DNA of 64,000 nucleotides from Arenicola marina (Eukaryota; Annelida; Polychaeta; Arenicolidae), in NCBI GenBank assembly GCA_964019135.1, contig OZ025257.1:27140352-27204351 (forward strand). Reading direction: 5' to 3'. Of this stretch, positions 1 through 64,000 are shown in pieces (the stretch's first letter is position 1; every line of letters begins with the position of its first letter). Below the pieces are notes generated by a model. That model saw only the letters and a program-made list of their open reading frames with translations. It did no database searches and had not been told where the DNA came from. The translations under genes and the position numbers were made by a program.

Positions 1-126
1 GCTAAGCCAGGTCACTCACGGCATCCCTGGGACAACGAATGATGGGGAGTGAACTGGAGTAGAGGCCCCCTAATCGCCTGGTCCATATGAGATCAAATCA
101 ATATCAACAGATAATTCGCTTTAGTT

Positions 127-345
127 GGCCTAGTCCATGAAACACTATTTACATGGTCCACTGGCCTAGTCCATGAAACTATGTTTACATCGTCCACTGG
201 CCTAGTCCATGAAACTATTTACATGGTCCACTTGCCTAGTCCATGAAACTATGTTTACATCGTCCACTGGCCTAGTCCATGAAACTCTATTTACATGGTC
301 CACTTGCCTAGTCCATGTTTACATGGTCCACTGGCCTAGTCCATG
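127..345. repeat. Minisatellite, about 36 bp unit, 6 copies
   Basis: Tandem copies of a unit beginning GGCCTAGTCCATGAAACTAT and ending in ACATGGTCCACT or ACATCGTCCACT. The same array occurs in copy B at about 28720-28937. It probably lies downstream of the transporter's coding end. Confidence 0.85.
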
Positions 346-607
346 AAACTATACATATATTTATATGTTCATATGTATAAGGCAAACCATACACGGTCAC
401 CTGGTCATACTGGCACTTCGACTCTCCTCAAAATTCACCCGCATATGAAATCATTATTAAATGAATCAGATACGCCATTTCAACTACAACGTCAGTATCT
501 ACAACAGCGCAGCCACGTGTCCTAAACCCAGAACGCCATCTCTGGTTACCATTTTACCAACAACAAATACTGCGATCATGCAAACTGTGGAGATGTGAAT
601 CTCGTAT

Positions 608-686
608 GTGCCTCCACAAAGAGTCGGTGCCTCCACAAAGAGTCGGTGCCTCCACAAAGAGTCGGTGGCTCCACAAGAAGTCGGTG
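608..686. repeat. Minisatellite, 19 bp unit, 4 copies
   Basis: Unit GTGCCTCCACAAAGAGTCG, four copies here and three in copy B (29200-29259). Confidence 0.85.
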
Positions 687-987
687 CCAGGAGCGGAAAT
701 CCGAGTAGTGTTTAACCAAGATATAAGGACAAAACATTAAGCCCGCTGGGCACTTTAATTGAGCTGGTCTGAGAATTGTTTTATGCTAAGGCAGGGTTAA
801 AGCAGTCATGGTAAACGACTTGAATACCGTATAAGATAGTCATTGAGCAAAACATACAGGGATTAATCGCAAAAAATACGCCCGTCATAACGTGCTCGTA
901 TAGAAGTAGTCGCGTCTGAACCTGTCTCTATCATAACGCTAAGGGTGAAAAACGCCAGAATTCATGTCGTGCTAGTTGGCAAACAGG

Positions 988-1255
988 TTAGTAAACAAGT
1001 CATAACGCGCTTGTATTGACAAACACGTCCTAACACGCTAGTAAACTAGTCATAACGCGCTTGTATTGACAAACACGTCCTAACACGCTAGTAAACAAGT
1101 CATAATGCGCTTGTATTGACAAACACGTTCTAACACGCCAGTAAACAAGTCATAACGCGCTTGTATTGACAAACACGTCCTAACAGGCTAGTAAACAAGT
1201 CATAACGCGCTTGTATTGACAAACACGTCCTAACACGCTAGTAAACAAATCATAT
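988..1255. repeat. Minisatellite, 50 bp unit, about 5 copies
   Basis: Unit begins GTAAACAAGTCATAACGCGC and contains TTGTATTGACAAACACG. About five copies here against about ten in copy B. Confidence 0.88.
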
Positions 1256-1479
1256 AACTATTATTACCCTATTACTGATAAAACTATAACACAAACTATA
1301 TATAGATACATATATAGATGCCCATGACATATATAGATCTCCCGTCACAGTGCGCCAATATGGCTAAAAGTAAGACATATAACCCCAGTTCATATCCAGT
1401 CACAACGTCACCAAATGTATATGTATAGCATATATATATATAGCATATGTATATATCAATTCATGTAGCGTCAATATTG

Positions 1480-1780
1480 ATATATGAAGTCGACAATATT
1501 GCTATATCAAGTCGTCCATATTGATATATCAAGTCGTCCATATTGATACATCAAGTCGTCAATATTGATATATCAAGTCGTCAATATTGATATATCAAGT
1601 CGTTCATATTGATATATCAAGTCGTCCATATTGATATATTAAATCGTCCATATTGATATATCGATTCATGCCGTGTCAATATTTATATCTCAAGTCGACA
1701 ATATTGATATCTCAAGTCGACAATATCGATATATCAAGTCGTCCATATTGATATATCGATTCACGCCGTGTCCATATTGA
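1480..1780. repeat. AT-rich minisatellite, about 22 bp unit
   Basis: Degenerate repeats of TGATATATCAAGTCGTCCA. Copy B has the matching array at about 30295-30600. Confidence 0.8.
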
Positions 1781-1827
1781 TATGGCTCTAACGCGCTAGG
1801 CGCTAGAATTTGGATAATTGCGTCGTA

Positions 1828-1942
1828 CTGATTAATTATATATTATAATAATAAACAGCATGTCGCACTAATTAATTATATATTATAATAATAAACAGCA
1901 TGTCGCACTAATTAATTATATATTATAATAATAAACAGCATG
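1828..1942. repeat. Minisatellite, 40 bp unit, 3 copies
   Basis: Unit contains TAATTATATATTATAATAAT followed by AAACAGCATGTC. Three copies here, two in copy B (30651-30728). Confidence 0.85.
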
Positions 1943-2711
1943 TCTGTATAGCGAGTCTGTATCATATCACCATTCAGGTGAGTCAACCAATGTCGAGAGA
2001 GTATAGCACTGCCATGTAAAACATGACAAAGTTATACAGGACACGCAATGCACGTCAGACACAATACTAACTATATAGCAAATCAATCTCGTGATAGAGG
2101 CCGCCGGTGGCGCCTCACGCGCATAATCTAGGTACTGTCCCCGTGCGGAACCCTCGGGCCGTGCCTCCTGGCATCGTACGTACCCATCAGGACACAAGTC
2201 TTACATCATGAGCATTCACAATCCGCGCAGAGGTCCGCCCTCCCCACGCTGCCTGGCAAGGGTAACCGCCGCATGCACTTTGAGCGTGTCACGCTGACAT
2301 GCAGAGCTTTCTGGTTCAGTTTTCGTGTTCATTGTTCAACGGGCGAGGAACGTAATGAGCAAGTAAAAATCGTTTTCAAGTTCTCATGTGGCAGAATGTG
2401 GTATATTCTCCACCTAGAGATCACGGGAACCAGGAATCAGCAATCGAAGCCTATACCGATGATATATACGTTCAACATAAAAGCTTTTGAAACGATAAAA
2501 AGTACACGGTACCATCAGGTGATTTTCGTGATGGCACACGTGGTGAATAAATATACCCCTGTCTCCCGAACGACGCTTGGAAACTATATGGCACGGTGAG
2601 TGCCCCCCCATGACGTGATCCACGGCAACCAGCTAGGATATGAAATATACAACTTTCTCGTGTCTTGCTCTCTCGCGTTGATTCTCGCGTGATTTCCTAT
2701 CCTTGACCCAC
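1943..2711. other. Sequence downstream of the copy A stop codon, no gene seen
   Basis: Probable 3' untranslated or flanking DNA of the transporter copy. The open frames on both strands show no family resemblance. The same applies to 30730-31488 in copy B. Confidence 0.5.
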
Positions 2712-2779
2712 TCAGGCGTCGACAGGCACATCCTGGGGCACAACCAGCAGCGTCTTCTGCAGTGTGATGGTCAAATTCG
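2712..2779 (-). CDS. SLC7A5: SLC7 last coding exon (copy A)
   Basis: Encodes [17 protein letters not shown] and a stop, the same as copy B, behind the same CTTCCAG acceptor. The 3' untranslated region presumably runs into the AT-rich sequence and small arrays toward position 1. Confidence 0.86.
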
Positions 2780-5700
2780 CTGGAAGGTCAAGGACAGAGA
2801 GAGGTTGTCTTACTGCCAACGAAGGATGAAATCGACATGCATCAAAAAGTCCTGTTTCCATGTTAGGGTGAACCATTGTTTTAGCATAGCTCACGTATAT
2901 CTCACGCCTACTATAGACTACGTAATACATTTCGTGGGTTCTAGCATAGAAGATGGACCCATCAAATCGACATGAAAACATGAACACATTCACAATCGAA
3001 CACTACCTATAATTAGTATCGAATGATGGGGCTAACAGAGTAGCAGAAGGCAACAAGGCAAATTAATTTCAAACATGTTATTAGTAAAAATGTGTTTTAA
3101 ATTGTTCTCTGCAAGACCAGACAAAAACAACATTTGATCAGGAATTTTAAAAAACTATCGTTGTTTTAAATGGCTAAATTTAAATAAAATTACACCATAT
3201 GCGCGCTTCCAGTGTCTAACATATACTGGGGTTCATTTCCCGTACAACGGTCCCCAGGCGCCACGTACCGACGAATTTGTTGAATGACTTTGGTTTGTTT
3301 TTCCAGACGACGCCGAGGATGTAGACTGGGATGCCGGTACAGACGATAAGCAGACCCATCCCCGTGGACCGCGGCTCGGCGTACAGCGGAACAATCAGCA
3401 GGAACAAGCAGAACAGCAGGAAGGTGATGGGCACCAGCAGGGGGAACTGAAATGTACATAAACATACATATATATAGGGGGATGATAGGGCACCAGCAGG
3501 GGGAACTGAAATGTACATAAACATACATATATATAGGGGGATGATAGGGCACCAGCAGGGGGAACTGAAATGTACATAAACATACATATATATAGGGGGG
3601 TGATAGGGCACCAGCAGGGGGAACTGAAATGTACATAAACATACATATATATAGGGGGGTGATAGGGCACCAGCAGGGGGAATTGAAATGTACATAAACA
3701 TACATATATATAGGGGGGTGATAGGGCACCAGCAGGGGGAACTGAAACGTACATAAACATACATATATATATAGGGGGATGATAGGGCACCAGCAGGGGG
3801 AACTGAAATGTACATAAACATACATATATATAGGGGGGTGATAGGGCACCAGCTGGGGGAACTGAAATGTACATAAACATACATATATATAGGGGGGTGA
3901 TAGGGCACCAGCAGGGGGAACTGAAATGTACATAAACATACATATATATAGGGGGGTGATAGGGCACCAGCAGGGGGAACTGAAATGTACATAAGTGAGT
4001 AACTGACCCATGGGCACGTGTGTGACTGACGCCTGGGGCAGTGTGTGACTGATGCCTGGACCAGTGAGTGACTGACGCCTGGGTCAGTGAGTGATTGACC
4101 CATGGGCATGTGAGTGACTGACGCCTGGACCAGTGAGTGACTGACGCCTGGGTCAGTGAGTGATTGACCCATGGGCATGTGAGTGACTGACGCCTGGACC
4201 AGTGAGTGACTGACGCCTGGGTCAGTGAGTGATTGACCCATGGGCACGTGAGTAACTGACCCATGGGCACGTGAGTGACTGACGCCTGGGTCAGTGAGTG
4301 ACTGACGCCTGGGTCAGTGAGTGACTGACGCCTGGGTCAGTGAGTGACTGACGCCTGGGTCAGTGAGTGACTGACCCCTGGGCCAGTGAGTGACTGACGC
4401 CTGGGTCAGTGAGTGACTGACGCCTGGGTCAGTGAGTGACTGACGCCTGGGTCAGTGAGTGACTGACGCCTGGGTCAGTGAGTGACTGACGCCTGGGTCA
4501 GTGAGTGACTGACGCCTGGGCCAGTGAGTGACTGATGCCTGGGGCAGTGTGTGACTGACGCCTGGGGCAGTGTGTGACTGACGCCTGGACCAATGAATAA
4601 CTGGGGCCAGTCAGTGACTGACGCCTGGGTCGGTGAGTGACTGACGCATGGACCAGTGAGTGACTGACCCCTGGGCCAGTGAGTGACTGGGGCCAGTGAG
4701 TGATTGACCCCTGTGTCAGTGAATTACTGACCCCTGGGCCAGTGAGTGACTGAACCCTGGGCCAGTGAGTGACTGACCCCTGGGCCAGTGAGTGACTGAC
4801 CCCTGGGCCAGTGAGTGACTGACGCCTGGGTCAGTGAGTGACTGACGCTTGGGTCAGTGTGTGACTGACGCCTAGGGCAGTGTGTGACTGACGCCTGGGT
4901 CAGTGAGTGACTGACGCCTGGGTCAGTGAGTGACTGACCCCTGGGCCAGTGAGTGACTGACGCCTGGGTCAGTGAGTGACTGACGCCTGGGTCAGTGAGT
5001 GACTGACGCCTGGGTCAGTGAGTGACTGACGCTTGGGTCAGTGTGTGACTGACGCCTGGGGCAGTGTGTGACTGACGCCTGGGTCAGTGAGTGACTGACG
5101 CCTGGGTCAGTGAGTGACTGACCCCTGGGCCAGTGAGTGACTGACGCCTGGGTCAGTGAGTGACTGACGCCTGGGTCAGTGAGTGACTGACGCCTGGGTC
5201 AGTGAGTGACTGACGCTTGGGTCAGTGAGTGACTGAGGCCTGGGCCAGTGAGTGACTGATGCTTGGGGCAGTGTGTGACTGACGCCTGGGGCAGTGTGTG
5301 ACTGACGCCTGGGACAGTGAGGGACTGACGCCTGGATCAATGAATAACTGGGGCCAGTCAGTGACTGACGCCTGGGTCGGTGAGTGACTGACGCATGGAC
5401 CAGTGAGTGACTGACCCCTGGGCCAGTGAGTGACTGGGGCCAGTGAGTGATTGACCCCTGTGTCAGTGAATTACTGACCCCTGGGCCAGTGAGTGACTGA
5501 ACCCTGGGCCAGTGAGTGACTGACCCCTGGGCCAGTGAGTGACTGACCCCTGGGCCAGTGAGTGACTGGGGCCAGTGAGTGATTGACCCCTGTGTCAGTG
5601 AATTACTGAACCCTGGGCCAGTGAGTGATTGACCCCTGTGTCAGTGAATTACTAACCCCTGGGCCAGTGAGTGACTGGGGCCAGTGAGTGACTGACCCCT

Positions 5701-8700
5701 GGGCCAGTGAGTGACTGACCCCTGGGCCAGTGAGTGACTGGGGCCAGTGAGTGATTGACCCCTGTTTCAGTGAATTACTGACCCCTGGGCCAGTGAGTGA
5801 CTGACCCCTGGGCCAGTGAGTGACTGACCCCTGGGCCAGTGAGTGACTGGGGCCAGTGAGTGATAGACCCCTGTGTCAGTGAATTACTGACCCCTGGGCC
5901 AGTGAGTGACTGACCCCTGGGCCAGTGAGTGACTGACCCCTGGGCCAGTGAGTGACTGGGGTCAGTGAGTGAGAGACGCCTGAGCCAGTAAGTGACTTAA
6001 TGTCTCACCTTAATGGGGCGCTCCATCTTGGGTTTCTTGTAGCGTAGGTAGAGCATGCCGGCGATGGACATACCGACGGAGAGCCACTGGACGAAGCTCA
6101 TGTAGTTAAGCAGCTGCCACATGTCATTGGAGACCAGGTAGATGAGAGACAGCCCTCCCTGTGAACAATGAACCACAGAGATCAGCATTAAGCACATACA
6201 CCCAGCCAACACGCCAACACGCCAACCAAGACACTTCGCCGGCGTAGCTGCAAGTCGCTTTCCGTTTGTCTAAACCAAATAAGCTTATATGATAATGTTT
6301 CACCTCTTTAACATTTATCAGTATGGATGTAGAAATATCACACGATTTAGCCATGATTACATATCATACTTCATTATACATAATTCCTTCAATATTGTTG
6401 AAATGTAAAAAAGCAGTCTTCACGTTACAAACTGTTCTTTTATAAGTCTTATTTACAAATTACAAGTAAATAATCTGGGATTTTTTTTTCCAAAACCGCT
6501 TAAGATTATTCATATTACTCCTCACAATATTCTTTGCGCTGACACCAAATTATTACAAATTATTGTATTAATTGGAATTTTCATTGGGATCATATTAGAG
6601 TTAAATAAAGAGCAAGCGCTAGCATTGGCAGATTATTCAAGCACCGCGGGAGACACAGACACACACAATGAGAGACAAGACATGATATAACAACTCGTAT
6701 CATTCATACTCCAACCGTTCAAAGAGACACGTTTTCACATGTTCACATTGTGCCATCCATCGCCATAAAAATCCGTCAGTGGTCCCGATAAAAAACTATT
6801 AAAAATACCACTTCCGGTACTCACCCTTCCGGTATGGAGACGTTCCAACAACGTTCCAGACATAACAAAAAACACGTGACCTGAAGCACGTGACTTACCG
6901 AGAAGAGCATGGCTGGCAGAGGAGTGAAGTTCTGCATGTGAATCATACCAAAAATGGCCGGCAGCTGTCCTTGCCGGGCACCAACGAAGAACAGTCTGAT
7001 GTGCAGAGGGAGGAAGACAGAAGAGCCCGTACAGAACAGTGGTTAGATATATAGCCAACCCATTTACCAAGCGCTCTGAGCCACTTCTGGTTTCCACGCG
7101 CCGTCGTTTGTCATCACTAACAGGCGACTTCCAATCGGATTAGCAACAGAAACGATTTCCCACTTACCTGCCTGGTAAGCAGCAGAGCGACTAGGTTATA
7201 ACTTTACATGCAGAAGTCTTAAAATATATTACAATAAAACAGAGAACGAGTTTAGAGATGCATGCACCGTGCCCAGAATTATATAACATCAGCATTGGTT
7301 AATAAACAAAACGGCCTAATTTATTACAGTATTCTAGTTTTGAAATGGTGTACATAAGTACAGTTGTCGGTAAGGTAGGTGTACTTCTGCCACCTTGGTG
7401 CCCGCCAATGTATGGGCTAAACCGGCCACGGTGTCTCCCGGAACAATAAGGGGAAATTATACGTGCAGCATTCCCCAGATTCACATGGCGTGCACGATCA
7501 TACAGGACCACACAGGACCACAGAGGACCACAGAGGACCGAGGCTCTTGCTATTGACTTGCAGCTCAGCGTAGAATCATCAACTGTGCTACGGAACCACC
7601 TCTGCCCCTCCCGATACAGGCGGTTCAGCCCCAAGAGGAACTTTGATTTTTCCTTTCAAAGGATGTAATTATGGAACGGATATAACCAAAATGCCGACAA
7701 TCAGACGAGTTGCAAGCCCCATACCGGATTAACCAATACCCACTGCTATCATTCCAAGGTTTTATTTATACCCACATTAATACATGACAACCGAGGCAAA
7801 ACATTGATTAATTTGATTGAATTATGTATGAGGCTTATTAACCTCTGCAGGTAATATAGCGACGAAAGGTCAATGAAGCGAGGAACCATGTCTCCGGATG
7901 TAACCCCATACTCTTTGCAAAGAAAGACACGGGATCTTTATCCTTCACAAGCAAGGATTATTTGCACAGGCGGGATTCGAATCCCGCACCGGCTGCTTGA
8001 GCTAGGCCCCCGGTTTGCGCCTCAGTAATTCCAGATTGCCGATGAGTCCCACACAACAAGCCCTATGCAGAGATATATACAGAGAGCTGTTAAAAGGTTA
8101 GTCGCCGTGATACACCAGACTCGTGACGTGACGTACTCACATGCAGTCTCCTGCGAGATGTCATGGCAACCGGGAGTCTTGGCCAATACAATACTTAGGT
8201 CATACCCACGTCACCACTCTTGCTATATTATACATATTTTTTTACCTACGCCAACTTGCTTCCATCGGCCACGTGCGAAAATCGCCTTACGGGGTGATTT
8301 TTCGTTACGACAAAAGATTAAACAGAACTCCGGTGTTAACGTTTACATAAAAAGTTAAAGTAATATAAATTCAAAGGCGATGTGTACGCACGAGCGTGAG
8401 GAGAGCGCGCGGGAGTACTTGCGCCCAGAGGGACGCCTGATTCGTTAGCCCTGGAGTAGGGTAGGTCATACTCTCTACTTACAGAGAATAGCAAGGCGGG
8501 GAGCGGGGTAAAGGTCTCCATGTTGATCATAGCCAGCGCCTCAGGCAAATGACCTTGGCAAGCTCCCACAAAAAACAACCTGCAAGGCGCAAAACAACAC
8601 CGCAGACCATCAAAACACGTCACATTGCCTCCAGAGAGAGGTCAGCCGCCATTTTGGGGTTGTTTAAGACAATATCTGGGCTTCTGTTTGTCCAGACCAG

Positions 8701-9313
8701 AGGGCGCTGCACGTTAGCGTTGGTCGCGATACGTTTAAACAGTAGAACACAACGTTTCAAGGACATAGAGGGTATTAACTGATACAGCACCTTGTGCTTA
8801 TATCCCTCGTTGTCAAGGACAACAGATTCTGCCCTTCTCCCGTTGCCAGAGACAACACTGTGCATGTTCAACCTTGCGAGGACCAATACGGTACGCGGAA
8901 GTTTGACTGCGCCTCTACCCGTTACCACGGACAACAGGGTACGTTTTGCCCCGTTGCCATGGACACAAATTGATGCCTCAACCCGCACTTATTGGCAGAT
9001 GAGCAGCCCAAAGGCCTTGATGTCATAAGATCATAGACAACAAATATAATGCTGAAATGAACCTCATTTTCCCCTAACATCACCATTCACATCTCAGCTA
9101 AAATTGTGGTTCCGTTATGACAAACGTCGCTGAATTACAACAGCTCCCAGCACTACATGAGCGCGCTATGATAAGATATTGGCCCCGGTAAGCGGGACTC
9201 CGGACTCACCTTCCGGACGTGAAGAGAAGTCCGTTGACGCCGCCGAAACAGGACAAGGACACGAAGACCGGGATGATCCAAGCCATGACCCCAAAGACAC
9301 GATCGGCGAAGAT
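2712..9313 (-). CDS. SLC7A5: Duplicated 3' half of the SLC7 transporter (copy A)
   Basis: A second set of the terminal exons on the same strand: 9313-9210, one of 8579-8483 or 6995-6899, 6158-6009, 3446-3269 and 2779-2712. All splice sites and phases are kept. The exons encoding everything before TM8 are missing. To the right there is only the donor-type minisatellite, then AGXT2-like and transposon DNA. It could be a dead partial duplicate or an alternative 3' end spliced onto the upstream half of the main gene. One conserved arginine has become cysteine (exon 8483-8579), which hints at relaxed selection. I see no broken frame. Confidence 0.85.
3269..3446 (-). CDS. SLC7A5: SLC7 exon 178 nt: TM11-TM12 (copy A)
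   Basis: Same protein as 32046-32223 ([26 protein letters not shown]). Its acceptor end is repeated about ten times upstream (3446, 3505, 3564, 3623, 3682, 3741, 3802, 3861, 3920, 3979). The copy at 3682 has lost its AG. Confidence 0.9.
3431..3995 (-). repeat. 59-bp minisatellite made of a splice acceptor and exon start (copy A)
   Basis: About ten units of 59 bp (one of 61). On the minus strand each unit reads intron (TATATATGTATGTTTATGTA), the acceptor CATTTCAG, then TTCCCCCTGCTGGTGCCC. Those are the true acceptor and the first six codons (FPLLVP) of the exon at 3269-3446. The unit then runs back into the polypyrimidine stretch. Open frames here are a by-product. Confidence 0.93.
3996..5990. 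repeat. 23-bp minisatellite, about 2 kb (copy A)
   Basis: Unit GTCAGTGAGTGACTGACGCC plus TGG, with variants (GACCCCTGGGCC; GGGGCCAGTGAGTGA). It fills the intron between the 150-nt and 178-nt exons, starts next to the donor at 6009 and touches the 59-bp array at its other end. By length about 85 units. Confidence 0.93.
6009..6158 (-). CDS. SLC7A5: SLC7 exon 150 nt: TM9-TM10 (copy A)
   Basis: Fifty codons with [15 protein letters not shown] and [10 protein letters not shown], the same protein as copy B. Donor AAG|GTGAGA is followed within about 25 bp by the 2-kb 23-bp array. Confidence 0.9.
6160..6898. other. Intron between the 97-nt version b and 150-nt exons (copy A)
   Basis: AT-rich unique sequence with no coding signal. 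The equivalent in copy B is 33494-34233. Confidence 0.6.
6899..6995 (-). CDS. SLC7A5: SLC7 97-nt exon, version b (copy A)
   Basis: Reads [18 protein letters not shown] then [14 protein letters not shown], the same protein as 34234-34330, with ATCAG acceptor and GTAAGT donor. It lies 1.5 kb downstream of version a, so the alternative pair predates the duplication. Confidence 0.86.
7884..8027 (-). mobile_element. tRNA-derived SINE, family 2 (copy A)
   Basis: On the minus strand a B-box-like GGGATTCGAATCCC is followed by a tail with GGATAAAGATCCCGTGTCTT and a CATGGTTC end. The same tail occurs at 60482-60660. It lies in the intron between the two 97-nt exons. Confidence 0.65.
8483..8579 (-). 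CDS. SLC7A5: SLC7 97-nt exon, version a (copy A)
   Basis: Reads [18 protein letters not shown] then [14 protein letters not shown] with intact splice sites. It differs from copy B by an arginine-to-cysteine change in the conserved GA-R-E/Q-G motif (TGC here, CGC in copy B; base 8560), a CpG-type transition. Confidence 0.87.
9210..9313 (-). CDS. SLC7A5: SLC7 exon 104 nt: TM8 (copy A)
   Basis: Same protein segment as 36551-36654 ([17 protein letters not shown]) with the same CTCCAG acceptor and GTGAGT donor. It is the first exon kept in copy A. Upstream of it the intron is the 43-bp array, with no exon body at its far end. Confidence 0.88.
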
Positions 9314-9459
9314 CTGGAGCAGTACAACAAAATATATCTCATATCATACTGACTTACACACTGGTTGTCAGTACAGACTAAACCGGTCCGCGCATATTAA
9401 TAGTAACAGTAATAATAGCAAGACAATCGCACATTTTCGACCTCTGATTACTTCAATTC

Positions 9460-12400
9460 TTACCACAGCCACGGCGTCGGCCTCTTTGATCCCGCAATAC
9501 CCTTACCACAGCCACGGCGTCGGCCTCTTTGATCTTGCAATACCCTAACCAACAGCCGCGGCGTCGGCCTCTTTGATCTTTCAAAACCCTAACCACAGCC
9601 ACGGCGTCGGCCTCTTTGATCCCGCAATACCCTTACCACAGCCACGGCGTCGGCCTCTTTGATCTTGCAACACCCTAACCAACAGCCGCGGCGTCGGCCT
9701 CTTTGATCTTTCAAAACCCTTACCACAGCCACGGCGTCGGCCTCTTTGATCTTTCAATACCCTAACCACAGCCACGGCGTCGGCCTCTTTGATCTTTCAA
9801 TACCCTGACCACAGTCACGGCGTCGGCCTCTTTGGACTTGCAATACCCTAACCACAGCCACGGCGTCGGCATCTTTGATCTTTCAATACCCTGACCACAG
9901 CTACGGCGTCGGCCTCTTTGATCTTCCAATACCCTTACCGCAGCCACGGCTTCTTTGATCTTGCAAAACCCTAACCACAGCCACGGCGTCGGCCTTTTTG
10001 ATCTTTCAAAACCCTTACCACAGCCACGGCGTCGGCCTCTTTGATCTTGCAATACCCTAACCAACAGCCGCGGCGTCGGCCTCTTTGATCTTTCAAAACC
10101 CTAACCACAGCCACGGCGTCGGCCTCTTTGATCTTTCAATACCCTAACCACAGCCACGGCGTCGGCCTCTCTGATCTTTCAATACCCTGACCACAGCCAC
10201 GGCGTCGGCCTCTTTGGTCTTGCAATACCCTAACCACAGCCACGGCGTCGGCCTCTTTGATCTTTCAATACCCTGACCACAGCTACGGCGTCGGCCTCTT
10301 TGATCTTCCAATACCCTTACCGCAGCCACGGCTTCTTTGATCTTGCAAAACCCTAACCACAGCCACGGCGTCGGCCTCTTTGATCTTTCAAAACCCTTAC
10401 CACAGCCACGGCGTCGGCCTCTTTGATCTTGCAAAACCCTAACCACAGCCACGGCGTCGGCCTCTTTGATCTTTCAAAACCCTTACCACAGCCACGGCGT
10501 CGGCCTCTTTGATCTTGCAATACCCTAACCAACAGCCGCGGCGTCGGCCTCTTTGATCTTTCAAAACCCTAACCACAGCCACGGCGTCGGCCTCTTTGAT
10601 CTTTCAAAACCCTAACCAACAGCCGCGGCGTCGGCCTCTTTGATCTTTCAAAACCCTAACCACAGCCACGGCGTCGGCCTCTTTGATCTTTCAATACCCT
10701 AACCAACAGCCGCGGCGTCGGCCTCTTTGATCTTTCAAAACCCTAACCACAGCCACGGCGTCGGCCTCTTTGATCTTGCAATACCCTAACCAACAGCCGC
10801 GGCGTCGGCCTCTTTGATCTTTCAAAACCCTAACCAACAGCCGCGGCGTCGGCCTCTTTGATCTTTCAAAACCCTAACCAACAGCCGCGGCGTCGGCCTC
10901 TTTGATCTTTCAAAACCCTAACCAACAGCCGCGGCGTCGGCCTCTTTGATCCCGCAATACCCTTACCACAGCCACGGCGTCGGCCTCTTTGATCCCGCAA
11001 TACCCTTACCACAGCCACGGCGTCGGCCTCTTTGATCTTGCAATACCCTAACCAACAGCCGCGGCGTCGGCCTCTTTGATCTTGCAATACCCTAACCACA
11101 GCCACGGCGTCGGCCTCTTTGATCTTTCAATACCCTAACCACAGCCACGGCGTCGGTCTTTTTGATCTTGCAATACCCTTACCACAGCCACGGCGTCGGC
11201 CTCTTTGATCTCGCAATACCCTTACCACAGCCACGGCGTCGGCCTCTTTGACCTCGCAATACCCTTACCACAGCCACGGCGTCGGCCTCTTTGATCTCGT
11301 AATACCCTTACTACAGCCACGGCGTCGACCTCTTTGATCTTGCAATACCCTTACCAAAGCCACGGCGTCGGCCTCTTTGACCTCGCAATACCCTCACCAC
11401 AGCCACGGCGTCGGCCTCTTTGATCTTCCAATACCCTTACCACAGCCACGGCGTCGGCCGCTTTGATCTTTCAATACCCTTACCACAGCCACGGCGTCGG
11501 CCTCTTTGATCTCGCAATACCCTTACCACAGCCACGGCCTCTTTGATCTTACAATACCTTTCCCACAGCCAGGGCGTCGGCCTCTTTGATCCCGCAATAC
11601 CCTAACCACCGCCACGGCGTCGGCCTCTTTGATCTCCCAATACCCTAACCACCGCCACGGCGTCGGCCTCTTTGATCTTCCAATACCCTAACCACCGCCA
11701 CGGCGTCGGCCTCTTTGATCTTGCAATACCCTAACCACAGCCACGGCGTCGGCCTCTTTGATCTTTCAATACCCTAACCACAGCCACGGCGTCGGTCTTT
11801 TTGATCTTGCAATACCCTTACCACAGCCACGGCGTCGGCCTCTTTGATCTCGCAATACCCTTACCACAGCCACGGCGTCGGCCTCTTTGACCTCGCAATA
11901 CCCTTACCACAACCACGGCGTCGGCCTCTTTGATCTCGTAATACCCTTACTACAGCCACGGCGTCGACCTCTTTGATCTTGCAATACCCTTACCAAAGCC
12001 ACGGCGTCGGCCTCTTTGACCTCGCAATACCCTCACCACAGCCACGGCGTCGGCCTCTTTGATCTTCCAATACCCTTACCACAGCCACGGCGTCGGCCGC
12101 TTTGATCTTTCAATACCCTTACCACAGCCACGGCGTCGGCCTCTTTGATCTCGCAATACCCTTACCACAGCCACGGCCTCTTTGATCTTACAATACCTTT
12201 CCCACAGCCAGGGCGTCGGCCTCTTTGATCCCGCAATACCCTAACCACCGCCACGGCGTCGGCCTCTTTGATCTCCCAATACCCTAACCACCGCCACGGC
12301 GTCGGCCTCTTTGATCTTCCAATACCCTAACCACCGCCACGGCGTCGGCCTCTTTGATCTCGCAATACCCTTACCACAGCCACGGCGTCGGCCTCTTTGA

Positions 12401-13655
12401 TCTCGCAATACCCTTACCACAGCCACGGCCTCTTTGATCTTGCAATACCTTTCCCACAGCCACGGCGTCGGCCTCTTTGATCTCGCAATACCCTAACCAC
12501 AGCCACGGCGTCGGCCTCTTTGATCTTCCAATACCCTTAACACAGCCACGGCGTCGGCCTCTTTGATCTCGCAATACCCTTACCACAGCCACGGCGTCGG
12601 CCTCTTTGATCTTTCAATACCTTTCCCACAGCCACGGCGTCGGCCTCTTTGATCTCGCAATACCCTAACCACCGCCACGGCGTCGGCCTCTTTGATCTTT
12701 CAATACCCTAACCACCGCCACGGTGTCGGCCTCTTTGATTTTCCAATACCCCTACCACAGCCACGGCCTTTTATGATCTTGCAATACCCTTACCACAGCC
12801 ACGGCGTCGGCCTCTTTGATCTCGCAATACCCTTACCACAGCCACGGCGTCGGCCTCTTTGATCTCGTAATACCCTTACCACAGCCACGGCGTCGGCCTC
12901 TTTGATCTTCCAACACCCTAACCACCGCCACGGCGTCGGCCTCTTTGATCTCGCAATACCCTTACCACAGCCACGGCCTCGGCCTATTTGATCTCGCAAT
13001 ACCCTTACCACAGCCACGGCCTCTTTGATCTTGCAATACCTTTTCCACAGCCACGGCGTCGGCCTCTTTGATCTCGCAATACCCTAACCACAGCCACGGC
13101 GTCGGCCTCTTTGATCTTCCAATACCCGTACCACAGCCACGGCGTCGGCCTCTTTGATCTCGCAATACTCTTACCACAGCCACGGCGTCGGCCTCTTTGA
13201 CCTCGCAATACCCTTACCACAGCCACGGCGTCGGCCTCTTTGATCTCGCAATACCCTTACCACAGCCACGGCGTCGGCCTCTTTGATCTCGTAATACCCT
13301 TACCACAGCCACGGCGTCGACCTCTTTGATCTCGCAATACCCTTACCACAGCCACGGCGTCGGCCTCTTTGACCTCGCAATACCCTTACCACAGCCACGG
13401 CGTCGGCCTCTTTGATCTCGTAATACCCTTACTACAGCCACGGCGTCGACCTCTTTGATCTTGCAATACCCTTACCACAGCCACGGCGTCGGCCTCTTTG
13501 ATCTTGTAATACCCTTACCACAGCCACGGCGTCGACCTCTTTGATCTCGCAATACCCTTACCACAGCCACGGCGTCGGCCTCTTTGACCTCGCAATACCC
13601 TTACCACAGCCACGGCGTCGGCCTCTTTGATCTCGTAATACCCTTACTACAGCCA
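9460..13655 (-). repeat. 43-bp minisatellite made of exon end plus splice donor (copy A)
   Basis: On the minus strand the unit reads GAGATCAAAGAGGCCGAC, GCCGTGGCTGTG, then GTAAGG and GTATTGC: the codons [10 protein letters not shown] and the donor of exon 41536-41704. By length about 97 units. Many units vary at the donor (GTAAGG, GTTAGG, GTCAGG) and some lack 6 bp of the exon part. In this copy the exon itself is absent from the upstream end. Confidence 0.95.
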
Positions 13656-13689
13656 TATCGTGGCTCTTGCCCTAACCACGTCCACGTGT

Positions 13690-14450
13690 TTTGATCGTAG
13701 ATTTCACTGCCGGGTGTTGGCCGTGTGTTGATCAATGTCGTAGATTTCACTGCCGGGTGTTGGCCGTGTGTTGATCCAAGTCGTAGATTTCACTGCGGGG
13801 TGTTGGCCGTGTGTTGATCCAAGTCGTAGATTTCACTGCCGGGTGTTGGCCGTGTGTTGATCAATGTCGTAGATTTCACTGCCGGGTGTTGGCCGTGTGT
13901 TGATCCAAGTCGTAGATTTCACTGCCGGGTGTTGGCCGTGTGTTGATCAATGTCGTAGATTTCACTGCCGGGTGTTGGCCGTGTGTTGATCAATGTCGTA
14001 GGTTTCACTGCCGGGTGTTGGCCGTGTGTTGATCCAAGTCGTAGATTTCACTGCCGGGTGTTGGCCGTGTGTTGATCAATGTCGTAGATTTCACTGCCGG
14101 GTGTTGGCCGTGTGTTGATCAATGTCGTAGATTTCACTGCCGGGTGTTGGCCGTGTGTTGATCCAAGTCGTAGATTTCACTGCCGGGTGTTGGCCGTGTG
14201 TTGATCAATGTCGTAGATTTCACTGCCGGGTGTTGGCAGTGTGTTGATCCAAGTCGTAGATTTCACTGCCGGTTGTTGGCCGTGTGTTGATCCAAGTCGT
14301 AGATTTCACTGCCGGGTGTTGGCCGTGTGTTGATCAATGTCGTAGATTTCACTGCCGGGTGTTGGCCGTGTGTTGATCCAAGTCGTAGATTTCACTGCCG
14401 GGTGTTGGCCGTGTGTTGATCAATGTCGTAGATTTCAACGCCGGGTGTTG
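13690..14450 (-). repeat. 43-bp minisatellite made of the AGXT2-like C-terminus and stop
   Basis: On the minus strand the unit reads ACGGCCAACACCCGGCAG, TGA, then AATCTACGACATTGATCAAC. It is the last codons (TANTR) and stop of the exon at 14435-14542 plus its 3' flank. About 18 units by length. Unrelated in sequence to the neighbouring 43-bp array despite the equal period. Confidence 0.9.
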
Positions 14451-14542
14451 GCCGTGTGGTCGCTGAGGGCCTTACTCATGACAGCGACGGCGAAGTCGAC
14501 GTCAGCCTTGCTGATACACATGGAGGGTTTGATGCGAAGTAC
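14435..14542 (-). CDS. AGXT2: Last coding exon of an AGXT2-like aminotransferase
   Basis: Reads VLRIKPSMCISKADVDFAV then AVMSKALSDHTANTRR and TGA. It aligns with the C-terminus of mitochondrial alanine-glyoxylate aminotransferase 2 ([20 protein letters not shown]), a PLP enzyme. The boundary where an acceptor should lie reads CTTTCCGG|GTACTT, with no AG nearby, so the splice site seems lost or non-canonical. No other AGXT2 exon is visible to the right within the window. It may be the end of a gene cut off by rearrangement, or an orphan exon. The stop is immediately followed by the 43-bp array that copies it. Confidence 0.75.
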   Translation of the reverse strand, partial: VLRIKPSMCISKADVDFAVAVMSKALSDHTANTRR

Positions 14543-16639
14543 CCGGAAAGGAGAATGAGAGTGGCGACGTGACACACAAGTAGAGGGGAGTCACCCACTC
14601 AATAGGGACGAAGAATATGTATCCCTTTCTGGACATAATATCGCAAACAGCAGCGGATGAATGAACTAATCTTTCGATCAGTTGTTGAATCAAATTAGAA
14701 TCGACGATTTTTCTTTAAACACCGCGTGGATCCAGGATCACATTTTATTCTCGAAAAAATAGTCGGTGCCATCCGTTACTCTGAATATAAATTGTACGAA
14801 GATCTTCACGGCCTAACACGGTATCAGTAAGGGGAGAAAACGATTTTAGACATATGAAGGAAATAGATAGTATGTAAGTGTTATGATGATCCAGTGTTCA
14901 TTTGCTTAACAAACGGCTATTACAACCGGAGCCTACTACTATCATTTTACCATATCTCTTAATGAATGTCACAACAGAGGAGTTAAACTAGCAAGTTATC
15001 ACTAGCAAATCTAAATATCATGAAATGCAAAATATAGTGCCAAAACACTTTACAATTCTACCGGGAGCCCCTTGCACTTGCCTGGTCAAGACTACGGGAC
15101 CCGCTTGAACCCAATGGCTGTGCCTTTGTCTGAAGGGTTTACAAGGGTCTCAATTAAGTGAGACTTGTCGGTGGTGGCGATGAGAAGCAATGCGTGCTGA
15201 TAAAGCTGGGGAGATCGATGGATGGGCGCGGCTTTTTAGAATTAAATATTGGCCTTGAAGCCACTTGTGTGCACATGAAGCATGAAAGATGTCAAGAGAC
15301 CTCCCCGGACGGTGGTAACTCATTGATAACTTGTAGGGGGAAGACGGATCAGGTCAGGAGCGTCGCATGACAGTTAGGACCGCCATTTACTGACTCACGT
15401 GCTGCTCAGCGGCCAAAGTATTTATACCAACCGATCCGCCATCCCTAAGGCCAAGGTCAAATGTAAATGTCAAAGTTCCCAAAAAGAACTAGGCCACGGA
15501 CTGGTGCTTCATTTTGAGATAAGATGTCATTTATTGTCAGAGCTTAAGCGGACCGCCATCCTACTTTCCTGTTTATACCTGAACCCCGACACCAACCCAT
15601 CAAGTGGACTACTTCGTTGCGGAGCCTCAACTGTCCGCCCCCCCCCCACCCCCCACCCCACTCCCAAGCGCCCTACAAGTTTAGCTCATGATACAACTAA
15701 AGCTGTTGTTTAATATTGGTTTAGTACATGAACCATCGTAATGAGTGTGTTAATTGTGAATATGTAATTTGGGTAATACAGCTGGGTATATATTCATCCT
15801 AATAACCGATGATTTTAGAGAATCAAGACTATATTGAGTTTTCTGTATTCTCTTAGAAGGACGAAATCGTTGTCTTACTGTTTAACTTTGTTTTGCCCCG
15901 TAGATATTTACGTGAACCAAGCGTTACCATACCAGCATTGTGATTATGCAATCTACTGTTGATTGCTGATTAAATCGTGGACTATGGCAGAAGTAACTAG
16001 GTTATTGCCATACATAACCCTATTACTACTGGTTACGTGCGAAACGAGATTTATTGTACCTGTCATTAAACCATTTCGTAATAAATGATAGTTCATGTGG
16101 CGAGCGCCACAACATTTCAACTGTCATACTGTCAATGTCATAAACTGTCACATTATGGCGTAATAATTTTTTTAATGACTAACGTTATGCATAAAATCGA
16201 GTGTGCTTATTTCTGTAACCGGTCATGGGCACCTTATTTCCGGGATCGTGAACTGCCATGATGCTTATTTCGTGATGCGGGATTTAGGAATTTTATTTCT
16301 GTGATCCGAGATGAGATACCCCTCTTACACCCCCCCACCCCACCCCCTCAAATGAGTGCGCACCAATTGTTTTACTCCCGGGTGAGGGGAACGTTTTTAA
16401 ACGGTCTTTCATGAGGTGGGTTTAATCACCCCCCCCCCCCCACCCCACCTCCCATCCCCCATCTTGGATTTGGCTCTACGTTGCATCTACAAAATGTCAC
16501 TGATGAATTTGACAGGAAAGCCCGACTTTTAGACTCTTTCTTTTTTGCATTCAAATGCGGATACAGACAGGCAACGACGAGTAAGATGTTACAACCCGTG
16601 TTTGTTACAGCTAGATAAAGGAATGAGACATGATACAAA
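14543..16639. other. Unassigned stretch with a small LINE fragment
   Basis: Apart from the LINE piece at 14907-15007 and C-rich runs near 15630, 16330 and 16430, I see no gene. The open frames at 15158-15713 carry no recognised domain. Confidence 0.5.
14907..15007 (+). mobile_element. Fragment of a Tx1-type LINE
   Basis: About 100 bases from the AAACGGCTATTACAACCGG stretch onward match the reverse complement of 18270-18382 in the large LINE, with few changes and opposite orientation. Confidence 0.8.
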
Positions 16640-17399
16640 CTAGTAATAATTAAATTTACTGGTGGTACCTTGAGAGAGACGAGTATGACATCTTACATCT
16701 GTTTTCGACAGCGTTATTCTTCAGTCCTAGAATCATGTACTCAGTTTGCACAGCCGCTTTAATATATATTATACACACAGACATATCTAGATTACTTTGG
16801 TTCTTTATTTTCGTAATATATATATATACCACTTCTTAATTAGGGTAATTAGATTGAGCTTCTGCAACAATAAGTTTCTAGTGTCAGGAACTCCAAATAT
16901 AACGTCGACGATAGATAAATGTACTTTGGTGTCTTAGAAAACTTCAATTAGTTCTTCTACTTTCGACCAAGTGGCCCTTGTGCACACACAATGGAAGATA
17001 AACTGTTCTAAAGTTTCAATATGTCCACATGACTTACAGTGAGGCCCTTCACGTAATTTCCATTTGAATAGGTTACTACGACAAGCTAAAATCCTATGTA
17101 GTATTTTATATTAAAAACTGTGCATCTTTATACTGCGCGTTACCTTTAGAGGGAGACTAAAAAACGGTTTAAAAACAGCATCGTTCAAAAAAGGAAATTC
17201 TTCGTTCCAGCTGGCAATGGATGTGGATGATCGTTCTATACGCTCAGTTAATATTTGGCGTATCAGCGCGCTAGTAACAGACGTTATTGGGTGCTTTATG
17301 CCATTCAAGGCAACAACATAAACAGTAGTGGCATCTTCGTCGACGTCTGTGTCTATTGACTTGCCATCGTTATTATTTCTGAGCAAACTGACCCATTGT

Positions 17400-17990
17400 A
17401 TCGCATAACATATATTATCATATAACAGTTTTTTTTGTCTTTTTTATATGTGAGCTTTATTTCTTTATAGAGGTTTGCAACAACGTACAAAAAATGTGAA
17501 TGCTCACCTCTTGGTAAATGTACAAAAGTGATGAAGCCTGGAAAACATATACATGTTATTGATGAACAGATTTCCTTATTTAGATTCAAAAACGCTTGCT
17601 GTCGAGTATTTAAGTATGGATTAATTTAAACAGTTCAACATTACATTCATACGGGAGGAGGTCACTTCCATACAAGAGTATTAAATCGAGATCATTGGTG
17701 TCGCGTTTTGACAAAGGTGGTAGAGTAATATGCAAGTTTGAATCCGAGAACAGTGGACCCATCGCTCCCAATAGCCTGGCACGTTGAGCAACAAGTTGGG
17801 GACACTTCAGAAAGAAATGAACCGAATTTTCAGGTTTCGTTCCACATAGAGGGCAATCGTCAAAGTCAATAAAATTAAATTTCTTGCGATGGGAATTTAG
17901 AGCACTGAGTCCCATCCTCATGCGGGCATGCTGCACCGAACCGCGGTTATTGGTGATATCATACAGTTTGTTATGTTTGTAAGGATGGGA
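17400..17990 (-). mobile_element. 3' end of a second LINE nested in the Tx1-type LINE
   Basis: Separates two parts of the host LINE. It encodes ARMRMGLSALNSHRKKF, then DDCPLCGTKPENSVHFFLKC (17936-17610), a zinc-knuckle tail of the kind seen at the ends of LINE polyproteins, followed by AT-rich DNA. Same orientation as the host element. The family is uncertain. Confidence 0.6.
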
Positions 17991-17994
17991 GCGT

Positions 17995-20060
17995 TTAAGC
18001 TATAACAGGTTTGATATGAACATTATACTTGGTCTGTAAAAATTGCGTACTAAACCATCTCCCTTCGGTATTTATTAAATGACCAACTACATTAATACCG
18101 TTGTCCTTCCACTTTGCAACCCCAGTGTGATGTTTTTTTGCGATGGCCTTGTTGATTAAAATGAATTTGTTGCGCCATAAACCTTCGGCTCTGATATCCT
18201 GAGTGGTTGGTGCGACAGAGAAAGAACTATACCAGATATCTAGCACTTGCTGGTAAAACGGGCTTATTGGTTTACTAGAGAATTCTAGTGATAACTTGCT
18301 AGTTAATTCCTCTGTTGTGACATTCATTAAGTGATATGGTAAAATGATAGTAGTAGGCTCCGGTTGTAATAACCGTTTGATACTCATGATTTTTTTACTT
18401 CGAATTATCGAATAAAAATACGGCATTTTTAAACCGCCATTATCATAGTCAGATATCATGGTATCTCTTTTTACCTTGGCGGGCTTACCGTTCCATACGA
18501 AGTTAACAATTTCTTTATCTACACGTTGAAGGAATTCAAGGGGAACATATAAAACAGCGGTTGCATAGGTTAACTGAGAGATTGCCAGACTTTTTAATAC
18601 AGTAATTTTCCCCTTCAGGGATAGGCTTCTTACAGACCATTTTTGTATGATGTTCCTGAACCTATGAAATCTTTCATCTAGGTTCTTTGTAGTCATCGTC
18701 TTACTGTCTTTCCTAAAGTAGATTCCAAGCGTTTTAAAGACTACATCAGCGGTTTGGATTCCGTATAGATTATCTGGTTTGTGATTGGTGTTTCCAGGGC
18801 AGAATATGCGCGCTTTCGTTGTGTTCAGCTTTAGGCCTGCACAAGCACTAAATTGGTCTAAAATTGTTACGGCATTACGTACGGAGTCCCCATCGTGGTC
18901 TAACATTGCTACGGCATTACGGACGGAGTCCCCATCGTGGTCTAACATTGCTACGGCATTACGTACGGAGTTCCCATCGTGGTCTAACATTGCTACGGCA
19001 TTACGTACGGAGTCCCCATCGTGGTCTAACATTGCTACGGCAGTACGTACGGAGTCCCCATCGTGGTCTAACATTGCTACGGCATTACGTACGGAGTCCC
19101 CATCGTGGTCTAACATTGCTACGGCATTACGTACGGAGTCCCCATCGTGGTCTAACATTGCTACGGCATTACGTACGGAGTCCCCATCGTGGTCTAACAT
19201 TGCTACGGCATTACGTACGGAGTCCCCATCGTGGTCTAACATTGCTACGGCATTACGTACGGAGTCCCCATCGTGGTCTAACATTGCTACGGCATTACGT
19301 ACGGAGTCCCCATCGTGGTCTAACATTGCTACGGCATTACGTACGGAGTCCCCATCGTGGTCTAACATTGCTACGGCATTACGTACGGAGTCCCCATCGT
19401 GGTCTAACATTGCTACGGCATTACGTACGGAGTCCCCATCGTGGTCTAACATTGCTACGGCATTACGTACGGAGTCCCCATCGTGGTCTAACATTGCTAC
19501 GGCATTACGTACGGAGTCCCCATCGTGGTCTAACATTGCTACGGCATTACGTACGGAGTCCCCATCGTGGTCTAACATTGCTACGGCATTACGTACGGAG
19601 TCCCCATCGTGGTCTAACATTGCTACGGCATTACGTACGGAGTCCCCATCGTGGTCTAACATTGCTACGGCATTACGTACGGAGTCCCCATCGTGGTCTA
19701 ACATTGCTACGGCATTACGTACGGAGTCCCCATCGTGGTCTAACATTGCTACGGCATTACGTACGGAGTCCCCATCGTGGTCTAACATTGCTACGGCAGT
19801 ACGTACGGAGTCCCCATCGTGGTCTAACATTGCTACGGCATTACGTACGGAGTCCCCATCGTGGTCTAACATTGCTACGGCAGTACGTACGGAGTCCCCA
19901 TCGTGGTCTAACATTGCTACGGCATTACGTACGGAGTCCCCATCGTGGAGAAATAGTGTGGTATTGTCTGCTAATTGTGATATCTTAAATTCTGTATTCT
20001 TGACTGTAACGCTTTTTACGGTGCTTGCCAGTCTTATCTTTATGACTAGAGTTTCAACGA
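17995..20060 (-). pseudogene. LINE reverse transcriptase, C-terminal part with in-frame repeat expansion
   Basis: Open from about 20060 to 17995. It begins VETLVIKIRLAST, passes LADNTTLFL (third RT motif with an asparagine), then about 25 copies of a 14-residue unit (HDGDSVRNAVAMLD), then VTILDQFSACAGLKLN and LSLKGKITVLKSLAISQLTY. The unit is the segment that normally occurs once between the active-site motif and the GLKLN block. An insertion interrupts the element after the last codon. Confidence 0.85.
18875..19950. repeat. 42-bp minisatellite inside the LINE RT
   Basis: Unit (plus strand) begins CATCGTGGTCTAACATTGCT and ends ACGTACGGAGTCCC. About 25 copies, nearly all identical, with rare variants (GCAGTACG, GGACGG, TTCCC). 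42 is a multiple of 3, so both strands stay open throughout. Confidence 0.95.
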
Positions 20061-20669
20061 TTATTGCAAGAGTAGAGCACTAATAGGGCAGCCTTGCCTT
20101 ATTCCTCTAGATATAATGTAATAGTGTGTTGCTCTACCATTGTTTATACAGCAATACGATACATTATTATATATAATATCTATCCAGCGTCGGTAATTTG
20201 GCCCAAAGTTCATTTGCTTTATCACCTTATACAAGAAACCCCAATTAACTGTATCAAATGCCTTCTCGAAGTCCAAGAGACCTATTAAGCCAGATACATT
20301 TTCTATATTTGTGTATTCTATTATGTCTGCACTTGTCCTGATATTTTGTCCAGTGTATCGCCCTCTTATATAGCCACATTGATCTTTGCTGACTAATTCG
20401 TTTATAACCAATTGCAGCCTGTTGGCTAAGACTTTCGTTAAGGGTTTATAATCAGTATTTAAGAGGCTCATGGGGCGCCATGAAGAAAGATATCGAAGGT
20501 CTTCATCGGCTTTGGGGATTACTCTAAGGACGCCTCTTCTTTGTTCAATACTTAGCGTATTAGTATGAAATGCATAATTTAAACTTTTGTATAAATAGTC
20601 TTTTAGATCCGGCCAGAAGAATTTATAGAACTCTGGCGGAAATCCGTAACTGTGTGAGTTCTCTCTCAT
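20061..20669 (-). pseudogene. LINE reverse transcriptase, N-terminal part
   Basis: 202 codons covering RT blocks from PPEFYKFFW to GIRQGCPIS. It holds the catalytic aspartate of LLDFEKAFDTV and the CGYIRGRYTGQNIR block. It stops just after the RQGCP block. The rest of the RT is in another frame, consistent with a one-base loss near 20075. Confidence 0.85.
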
Positions 20670-20859
20670 ACAGGTTGCGTGGATCTGCGATTTTTAAAAC
20701 CGACAACGCCTACAATCTGAAAGCTGTTTCTTTATTTGAACATGAAAATGTTGGGTGTCTTATATATAGGACGCTACGCGCGGCAGGGTACAGATAAAAT
20801 TTACAGATGTATGTCATTCTACCGTTTATTCTAGGAACATCTCTTGTTAGCTAAGGGCG

Positions 20860-21060
20860 CGGGCTATGGCTCTGGGTTATGGCGTGGGGGTTTGGTTATG
20901 GCTCTCTGAGCGGGACTATGGCTGTCTGCGCTGGACTATGGCCCCATGCGCAGGACTATGCTTCTGGGTGGAGGCTGTAGCTCCTGTCTCCGGCCTATGG
21001 CTCCGGGCTTTGGCTCCGGGTGCATGCTATGGCTCTGTGCCCTGGACTATAGGCCCCTCT
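20860..21060. repeat. Degenerate CTATGGCTC repeat
   Basis: About ten imperfect copies of GGACTATGGCTCTG spaced 15-25 bp. A shorter run of the same motif occurs at 23372-23445. Confidence 0.65.
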
Positions 21061-21140
21061 CAAAAATTATGCATGCAGAGCGAGAACGAGGCTAGGAGTG
21101 TAAACGATGTAAACAAGCGTCACGTGCTACAGCTTAACGC

Positions 21141-21320
21141 CATGGCGGATCCAGACGCGTCCAGTTCTGGGCAAAGTCACGCCTTTTATTCAGTACCAGT
21201 ATGTTCCTCGTCTGCGGGAAAAGATGATAATACTCACTTACATTGCCTCTCCAAGTCAGAAAAGTGAAAAAAATCAGTGGGTACATGTTATCCGGCGGAA
21301 AGAAAGTCCGTTACTTAAGG
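21141..21320 (+). pseudogene. THAP zinc-finger exon, frameshifted
   Basis: Starts MADPDASSSGQSHAFYSVPV, then CSSSAGKDDNTHLHCLSKSE. One base shift later it reads KKQWVHVIRRKESPLLK and meets a GTAAGA donor. The C-x-VP-x-C start and the WVHVIRRKE core are THAP (C2CH DNA-binding) hallmarks. The later cysteine-histidine pair would be in a following exon, not found. Upstream is a degenerate CTATGGCTC repeat. It could be a P-element-like transposase start or a copied host gene. Confidence 0.6.
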
Positions 21321-21939
21321 TAAGAGTTATAATCCAGAGAGAACATCTGTGTCAAAAACGCAATGGACTCGGGTGTTTACTCTAACATATAACGTCCTGG
21401 TATGACTCAAACAAAATGTTCAACACGTTGTGTGAACGTCTTAAAACCTCTGCCCGGCCCTTGTAATATTATATTGGGTCTGACCTTGAAATGGCCACGG
21501 CGCTGAAAATCTAAAAGCAGGCGCTCCGGCCTACCGTAAATGTATCAATATAAACACCATCCAAACTTTCTTTGTCGAACGCCCAATTTCAGCTAGTGTA
21601 TCTATAGAGATCTACAATCTACACATATTCACATAAAGATTCACATTTACAGACTTAACTTAGTTACAAAAAATCAGACTGCACTATCATTATTATCGCA
21701 TATCAAGGGGTGCGGCCAGCCATGGTGACCACGGGTTGACCACTACTCAACACTAAATTGACTAGTCCTGATGAATTATAAAGAGTATAAGACGTTGCTC
21801 ATACGAAAACCATACTTGTGTCTTCTTGAGGACTTCAGACCACGAGAGATTTTAGTCAGATTCAGGTGTAGGGTGCTGTTAACTAGATCATTCTGCAGGA
21901 GGAGGGGGGCGGAGTTAACTCCTGTAAATATTTCTTAGA

Positions 21940-22266
21940 AGGTGAAAATACATCCTCTCTTGATGAGTTCCATATTTTTATGAAATGCCCGTTGTATGAT
22001 CATATCCGCCAAAATTACTTTCCTTCCAGATATTGAATGATATATGATGCTAAGAGGTTTTTGTAATGTATTATGACATCCGAACATGTTTAATCACCTG
22101 GGCAACATTTATTCAAAAAGCGTTCAATATTTATGAAAAAAGGTTTAGCCAGTTCTTTCTAAGTAACAAGATTTGCTCTTGTCGTTATTTTTTGTATGTA
22201 ATTTTTGTGTTTTGTTTTTGTACGATGGGCCTGGTGCCTGAATTTACCAATAAACAATTTATCTAA
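21940..22266 (+). mobile_element. 3' tail of a LINE
   Basis: Encodes TSSLDEFHIFMKCPLYDHIR and NYFPS, then AFNIYEKRF, ending GLVPEFTNKQFI. The D-E-x-H-F-x-x-x-CP-Y pattern and the final segment before an A-rich end are typical of CR1/L2-like LINE ORF2 ends. It has internal stops. Confidence 0.6.
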
Positions 22267-22471
22267 CAATTAGACACTTTTAATCTTAGCGGAAGACAAG
22301 AAAAACCTGCTATTCCTTCTTGTCTGTAACAATAGTTCCGAAGCTTGCCCGGGTGCCTATACTCTATGTAATTTGGCAGCTGTTATCCTATTCTAATGGT
22401 ATTTCACACAGGGTTGTTGTGGCGTTGTATTGTAAGTTCTTGAAATTTGTCACTTTCTGCTGCAGTGACTT

Positions 22472-22792
22472 TCAGCTGCTGTCGAATTCTATGAAGGCTT
22501 TCTTTGATAATACTGCTTGGTAGTTATTATTCATGAAGTCTAATGCACGATTCGGGAATGTAACACCATCAAAAATATGTTGATAGCTTAAAATGGAACC
22601 TTTGGCCAATTTGTCTACTTTATTATCGTAATATTCTGTAAATTTATTTTGTAGAACGTGAATATTTAAAAGTGGTGGGTCTATATCCCGTAATCTATCC
22701 CTAAGAGTTTGTATGTTGGGTAAGGGATTGTAGATTGGGGGCTCTAGATTGGGTTGAATCGCATTGCCGAATTCCCTGTCCTCCATGGCCAT
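22472..22792 (-). CDS. Hypothetical ORF, 106 codons
   Basis: Begins MAMEDREFGNAIQPNLEPPI and contains DRLRDIDPPLLNIHVL and KLAKGSILSYQHIFDG. I recognise no family. The composition looks protein-like (charged and hydrophobic alternation, no low complexity). It lies between transposon remnants, so a transposon-derived exon is the likeliest origin. Confidence 0.3.
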   Translation of the reverse strand: MAMEDREFGNAIQPNLEPPIYNPLPNIQTLRDRLRDIDPPLLNIHVLQNKFTEYYDNKVDKLAKGSILSYQHIFDGVTFPNRALDFMNNNYQAVLSKKAFIEFDSS

Positions 22793-24540
22793 TTTTACTG
22801 TGCCCTTACAGTCACATCCCGAGCACCTTTTGGCCCTAGATCTTAATTTTGACCGTCTATATTATGGGGGTTTCTGACTGCTTTTGAGAACGGGACGATT
22901 TGGCTTGTACCTTGCACATCTCACCGACCTCTAGCTGTCACTGCAATGTAAATGTGTTTATGCACATGTAAGTACAAAACCATATGCTCTTGTATTAGGG
23001 AAACTACGGTAAAGGTTCAAGGCGGGAAGATTAATGACAACAGGTGCCAGTAGTAGTCCAGAGTCTGATGCTATTACCCGTTTAACTGTACCTCCCACTA
23101 CCCTCCCCATTCTGATGCCGCCAACTCAGATACAGTTTACACAGTTTGATCCCAAGACCCGGTTTTTCGCATGTAAAGCTCTGAAAGTTTTTGACTCTGA
23201 CTTGATTGATGTAACCCTCACTGAAGGCAAGGGTAAGTGACAATCTGGGCCCTACGGATAGATCGCGATCACAAGACGCTATGGTTCCGTCCATGTTGCC
23301 ACCGCGTGCGAGCGCCGCATGGATGTTTACACTCCTAGCCTCGCTTTCGCGCAGAAATTAATTATTCATGAGGAAAGGTCTATGGCTCAGTGCATCGGAC
23401 TATGGTTCCGGTTACCTGGCTATGGCTCCGTTTGCTGGCTATCCACATCAATATAATCCATCAATATGGAAAGTTACTCTGATAAAGGTACCGCGTTGTG
23501 CCTATTGGAAAACCACTGCAATATGGATATGGTATCATTGGAGGGACTCGGAAAATCGTGGTTGGCAACAAAGCACCCCCCCACCACCCACGTCCATACC
23601 CTCCCTCCAAGCAGACTCACTCCTCCCCTCCCTGAACCATATTTTGCACAAATTAGTTAAACCGATAACGTGTAAACAAAAAAAGGGGCCCCCCAGTCCC
23701 CGACAGGCCGGAGCACTCGCCTTACTATCAAGTAATGACAGGCCATTGCGGGAAATACACGTGGCCTCTCGCGCCTAGCGTCCTATATTTAAGACACCAG
23801 CAGAACGACGAATTTTTCCAGTCTAATTTATTATTTCAGAACCGTACAAAGTACGTTCTAGTTGGCAGATGCTTGAGTAAGTTGTTGGTTACATTCCTGC
23901 AAGTGAGCCCGCCGGTACAGCAACAACTTCGGTGAATGTCAAATGTCCCAGGACAATTGACGAATTTCTGAGCAACACAACATCGCGTCCTTTGCTAATG
24001 ACATCTAGAAGGGCCCGTTTGAACGATAAATAGACATGACGGGTTGTAGGTATGTGTTCCATTTCAGCACGTAGGCCAAACTTGAGCGTCCTATATATAG
24101 GACGGTAGGATCGCATGCCCTACTTTTACAGTGCATGCATAAGTTCCGAAGAGGGGTGTGCAACCCTCTAAGTTAACTCACTCATTAATAATCACACCGC
24201 CTCGGTGAAGACTTTGGTGCGATACTAAAATTCTTGCAATTTAAGTTGATTGCTACTGACCGAGTTAAAGTAAATCATATGAACGACATAATTGAATTTG
24301 TATGTATAACATAGGCCACTTATGGAAGTTATTTTTCATTTAACCCTTTTTTGAGTTTATGTTGTTCAATTCCTTTTCCTTCCGTTTTATTTTTGTGTGT
24401 ATATATATACTTTGAACTTCGAGTTCGCATAAAAACATATATGTTTAAAACTTACTCTGTGAGTAATATCTTAGAAATACTACTATTAAAAAGGTTTTAT
24501 GCTGCATCAGAATGTAGAGTAAACCTATTATCGTCCTCCT
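22793..24540. other. Unassigned stretch
   Basis: Contains one arm of each inverted pair (23325-23350, 23770-23798) and a third GTCCTATATATAGGAC palindrome at about 24087. No gene recognised. Confidence 0.5.
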
Positions 24541-24554
24541 CTCTCTTATGTCAT

Positions 24555-24710
24555 TAATTGGCAATTGGGGATTATTATTTGCCATTTGCGGATTATTAAT
24601 TCGCAATTGCGAGTTACTATTAAGCAATTGCGACTTATTAATTCGCAAATGCGAGTTATTAATTCGCAAATGCAAGTTAGTAATTCGCAATTGCGAAATA
24701 TTAAAGAATA
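24555..24710. repeat. Degenerate palindromic repeat, about 21 bp unit
   Basis: Seven or so copies of TTATTAATTCGCAATTGCGAG. Each unit holds a CGCAATTGCG or CGCAAATGCG palindrome. Confidence 0.8.
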
Positions 24711-25739
24711 GAGAATGGCAGCTCAGCGCTGCCGTACGCGACGAAGTTTGGAGTGACTTATTTATTTTTGGAAAAAAATTAAATCCTTCCGCGACAAAGT
24801 TTGGAACGAATTATTTTTGTTATATATGGTTTGTTGTTTAGGCGACCTTAGTGCACACATGGCATAAACCGTGCCAAACAACCCCAGAGGTAGATGGGGG
24901 TTGCACCTGCAACGTACTTTTATACAGTCGATAACGCTACGACAAATGGGCCTTCCGAAAAATAATAACTCGGGAATAGAAACTGAGCTTGGAACGAGTT
25001 ATTTTTTTAGACAAACCATAAGTCGTGTTTCAAGAGAATTTGGAACGACTTATTTTTTTAAATAAAAACAATATCGAGATGTCCTAAATCAGGCACCGTA
25101 TTATTCGGCATAAACTTGGAAAGAAAATTAGAACCGACGACCAGCTGCATCCAGATGCCACGCTGCGTATGCTTGCCTACTGGGTATATGCCAGAACATA
25201 TACAATCGAAATATCATATTCATTTATAACGAGATTGATACCAAACAGACGCTTAATTGTCGGCAGAGCCCAAAGCAAAAGAATTGCCTGTCACTATGCA
25301 TCCATTGGCCTGGATGGTGGGGAAGGAGGGGATGGTGGGGACGTCGGGGATGGTGGAGCTTTAGGGCTGCGAGCCAACGCTGGAATCGCTCCTTATTCAC
25401 GGGAAATGAAAAAAATTACAGCGCCTTTCTAGCTCGGTTGTGATTGGTACACCCCCAGACCCTGCACCTCTTAGTCATAGCCAATAAACGCGCTTTGAAA
25501 CACCTTATATGGCAAGAGATCGTTGACAGACCGAAAGTAGCCTGCTCGCTCAAGCTTACCAGTCAGCCCACGTGCGTTTGTTTTCCCCTGCGCCACCCGC
25601 GCGCCATCTGACGAACGAAGTGCGCGTAACAGGAAGTCCGTTTAGTAGAATAGACCTACAGGAGGACTGGTCTGCCAACAGATTATTCCATAACGACACT
25701 CCTTTTAAATTATTAATGACCCATTTAAACAATTCTTGA

Positions 25740-25925
25740 ATGGTGCCCAGTTCAACAATTTCGATCCCTCCCATGTTAGCGGTTACGATGTCGACAATCG
25801 CAGTCAATGCCAATCGTGACGACGAATGGATGAAACGGCCCAGATTACGTGTCGAAGATTCGAACCCAGGACCCTTTGATCCGCGGTCTATGGTGCTGAT
25901 CACTTCACCACAATGGAGGTTGAAC
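25740..25925 (-). mobile_element. tRNA-derived SINE, family 1
   Basis: On the minus strand a head with GCAGATCA-like spacing (CCGCGGATCAAAGGGTCC) and B box GGGTTCGAATC is followed by TAATCTGGGCCGTTTCATCC, as in the copies at 41734 and 43506. The 3' part is diverged. Confidence 0.6.
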
Positions 25926-25929
25926 TGAG

Positions 25930-28345
25930 ACCTTGAAGCGTGTTACCAAATTACGTGGGACAAATGTAGTAAACGGACTATGTGGCGCGAGATTTTACGG
26001 AAAGTGTCACAACGTATGAATAATATGTAAGTTTACTTGCAAATCTGTTAGACAAACGACTAGGAAAATGCGAAATTATCGAAAGAATAATGTTTGTATA
26101 AGTGTGATGAAATCCGGAACGATAGTATCGAAAGAATTTTGCATGCATAGGATTGGTGAAATCCGGAACGATACCTTGCATTAATATATAAAGAGTCTTG
26201 CAAATGCCAGACGTGACAATCATGATCCTATAATAGAAAAAACTACACAATGAAACAGGTCATTCATTAGAGGGTAGTCTCCTATTTATTTTCTAGTTGT
26301 CATTCATACGCTGTTCTACGGCCAAAAATATGAAAATTATCCACCAACAAAAACATTTCCACAGTTGATGAGTAGTGAAGACCAGAAGATGTCATCGATT
26401 GTGCAGTCTCTCGTCTCTGCCCTGAGCGTGTTGTTTGTACCAGAGTTGTTGGCCACTCAAAGTACGAGCGGAACGAAATATCACTAATAGATGAAGATAA
26501 CTCGTAGATTGCTATGTGTTATGGTCCTAACTGCGTCGTATAAAAGCCAACCAGAAACATTCGTTGACGGTATGTTTATTGACATAATACAGGCGGTCAC
26601 AGGTAGAGCACGCATTGATAACACGCGAAATAAAACCAAAAACATTCCATGTGTTCATCGAATATGTATGCATCTTAAGTTTTTAGCACGTAACCTTGAC
26701 AACCGAACACTTGTTATCTGTATCGAGCGTTATATTTGCGTTATATTTATTTAAGTACGTTGCACAAAAACAACAAATAGCTGCCAAATGACTCGTAATT
26801 GAATAGGATTTTGTATTTCCAGGGCACCGGAAATGGGGTATATTAAAACTAGCCTTAGGACATAACACTAAAAGGAGTAAGTCAAAGGCACTAAACAATA
26901 GAGCGCGGTACATAAACGAACGAACAGCCATAGAGCCCCCTGAATATGTGTGCCTTCCAACTCAACACAGTGTCAGTATCTGAACGCGGAAAAGATATAT
27001 GCATGAACTGATAAACAACGCCGATAGTTGGCAAGGATTAGGGGTAAATGGGGGACGCTAAGTACCTTTCATTTCATTCCCCAATTCCGTATACCGCACA
27101 GTGCTGCCCTCTACCCATGGAGCCATGCGGACAGGGCAGCTTTTTTGTACTATTTACGCATGAGTGAATTCTTCACCAGATTGCGCCACTGTTCGCGGCA
27201 TTTGGCGCCGAAATGCACATGTGGATCATCACCCTTTGCAACCGAAGATAAACTCCCAAAGACAAATTAGCTATGTTAATAGAGGCGAGTGGCCATGGGC
27301 GTTCCGATGAGATACATGAACGTAATTTTGCAACTAGTACAACTAAAACAGGTGCCATCGTTTGCTCATGTGCGTTAAATGCAAATATGATAACTCGACC
27401 TGCAAGACGCTCACGGCTGGCTCATCAAGTGATAAAATACACAGACTGAGGTTATTTTGGTCGATCAAGGCATCGTGTAAAACATTCATCAAAGATCTGT
27501 AAGAAGAGATTCATTAGTTTATCATACCACGATGCATTAGATGTCTGAGACGCGTATCGACACAGAGCTATATCATCTGGCGTGTTACTCAGCTGTGTCT
27601 AAAACCGATATTGGTACAATCTTCACGCCATATATTTCTCATGAGCTACATTCAACATAAGCTAACACTTAACATTCAGTGTTGTGCATTATAGTTCTGC
27701 TGGTCTCCTGATTAACGTGTTTAGACCCCCATAAAGTCCTATTCCATACACGAGGGATACAACCCGAAGACGACAACAATTAACAGCAGTATCTATAGGA
27801 AAAACATGTAAACAAAGTAATCATCTTATAAACTGTCACTCTCCAGCCAATGTAGAGAAATATCCAATTGTATTCAAATGATATTCCGCAGATCAAACTA
27901 TATATGGACATTTTTATCACTTAACCCAGCTCGCTATGTTTCTCAGATTGCAGGCGTGCCTTATGATCGCTACCCTATCCACGACCCTTCACAGCTTACA
28001 GGGGCGCGTTGTGATAACTATCTACCGCCCAACCTGTCATGGGTTTCAGGGCCATTTGTAACAATATCACCAAGTGCATTAAAATACCCTGCACACCTTG
28101 GTCGGCGACGAATGGAAGCCGATTCACTCAGCGCACTCAGCGAGGTCTCGCTAGCAACACGGCTGCTCTGCAGCACGCCTCAACCGCACCGCTAACCTCG
28201 TGGTCTTCTATTAACAGCTAGAGAACGGGGATTCCACCGTTCTAAAAAGTAGTTTCCCTGCCATAATCAGTGTAATGCATCAGCATCATATTCTGATGAC
28301 TGGTTCGCCACTATTACAAAATATGTATATATATATATACAATGG
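25930..28345. other. Unassigned stretch
   Basis: About 2.4 kb of unique AT-rich DNA. A motif GAAATCCGGAACGATA occurs twice at 26108 and 26158. The open frames (for example 27878-28195) show no recognisable domain. Confidence 0.5.
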
Positions 28346-28349
28346 TGTG

Positions 28350-28510
28350 TTATGCCACTTTTGGGCACCTAAAGGTTAAGTTGTGCCAAAAAACCTCCCG
28401 GGGACAGGAGGCTTAAAGAAACCTGCCTCAGAGGCGGCAGCCAAATGGCGCGAACCAGTAACCCGTTGATCTGCCGCTCAGCCCGCTTACCACATGAGCC
28501 GGGGAGCCCC
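28350..28510 (-). mobile_element. tRNA-derived SINE, family 1
   Basis: Head on the minus strand reads GGCTCATGTGGTAAGCGGGC, then GGCAGATCAACGGGTTAC and B box TGGTTCGCGCC; the tail ends near GTGCCCAAAAGTGGCATAAC. Confidence 0.7.
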
Positions 28511-28565
28511 CAGTCCGCTCCCTCCCACCCCCTGGGTCATCCGGAGGCATGGATGGAATTAGTGT

Positions 28566-28680
28566 TTTAAGGCCATTTTTGTGCACACATGAGCTAAGCC
28601 AGGTCACTCACGGCATCCCTGGGACAACGAATGATGGGGAGTGAACTGGAGTAGAGGCCCCCTAATCGCCTGGTCCATAT
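28566..28680 (-). mobile_element. SINE tail, family 1, at the left edge of copy B
   Basis: GTTTTAAGGCCATTTTTGTG and the following bases match the 3' tail of the other family 1 copies; the tRNA-like head is missing. Its inner part is repeated at positions 1-88. Confidence 0.55.
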
Positions 28681-28719
28681 GAGATCAAATCAATATCAAC
28701 AGATAATTCGCTTTAGTTG

Positions 28720-30728
28720 GCCTAGTCCATGAAACACTATTTACATGGTCCACTGGCCTAGTCCATGAAACTATGTTTACATCGTCCACTGGCCTAGTCC
28801 ATGAAACTATTTACATGGTCCACTTGCCTAGTCCATGAAACTATGTTTACATCGTCCACTGGCCTAGTCCATGAAACTCTATTTACATGGTCCACTTGCC
28901 TAGTCCATGTTTACATGGTCCACTGGCCTAGTCCATGAAACTATACATATATTTATATGTTCACATGTATAAGGCAAACCATACACGGTCACCTGGTCAT
29001 ACTGGCACTTCGACTCTCCTCAAAATTCACCCGCATATGAAATCATTATTAAATGAATCAGATACGCCATTTCAACTACAACGTCAGTATCTACAACAGC
29101 GCAGCCACGTGTCCTAAACCCAGAACGCCATCTCTGGTTACCATTTTACCAACAACAAATACTGCGATCATGCAAACTGTGGAGATGTGAATCTCGTATG
29201 TGCCTCCACAAAGAGTCGGTGCCTCCACAAAGAGTCGGTGGCTCCACAAAGAGTCGGTGCCAGGAGCGGAAATCCGAGTAGTGTTTAACCAAGATATAAG
29301 GACAAAACATTAAGCCCGCTGGGCACTTTAATTGAGCTGGTCTGAGAATTGTTTTATGCTAAGACAGGGTTAAAGCAGTCATGGTAAACGACTTGAATAC
29401 CGTATAAGATAGTCATTGAGCAAAACATACAGGGATTAATCGCAAAAAATACGCCCGTCATAACGTGCTCGTATAGAAGTAGTCGCGTCTGAACCTGTCT
29501 CTATCATAACGCTAAGGGTGAAAAACGCCAGAATTCATGTCGTGCTAGTTGGCAAACAGGTTAGTAAACAAGTCATAACGCGCTTGTATTGACAAACACG
29601 TCCTAACACGCTAGTAAACTAGTCATAACGCGCTTGTATTGACAAACACGTCCTAACACGCTAGTAAACAAGTCATAATGCGCTTGTATTGACAAGCACG
29701 TTCTAACACGCCAGTAAACAAGTCATAACGCGCTTGTATTGACAAACACGTCCTAACACGCCAGTAAACAAGTCATAACGCGCTTGTATTGACAAACACG
29801 TCCTAACACGCTAGTAAACAAATCATAACGCGCTTGTATTGACAAACACGTCCTAACACGCTAGTAAACAAGTCATAACGCGCTTGTATTGACAAACACG
29901 TCCTAACACGCCAGTAAACAAGTCATAACGCGCTTGTATTGACAAACACGTCCTAACACGCTAGTAAACAAATCATAACGCGCTTGTATTGACAAACACG
30001 TCCTAACACGCCAGTAAACAAGTCATAACGCGCTTGTATTGACAAACACGTCCTAACACGCTAGTAAACAAATCATATAACTATTATTACCCTATTACTG
30101 ATAAAACTATAACACAAACTATATATAGATACATATATAGATGCCCATGACATATATAGATCTCCCGTCACAGTGCGCCAATATGGCTAAAAGTAAGACA
30201 TATAACCCCAGTTCATATCCAGTCACAACGTCACCAAATGTATATGTATAGCATATATATATATAGCATATGTATATATCAATTCATGTAGCGTCAATAT
30301 TTATATATGAAGTCGACAATATTGCTATATCAAGTCGTCCATATTGATATATCAAGTCGTCCATATTGATATATCAAGTCGTCAATATTGATATATCAAG
30401 TGGTCAATATTGATATATCAAGTCGTTCATATTGATATATCAAGTCGTCCATATTGATATATTAAATCGTCCATATTGATATATCGATTCATGCCGTGTC
30501 AATATTTATATCTCAAGTCGACAATATTGATATCTCAAGTCGACAATATCGATATATCAAGTCGTCCATATTGATATATCGATTCACGCCGTGTCCATAT
30601 TGATATGGCTCTAACGCGCTAGGCGCTAGAATTTGGATAATTGCGTCGTACTGATTAATTATATATTATAATAATAAACAGCATGTCGCACTAATTAATT
30701 ATATATTATAATAATAAACAGCATGTCT
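28720..30728. repeat. Block of small minisatellites, copy B
   Basis: Counterparts of the arrays at 127-1942: 36 bp unit (28720-28937), 19 bp (29200-29259, three copies), 50 bp (29564-30074, about ten copies against five), 22 bp (30295-30600), 40 bp (30651-30728, two copies against three). Confidence 0.88.
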
Positions 30729-31488
30729 GTATAGCGAGTCTGTATCATATCACCATTCAGGTGAGTCATTCGAGAGAGTATAGCACTGCCATGTAAAACA
30801 TGACAAAGTTATACAGGACACGCAATGCACGTCAGACACAATACTGACTTTATAGCAAATCAATCTCGTGATAGAGGCCGCCGGTGGCGCCTCACGCGCA
30901 TAATCTAGGTACTGTCCCCGTGCGGAACCCTCGGGCCGTGCCTCCTGGCATCGTACGTACCCATCAGGACACAAGTCTTACATCATGAGCATTCACAATC
31001 CGCGCAGAGGTCCGCCCTCCCCACGCTGCCTGGCAAGGGTAACCGCCGCATGCACTTTGAGCGTGTCACGCTGACATGCAGAGCTTTCTGGTTCAGTTTT
31101 CGTGTTCATTGTTCAACGGGCGAGGAACGTAATGAGCAAGTAAAAATCGTTTTCAAGTTCTCATGTGGCAGAATGTGGTATATTCTCCACCTAGAGATCA
31201 CGGGAACCAGGAATCAGCAATCGAAGCCTATACCGATGATATATACGTTCAACATAAAAGCTTTTGAAACGATAAAAAGTACACGGTACCATCAGGTGAT
31301 TTTCGTGATGGCACACGTGGTGAATAAATATACCCCTGTCTCCCGAACGACGCTTGGAAACTATATGGCACGGTGAGTGCCCCCCCATGACGTGATCCAC
31401 GGCAACCAGCTAGGATATGAAATATACGACTTTCTCGTGTCTTGCTCTCTCGCGTTGATTCTCGCGTGATTTCCTATCCTTGACCCAC

Positions 31489-31556
31489 TCAGGCGTCGAC
31501 AGGCACATCCTGGGGCACAACCAGCAGCGTCTTCTGCAGTGTGATGGTCAAATTCG
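31489..31556 (-). CDS. SLC7A5: SLC7 last coding exon (copy B)
   Basis: Acceptor CCTTCCAG after a long pyrimidine tract, then the C-terminus [21 protein letters not shown] and a TGA stop. It aligns with the LAT1 ending QKLMQVVPQE. Its first two bases complete an alanine codon started in the previous exon. I found no clear polyadenylation signal downstream. Confidence 0.88.
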
Positions 31557-34500
31557 CTGGAAGGTCAAGGACAGAGAGAGGTTGTCTTACTGCCAACGAA
31601 GGATGAAATCGACATGCATCAAAAAGTCCTGTTTCCATGTTAGGGTGAACCATTGTTTTAGCATAGCTCACGTATATCTCACGCCTACTATAGACTACGT
31701 AATACATTTCGTGGGTTCTAGCATAGAAGATGGACCCATCAAATCGACATGAAAACATGAACACATTCACAATCGAACACTACCTATAATTAGTATCGAA
31801 TGATGGGGCTAACAGAGTAGCAGAAGGCAACAAGGCAAATTAATTTCAAACATGTTATTAGTAAAAATGTGTTTTAAATTGTTATCTGCAAGACCAGACA
31901 AAAACAACATTTGATCAGGAATTAAAAAAAACTATCGTTGTTTTAAATGGCTAAATTTAAATAAAATTACACCATATGCGCGCTTCCAGTGTCTAACATA
32001 TACAGGGGTTCATTTCCCGTACAACGGTCCCCAGGCGCCACGTACCGACGAATTTGTTGAATGACTTTGGTTTGTTTTTCCAGACGACGCCGAGGATGTA
32101 GACTGGGATGCCGGTACAGACGATAAGCAGACCCATCCCCGTGGACCGCGGCTCGGCGTACAGCGGAACAATCAGCAGGAACAAGCAGAACAGCAGGAAG
32201 GTGATGGGCACCAGCAGGGGGAACTGAAATGTACATAAACATACATATATATAGGGGGATGATAGGGCACCAGCAGGGGGAACTGAAATGTACATAAACA
32301 TACATATATATAGGGGGATGATAGGGCACCAGCAGGGGGAACTGAAATGTACATAAACATACATATATATAGGGGGGTGATAGGGCCCCAGCAGGGGGAA
32401 CTGAAATGTACATAAGTGAGTAACTGACCCATGGGCACGTGTGTGACTGACGCCTGGACCAGTGAGTGACTGACGCCTGGGTCAGTGAGTGATTGACCCA
32501 TGGGCACGTGAGTAACTGACCCATGGGCACGTGAGTGACTGACGCCTGGGTCAGTGAGTGACTGACGCCTGGGTCAGTGAGTGACTGACGCCTGGGTCAG
32601 TGAGTGACTGACGCCTGGGTCAGTGAGTGACTGACGCCTGGGTCAGTGAGTGACTGACGCCTGGGTCAGTGAGTGACTGACGCCTGGGTCAGTGAGTGAC
32701 TGACGCCTGGGCCAGTGAGTGACTGATGCCTGGGGCAGTGTGTGACTGGCGCCTGGGGCAGTGTGTGACTGACGCCTGGGACAGTGAGGGACTGACGCCT
32801 GGACCAATGAATAACTGGGGCCAGTCAGTGACTGACGCCTGGGTCGGTGAGTGACTGACGCATGGACCAGTGAGTGACTGACCCCTGGGCCAGTGAGTGA
32901 CTGGGGCCAGTGAGTGATTGACCCCTGTGTCAGTGAATTACTGACCCCTGGGCCAGTGAGTGACTGACCCCTGGGCCAGTGAGTGACTGGGGCCAGTGAG
33001 TGATTGACCCCTGTGTCAGTGAATTACTGACCCCTGGGCCAGTGAGTGACTGACCCCTGGGCCAGTGAGTGACTGACCCCTGGGCCAGTGAGTGACTGGG
33101 GCCAGTGAGTGATTGACCCCTGTTTCAGTGAATTACTGACCCCTGGGCCAGTGAGTGACTGACCCCTGGGCCAGTGAGTGACTGACCCCTGGGCCAGTGA
33201 GTGACTGGGGCCAGTGAGTGATAGACCCATGTGTCAGTGAATTACTGACCCCTGGGCCAGTGAGTGACTGACCCCTGGGCCAGTGAGTGACTGGGGTCAG
33301 TGAGTGAGAGACGCCTGAGCCAGTAAGTGACTTAATGTCTCACCTTAATGGGGCGCTCCATCTTGGGTTTCTTGTAGCGTAGGTAGAGCATGCCGGCGAT
33401 GGACATACCGACGGAGAGCCACTGGACGAAGCTCATGTAGTTAAGCAGCTGCCACATGTCATTGGAGACCAGGTAGATGAGAGACAGCCCTCCCTGTGAA
33501 CAATGAACCACAGAGATCAGCATTAAGCACATACACCCAGCCAACACGCCAACACGCCAACCAAGACACTTCGCCGGCGTAGCTGCAACTCGCTTTCCGT
33601 TTGTCTAAACCAAATAAGCTTATATGATAATGTTTCACCTCTTTAACATTTATCAGTATGGATGTAGAAATATCACACGATTTAGCCATGATTACATATC
33701 ATACTTCATTATACATAATTCCTTCAATATTGTTGAAATGTAAAAAAGCAGTCTTCACGTTACAAACTGTTCTTTTATAAGTCTTATTTACAAATTACAA
33801 GTAAATAATCTGGGATTTTTTTTTCCAAAACCGCTTAAGATTATTCATATAACTCCTCACAATATTCTTTGCGCTGACACCAAATTATTACAAATTATTG
33901 TATTAATTGGAATTTTCATTGGGATCATATTAGAGTTAAATAAAGAGCAAGCGCTAGCATTGGCAGATTATTCAAGCACCGCGGGAGACACAGACACACA
34001 CAATGAGAGACAAGACATGATATAACAACTCGTATCATTCATACTCCAACCGTTCAAAGAGACACGTTTTCACATGTTTACATAGTGCCATCCATCGCCA
34101 TAAAAATCCGTCAGTGGTCCCGATAAAAAACTATTAAAAATACCACTTCCGGTACTCACCCTTCCGGTATGGAGACGTTCCAACAACGTTCCAGACATAA
34201 CAAAAAACACGTGACCTGAAGCACGTGACTTACCGAGAAGAGCATGGCTGGCAGAGGAGTGAAGTTCTGCATGTGAATCATACCAAAAATGGCCGGCAGC
34301 TGTCCTTGCCGGGCACCAACGAAGAACAGTCTGATGTGCAGAGGGAGGAAGACAGAAGAGCCCGTACAGAACAGTGGTTAGATATATAGCCAACCCATTT
34401 ACCAAGCGCTCTGAGCCACTTCTGGTTTCCACGCGCCGTCGTTTGTCATCACTAACAGGCGACTTCCAATCGGATTAGCAACAGAAACGATTTCCCACTT

Positions 34501-37500
34501 ACCTGCCTGGTAAGCAGCAGAGCGACTAGGTTATAACTTTACATGCAGAAGTCTTAAAATATATTACAATAAAACAGAGAACGAGTTTAGAGATGCATGC
34601 ACCGTGCCCAGAATTATATAACATCAGCATTGGTTAATAAACAAAACGGCCTAATTTATTACAGTATTCTAGTTTTGAAATGGTGTACATAAGTACAGTT
34701 GTCGGTAAGGTTGGTGTACTTCTGCCACCTTGGTGCCCGCCAATGTATGGGCTAAACCGGCCACGGTGTCTCAAGGGACAATAAGGGGAAATTATACGTG
34801 CAGCATTCCCCAGATTCACATGGCGTGCACGATCATACAGGACCACACAGGACCACAGAGGACCACAGAGGACCGAGGCTCTTGCTATTGACTTGCAGCT
34901 CAGCGTAGAATCATCAACTGTGCTACGGAACCACCTCTGCCCCCCCCCCCCCCGATACAGGCGGTTCAGCCCCAAGAGGAACTTTGATTTTTCCTTTCAA
35001 AGGATGAAATTATGGAACGGATATAACCAAAATGCCGACAATCAGACGAGTTGCAAGCCCCATACCGGGTTAACCAATACCCACTGCTATCATTCCAAGG
35101 TTTTATTTATACCTACATTAATACATGACAACCGAGGCAAAACATTGATTAATTTGATTGATTTATGTATGACGCTTATTAACCTCTGCAGGTCATATAG
35201 CGACGAAAGGTCAAGGAAGCGAGGAACCATGTCTCCGGATGTAACCCCATACTCTTTGCAAAGAAAGACACGGGATCTTTATCCTTCACAAGCAAGGATT
35301 ATTTGCACAGGCGGGATTCGAATCCCGCACCGGCTGCTTGAGCTAGGCCCCCGGTTTGCGCCTCAGTAATTCCAGATTGCCGATGAGTCCCACACAACAA
35401 GCCCTATGCAAAGATATATACAGAGAGCTGTTAAAAGGTTAGTCGCCGTGATACACCAGACTCGTGACGTGACGTACTCACATGCAGTCTCCTGCGAGAT
35501 GTCATGGCAACCGGGAGTCTTGGCCAATACAATACTTAGGTCATACCCACGTCACCACTCTTGCTATATTATACATATTTTTTTACCTACGCCAACTTGC
35601 TTCCATCGGCCACGTGCGAAAATCGCCTTACGAGGTGATTTTTTGTTACGACAAAAGATTAAACAGAACTCCGGTGTTAACGTTTACATAAAAAGTTAAA
35701 GTAATATAAATTCAAAGGCGATGTGTACGCACGAGCGTGAGGAGAGCGCGCATGACTACTTGCGCCCAGAGGGACGCCTGGTTCGTTAGCCCTGGAGTAG
35801 GGTAGGTCATACTCTCTACTTACAGAGAATAGCAAGGCGGGGAGCGGGGTAAAGGTCTCCATGTTGATCATAGCCAGCGCCTCAGGCAAATGACCTTGGC
35901 GAGCTCCCACAAAAAACAACCTGCAAGGCGCAAAACAACACCGCAGACCATCAAAACACGTCACATTGCCTCCAGAGAGAGGTCAGCCGCCATTTTGGGG
36001 TTGTTTAAGACAATATCTGGGCTTCTGTTTGTCCAGACCAGAGGGCGCTGCACGTTAGCGTTGGTCGCGATACGTTTAAACAGTAGAACACAACGTTTCA
36101 AGGACATAGAGGGTATTAACTGATACAGCACCTTGTGCTTATATCCCTCGTTGTCAAGGACAACAAATTCTGCCCTTCTCCCGTTGCCAGAGACAACTCT
36201 GTGCATGTTCAACCTTGCGAGGACCAATACGGTACGCGGAAGTTTGACTGCGCCTCTACCCGTTACCACGGACAACAGGGTACGTTTTGCCCCGTTGCCA
36301 TGGACACAAATTGATGCCTCAACCCGCACTTATTGGCAGATGAGCAGCCCAAAGGCCTTGATGTCATAAGATCATAGACAACAAATATAATGCTGAAATG
36401 AACCTCATTTTCCCCTAACATCACCATTCACATCTCAGCTAAAATTGTGGTTCCGTTATGACAAACGTCGCTGAATTACAACAGCTCCCAGCACTACATG
36501 AGCGCGCTATGATAAGATATTCGCCCCGGTAAGCGGGACTTCGGACTCACCTTCCGGACGTGAAGAGAAGTCCGTTGACGCCGCCGAAACAGGACAAGGA
36601 CACGAAGACCGGGATGATCCAAGCCATGACCCCAAAGACACGATCGGCGAAGATCTGGAGCAGTACAACAAAATACACACTGGTTGTCAGTACAGACTAA
36701 ACCGGTCCGCGCATATTAATAATAACAGTAATACTAGCAAGACAATCGCACATTTTCGACCTCTGATTATTGCAATTCTTACCACCGCCACGGCGTCGGC
36801 CTCTTTGATCCCGCAATACCCTTACCACAGCCACGGCGTCGGCCTCTTTGATCTTTCAATACCCTGACCACAGCCACGGCGTCGGCCTCTTTGATCTTTC
36901 AATACCCTGACCACAGCCACGGCGTCGGCCTCTTTGATCTTCCAATACCCTTATCACAGCCACGGCGTCGGCCTCTTTGATCTTGCAATACCTTTACCAC
37001 AGCCACAGCGTCGGCCTCTTTGGTCTTTCAATACCCTGACCACAGCTACGGCGTCGGCCTCTTTGATCTTCCAATACCCTAACCACAGCCACGGCGTCGG
37101 CCTCTTTGATCTTCCAATACCCTTATCACAGCCACGGCGTCGGCCTCTTTGATCTTGCAATACCCTTACCACAGCCACGGCGTCGGCCTCTTTGATCTCG
37201 CAATACCCTTACCACAGCCATGGCCTCTTTCATCTTGCAATACCCTAACCACCGCCACGGCGTCGGCCTCTTTGATCTTCCAATACCCTAACCACAGCCA
37301 CGGCCTCTTTCATCTTGCAATACCCTAACCACAGCCACGGCGTCGGCCTCTTTGATCTTCCAATACCCTTACCACAGCCATGGCCTCTTTCATCTTGCAA
37401 TACCCTAACCACCGCCACGGCGTCGGCCTCTTTGATCTTCCAATACCCTGACCACAGCTACGGCGTCGGCCTCTTTGATCTTCCAATACCCTTACCGCAG

Positions 37501-40500
37501 CCACGGCTTCTTTGATCTTGCAATACCCTAACCACAGCTACGGCGTCGGCCTCTTTGATCTTCCAATACCCTAACCACAGCCACGGCCTCTTTCATCTTG
37601 CAATACCCTAACCACAGCCACGGCGTCGGCCTCTTTGATCTTCCAATACCCTTACCACAGCCATGGCCTCTTTCATCTTGCAATACCCTAACCACCGCCA
37701 CGGCGTCGGCCTCTTTGATCTTCCAATACCCTGACCACAGCTACGGCGTCGGCCTCTTTGATCTTCCAATACCCTTACCGCAGCCACGGCTTCTTTGATC
37801 TTGCAATACCCTTACCGCAGCCACGGCGTCGGCCTCTTTGATCTTGCAATACCCTTACCACAGCCGCAGCGTCGGCCTCTTTGATCTCGCAATACCCTTA
37901 CCACAGCCATGGCCTCTTTCATCTTGCAATACCCTAACCACCGCCACGGCGTCGGCCTCTTTGATCTTCCAATACCCTAACCACAGCCACGGCCTCTTTC
38001 ATCTTGCAATACCCTAACCACAGCCACGGCGTCGGCCTCTTTGATCTTCCAATACCCTAACCACAGCCACGGCCTCTTTGATCTTGCAATACCTTTCCCA
38101 CAGCCACGGCGTCGGCCTCTTTGATCTCGCAATACCCTTACCACAGCCACGGCGTCGGCCTCTTTGACCTCGCAATACCCTTACCACAGCCACGGCGTCG
38201 GCCTCTTTGATTATCCAATACCCTTACCACAGCCATGGCATCGGCCTCTTTGATCTTCCAATACCCTTACCACAGCCACGGCGTCGGCCTCTTTGATCTC
38301 GCAATACCCTTACCACAGCCACGGCCTCTTTGATCTTACAATACCTTTACCACCGCCACGGCGTCGGCCTCTTTGATCTCCCAATACCCTAACCACCGCC
38401 ACGGCGTCGGCCTCTTTGATCTTCAAATACCCTAACCACCGCCACGGCGTCGGCCTCTTTGATCTCGCAATACCCTTACCACAGCCACGGCGTCGGCCTC
38501 TTTGATCTCGCAATACCCTTACCACAGCCACGGCGTCGGCCTCTTTGATCTCGCAATACCCTTACCACAGCCACGGCCTCTTTGATCTTGCAATACCTTT
38601 CCCACAGCCACGGCGTCGGCCTCTTTGATCTCGCAATACCCTAACCACAGCCACGGCGTCGGCCTCTTTGATCTTCCAATACCCTAACCACAGCCACGGC
38701 CTCTTTCATCTTGCAATACCCTAACCACAGCCACGGCGTCGGCCTCTTTGATCTTCCAATACCCTTACCACAGCCATGGCCTCTTTCATCTTGCAATACC
38801 CTAACCACCGCCACGGCGTCGGCCTCTTTGATCTTCCAATACCCTGACCACAGCTACGGCGTCGGCCTCTTTGATCTTCCAATACCCTTACCGCAGCCAC
38901 GGCTTCTTTGATCTTGCAATACCCTAACCACAGCTACGGCGTCGGCCTCTTTGATCTTCCAATACCCTAACCACAGCCACGGCCTCTTTCATCTTGCAAT
39001 ACCCTAACCACAGCCACGGCGTCGGCCTCTTTGATCTTCCAATACCCTTACCACAGCCATGGCCTCTTTCATCTTGCAATACCCTAACCACCGCCACGGC
39101 GTCGGCCTCTTTGATCTTCCAATACCCTGACCACAGCTACGGCGTCGGCCTCTTTGATCTTCCAATACCCTTACCGCAGCCACGGCTTCTTTGATCTTGC
39201 AATACCCTTACCGCAGCCACGGCGTCGGCCTCTTTGATCTTGCAATACCCTTACCACAGCCGCAGCGTCGGCCTCTTTGATCTCGCAATACCCTTACCAC
39301 AGCCATGGCCTCTTTCATCTTGCAATACCCTAACCACCGCCACGGCGTCGGCCTCTTTGATCTTCCAATACCCTAATCACAGCCACGGCCTCTTTCATCT
39401 TGCAATACCCTAACCACAGCCACGGCGTCGGCCTCTTTGATCTTCCAATACCCTAACCACAGCCACGGCCTCTTTGATCTTGCAATACCTTTCCCACAGC
39501 CACGGCGTCGGCCTCTTTGATCTCGCAATACCCTTACCACAGCCACGGCGTCGGCCTCTTTGACCTCGCAATACCCTTACCACAGCCACGGCGTCGGCCT
39601 CTTTGATTATCCAATACCCTTACCACAGCCACGGCATCGGCCTCTTTGATCTTCCAATACCCTTACCACAGCCACGGCGTCGGCCTCTTTGATCTCGCAA
39701 TACCCTTACCACAGCCACGGCCTCTTTGATCTTACAATACCTTTACCACAGCCACGGCGTCGTCCTCTTTGATCCCGCAATACCCTAACCACTGCCACGG
39801 CGTCGGCCTCTTTGATCTCTCAATACCCTAACCACCGCCACGGCGTCGGCCTCTTTGATCTTCCAATACCCTAACCACCGCCACGGCGTCGGCCTCTTTG
39901 ATCTCGCAATACCCTTACCACAGCCACGGCGTCGGCCTCTTTGATCTCGCAATACCCTTACCACAGCCACGGCCTCTTTGATCTTGCAATACCTTTCCCA
40001 CAGCCACGGCGTCGGCCTCTTTGATCTCGCAATACCCTAACCACAGCCACGGCGTCGGCCTCTTTGATCTTCCAATACCCTTACCACAGCCACGGCGTCG
40101 GCCTCTTTGATCTCGCAATACCCTTACCACAGCCACGGCCTCTTTGATCTTGCAATACCTTTCCTACAGCCACGGCGTCGGCCTCTTTGATCTCGCAATA
40201 CCCTAACCACCGCCACGGCGTCGGCCTCTTTGATCTTCCAATAGCCTTACCACCGCCACGGCGTCGGCCTCTTTGATCTCGCAATACCCTTACCACAGCC
40301 ACGGCGTCGGCCTCTTTGATCTCGCAATACCCTTACCACACCCACGGCCTCTTTGATCTTGCAATACCTTTCCCACAGCCACGGCGTCGGCCTCTTTGAT
40401 CTCGCAATACCCTAACCACAGCCACGGCGTCGGCCTCTTTGATCTCGCAATACCCTTACCACACCCACGGCCTCTTTGATCTTGCAATACCTTTCCCACA

Positions 40501-43500
40501 GCCACGGCGTCGGCCTCTTTGATCTTCCAATACCCTTACCACAGCCACGGCCTTTTATGATCTCGTAATACCCTTACCACAGCCACGACGTCGGCCTCTT
40601 TGACCTCGCAATACCCTTACCACAGCCACGGCGTCGGCCTCCTTGATCTTCCAATACCCTTACCACAGCCACGGCGTCGGCCTCTTTGATCTTCCAATAC
40701 CCTTACCACAGCCACGGCGTCGGCCTCTTTGATCTCGCAATACCCTTACCACAGCCACGGCCTCTTTGATCTTACAATACCTTTCCCACAGCCACGGCGT
40801 CGGCCTCTTTGATCTCGCAATACCCTAACCACCGCCACGGCGTCGGCCTCTTTGATCTTCCAATACCCTAACCACCGCCACGGCGTCGGCCTCTTTGATC
40901 TTCCAATACCCTAACCACCGCCACGGCGTCGGCCTCTTTGATCTCGCAATACCCTTACCACAGCCACGGCGTCGGCCTCTTTGATCTCGCAATACCCTTA
41001 CCACAGCCACGGCCTCTTTGATCTTGCAATACCTTTCCCACAGCCATGGCGTCGGCCTCTTTGATCTCGCAATACCCTAACCACAGCCACGGCGTCGGCC
41101 TCTTTGATCTTCCAATACCCTTACCACAGCCACGGCGTCGGCCTCTTTGATCTCGCAATACCCTTACCACAGCCACGGCCTCTGATCTTGCAATACCTCT
41201 CCCACAGCCATGGCGTCGGCCTCTTTGATCTCGCAATACCCTAACAACCGCCACGGCGTCGGCCTCTTTGATCTTCCAATACCCTTACCACAGCCACGGC
41301 CTTTTATGATCTTGCAATACCCTTACCACAGCCACGGCGTCGGCCTATTTGATCTCGCAATACCTTTCCCACAGCCACGGCGTCGGTCTCTTTGATCTCG
41401 CAATACCCTTACCACAGCCACGGCGTCGGCCTCTTTGATCTTCCAATACCCTAACCACAGCCACGGCCTCTTTGATCTTCCAATACCCTTGCCACAGCCA
41501 CGGCGTCGGCCTCTTTGATCTCGCAATACCCTTACCACAGCCACGGCGTCGGCCTCTTTGATCTCCTCGGGGGACACGATGCTGCAGTAGGCCACGTTGG
41601 CCATGACGTAGGTAAAGGTGACGAGGGGCAGCGAGAGGTAGATGGCGCGGGGCATGTCTCGCTGAGGATCCTTCATCTCCTCGGTCACGAAGTTCAAGAA
41701 GTTCCTGCCAGCAAATCAATGAACGAATTGCATGTTTTAGGCCATTGTTATGCTTACACGCCAGGGTTAAAACTTGGCTAAGGAACCTCTTAGGATCGTG
41801 AGGGATGTATGGATAAAACATGCTCCAGATTATGTGCCTGGGTCCGGATTAGAACCAAGGACATATTGATCTGCGGCTTAGTACGCTTGTTACACCACCA
41901 GGGACCCCGCCCCCCGCTCCCTCTAACCCGACAAAGTCGATCAGAAGCTTAAAGCGCTGACTGACAATATAGCAAGGATGCGGTCCTTGGACATAGTCAC
42001 GGATAGGACTACACACTTGTAACAACTTGTAACCAATAAATGTCCTCCAAAGTTTGTGATGACTTTGGCCACTTGCGATTCTACACCTTCACCCTGACTC
42101 CCAATGACCCGTGACCTGCCAGATGACCTTTGACCTACCAGCCAGCATAAGCAAACAGTCCGGAGTACACAGCCAGAGACATCTTGCCCACATCCAACTC
42201 GGTGCCTTCAAACGCATTCTGGAAATGTTCCACTCGCCCTGAAGAGAAAGGAGAAGCAATTGAAGAAGCAACGTCATTGCAGCAGCGCATCTGAACACTA
42301 GACCCAAGCCTATCATATCCTACATTGTGCACAGACCCCGGAACCCACATTGCACACTGACTCTGACCCTACATTGTACACTGATCCTGACCCCACATTG
42401 TACACTGATCCTAACCCAACATCATACACTGACCTTGACCGTACATTGTACACTGATCCTGACCCACATTGTACACTGATGCTGATCCCACATTGTACAC
42501 TGACCCTGACCCCACATTGTACACTGACCATGACCCCACATTGTACACTGACCCTGACCCCACATTGTACACTGACCATGACCCCATATTGTACACTAAC
42601 TCCAAATTGTACACTGACCCCACATTGTACACTGGCCCAACATTGTACACTGACCCTGACCCCATTATTGACCCCTGGCGCCACTCTGACCCCAGACGCC
42701 ACTGACCCCTGTACACTGACCTAATCCCATCATGGCGAACCCGGTGACGATGATGATGGCGAGGGCCAGGAGCTTAGCCCGTGACCTCACACTGACCCCT
42801 GACCCCACACTGACCCATGACCCCACACTGACCCCTGACCACACACTGTACACTGACCTAATCCCATCATGGCGAACCCGGTGACGATGATGATGGCGAG
42901 GGCCAGGAGCTTGGCCACCGTGAACAGGTCCTGGATGCGTGTCGACCAGCGCACGCTGCGGGCATTGATGAAGGTCAGCAGCGCTGTAACAGGGAGCGCA
43001 ATGGTCAGGGCACAGGGTAACAGATAAAGATAGAGCCACAGAGAAGGGCACAATGCATCAGTGACAGTGTTACAGAGGAAGGCAGTGTAACAGAGGTATA
43101 CAGTGTCACAGGTAGACAGTGTAACAGAGGTAGACAGTGTCACAGAGACAGTGTAACAGAGGAAGACAGTGTAACCGAGGTAGACAGTGTAACCGAGGTA
43201 GAAAGTGTAACAGAGGAAGACAGCGTCACAGAGACAGTGTAATAGAAGTAGACAGTGTAACAGAGGCAGACTGTAACAGGCATAATCACAAATGTCACAG
43301 AAACCGCGTAATAGAGGCAGAATCAATGTAACAGATACAGACAGCGTCACAGGCAGAACTAATGTAATACAGAGACAATAGTATAACAGAGATAATGGCA
43401 TAACAAACACAATATAAAAAGGACAAGCATACTGTAACAGAGGCCGACAATTGTTAACGTGCAACTCTTGTTCCCATTGTGATTCCTATTTTATAAAATG

Positions 43501-46500
43501 TTGGTGTTTTAGGCCATTTTCGCGCACATGAAGTCCAAGATCTGGACCAACAAACCTTCAGGGACAATGAAAGGGTGTTGGATGAACCTTGTTCCAGATG
43601 CCGGTGCCAGGGCGCGAACCCACGACCTGTTGATCTGCAGCTCACACTGCTTAACAAGTGACTTAGCGAGGCTCCTGTGTTATTGTAGGAGAGTGGTTGC
43701 TATATTCGGCCTCGCAGTGAGCTACATTCTTGCTTCCACTGTCTGAGACCAACCGCTGCCAACATGCACAGATGGTCTGACGTCATCTGTGTAGTGACGT
43801 CGCTATCGGGGGGGGGGGCTGGGACACACAGCCAGTGCCTGATCGGTTATCCTTCCCCGGTAAACCTCCCGTTTGGACGAACGGAAGGGGAAAGCAGAAA
43901 AAAACAGGTTTCATGCAAAACTAAGTGTGATAATTACAACCAAGCCCCAGCCCCAGGATGACGCCCTCATCCCTTGAGGATCCCAATGGATTACACGAGT
44001 AAAACCATGCTGTACTATAGCAAGTGCGGGCAATAGTAGTGTTACAAGTGTGGGCCACTGTAGTGTTACAAGTGTGGGCGACTGTAGTGTAATAAGTGTG
44101 GGCGACTGTAGTGCTACAAGTGTGGGCCACTGTAGTGCTACAAGTGTGGGCGACTGTAGTGCTACAAGTGTGGACGACTGTAGTGCTACAAGTGTGGGCG
44201 ACTGTAGTGCTACAAGTGTGGGCGACTGTAGTGCTACAAGTGTGGGCCACTGTAGTGTTACAAGTGTGGACGACTGTAGTGTTACAAGGGTGGGCGACTG
44301 TAGTGTTACAAGTTTGGACGACTGTAGTGTTACAAGGGTGGGCGACTGTAGTGTTACAAGTGTGGACGACTGTAGTGTTACAAGTTTGGACGACTGTAGT
44401 GTTACAAGTGTGGACGACTGTAGTGTTACAAGTGCGCTGACTGTCACCACAGCCGCCGCCACACTAACCTTAACACGACGTACGTGACCAAGATGTTATT
44501 GAAGGGGCCGGTGGGTGGGTGGGTGGGTGGGGAGGGAAGAGGCGGGTGCAAAAATCGCACCGATGTGACCTTGGTCTGCGCTTATCTAGCCCACAAGGAC
44601 GATCGGGAAGCACAATGCTGGCCGACCGGACCCCTTTGCCAACAAGGTTTCAGTCTTTCCTTCCCAAATGACCTCCAGTGACCTCTGATATCCGCCTCAA
44701 GGCAACTACCACAAGCATGACAGCAGCCGGATTTGACCCCCGGTGATCCGGCGTCTCCGCTGCGTGGCGCCAGCACTCATTGCGTATGTATGCCAAGTCG
44801 GTCGGTGCGTGTGTTGAGGATCCAGTGGCTACGGGCATGGAAAGGTGAGGCCCTATGACGTCAGAGATTCCATGCCAGCAAGGGTGGAGTGGCGTGGCGT
44901 GGTGTGGACGGGAGAGGGAGGGGGGCAGACTGAGTCCACAAGCACGTGTACGGGAGAGGGCAAAAACCTAGAGGGCCGCCAAACAGTTCCTTCTCACTCC
45001 AAGTCCTGATACAGACGCCTGACATCCCGGGTATGTCTGCTACGACGGCTAATCAAAGAATCTGGCCCCAACTTAGTCCCATATGAGACAGTTGTTGCTA
45101 CACACAACAGTCTCATGTCCGCATGTAGAAAATGAGGGTGTAAGATTTGTTTTTGTGGGCGACTAAGTGTTGTTAACCGCACGATCCATCAAACCCTTGT
45201 CATTTTGTACTCTGATACCCTAACTTCATATTTACCACAAAACCCACATGCATATGAACTAACAAAGTATCGCATTACTATCAAGTCGGTTGAAATGAGA
45301 CTTTCTTGTTGTTTAGGTTACACACCAATAGGTCGTGCGTAGAAAAGTATATACCGTCAAGTAGTGCCTAAAATATGATCGTATATCAGGGTTAGATGGT
45401 TACTGGTTACTTCTTTCTTTGTATATATTGTTTCTTTTACTAATGTTTGGCCAGATTACTGCCTGTTGCATTAATCTGTGGCGTATTTAATCATGTTTGC
45501 GGACGTTACGGGTGCGTGGTTCGGTCGACCTCATTACTTGCTGATTCGCTAGGTGTTTAATTTTCGGCGGGTCGCGCTAGGGGGGGTGTCATACTATGGG
45601 ATGTAGCTAAAAATATCGCACGTGAACCTATGTTCTGTTTGTTGTTAAAATAAAGTTGGATACTTTCTCTATAATTTCCTATGGCCTATATAGTCAAACA
45701 TGGTTACCGATTTTTTTCTAGCATGGGGTTGAAAATTTGGGTTTTTGCATTACTTAACCTGGGGATGGTTTCTATTGGTGTGTAACCTTAAGGTTACACA
45801 CCAATAGGGCTATACAGTTCTCGCGATCGGGCCTCGAGACTTCAGTTTTGGGGACAAACAAACAAACGTGCTCCATGTTGAAGTATAGGCAGCTATAAGT
45901 CAATTTCTTTCCAGGTTTATTCTAAAGACTATGAGTACCATTTCACTAAACATGGCTATGGGAGATATACGTTAAAATATTTGGAGGCGATGAAGCGCAG
46001 AACTTTGCGAACATACAAGGAAAAATCCGTCTTCAAAACACTCGAAAGCTAAAAATAACGTTCTAAATTTAGCCCTGCACCCGGGCTTTCGCAAGTTCAC
46101 CAAGCAGAGAGTGACGTCACAGGGTTTCGCGTGCCTCCGCGGTAACAAAAATGGCGAGAGCAAGTGATCGACTTAACCATTCCGCTGTCAAAATGTGCAG
46201 TGCATGGAGGAACAACACACGGGTGCGTCATTAAACCACATGGTAAAGATAAAATAAGACCAGTGGGATGTTTTCGCATCACTTTTGGATTACGAAAAGA
46301 CCAAGTTTCTTCATTTTTGTAAGTTTTCTGTTTGAAGCCTTGCGCCAACGTTGTCACCGGGGAGAATCCGTGTGACGTCATAATGCCTCGTTTTCGTAGG
46401 AAATGCAAAAAAACGTTAGTTTCTCAGTCGTATTGTCCCGTCGTAACAAATATTCGTCATTGTGATGGCGCAAACGAATAAAAAAATATGTCATCTATCC

Positions 46501-49500
46501 GTTTTGTGAAGCTATATTTCTTAAATATTTTTAATCATGGCGCTAGGTCTTCCGCAATATACCCACCCCTCGGCGCCTGGCTTTTGCGCAGGTAGTCTGG
46601 TTGCCAGTCTCTCTCTTTGCGTAACATACACGTCACGCCTACGTCACAGATAGTCAGGATACCAGTGTGCGCAGAGATTCTAAACTCGTTCCGAACACGT
46701 GCTTCGTTTGTTTGTCCCCAAAATGAGTAAACCGGAAGTCTAAGCGAACGAGACTTTATAGCCCTATAGGTCGTGCGTAGAAAAGTATATACCGTCAAGT
46801 AGTGCCTAAAATATGATCGTATATCAGGGTTATATGGTTACTGGTTACTTCTTTCTTTGTATATATTGTTTCTTTTATTAATGTTTGGCCAGATTACTGC
46901 CTGTGGCATTAATCTGTGGCATATTTCATCATGGTTGCGGACGTTACGGGTGCGTGGTTCGGTCGACCTCATCACAGGCTGATTTGCTAGGTGTTTAATT
47001 TTCGGCGGGTCGCGCTAGGGGGGGTGTCATACTATGGGCTGTAGCTAAAAATATCGCACGTGAACCTATGTTCTGTTTGTTGTTAAAATAAAGTTGGATA
47101 CTTTCTCTATAATTTCCTATGGCCCATATAGTCAAACATGGTTACCGATTTTTTTCTAGCATGGGGTTGAAAATTTGGGTTTTTGCATTACTTAACCTGG
47201 GGATGGTTTCTATTGGTGTGTGACCTTTACCGCTGCATTTCATATTTGGTCATTCTTCACCAGCGGCTTTCGCCAGGTGGCGTTTCGCTTATTGCGTGTC
47301 AATGGCTGCGTGTATGAAGCGCCACCAAGCGAATGGTGCGGTTTTAACGACATGCACGCATGCGCAGTTTCTCCACTGGGTGCGAAAGGCGGCGGACAGA
47401 ACTGAGTTGTCCGCTGCTTCGAAAAATCAACAGACGATATCGTCGTAATCACGGAGACTTCAACCAAAATAACAAGATCAGTTGTAAGATGCATACTTTT
47501 AGAAACTATTGCCATACCCCAAAAAGTTCTCGCCATCAGCACCGCTTCTCGCCACGCGTGTTTGTAAAATGCCGTACAGGATTTGATAGACTGGACATGT
47601 GGCGTTGTTTCCCACATGGGGCTAGCCCCAACCCAACCAAATAGCACACTCGAATCATTCTTCTAACCATTGACGTCACCTTAACGTGTTAAGATCCTCA
47701 TGCGAACCCGTACGTCAACAAAGATGTAGAAGGTAGTTTATAGCTACATGGCTATTCAACCCGTACGTCAACAGAGATGTAGAAGGTAGTTTATAGCTAC
47801 ATGGCTATTCAACCCGTGCGTAAGTAATTATTAATCTACATCCTACAGCTACATCTCCGATGACTTTCTAACTAGCTTAAAGCTGCCGATACAGCAATGG
47901 TTCCCACGCGAAACAATTGAATGGAAGCTATGCGAGTGAGTCGTCATTGCATAGGTTCAGATTATACAACATTTAATAAAATTAAAAGGACACGTTGGCA
48001 CACAAACCCATTTACCTGATTGACGCGTCGCGTGTAAGAAAGAGTGGCTTTCTTGCGTACTACGTCATACAATTCAAACATCGCAGTCGTTTTTACCCCC
48101 TTTAAAGAAAGACGAGGACAGATATATCGTAACGCGTGCATTTCGTAACGGGGTAAAACTTGTTTCAAACGTAGCTTCAACAAGAGTTGTACTGTCTCCA
48201 CGCCGTCGCGTGTCATTGCCCGCCCCCCCCCCCCCCCCCAACCCCACCAGCGATGTGTACAGCGTCCGCCAGGTCCGCTTTTGAGAAAACGAGTGTGTGG
48301 TTTACCGAGAATCACCGGTAGACTGAGGAGTCCCCCAAATATCATTGTTTGTCAACTTAAGACGAGCATCCGCCTGACTGAGGGGTCTTCCTGGTGCTTC
48401 CCACCCAGCCAGGCGTGTGGCCGATCCAACGGGGGAGGGGAAGGGGTCCACGGGGGGTCACCCTCGCCCGCCTCTTCTTCACGGGTTTGAATGTGTAGTT
48501 TGTGCGTCTCCCTGTTTGATGTGGACCCAAGGTGTGGACTCGTCTCCCGCTTAGGTGCCCCCCCCCCCGCCCCCAGGACACTAAACATAAACATGCAAAA
48601 TAAACCAACAATCTAATTTAACAATCCTAACAATAGTGCCAGGTTTCTCTTAATTGAGCACTCCAATCAACAACGAATTCGACTACACGTCTGGACGTTC
48701 AATGAATGTTGGATAACACAGAGACGTTAGACAGGTCCAAGCGGCAATAATTAACATAAGGCTCCACATGCCCTTAAACAGGATCGTGACCGGGCGCTAT
48801 CTGCAGAAATCCAGATCAACGGTAAAAAAAAGAAAAACACATTTATCATTATGGAATAATCGCCATGTTAATAATTATTCCCTCGGCGACGCGACCATCT
48901 CGAGCCAGAAGAGCCAGGCCCGCCATTTTTAGCCCCGCTATGCCTTAAAGCGGCGTGACCGTGCGGCTGGCGTCAGACCCGCCCGACAGCCGCAAGTGAT
49001 GGGAGATCAATGGCCCCTAATAAAGTGGCGCCCTCTGTTAAAGAGCGAGCGGCCCCGCAGGGGGCGCTGCTAAATACGAGCCCCATGGAGAGTGGCTGCC
49101 ATTGAGAAAGCTATGACGTTGTTCCAATCGCCTGTTAATTAATGTAGGGGGGCGTAACACACCAAAGTTAGCCATGATTGCATGTTTACGGGGCAAGAAG
49201 AAGACGAAAACTGCTCCTGCGGAAGCTATTTCACACTCAGCGGGCGAAATTAAGGCGAGATTTAGGCGATATCTGGAGGATATTTGCACGATACGATAGT
49301 CGGGGGCGGGGAGGAGTAAGGGGTTAAACGTTTTCTTTGTCGATGTTGGGGCACAGGGTATACGGGAATATTTCTCCCATTCGTTCTTTGATTAATTAGA
49401 AAATCGCCCATCAAATGGCCCGTTTAACACGTCACTGGTTAAGAGCTTCCCCGTCTTGGAAAGGTCATCGTCGGTAGATTGGAAAAAGTTATAGCTATCC

Positions 49501-52500
49501 CTCGTACTATTAATAGGAAGACCCGAGGACATGGCACCAGTCCGCCCCACCCCAAACACCCTAATCGGCATGGCCACCCTCAGCCCCCACCCCACCCCAA
49601 CACCCTCATCGTCCTGTCTACCCCCAGCCCCCGCAACCACCCCAGTACCCTCATCGCAATGTTCACCCCCCCCCCCCAAGTCCACCACAGCACCCTCTCC
49701 GCTCTGTCTGCCCCCAGCCCACACCACACTCACCCCGCACCACCCCGACACTCTCATCCGTCCTATTCACTCTCAGCCCGCACACAACCCCCGCACCCAA
49801 AATACAAACCACCCTCATCGCCAAACCACCCCCGTACCCTTCTCCCGCTGCCCACCCCAGCTTAGACACCACCCCAACACCCTCATCGCCCAGCCCGCCC
49901 TGCACAACAACACCACCCCGTGCCCCCACCCCCACCCCCCACGCCAACCCCCGCCTAACGTATTACCTCCGTTCGTATGCACACTGGTGGCATTGAAAGC
50001 CATTGGTGGCGGAGGATGTTTGGCGAGAGGCGGGGACCCCCGGGCACCCTAGCCGCAGCCTCCCGCCCCCACTTAACCCGCGGGTCCCATTGAACAGCTT
50101 CCGCCCCGATCTCCATTCATTGACCTGGCGGCTCCCGCCTCAGTCCCCCCCCCCCCCCAATTCCCCTCAGCCCCTACCCCTACCCCCTCTTATCAGACAG
50201 GTTGATGTCTGGATTTGTCATTTGTCCCACACCGGGTACATTGACCCGAACAGCATGAGGCAAGCACCCCCCACCCCAATATTCCTCTTTTATGACGGTG
50301 GTCAGCCTCTTTACCACGAACGGGCCACGAGTGGCAGAGCTACCTCCACCCCCCCCCCCCCTTCGTCCCTCCCACCCCCAGCCCAGCCGCCCCCATGCCG
50401 CTGATCGCGACGTGGGCGGTACGGGGTGACAACCTGATCATTGCCACCGGTAGTACCCGAAGAAAAAGCGCGTCCACACCTTGCATAACGACAGTGTGGC
50501 TTACCACCACCAGGGGACGTTGTCGGCGACATACGGGCACTCTCAGCGACCCTATATTCTTTTCTTTTTTTCCACAATTTGTCAGTTCAAATAAAAATGC
50601 ATACATGCGAAGAATAGCCAGACATACAAATATAGGGGCCATATTTCATTCTGCTAACAGTTATATGATATGTACTTTGCGAACAGGAAATCGCACACAG
50701 CCCGCATAACATCCATAAAGTGTCAATGAGTGTGCTGTAAAACGTAGAATGTGCCCAGATATTGAAGAAAAAACTCGAGAGAGACGGGCATGAAATGACT
50801 AAATTAGGAGTGCGCAGTAGTATAAATGTGATGCAGACGTGGCATGATCTCGCGTTCTAACGATTTCCCAAACAAATCAAAGCCATTTCATTCCACAAAG
50901 GGTAGAAATACATTCATTTCAATGAAGTACTGTAGTAGATATCAAATCTGTCGCCCGTACATTGTATATGTGTGTCAGTTGAGTAACGCCTATAATTTCG
51001 TTCCTTCGCACTTTACGCTATACACCATGATTTATGGTACGCGGACAAAAGCCTGGGCATTTTCATTCAGATGATATCAAAACATGGACCGTTTGAAAAG
51101 CTCGCGGCTGGGGCCTGACGTCATTCTTGGACTGAGCGGGTGAACCCCCATCAGCGCCCTGAATATCGGACACCAACAGACCGGGTAGACACGGGATGGG
51201 GGGGGGGGGTCTAGCGTTTAGCCACGTGTTTGACCCGCGCGTCCAACTGACGTGTTTCGTTCGCTGATCGTAATGTTATCATTACGTCTTATTGGCATGT
51301 TTTGTCCACAGATCTTATTGTTACCATTACGTCTTATTGGCTTGTTCTGTCCACATATCTTATTGTTACCATTACGTCTTATTGGCTTGTTCTGTCCACA
51401 TATCTTATTGTTACCATTACGTCTTATTGGCTTGTTCTGTCCACATATCTTATTGTTACCATTACGTCTTATTGGCATGTTGTGTCCACAGATCTTATTG
51501 TTATCATTACGTCTTATTGGCTTGTTCTGTCCACATATCTTATTGTTATCATTACGTCTTAATGGCATGTTTTGTCCACAGATCTTATTGTTATCATTAC
51601 GTCTTATTGGCTTGTTCTGTCCACATATCTTATTGTTATCATTACGTCTTATTGGCATGTTTTGTCCACAGATCTTATTGTTATCATTAGGTCTTATTGG
51701 CTTGTTTGTCCACAGATCTTATTGTTATCATTACGTCTTAGTGGCCTGTTTTGTCTACAGATCTTATTGTTATCATTACGTCTTATTGGCTTGTTCTGTC
51801 CACAGATCTTATTGTTATCATTACGTCATATGCACGTGTTTTGTCCACAGATCTTATTGTTATCATTAGGTCTTATTGGCATGTTTTGTCCACAGATCCT
51901 ATTGTTATTATTACGTCTGATGAACGGGTTTCGCTCCCAAATCTTAGTGTTATGTTGACTGTCGTTATGATTTATTACACTAACGCGTCTCCATGACAGT
52001 CTTCTGTTGATGCGTTTTCTTGACGAGTTTCGTTTGTACGTTATTATGACGCTCCGACCACTGGTCAAATTGACGTGTTTCGCTTCTATTTACGCATTTT
52101 ATGGACGGGCACCGACTTGAATAATATCACCCAGTTATTTTATAGACTCATCACTCAAATTTAGAGTGTCCTCCATCGTCCGGGTAAAGGGCCTGGTAAG
52201 CAGTGAGCCACAGCCACTGAAGGTAATTAGTTCCCTCCATTCGCTGACAGCGTAAGAGTTCCACTCCGGATTGTTGAGGTCCACAAACTAACGTCCAGCT
52301 CATATTTCTCTCCAGTGTTTACCCACTTACATTCCCAAATTATAATGGCCAAATACAAGGAAGGAATAGAGAGGATATTTATAACGAAAAAGATACCCAT
52401 ATAGAGCGGACCGTTTTGATGAAAAAGATACCCTTATGGAGCGGACATTTTTGGTGAAAAAGGTACCCATATAGAGCGGATATTTGAAAACTTGCGACGG

Positions 52501-55500
52501 GGGGGTGCGGGCTCTGAAAATGTACTTTCATAGAGCGGGTTGCCGCGAACAATACCCCATCCGTGCGGATTTTGGCGGTGATTTTTACCGCCCCCCTTTT
52601 TAACCGCCAAACCCAGCAATGTATTAAGTACCCCCCCCCCCCCCCCCCGGTTTACAACGCAGTTTCTTAATCTTTCTGCTGATGGATTTACTGTGACGCA
52701 GTCGTTAACCTGGCTTCGCGGCTACGCCTTGTAAGTACATAAGCTTACCAGTTGCTAGGATTGAATGTCAAGCGAATCACGCTGGGTGGCCCTACCAGCC
52801 ACACACACTGTAAACAACGTGATCCTATAGTCTTATCTAACGTCATAGCAATTGATACATTGAATCTCCTTTGATACTTTTGAGGCCAGGCCAACGTCCA
52901 CTTGAGAACGAACGCTCCTCACAAGCCGACCTGATTACATGAATTAGTTTTAAACATAGATAGCGAATGATTAGCTGTAGACTATCAATCTTTCGCCTTT
53001 GCCGGCCACAAACAGTGACCCGTAATTTTGACTGGCGCATTTGACCCACTTGTCTTATTAACACGGCCCCCATTTTTCATTCACGTGTTTAACCCTCGTG
53101 TTTCGCCTGCTTGTCTTATCGACGTGTTTCACCAGCCCCTTACGTGTTTCGCCCACGTTTTATATTTACGTGTTTGGCCCACGTGTTATATTTACGTGCT
53201 TGGCCCGTGTCTATTAGCGTATTGTGCCCACGTGTTTTATTTAGGCGTTTCACCCACGTCTTATTGACGCGTTTCACCCACGTCTTATTGACGCGTTTCA
53301 CCTACGTCTTATTGACGTGTTTCGCTCACGTGTTTTATCGACGTGTTTCGCTCACGTGTTTTATCGACGTGTTTCGCCCACGTGTTTTATCGACGTGTTT
53401 CGCCCACGTGTTTTTATCGACGTGTTTCGCCCACGTGTTTTATCGACGTGTTTTGCCACGTGTCACCCACGCCTCTCCTCGACGTGTCTCGGCCAGGTGG
53501 CCCGGGGCCTCTTCACAGCGGTTGCTTATATCGATCCACGCATCAGTCGCAGGATATCAGCGGTCGCTAATTCAAAAGATCAAAGCTCCATCCATACCTC
53601 GGATCAGGAAAGCCATCCCCAGCCGTCGGAGCCAGGCGCCACTGAGGGTTCAGGTACGGGGTGGGGGTTAGGGGGGGGGGGAGGGATTTGGGAGCAACGG
53701 ACCCATCAATGTCCGGTCGCACCCCACAGTGACGTCACACGGTGTCCGGGACAGCATAGACATCGAACATCATTTTTATTGGATTGGATCAGTTTATTGC
53801 ACAGAACCTGCTCGATATCATACATAAAGACCGCGACTCCAACAAACACACCCAACTGATGTGTGTACGCTACCGGAGAACTAGTTACTCTCAGTTCATG
53901 GAGGAGCTTGGTCAAGTTCGGAGAGCTAGTTGCTCAGTCGTGAGGGCAGTTTGTTTTGTTCAGTGCGGAGGGCTGTTTGTTCAGTTCGGAGAGCAGTTTG
54001 CTCAGACCAGAGAGCAGTTTGCTCAGTTCGGAGAGCAGTTTGCTCAGTCCGGAGAGCAGTTTGCTCAGACCGGAGAGCAGTTTGCTCAGACCGGAGAGCA
54101 GTTTGCGCAGACCGGAGGGCAATTTGCTCAGTCAGGAGAGCAGTTTGCTCAGTCCGGAGAGCAGTTTGCTCAGACCGGAGAGCAGTTTGCTCAGACCGGA
54201 GAGCAGTTTGCTCAGTCCGGAGAGCAGTTTGCTCAGTCCGGAGAGCAGTTTGCTCAGACCGGAGAGCAGTTTGCTCAGACCGGAGAGCAGTTTGCTCAGT
54301 CCGGAGAGCAGTTTGCTCAGTCCGGAGAGCAGTTTGCTCAGACCGGAGAGCAGTTTGCTCAGACCGGAGAGCAGTTTGCTCAGTTCGGAGAGCAGTTTGC
54401 TCAGACCAGAGAGCAGTTTGCTCAGTTCGGAGAGCAGTTTGCTCAGTCCGGAGAGCAGTTTGCTCAGACCGGAGAGCAGTTTGCTCAGTCCGGAGAGCAG
54501 TTTGCTCAGACCGGAGAGCAGTTTGCTCAGACCGGAGAGCAGTTTGCTCAGACCGGAGAGCAGTTTGCTCAGACCGGAAAGCAGTTTGCTCAGTCGGGAG
54601 AGCAGTTTGCTCAGACCGGAGAGCAGTTTTCTCAGACTGGAGAGCAGTTTGTTCAGTTTGTAAAGCAGTTTGCTTAGTCCGGAGCGGTTTGTTCAGTCCG
54701 GATGGCAGTTTGCTCCTACGGAGAGCAGTTTGTTCAGTTCGGAGAGCAGTTTCCTCAGTCGGGAGCAGTTTCCTCAGTCCGGAGAGCAGTTTGCTCAGTT
54801 GGAAGAGCAGTTTGCTCAGACCGGAGGGCAGTATGCTCAGACCGGAGAGCAGTTTGCTCAGTCCGGAGAGCAGTTTGCTCAGACCGGAGAGCAGTTTGCT
54901 CAGTCGGAAGAGCAGTTTGCTCAGACCGGAGAGCAGCTTGCTCAGTCCGGAGAGCAGTTTGCTCAGACCGGAGAGCAGTTTGCTCAGACCGGAGAGCAGT
55001 TTGCTCAGACCGGAGAGCAGTTTGCTCAGACCGGAGAGCAGTTTGCTCAGTCCGGATTGCAGTTTGCTCAGACCGGAGAGCAGTTTGCTCAGACCGGAGA
55101 GCAGTTTGCTCAGACCGGAGAGCAGTTTGCTCAGACCGGAGAGCAGTTTGCTCAGACCGGAAAGCAGTTTGCTCAGTCGGGAGAGCAGTTTGCTCAGACC
55201 GGAGAGCAGTTTTCTCAAACTGGAGAGCAGTTTGTTCAGTTTGTAAAGCAGTTTGCTTAGTCCGGAGCGGTTTGTTCAGTCCGGATGGCAGTTTGCTCCT
55301 ACGGAGAGCAGTTTGTTCAGTTCGGAGAGCAGTTTCCTCAGTCGGGAGCAGTTTCCTCAGTCCGGAGAGCAGTTTGCTCAGTCAGAAGAGCAGTTTGCTC
55401 AGACCGGAGGGCAGTATGCTCAGACCGGAGAGCAGTTTGCTCAGTCCGGAGAGCAGTTTGCTCAGACCGGAGAGCAGTTTGCTCAGTCGGAAGAGCAGTT

Positions 55501-57790
55501 TGCTCAGACCGGAGAGCAGCTTGCTCAGTCCGGAGAGCAGTTTGTTCAGTCCGGAGAGCAGTTTGCTCAGACCGGAGAGCAGTTTGCTCAGTCCGGAGAG
55601 CAGTTTGCCCAGACCGGAGAGCAGTTTGCTCAGACCGGAGAGCAGTTTGCTCAGACCGGAGAGCAGTTTGCTCAGACCGGAGAGCAGTTTGCTCAGTCGG
55701 AAGAGCAGTTTGCTCAGACCGGAGAGCAGTTTGCTCAGTCCGGAGAGCAGTTTGCTCAGACCGGAGAGCAGTTTGCTCAGACCGGAGAGCAGTTGGCTCA
55801 GACCGGAGAGCAGCTTGCTCAGTCGGAAGAGCAGTTTGCTCAGACCGGAGAGCAGTTTGCTCAGTCCGGAGAGCAGTTTGCTCAGACCGGAGAGCAGCTT
55901 GCTCAGTCCGGAGAGCAGTTTGCTCAGACCGGAGAGCAGTTTGTTCAGTTCGGAGAGCAGTTTGCTCAGACCGGAGAGCAGCTTGCTCAGTCCGGAGAGC
56001 AGTTTGCTCAGACCGGAGAGCAGTTTGCTCAGTCGGAAGAGCAGTTTGCTCAGACCGGAGAGCAGCTTGCTCAGTCCGGAGAGCAGTTTGCTCAGTCGGA
56101 AGAGCAGTTTGCTCAGACCGGAGAGCAGCTTGCTCAGTCCGGAGAGCAGTTTGCTCAGACCGGAGAGCAGTTTGCTCAGACCGGAGAGCAGTTTGCTCAG
56201 TCGGAAGAGCAGTTTGCTCAGACCGGAGAGCAGCTTGCTCAGTCCGGAGAGCAGTTTGCTCAGTCGGAAGAGCAGCTTGCTCAGTCCGGAGAGCAGTTTG
56301 CTCAGACCGGAGAGCAGTTTGCTCAGACCGGAGAGCAGTTTGCTCAGACCGGAGAGCAGTTTGCTCAGTCGGAAGAGCAGTTTGCTCAGACCGGAGAGCA
56401 GCTTGCTCAGTCCGGAGAGCAGTTTGCTCAGACCGGAGAGCAGTTTGCTCAGTCGGAAGAGCAGTTTGCTCAGACCGGAGAGCAGCTTGCTCAGTCCGGA
56501 GAGCAGTTTGCTCAGTCGGAAGAGCAGTTTGCTCAGACCGGAGAGCAGCTTGCTCAGTCCGGAGAGCAGTTTGCTCAGACCGGAGAGCAGTTTGCTCAGA
56601 CCGGAGAGCAGTTTGCTCAGACCGGAGAGCAGTTTGCTCAGACCGGAGAGCAGTTTGCTCAGTCGGAAGAGCAGTTTGCTCAGACCGGAGAGCAGTTTGC
56701 TCAGACCGGAGAGCAGTTTGCTCAGACCGGAGAGCAGTTTGCTCAGTCGGAAGAGCAGTTTGCTCAGACCGGAGAGCAGTTTGCTCAGACCGGAGAGCAG
56801 TTTGCTCAGACCGGAGAGCAGTTTGCTCAGACCGGAGAGCAGTTTGCTCAGTCGGAAGAGCAGTTTGCTCAGACCGGAGAGCAGTTTGCTCAGACTGGAG
56901 AGCAGTTTGCTCAGTCCGGAGAGCAGTTTGCAACTTTCTTCGCACAGATTACCGCTGAAGACATGGCTGCTCCCTTCCTTCACCCTGCTACGTGTCGCGA
57001 TATGACATACACCGGTTACAGCGTCCTCCATAAAGCAATCAATCCCAAACCCTTCATATTTTGTCATAATAACCCCTAGACACACTCATACCAAGGCAGA
57101 ATTTACAGTGCTGAGTCCCCAATCGTGTTATTGAACGTGTTATCTCCCTGGCTATGCCGGCTTACTGTAAGGTACACTTGAGGAACAAGTTCGAACTAAG
57201 TAACCAGTAACGTTGACCGGCACTGTGCAAAAAAAAAAAGGCCAGGAGCGTGGTCATAAGGGACACATTAGTTGGGTCAAGGCGACAAAGCAATACTCGG
57301 ATATGGAGTATATTCGCTACGTGGATGGGTAAATAACATCAGTACGTGCACCTTACTTTCAGCTAAAGCCGGCACAGACACATGTGCGTCCTCTAAGCCC
57401 AGAGTGCCCCATCAACCAATGATAAACTGAATCTGAATCTATATGAACTGTCCGTTGTTGTAAGTAAAAACAAGAAGCATGTCAAGTTGTCCCATATATA
57501 TTCATATATACATTGTCGCGCCACCGGAATGCAGGGCACGTGGTGCAGTTGGTTGGAAATGTAGGTATGTACAAACCGACGACCGCCGGATCCAGTTCTT
57601 GTCGAATGACCTGCAAAAGGGTCACACGAACGAGAAAGTATGATGAATAGGACTTACTGATGCAGAGGGCCGCGAGGAGGCGAGTGGCGTCATCTGGCGG
57701 GCCGCACGGGTACAATGGCTGCAGCGCGTAAGTGGCGAAGGTCAAGGACACGATAGCCTGCGCTGTCGGGCGAATCACAATGAGGTTAAC
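31489..57790 (-). CDS. SLC7A5: LAT-type SLC7 amino acid transporter, exons from about TM3-TM4 to the stop (copy B, main gene)
   Basis: Plasma-membrane antiporter light chain of the LAT1/LAT2 group, which exchanges large neutral amino acids as a disulphide-linked partner of SLC3A2 (family knowledge). Exons in transcript order: 57790-57658, 42983-42858, 42238-42139, 41704-41536, 36654-36551, one of 35920-35824 or 34330-34234, 33493-33344, 32223-32046, 31556-31489. All junctions are AG/GT and the phases close: 1125 nt, 374 codons plus stop. Motifs typical of LAT1/LAT2 include [60 protein letters not shown] and a C-terminal [10 protein letters not shown]. The heavy-chain cysteine of the second extracellular loop is present (LYPC). 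Roughly 130-150 N-terminal residues, including the TM1 substrate motif, lie right of the window. LAT1 versus LAT2 orthology is not resolved; the y+LAT and b0,+AT branches fit less well. Confidence 0.9.
32046..32223 (-). CDS. SLC7A5: SLC7 exon 178 nt: TM11-TM12, source of the 59-bp acceptor array (copy B)
   Basis: Reads [19 protein letters not shown], then [19 protein letters not shown] and [26 protein letters not shown] and the GIPVYILGV core match LAT1/LAT2. The acceptor is ATTTCAG and the donor is G|GTACGT. The acceptor and the first 18 coding bases are repeated upstream four times in this copy, at 32223, 32282, 32341 and 32400. Confidence 0.92.
32208..32411 (-). repeat. 59-bp splice-acceptor minisatellite (copy B)
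   Basis: Same unit as in copy A but only four acceptors, spaced 59 bp (32223, 32282, 32341, 32400). The outermost lies 177 nt upstream of the true one, so using it would add 59 codons in frame without a stop. Confidence 0.92.
32412..33333. repeat. 23-bp minisatellite, about 0.9 kb (copy B)
   Basis: Same intron and unit as 3996-5990 but less than half as long, by length about 40 units. Confidence 0.93.
33344..33493 (-). CDS. SLC7A5: SLC7 exon 150 nt: TM9-TM10 (copy B)
   Basis: Fifty codons: [34 protein letters not shown], then [16 protein letters not shown]/y+LAT proteins have the same LINY.SF..WL...IAG..LR...P..ERPIK pattern. Acceptor TTCACAG, donor AAG|GTGAGA, phase 0 on both sides. About 25 bp beyond the donor begins the 23-bp array. 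Confidence 0.93.
34234..34330 (-). CDS. SLC7A5: SLC7 97-nt exon, version b (copy B)
   Basis: Reads [18 protein letters not shown] then [14 protein letters not shown]. Acceptor ACATCAG, donor TCG|GTAAGT. It is homologous to the exon 1.5 kb upstream, with the same length and phases but diverged in the middle (EALAMINME against AIFGMIHMQ). This is the layout of a mutually exclusive exon pair. Use of either version would need transcript evidence. Confidence 0.88.
35224..35367 (-). mobile_element. tRNA-derived SINE, family 2 (copy B)
   Basis: Duplicate of the SINE at 7884-8027, at the same intron position, so the insertion predates the segmental duplication. Confidence 0.65.
35824..35920 (-). CDS. 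SLC7A5: SLC7 97-nt exon, version a (copy B)
   Basis: Reads [18 protein letters not shown] then [14 protein letters not shown] after the split arginine. Acceptor TTGCAG, donor TCT|GTAAGT. It is one of two alternative exons for the loop after TM8 and the start of TM9. Its length (97, 1 mod 3) means that skipping both or including both versions shifts the frame. The GARQGHLP motif matches the family GAREGHLP. Confidence 0.9.
36551..36654 (-). CDS. SLC7A5: SLC7 exon 104 nt: TM8 (copy B)
   Basis: Reads [18 protein letters not shown] then [16 protein letters not shown], nearly the LAT1 sequence in this segment. Acceptor CTCCAG, donor GGAAG|GTGAGT. It ends two bases into an arginine codon that either of the two following 97-nt exons can complete (AG|G or AG|A). 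Confidence 0.93.
36775..41535 (-). repeat. 43-bp splice-donor minisatellite (copy B)
   Basis: Same unit as in copy A, about 4.8 kb, by length about 110 units, running from the true donor at 41535 to near the next exon. Larger blocks repeat within it: about 283 bp at 37315-37515 and 37598-37798, and again near 38711 and 38994, showing higher-order duplication of about 1.4 kb. Confidence 0.95.
41536..41704 (-). CDS. SLC7A5: SLC7 exon 169 nt: TM6-TM7, source of the 43-bp donor array
   Basis: Reads [18 protein letters not shown], then [20 protein letters not shown] and [14 protein letters not shown], as in LAT1 ([10 protein letters not shown]...EAVAV). Acceptor CTGGCAG; donor GTG|GTAAGG at 41535. 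The last ten codons ([10 protein letters not shown]) plus the donor and 13 intron bases form the unit of the array that starts at this donor and fills the 4.9-kb intron. Only this first donor keeps the frame: the second and third add 43 and 86 nt, and the fourth adds 129 nt containing an in-frame TAA made by a donor copy. Confidence 0.92.
41734..41908 (-). mobile_element. tRNA-derived SINE, family 1
   Basis: Head CCTGGTGGTGTAACAAGCGT and GCCGCAGATCAATATG, B box TTGGTTCTAATCC, tail ending AATGGCCTAAAAC. It sits just upstream of the 169-nt exon's acceptor. Confidence 0.75.
42139..42238 (-). CDS. SLC7A5: SLC7 exon 100 nt: extracellular loop into TM6
   Basis: Reads [19 protein letters not shown] then [14 protein letters not shown]. 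The FEGT.LDVG and ALYSGLFAY.GW motifs are typical of LAT1. The acceptor follows a strong pyrimidine tract (CTTTCTCTTCAG) and the donor is TG|GTAGGT. The final tryptophan codon is split TG|G with the next exon. Confidence 0.92.
42340..42850. repeat. 24-bp minisatellite downstream of an SLC7 donor
   Basis: Unit (plus) CCACATTGTACACTGACCCT plus GACC. On the gene strand it contains GGTCAGTGTAC, the bases found at the donor of exon 42858-42983 (G|GTCAGTGTAC). The array lies between that donor and the 100-nt exon and encloses the partial exon copy. Confidence 0.85.
42713..42775 (-). pseudogene. Partial duplicate of the 126-nt exon's 3' end and donor
   Basis: About 60 bases match 42849-42911: the end of the exon ([17 protein letters not shown]) and its donor GTCAGTGTACAG. 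It has no acceptor of its own and lies in the intron. Confidence 0.9.
42858..42983 (-). CDS. SLC7A5: SLC7 exon 126 nt: TM5 region
   Basis: Reads [18 protein letters not shown] then [18 protein letters not shown] and AMMGL. It matches the LAT motif with VN..SV..ATRVQD followed by KLLALALII. Acceptor TTACAG, donor TTAG|GTCAGT; phases join to both neighbours. An 18-bp array lies just upstream of its acceptor. A truncated second copy of its 3' end with the donor lies about 135 bp downstream (42713-42775). Confidence 0.9.
43055..43440. repeat. 18-bp minisatellite beside an SLC7 acceptor
   Basis: Degenerate units of AGTGTAACAGAGGTAGAC (plus). On the gene strand each shows CTCTGTTACACT, close to the true acceptor CCCTGTTACAG|C of exon 42858-42983, which lies about 70 bp away. 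Confidence 0.8.
43506..43676 (-). mobile_element. tRNA-derived SINE, family 1, nearly full length
   Basis: Head GAGCCTCGCTAAGTCACTTG, then GCAGATCAACAGGTCG, B box TGGGTTCGCGCC, body ACCGGCATCTGGAACAAGG and tail GCGCGAAAATGGCCTAAAAC. It is the best-preserved copy in the window. Confidence 0.8.
44035..44440. repeat. 24-bp minisatellite, about 17 copies
   Basis: Unit CTGTAGTGTTACAAGTGTGG plus GCGA, with alternating variants (GTGCTACAAG, GGACGA). Several frames stay open because 24 is a multiple of 3. No exon adjoins it that I can recognise. Confidence 0.9.
44441..45315. other. Intronic stretch, no gene seen
   Basis: Includes a (GGGT)n run at about 44510 and a possible degenerate SINE head near 44690-44780 (GGGGTCAAATCCGG on the minus strand). 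No coding exon recognised. Confidence 0.45.
45316..45787. mobile_element. Inverted-repeat element (MITE-like), copy 1
   Basis: 472 bp bounded by GGTTACACACCAATAG and CTATTGGTGTGTAACC. It is flanked by TTTA on the left and shares TTAA with the next copy on the right. No coding capacity. TTAA-type target sites suggest piggyBac-like mobilisation. Confidence 0.85.
45792..47225. mobile_element. Inverted-repeat element, copy 2, split by an insertion
   Basis: Starts GGTTACACACCAATA and ends CTATTGGTGTGTGACC followed by TTTA. From 46766 on it is almost identical to copy 1. The left terminus is separated from the body by a 959-bp insert (45807-46765). Confidence 0.85.
45807..46765. mobile_element. 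Palindromic element nested in the MITE-like copy 2
   Basis: Ends are inverted: GGGCTATA at the left, TATAGCCC at the right. Further in, TTTTGGGGACAAACAAAC is mirrored by GTTTGTTTGTCCCCAAAA. A short ATA flanks both sides, matching a target duplication. The inner open frames carry no recognised domain. Confidence 0.75.
47226..49530. other. Intronic stretch, no gene seen
   Basis: Contains a 53-bp direct duplication (47705-47810) and poly-C runs near 48222 and 48560. A minus-strand frame at 48030-48345 (for example [19 protein letters not shown], followed by a GTAAAT) looks faintly exon-like, but I cannot assign it. Confidence 0.45.
47705..47810. repeat. 53-bp unit duplicated in tandem
   Basis: Two copies beginning AACCCGTACGTCAACA and ending TAGCTACATGGCTATTC. 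They differ by one base. Confidence 0.9.
49540..50395. repeat. C-rich degenerate minisatellite
   Basis: Irregular units around CACCCTCATCG and CCACCCC with long C runs. On the gene strand this is G-rich, with many G tracts able to form quadruplexes. Frames here are low-complexity proline-rich artefacts. Confidence 0.75.
50396..51265. other. Intronic stretch, no gene seen
   Basis: Unique sequence with no recognisable exon or element. Confidence 0.45.
51266..51950. repeat. 45-bp minisatellite, about 15 copies
   Basis: Unit contains TTATTGTTATCATTACGTCT then TATTGGCTTGTTCTGTCCAC. 45 is a multiple of 3, so long frames remain open on both strands. It is intronic to the transporter. Confidence 0.92.
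51951..53040. other. Intronic stretch with a small repeat
   Basis: About three imperfect copies of GATACCCATATAGAGCGGA at 52390-52550 and a poly-C run near 52631. No exon recognised. Confidence 0.45.
53045..53470. repeat. 26-bp minisatellite carrying CACGTG
   Basis: Units near CACGTGTTTTATCGACGTGT plus TTCGCC, regular from 53325 and degenerate before. Most units contain a CACGTG palindrome. Confidence 0.88.
53925..56935. repeat. 21-bp minisatellite, 3 kb
   Basis: Unit GAGCAGTTTGCTCAGACCGG plus A, with CAGTCC, CAGTTC and CGGAAG variants, about 143 units by length. A diverged block (CTTAGTCCGGAGCGGTTTG) recurs 583 bp apart (54675 and 55258), showing duplication of a larger segment. Frames are open on both strands because the unit is seven codons with no stop. 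Confidence 0.95.
56936..57657. other. Intronic stretch next to the 133-nt SLC7 exon
   Basis: Unique sequence without a recognisable exon or element. Confidence 0.5.
57658..57790 (-). CDS. SLC7A5: SLC7 exon 133 nt: TM4 region with the SLC3A2-linking cysteine
   Basis: Reads [18 protein letters not shown], then [16 protein letters not shown] and TRLLAALCI, aligning with the LAT1/LAT2 segment around the second extracellular loop. The acceptor is a pyrimidine-rich run ending TTGCAG and the donor is A|GTAAGT. It starts in phase 0 and ends one base into a codon. The cysteine after LYP corresponds to the family cysteine bound to 4F2hc, although the spacing is one residue shorter than the PTC of vertebrate LATs. 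It is separated from the next exon by a 14.7-kb intron full of arrays. The preceding exon is not in the window. Confidence 0.9.
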
Positions 57791-57907
57791 CTGCAAGACA
57801 CAAGCGAGAGACATTCATCAATTTGATTTCATAAGCAAAAACGCCACAGCAGACATTCATCATTTTCATTGTATAAAGATAACGCAATAGCAATAGATTA
57901 CCATTAA

Positions 57908-57985
57908 TTTTAGGCCACTTTTGCGCACAATAAGGCTCAATTGGGCCAAGGGAACCCCAGGGGCAATACGATAAAGAATAACTGG
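57908..57985 (-). mobile_element. SINE tail, family 1
   Basis: TTTTAGGCCACTTTTGCGCA and the bases after it match the 3' end of the family 1 SINEs. No head is present. Confidence 0.6.
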
Positions 57986-58695
57986 ACCTAGATGTAGAGT
58001 AGGAGGGCTTTTTAAAGTTGCATATCGAGCTCTTTCCTGCCCAAACTAAAGAAGTAAAAATAGACATAAGAATCAGTACTTGAAACATCCAAGGTTTCTT
58101 TTGTCTATATTCCACGAATACCAGGCTGCCAAATAGAGTCGCTAAACCTTGCCCGTTGTATCAATGTACCGCAGGTTTCAACTTAGTTGTAAACGTCATC
58201 AGTTTGTGTGCTTGGCGATATTTTGTTATAAGTATAGACACGTTTGCCACATCCCAGCCGAAACGGCGATGTTTATTAGGTTTCTGAGTTTATAGAATGA
58301 AACAATCGAGTCTTCTGCAAATTGTGATATGTATGTCTTCTATGCTTAGCTTTGGCAAGTAGAAGCAAATCCCCAGTTATCCAAAGTACCATTAATCCCA
58401 TTGATATGCAGTCCGGTTATAGTTATCACTACTGGTGACTGTATATATATATACATATATACCATGATCCGTCCTGCAGCCTGTTGGCGTTTTGCTGGGA
58501 CCGGTTCACTATTAGAGGACATTGCTGGCCTAGATTAGACTTCACGCCGCAGTTGTCAACAAGAACAAGACGCCCACGTCTCAAGGAGGGTCGTAAATTG
58601 GGACAGGGGGAAGTTTAAGCACGTACGCTCTACTACAGACAGCCCGCCATACATCATACTGACCCCGATCCTAGTTAACCACCGGGTCCCTAACC
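57986..58695. other. Unassigned stretch upstream of the 133-nt exon
   Basis: No exon for the missing N-terminal half of the transporter is visible here or further right. A short (AT)n run lies at 58443. Confidence 0.45.
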
Positions 58696-58699
58696 AGCT

Positions 58700-60180
58700 C
58701 AACATATCACACCACTTGATAGATAGAGCTCATATCAAACCATTTGATAGATAGAGCTCATATCACACCACTTGATAGATAGAGCTCATATCACACCACT
58801 TGATAGATAGAGCTCATATCACACCACTTGATAGATAGAGCTCATATCACACCACTTGGTAGATAGCTAATATCACACCACTTGATAGATAGAGCTCATA
58901 GCACACCACTTGGTAGATAGCTCATATCACACCACTTGATAGATAGAGCTCATATCACACCACTTGGTAGATAGAGCTCATATCACACCACTTGATAGAT
59001 AGAGCTCATATCACACCACTTGGTAGATAGCTAATATCACACCACTTGATAGATAGAGCTCATATCACACCACTTGATAGATAGAGCTCATATGACACCA
59101 CTTGATAGATAGAGCTCATATCACACCACTTGATAGATAGAGCTCATAGCACACCACTTGATAGATAGAGCTCAGATCACACCACTTGATAGATAGAGCT
59201 CATATCACACCACTTGATAGATAGAGCTCATATCACACCACTCGATAGATATAGCTCCTATTACACCACTACCTTGATAGATAGAGCTCATATCACACCA
59301 CTTGATAGATAGCGCTCATATCACACCACTTGATAGATAAAGCTCATACCACACCGCTTGATAGATAGAGCTCATATCACACCACTTGATAGATAGAGCT
59401 CATATCACACCACTTGATAGATAGCTAATATCACACCACTTGATAGATAGAGCTCATATGACACCACTTGATAGAGCTCATATCACACCACTTGATGGAT
59501 AGAGCTCATATCACACCACTTGATAGATACAGCTCATATGACACCACTTGATAGATAGAGCTCATATCACACCACTTGATAGATAGAGCTCATATCACAC
59601 CACTTGATAGATAGAGCTCATATCACACCACTTGATAGAGCTCATATCACACCACTTGATGGATAGAGCTCATATCACACCACTTGATAGATACAGCTCA
59701 TATGACACCACTTGATAGATATAGCTCCTATCACACCACTTGATAGATAGAGCTCACATCACACCACTTGATAGAGCTCATATCACACCACTTGATAGAT
59801 AGAGCTCATATCACACCACTTGATAGATAGAGCTCATATCACACCACTTGATAGATAGAGCTCATATCACACCACTTGATAGGTCGAGCTCATATCACAC
59901 CACTTGATAGAGCTCATATCACACCACGTGATAGAGCTCATATCACACCACTTAATGGATAGAGCTCATATCACACCACTTGATAGATAAAGCTCATATC
60001 ACACCACTTGATAGATAGCTCATATCACACCACTTGATAGATAGAGCTCATACCACACCACTTGATAGATAGAGCTCATATCACACCACTTGATAGATAG
60101 AGCTCATATTAAACCACTTGATAGATAGAGCTCATATCACACCACTTGATAGATAGAGCTCATATCACACCACTTGATAA
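58700..60180. repeat. 28-bp minisatellite, about 52 copies
   Basis: Unit ATCACACCACTTGATAGATA plus GAGCTCAT, with shortened units lacking GATA or GAGCT. Every full unit has a GAGCTC palindrome. Confidence 0.95.
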
Positions 60181-60481
60181 AGGAAGAATGGCTGTCACTT
60201 GTCTGTCCATCTCAGGTCCGACTGCTTGAGAAACTTCTTCTCTGGCCAACGCTTGCTAGAGCCATCGTGTCCCATCGTGTGGTTGCCACTGCGGTTTGCT
60301 AGCTGTGCATTTTGCTGATATGGTGACATTAATAAGGGACACGCGGGGTGGGTATTCTACTATGATAACCATTATTTACGAATAGTGTTTAGGCCGTATC
60401 TGTGCTTGGTTGATTGTATACTCCGGACACTTTAACCACTTTTGGTCATATTGCGTCAATGGGAGAAGGAAGGGAAGAGCG

Positions 60482-60660
60482 GAGCCATGTCCCCGAGGGT
60501 TAATTCTTTGCGAAAAAAGGACATGGGATCTTTATCCTGCGACCACACAGACATGGTCACAGCGGGGCTCGAACCACCGATCCACGCGCCGTTAGACTCT
60601 CAGGTGGTGGCCAGAGCACTCAAGGCGAGCGCTCTAACCCACTGAGCTATCGAGGCGGCC
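60482..60660 (-). mobile_element. tRNA-derived SINE, family 2
   Basis: Head CCTCGATAGCTCAGTGGGTT followed by AGAGCGCTCGCC is a clear A box. The B box is GGTTCGAGCCCC, with an insertion between the two. The tail has GGATAAAGATCCCATGTCC. It is the clearest family 2 copy. Confidence 0.82.
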
Positions 60661-60826
60661 CCCCTCGCATTTGTGGACATGAAGGCCAAATCGGGCTTAC
60701 AAACATCTCCGGATGAATGAAATGGTAATGGATGAAATTTGTGCCAGATGTAGGTCCCAGGTGGTTCGAACCCGCGACCTGTCGATCTGCAGCTCGGTCT
60801 GTTTACTGAACTCGGGAGGCTACCGC
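60661..60826 (-). mobile_element. tRNA-derived SINE, family 1
   Basis: Head GCCTCCCGAGTTCAGTAAAC, then GCAGATCGACAGGTCG and B box GGGTTCGAACC, body ACATCTGGCACAAATTTC. It abuts the family 2 copy to its left in the same orientation. Confidence 0.75.
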
Positions 60827-61247
60827 AAAAAAATAGGATAAAGTGCCAATATCTGCTGGCAATTCTTGCAGATATGTGCACCTTGAAACCAAATGTTACC
60901 AAACTGCCAAAAGTAGAGCATACCCCCCCCCCTCCCCCCACCCAAAAGTTCAGACTGCAGCCACATACACGGGTTTGACACTCCTGACACACACAGCTGC
61001 AACTAAATCGACAAACTGTGACAAAAAAAATCAATCGGCCATTTTGCTATCTATTACACGTGTTATAAGGGTTGTGGTAATATGTAGGCATACCCTAGGC
61101 CTATTACATCGGTAGGGGGCGGTGAGGGGTGGGGGGCGGTAGCGTGGGGCGAACATCGATATTATTTAGGGTACGGTAAAACGATCGTTGGGCCAACAAC
61201 AGGTAACATGCTGTCTGGCGCAATGGAAACAGAAATACAAGTTAGTT

Positions 61248-61348
61248 GTTTTAGACCGCGTGACGGCAAAATGAGGCCAAGGAAAGTCACGGGACCATGA
61301 AATGGGGTCGCATGAAACTTACCCCAGGAGCAGGTGCCCTGATACTGG
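61248..61348 (-). mobile_element. SINE tail, family 1
   Basis: Reads GGGTAAGTTTCATGCGACCC to a TTTGCCGTCACGCGGTCTAA end on the minus strand, matching the family 1 body and tail without the head. Confidence 0.6.
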
Positions 61349-61571
61349 GGAGGCATGGGGGGGATTCAGACAATAGTCGTGTGTTTCATAGGATGGGAGC
61401 GAGCGAAAAACTAGTCACGTACATGTGTAGTAACACTCCGGCCTCGTTTTTCCCAGAAACTGTGAAATGTCTATATCGATGGGGAAAAGCCCGGATAAGC
61501 ACTGCCACAAGTTCGGTTAGCACCGGGCCCTGGGCCAAAGAAATGCTTCCACGTGTAACATGACAGGATGA

Positions 61572-62090
61572 CATGTCTGGTATGACATGACCGAAGTATG
61601 GTATGACATGACCAAAGTATGGTATGACATGACGAAAGTATGGTATGACATGACCAAAGTATGGTATGACATGACGAAAGTATGGTATGACATGACCAAA
61701 GTATGGTATGACATGACCAAAGTATGGTATGACATGACCAAAGTATGGTATGACATGACCAAAGTATGGTATGACATGACCGAAGTATGGTATGACATGA
61801 CCAAAGTATGGTATGACATGACCAAAGTATGGTATGACATGACCAAAGTATGGTATGACATGACCAAAGTATGGTATGACATGACCAAAGTATGGTATGA
61901 CATGACCGAAGTATGGTATGACATGACCAAAGTATGGTATGACATGACCAAAGTATGGTATGACATGACGAAAGTATGGTATGACATGACCAAAGTATGG
62001 TATGACATGACCAAAGTATGGTATGACATGACCAAAGTATGATATGATATGACCAAAGTATGGTATGACATGACCGAAGTATATTAGGAC
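61572..62090. repeat. 21-bp minisatellite, about 24 copies
   Basis: Unit TATGACATGACCAAAGTATG plus G, with CGAAAG and CCGAAG variants. All frames without stops are artefacts of a seven-codon unit. Confidence 0.95.
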
Positions 62091-62232
62091 ATGATGACAG
62101 TGGTATGAGTCGATCATAAGAAATGTTTTCCCCTAATTAAAGTACAGATTTGCTATATTCATCAGCTCCGACCTCTCACCTCCACCCTTCCTCCTTTAGC
62201 CCCATTCCCTTCTCTTCTATCTCTTCTATCCG

Positions 62233-62513
62233 GACTGTACAGTCACCAAGAACAAGTGTCAGGACTGTAGTGTCTGAACTTTCAGGCTACTGTCAGGGTC
62301 ACTGACACTGGTGTTGACCACAGCTATGCTTGTTCTTTCAACCAGTCCAGATTGATTTCATCAGACATTCCTGTCTCCCTGACCATATCCATATGATATC
62401 TAGGGCTAGCCTGAATCTTCAGACGTTACAGTTTGACAGTCTGATGCTTACTGTTACAGTCACAAGAACAAGTGTCAAGACTGTACCGTCTGACGGTCTG
62501 AACATTCAGGCTA
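62233..62513. repeat. Imperfect direct repeat of about 60 bp
   Basis: 62233-62288 and 62449-62513 share CAGTCAC(C)AAGAACAAGTGTCA and end with TTCAGGCTA. Confidence 0.75.
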
Positions 62514-62770
62514 ATCTATGACTATCTGACTTGTTCTAGCTTGGACTAAAACTTTAGTTCAAGATCAAAATTAGCCAAAGCTGTCAAGTTAGATGGTTTT
62601 ATATCAAAATACCAACCTTCAATCTCAACAAAACGTACTGACAAGTAGACGTCAACAAATCCCTTTTTTTTTTCCCTTCGTATACGTTACCATAATAGCT
62701 CGCTAGAGCTCGCTAATAAACATATAGATCTTGCTGTCACATAGTATACCTGTAATCTATATTATCTATC

Positions 62771-63130
62771 TATACTAATAAAATGAAGCTGTCCGTCTGT
62801 CTGTCTGTCTGTCCCACCTATGGTCTATCCCACCTATGCACCCGCTGCGTGCACCAGCACATTGGCACCAGCAGCCGCCTTGAACATTTTGAATGTGTCA
62901 ACATTGTCGCTGGGTGCTCATCGCTTTGCCCGCATAATCAACAATACCTTGCCAACACTAATGACATTAGTCCCAACGCCTTATCGCCGAATTCAAAACC
63001 ATATCAGATATCTGTGGCAAGCCAGTAGTCATACTGGTAGCAATGTCCAAACCGTCATCAAAGCAAAGCAATAACATCTCACTCCCGCTAGACATCAGTT
63101 ACCGCAGTCGTGATTAAGGATTTTCATTAT
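62771..63130 (+). mobile_element. Possible Helitron-like terminus
   Basis: TCTATACTAATAAAATGAAG followed by (GTCT)n resembles the 5' ends of some animal Helitrons (TC start, TATACTAATA). No matching CTRR end with a hairpin was found, so the call is weak. Confidence 0.25.
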
Positions 63131-64000
63131 TCGTGAACTGATAATCTTAATATTATAAACACCATGAATTGGGAAATCGCCAATTTATATCATGTATCCA
63201 CCTTCCATGGTATGCGGGGAGTTTTCCATTTAATTTATCGTGGCCTGCGAATAAAGAAATGTATTTTTCGTGATTTGGGAACACGACCCCCCCCCCCCCC
63301 CCAGCCCTCATCAGCCCATGTGCTTATTGACAATTACGATAACTTATACATGTATAAGCTTACATTTCTTTATTAAAGCAATATCCTCCTCCCCATGTCA
63401 AATAAGTATATTTTATCTTGAATTTGAATCCTGAAAGCATGTGGGCTATCCGGCGAGAAGCATTTTGGTCAACGGAGCAGAAGTTGGTGGCCGGCTTTAT
63501 ATCCCTGCCCGCCTGTTCGCAGTTCGCTATTTTGTGTGTGATGTCGACCGCGGCTCGCTAGGACGTCCGCGCGCAATAAAAATAAACCGCGCAGTTTTAT
63601 GTTGAAATTGTTGTTTTACAGACTCGCAGAGATCTAAGACATATGCATCATAATTTTAAGATACTTTTAGTCTTGATTCTAACATGTAAACAATCAAAGA
63701 CGGCGCATGTATGTATATGGCTTTAACCTTAATCTATAACTTTCCATCATCTCCTACTAGAGAGACGAGTCACACATCCACCTACAACTCCCATTGATTT
63801 AGCCTCAACTTCTAACACAAAATAGTTCTGAATCAGTTTGTCGTTGCTGAAGCAGGATTCCCCCAGAGCTTTTTAGTTGTGTGCGCAACGAGAGCAGACA
63901 ATGTATGAGCGTTCTCTATTGTTCAGATGAGCGGCAAACGGCAGACGATAACCCGTGATGACGTCACAACGATAAATCAACACCTACAAGTACGCGCACT
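63131..64000. other. Unassigned stretch to the window end
   Basis: A poly-C run at about 63287, otherwise unique DNA. No transporter exon seen. Confidence 0.45.

Follow-up and report, generated by a model that had tools for sequence, protein, structure and literature searches.

Tandem repeats whose unit contains an intron-exon boundary are described in the globin genes of lancelets, where they lie on both sides of introns and leave splicing undisturbed, and where intron gain through such units was proposed (PMC3087553, as far as the accessible part of that paper goes). The same source refers to Adh3 and other loci and to the name 'mirages', and PGBD5 and TnC are added to the mirage loci in the accessible part of a further report (PMC3902484). 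Earthworm metallothionein carries intronic minisatellites, and units lying on splice sites are not described in the part of that paper available to us (PMC12783039). Among the matches listed by our literature search, which included few subscription papers and was judged by title and the opening of the abstract, none described mirages from an annelid or quantified the enrichment of arrays at donors.

We now describe arrays of this kind in a window of 64,000 nucleotides (C10:27140352-27204351 of an 867-Mb eukaryotic genome, that of Arenicola marina), for which a first-pass annotation had remarked that minisatellites repeatedly start at exon edges, and we extend the analysis to a sample of exons from the same genome. 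The junction arrays are mirages, in a phylum for which the literature search, limited to the accessible parts of its sources, found no earlier report. One globin exon (L022) has its best match in the giant extracellular haemoglobin A2 chains (PDB 3wct, E 6e-38), followed by 1yhu. The 3wct entries are presumably of tubeworm origin, and a globin of the giant-haemoglobin type indicates an annelid host. A search for the GFP family, intended as a check for a lancelet, gave no signal in any of 14 control genomes either, and the host was therefore judged from the globins.

Materials and methods

Tandem repeats were located with Tandem Repeats Finder (TRF), and repeated segments of the window by self BLASTN. 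Units of the 43-bp arrays were compared by gapped alignment, with 98 complete units in copy 1 and 115 in copy 2. For the last exon of the AGXT2-like gene the start was not located, there being no clear AG, and this exon was left uncounted; the other exons of that gene lie outside the edge count.

The sample consisted of 163 exons defined by homology, through Pfam searches of the Arenicola marina genome. It comprises 65 long loci with 1.5-kb flanks (globin 29, AA_permease_2 23, Aminotran_3 13), all of which were kept including matches with stops, together with 78 SNF and 20 SSF exons with short flanks (200 and 300 bp). Candidates scored were 82 of 490 for SNF, yielding 98 rows from which 20 with in-frame stops were excluded, and 26 of 73 for AA_permease_2; the SSF exons were taken from 64 rows, with 10 containing stops and two exact duplicates skipped. 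One locus, L037, has a TGA ahead of the donor and may be a pseudogene. Loci L001-L008 were excluded from the sample.

The zones around exon edges were fixed after inspection of the SNF exons and the 65 long loci and ahead of the SSF exons; bins beyond 120 bp were altered after the zones were fixed, and the control was also a later addition. Because 200-bp flanks under-detect distant arrays, a matched control was made from 3000 pseudo-exons taken out of the flanking sequence of those 65 loci (about 216 kb) and passed through the identical pipeline, in which 67 of the 3000 had a spanned edge on one side and 83 had one on the opposite side.

Spanning cases were vetted by eye and kept if the unit holds at least 8 bp of exon. 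The donor cases dropped were L058, L072, L076 and L090, in which the array starts at or within about 4 bp of the donor, L059, which is unclear, and L099, which is an in-frame coding repeat inside the exon. Acceptor cases L106 and L134 extend more than 60 bp into the exon, outside the zone used for the control. The vetted donors were collapsed to independent events by unit similarity and by eye.

Results

The minus-strand exons of Table 1 belong to what we take, from its resemblance to LAT1, to be an SLC7A/LAT-like transporter, and the gene at about 14.5 kb ends in a way that we presume to be that of AGXT2; the open frame at 20064-20693 (minus strand) is presumably a fragment of a LINE-type reverse transcriptase. 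TRF returned 71 rows, which merge into 42 arrays covering 39% of the window. The window holds a segmental duplication, with pieces of 91.7-98.0% identity by self BLASTN: the first-pass annotation had treated its arrays as independent, and here it was mistaken, since the 59-, 23- and 43-bp arrays found at 3.4-13.7 kb pair with those of 32.2-41.6 kb by virtue of that duplication. Copy 1 of the SLC7A-like gene begins only past the 43-bp array, which lies there without its exon. The arrays show length instability between the duplicated copies, with 9.7 and 3.6, 87.5 and 41.5, and 98.3 and 115.8 units (TRF; copies 1 and 2), these being paralogous copies and not alleles. The duplication ends, at 13655, at the margin of the recognisable 43-bp donor array and beside the unrelated 43-bp array of the AGXT2-like gene, which suggests that the donor array acted as a breakpoint. 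Both copies of the gene also hold two similar consecutive exons (35920-35824 and 34330-34234, minus strand; 8579-8483 and 6995-6899 in copy 1) that share their phase and the pattern LFFVGA.QG...FTPLPA.LFS, have an acceptor and a donor each, and look like mutually exclusive alternative exons.

Table 1. Duplicated segments, SLC7A-like exons and minisatellites of the window.
Feature	Position	Strand	Remarks	Evidence
Segmental duplicate, copy 1	1..13655	.	right end inside 43-bp donor array; left end may fall beyond window	self BLASTN
Segmental duplicate, copy 2	28593..41564	.	3' part of SLC7A/LAT-like gene	self BLASTN, exon translations
59-bp acceptor array, copy 1	3423..3994	-	9.7 copies	TRF, self BLASTN
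23-bp minisatellite, copy 1	3994..5958	-	starts 51 bp past exon end 6009	TRF, self BLASTN
43-bp array, copy 1	9459..13655	-	~98 copies (98.3)	TRF, self BLASTN, unit alignment
Unrelated 43-bp minisatellite, AGXT2-like gene	13695..14458	-	over last 21 coding bp and TGA (14437-14435)	TRF, self BLASTN
59-bp minisatellite	32202..32415	-	3.6 copies; spans acceptor before 32223	TRF, translation
23-bp minisatellite	32415..33332	-	fills remainder of intron holding 59-bp array; starts 12 bp past exon end 33344	TRF
43-bp minisatellite	36778..41564	-	~116 copies (115.8); spans donor after 41536	TRF, unit alignment
24-bp minisatellite	42322..42597	-	next intron; flanking, not spanning; 84 bp from nearest edge	TRF
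137-bp repeat	42647..42916	-	1.9 copies; nested 18-bp array	TRF
18-bp (and related) minisatellite	43012..43414	-	upstream of acceptor before 42983; flanking, not spanning; 28 bp off	TRF
SLC7A-like exons, copy 2, first half	57790-57658, 42983-42858, 42238-42139, 41704-41536, 36654-36551	-		AG/GT at inner edges
SLC7A-like exons, copy 2, second half	35920-35824, 34330-34234, 33493-33344, 32223-32046, 31556-31489	-		AG/GT at inner edges
SLC7A-like exon	42858..42983	-	3' end duplicated by 137-bp repeat	translation, AG/GT sites
SLC7A-like exon	41536..41704	-	translation ends EADAVAV; donor repeated in 43-bp array	translation, AG/GT sites
Next SLC7A-like exon	36551..36654	-	inferred mRNA joins it to first donor of 43-bp array	translation

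Arrays had been reported on a donor, an acceptor and a stop codon, and all three are confirmed. The 43-bp unit spans the exon-intron boundary and repeats the splice signal: it comprises the last ~29 bp of the exon, the donor GTAAG and ~9 bp of further intron (~14 bp of intron in total), and in the direction of the gene the array begins within the exon, and ~125 bp of unique intron separate its other end from the next exon. An intron born wholly from this repeat was considered and rejected, as the array stops short of the acceptor by that distance and the start of the next exon is absent from the unit. The 59-bp unit contains the acceptor TTTCAG and the first 22-24 bp of the exon, and the stop-codon array includes 21 coding bp and the TGA. 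The placement of the remaining arrays was partly right. The 18-bp array flanks an acceptor as described, and the partial exon copy that had been assigned to the 24-bp array is present, only within the 137-bp repeat, which repeats the final ~59 bp of the exon (end 42858) together with its donor; the 24-bp array merely flanks. The 23-bp array does begin close past a donor, at the differing distances of Table 1 in place of a single one of about 25 bp. In a DNA search of the genome (three candidates scored, common words skipped), the only match to the 43-bp array outside the window was an exon match at C17:16298609, so that in this search the array is confined to the SLC7A-like gene pair.

The annotation had also held that chance placement was unlikely. 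In the non-duplicated set, 3 of 19 mapped splice edges are spanned, by the 43-bp and 137-bp donor arrays and the 59-bp acceptor array, against 0.41 expected (P 0.0086, or 0.0098 with 20 edges), which agrees with that claim, with the proviso that the count is post hoc, the window having been noticed for its arrays.

Within the 43-bp arrays, position +1 is G in 97 of 98 units of copy 1 and 112 of 115 of copy 2, and T occupies +2 in 93 and 103 of these units, respectively; +3 is A or T, variable in 40-45% of units, as are two junction positions. Deletions, all within the exonic part, affect 7 of the 98 units and 32 of the 115. The three frames of the array hold 39, 46 and 49 stops, and read-through from the exon would continue for 210 bp beyond it before reaching a stop. 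These deletions and stops fit the suggestion of the first-pass annotation that selection acts on the edge copy only: selection appears to keep that copy alone intact. R-loops and template switching, which the annotation named besides, are candidate mechanisms only. Joining the exon-proximal donor copy to the next exon keeps the frame and gives a continuous LAT-like reading; the mRNA would be normal despite the extra splice sites if splicing keeps to this donor. A faster decay of internal donors than of the rest of the unit, seen in an ungapped alignment, was gone after gapped alignment, and we therefore claim no selection on internal donors.

The proposed enrichment at exon borders was then compared with the 163-exon sample, where it stood at donors and failed for spanned acceptors. 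By raw coordinates, arrays span 27 of 163 donors (SNF 19/78, SSF 2/20, the rest 6/65) against 3.6 expected from the pseudo-exons, and 4 of 163 acceptors in the 60-bp zone against 4.5; a stricter threshold (score 150, 3 copies) leaves 20 donors and 3 acceptors, with a control rate of 0.013 per edge. After vetting, 21 of the 27 donor cases and 6 acceptor cases remain, 4 of the latter inside the 60-bp zone. The 21 donors represent 14 independent events, and, against 3.5 expected for each count, Poisson P values that ignore the error of the control itself are 2e-5 for the 14 donors, 0.15 for 6 acceptors and 0.47 for 4. Donors exceed acceptors at 14:6 with P 0.115, at 14:4 (acceptors of the 60-bp zone only) with P 0.03 and, uncollapsed, at 21:6 with P 0.006. 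In globin, Aminotran_3 and SSF, a subset with little or no candidate selection that was itself picked afterwards, arrays span 7 of 124 edges where 2.7 are expected (P 0.02), and in globin and Aminotran_3, for which every candidate was scored (42 loci), 4 of 84 against 1.8 (P 0.11). The spanning excess sits at donors, so that 'exon borders' in general is too broad a description.

The first 60 bp of intron hold an excess of arrays at either side of the exon, with 18 arrays against 5.05 expected at donors and 13 against 5.5 at acceptors (pseudo-exon control); at 60-120 bp the counts are 6 against 4.6 and 10 against 4.0. With match ends taken as edges, array ends per kb at donors number 2.77 in the last 60 bp of the exon and 1.84 in intron 0-60 bp, then 0.4-0.7, and at acceptors 0.41 on the exon side, 1.33 in intron 0-60 bp and 1.02 in 60-120 bp, then 0.3-0.5. 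Random edge shifts in the 65 long loci gave the first-pass claim a chance to fail, and the sample did not refute it: 31 array ends lie in -60..+120 bp against 16.6 expected (0/1000 permutations), with 6 against 2.8 on the donor exon side (47/1000) and 1 against 3.0 on the acceptor exon side. Splice-called edges of the same loci give 26 against 11.9 (0/1000), with 5 against 2.4 on the donor exon side (95/1000). GC content was rejected as a sufficient cause, as the enrichment that it predicts is just 1.5-fold for exon ends and, over the first 60 bases of the intron, 1.2-fold.

At homologous SLC6 donors, the boundaries of the array unit differ from one paralogue to the next (L110, L120 and L137; L086 and L123). 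In a cluster of SLC6-like exons at C13:2.68-2.86 Mb (L083, L085, L086, L088, L110, L124, L126, L142), 8 of 13 sampled donors are spanned, and of the SLC6-like exons on C11 and at C10:41.4 Mb, 0 of 13 sampled are spanned at either edge. Small in-frame repeats also occur within exons: the SLC6-like exon of L099 (389-469, gene sense) has an 18-bp coding repeat (NDSFLG), which indicates that some exons tolerate small coding arrays, and at L013:1979-2143 a globin-like open frame of 384 aa has an in-frame 27-bp coding repeat (KCPVTATVA) within its C-terminal part.

Discussion

We propose, with good but not full confidence, that the arrays are 'mirage'-type minisatellites that arise by duplication of a junction, in which the exon-proximal site is used and the remainder drifts as intron. 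A tandem duplication would take in an exon-intron junction, giving a unit made up of exon sequence, the splice site and intron sequence. Splicing would stay on the copy next to the exon and the mRNA would be normal, and the copies beyond the edge copy would be intron, free for expansion, contraction and homogenisation. On this proposal, junction duplications survive because splicing uses the exon-proximal site, and units spanning a donor would be tolerated more easily than those spanning an acceptor, because upstream acceptor copies would compete first. The donor excess is likely real in this sample, resting mostly on one family and on the 216-kb control. An excess over the intron background would imply something more, namely more frequent birth or longer survival at exon ends, and it may reflect a hot spot of birth, arrays that last longer, or biased sampling within a single family.

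Minisatellites might instead be born evenly, with no process linked to borders, those at edges and in introns surviving and the edge cases being striking since they are recognisable. The density of arrays (116 in the 216 kb of the control, and their large share of the window), the match of acceptor-spanning counts to the control and the lack of significance in the fully scored families alone are all in keeping with even birth; nevertheless, donor-spanning arrays remain 4-fold above the pseudo-exons after paralogues are collapsed and random edge shifts fall short of the observed ends, and we consider even birth unlikely. A difference in survival and not in birth, whereby exon-adjacent DNA is old and undeletable or irreplaceable and arrays there outlast those in intron interiors that turn over, would account for the enrichment of the first 60 intron bases at both edges and its fading with distance. 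By itself, however, it does not predict exon-side enrichment at donors but not at acceptors, and arrays near edges show no clear sign of greater age (identity 86 against 88%), so that we hold survival to be a possibility to be entertained only tentatively.

That donors are putative birth hot spots, through co-transcriptional structure, an exon-edge nucleosome or microhomology-driven duplication, is rather doubtful in our estimation, the recurrence of arrays of differing register at corresponding SLC6 donors of separate paralogues being the observation that favours it. A genome search that favours exons with repeated ends could also inflate the count: only part of the AA_permease_2 candidates were scored, and likewise only part of those of SNF, the family that gives most cases, in which repeated exon ends may therefore be too frequent. 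Such an artefact should lift acceptor cases too, yet the uncollapsed vetted counts differ, and the least selected subset still shows an excess, which together make it quite improbable. In an extended version, 5' splice sites would be repeated and independent birth hot spots of minisatellites at homologous donors, exon ends would feed intron growth, and rows of up to ~100 donor copies might bind U1 snRNP, with an effect on transcription across long introns; we offer this as a long shot.

Mirages in a probable annelid, occurring in its transporter, aminotransferase and globin genes and with a measured excess at donors, make the choice between a mutational hot spot and tolerance of duplications testable, and likewise the questions of how introns grow and how segmental duplications break, given that copy 1 ends in the 43-bp array.

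Several described systems share some of these features, as judged from the accessible parts of the reports. The C. elegans repeat CeRep25B is a minisatellite over-represented near certain splicing regions, as here, but it is an intronic family near alternative splicing, and units with a splice site are not described in the part of that paper available to us (PMC4039745). Human internal tandem repeats in segmental duplications similarly bring together minisatellites, genes and segmental duplication, but are said to modify gene structure, whereas the edge copy of the 43-bp array appears to preserve the gene (PMC2812944). Intron gain by tandem duplication in ATP2A1 and potato RdRp shares the duplication of a segment with splice signals; there the duplication creates a new intron, whereas the 43-bp array keeps its unique intron ahead of the next exon (PMC4974935). 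The closest likeness is to the lancelet mirages (Adh3, BflGb6/BflGb9, TnC, PGBD5), which share boundary-spanning units and length instability (PMC3087553, PMC3902484). The BflGb6 haplotypes described have 6 and 3 units, compared with the ~116 copies reached in Arenicola marina, and, unlike the lancelet mirages in the accessible descriptions, the present arrays come from a probable annelid, show an excess that is strongest at donors and was measured against a control, and include one case on a stop codon.
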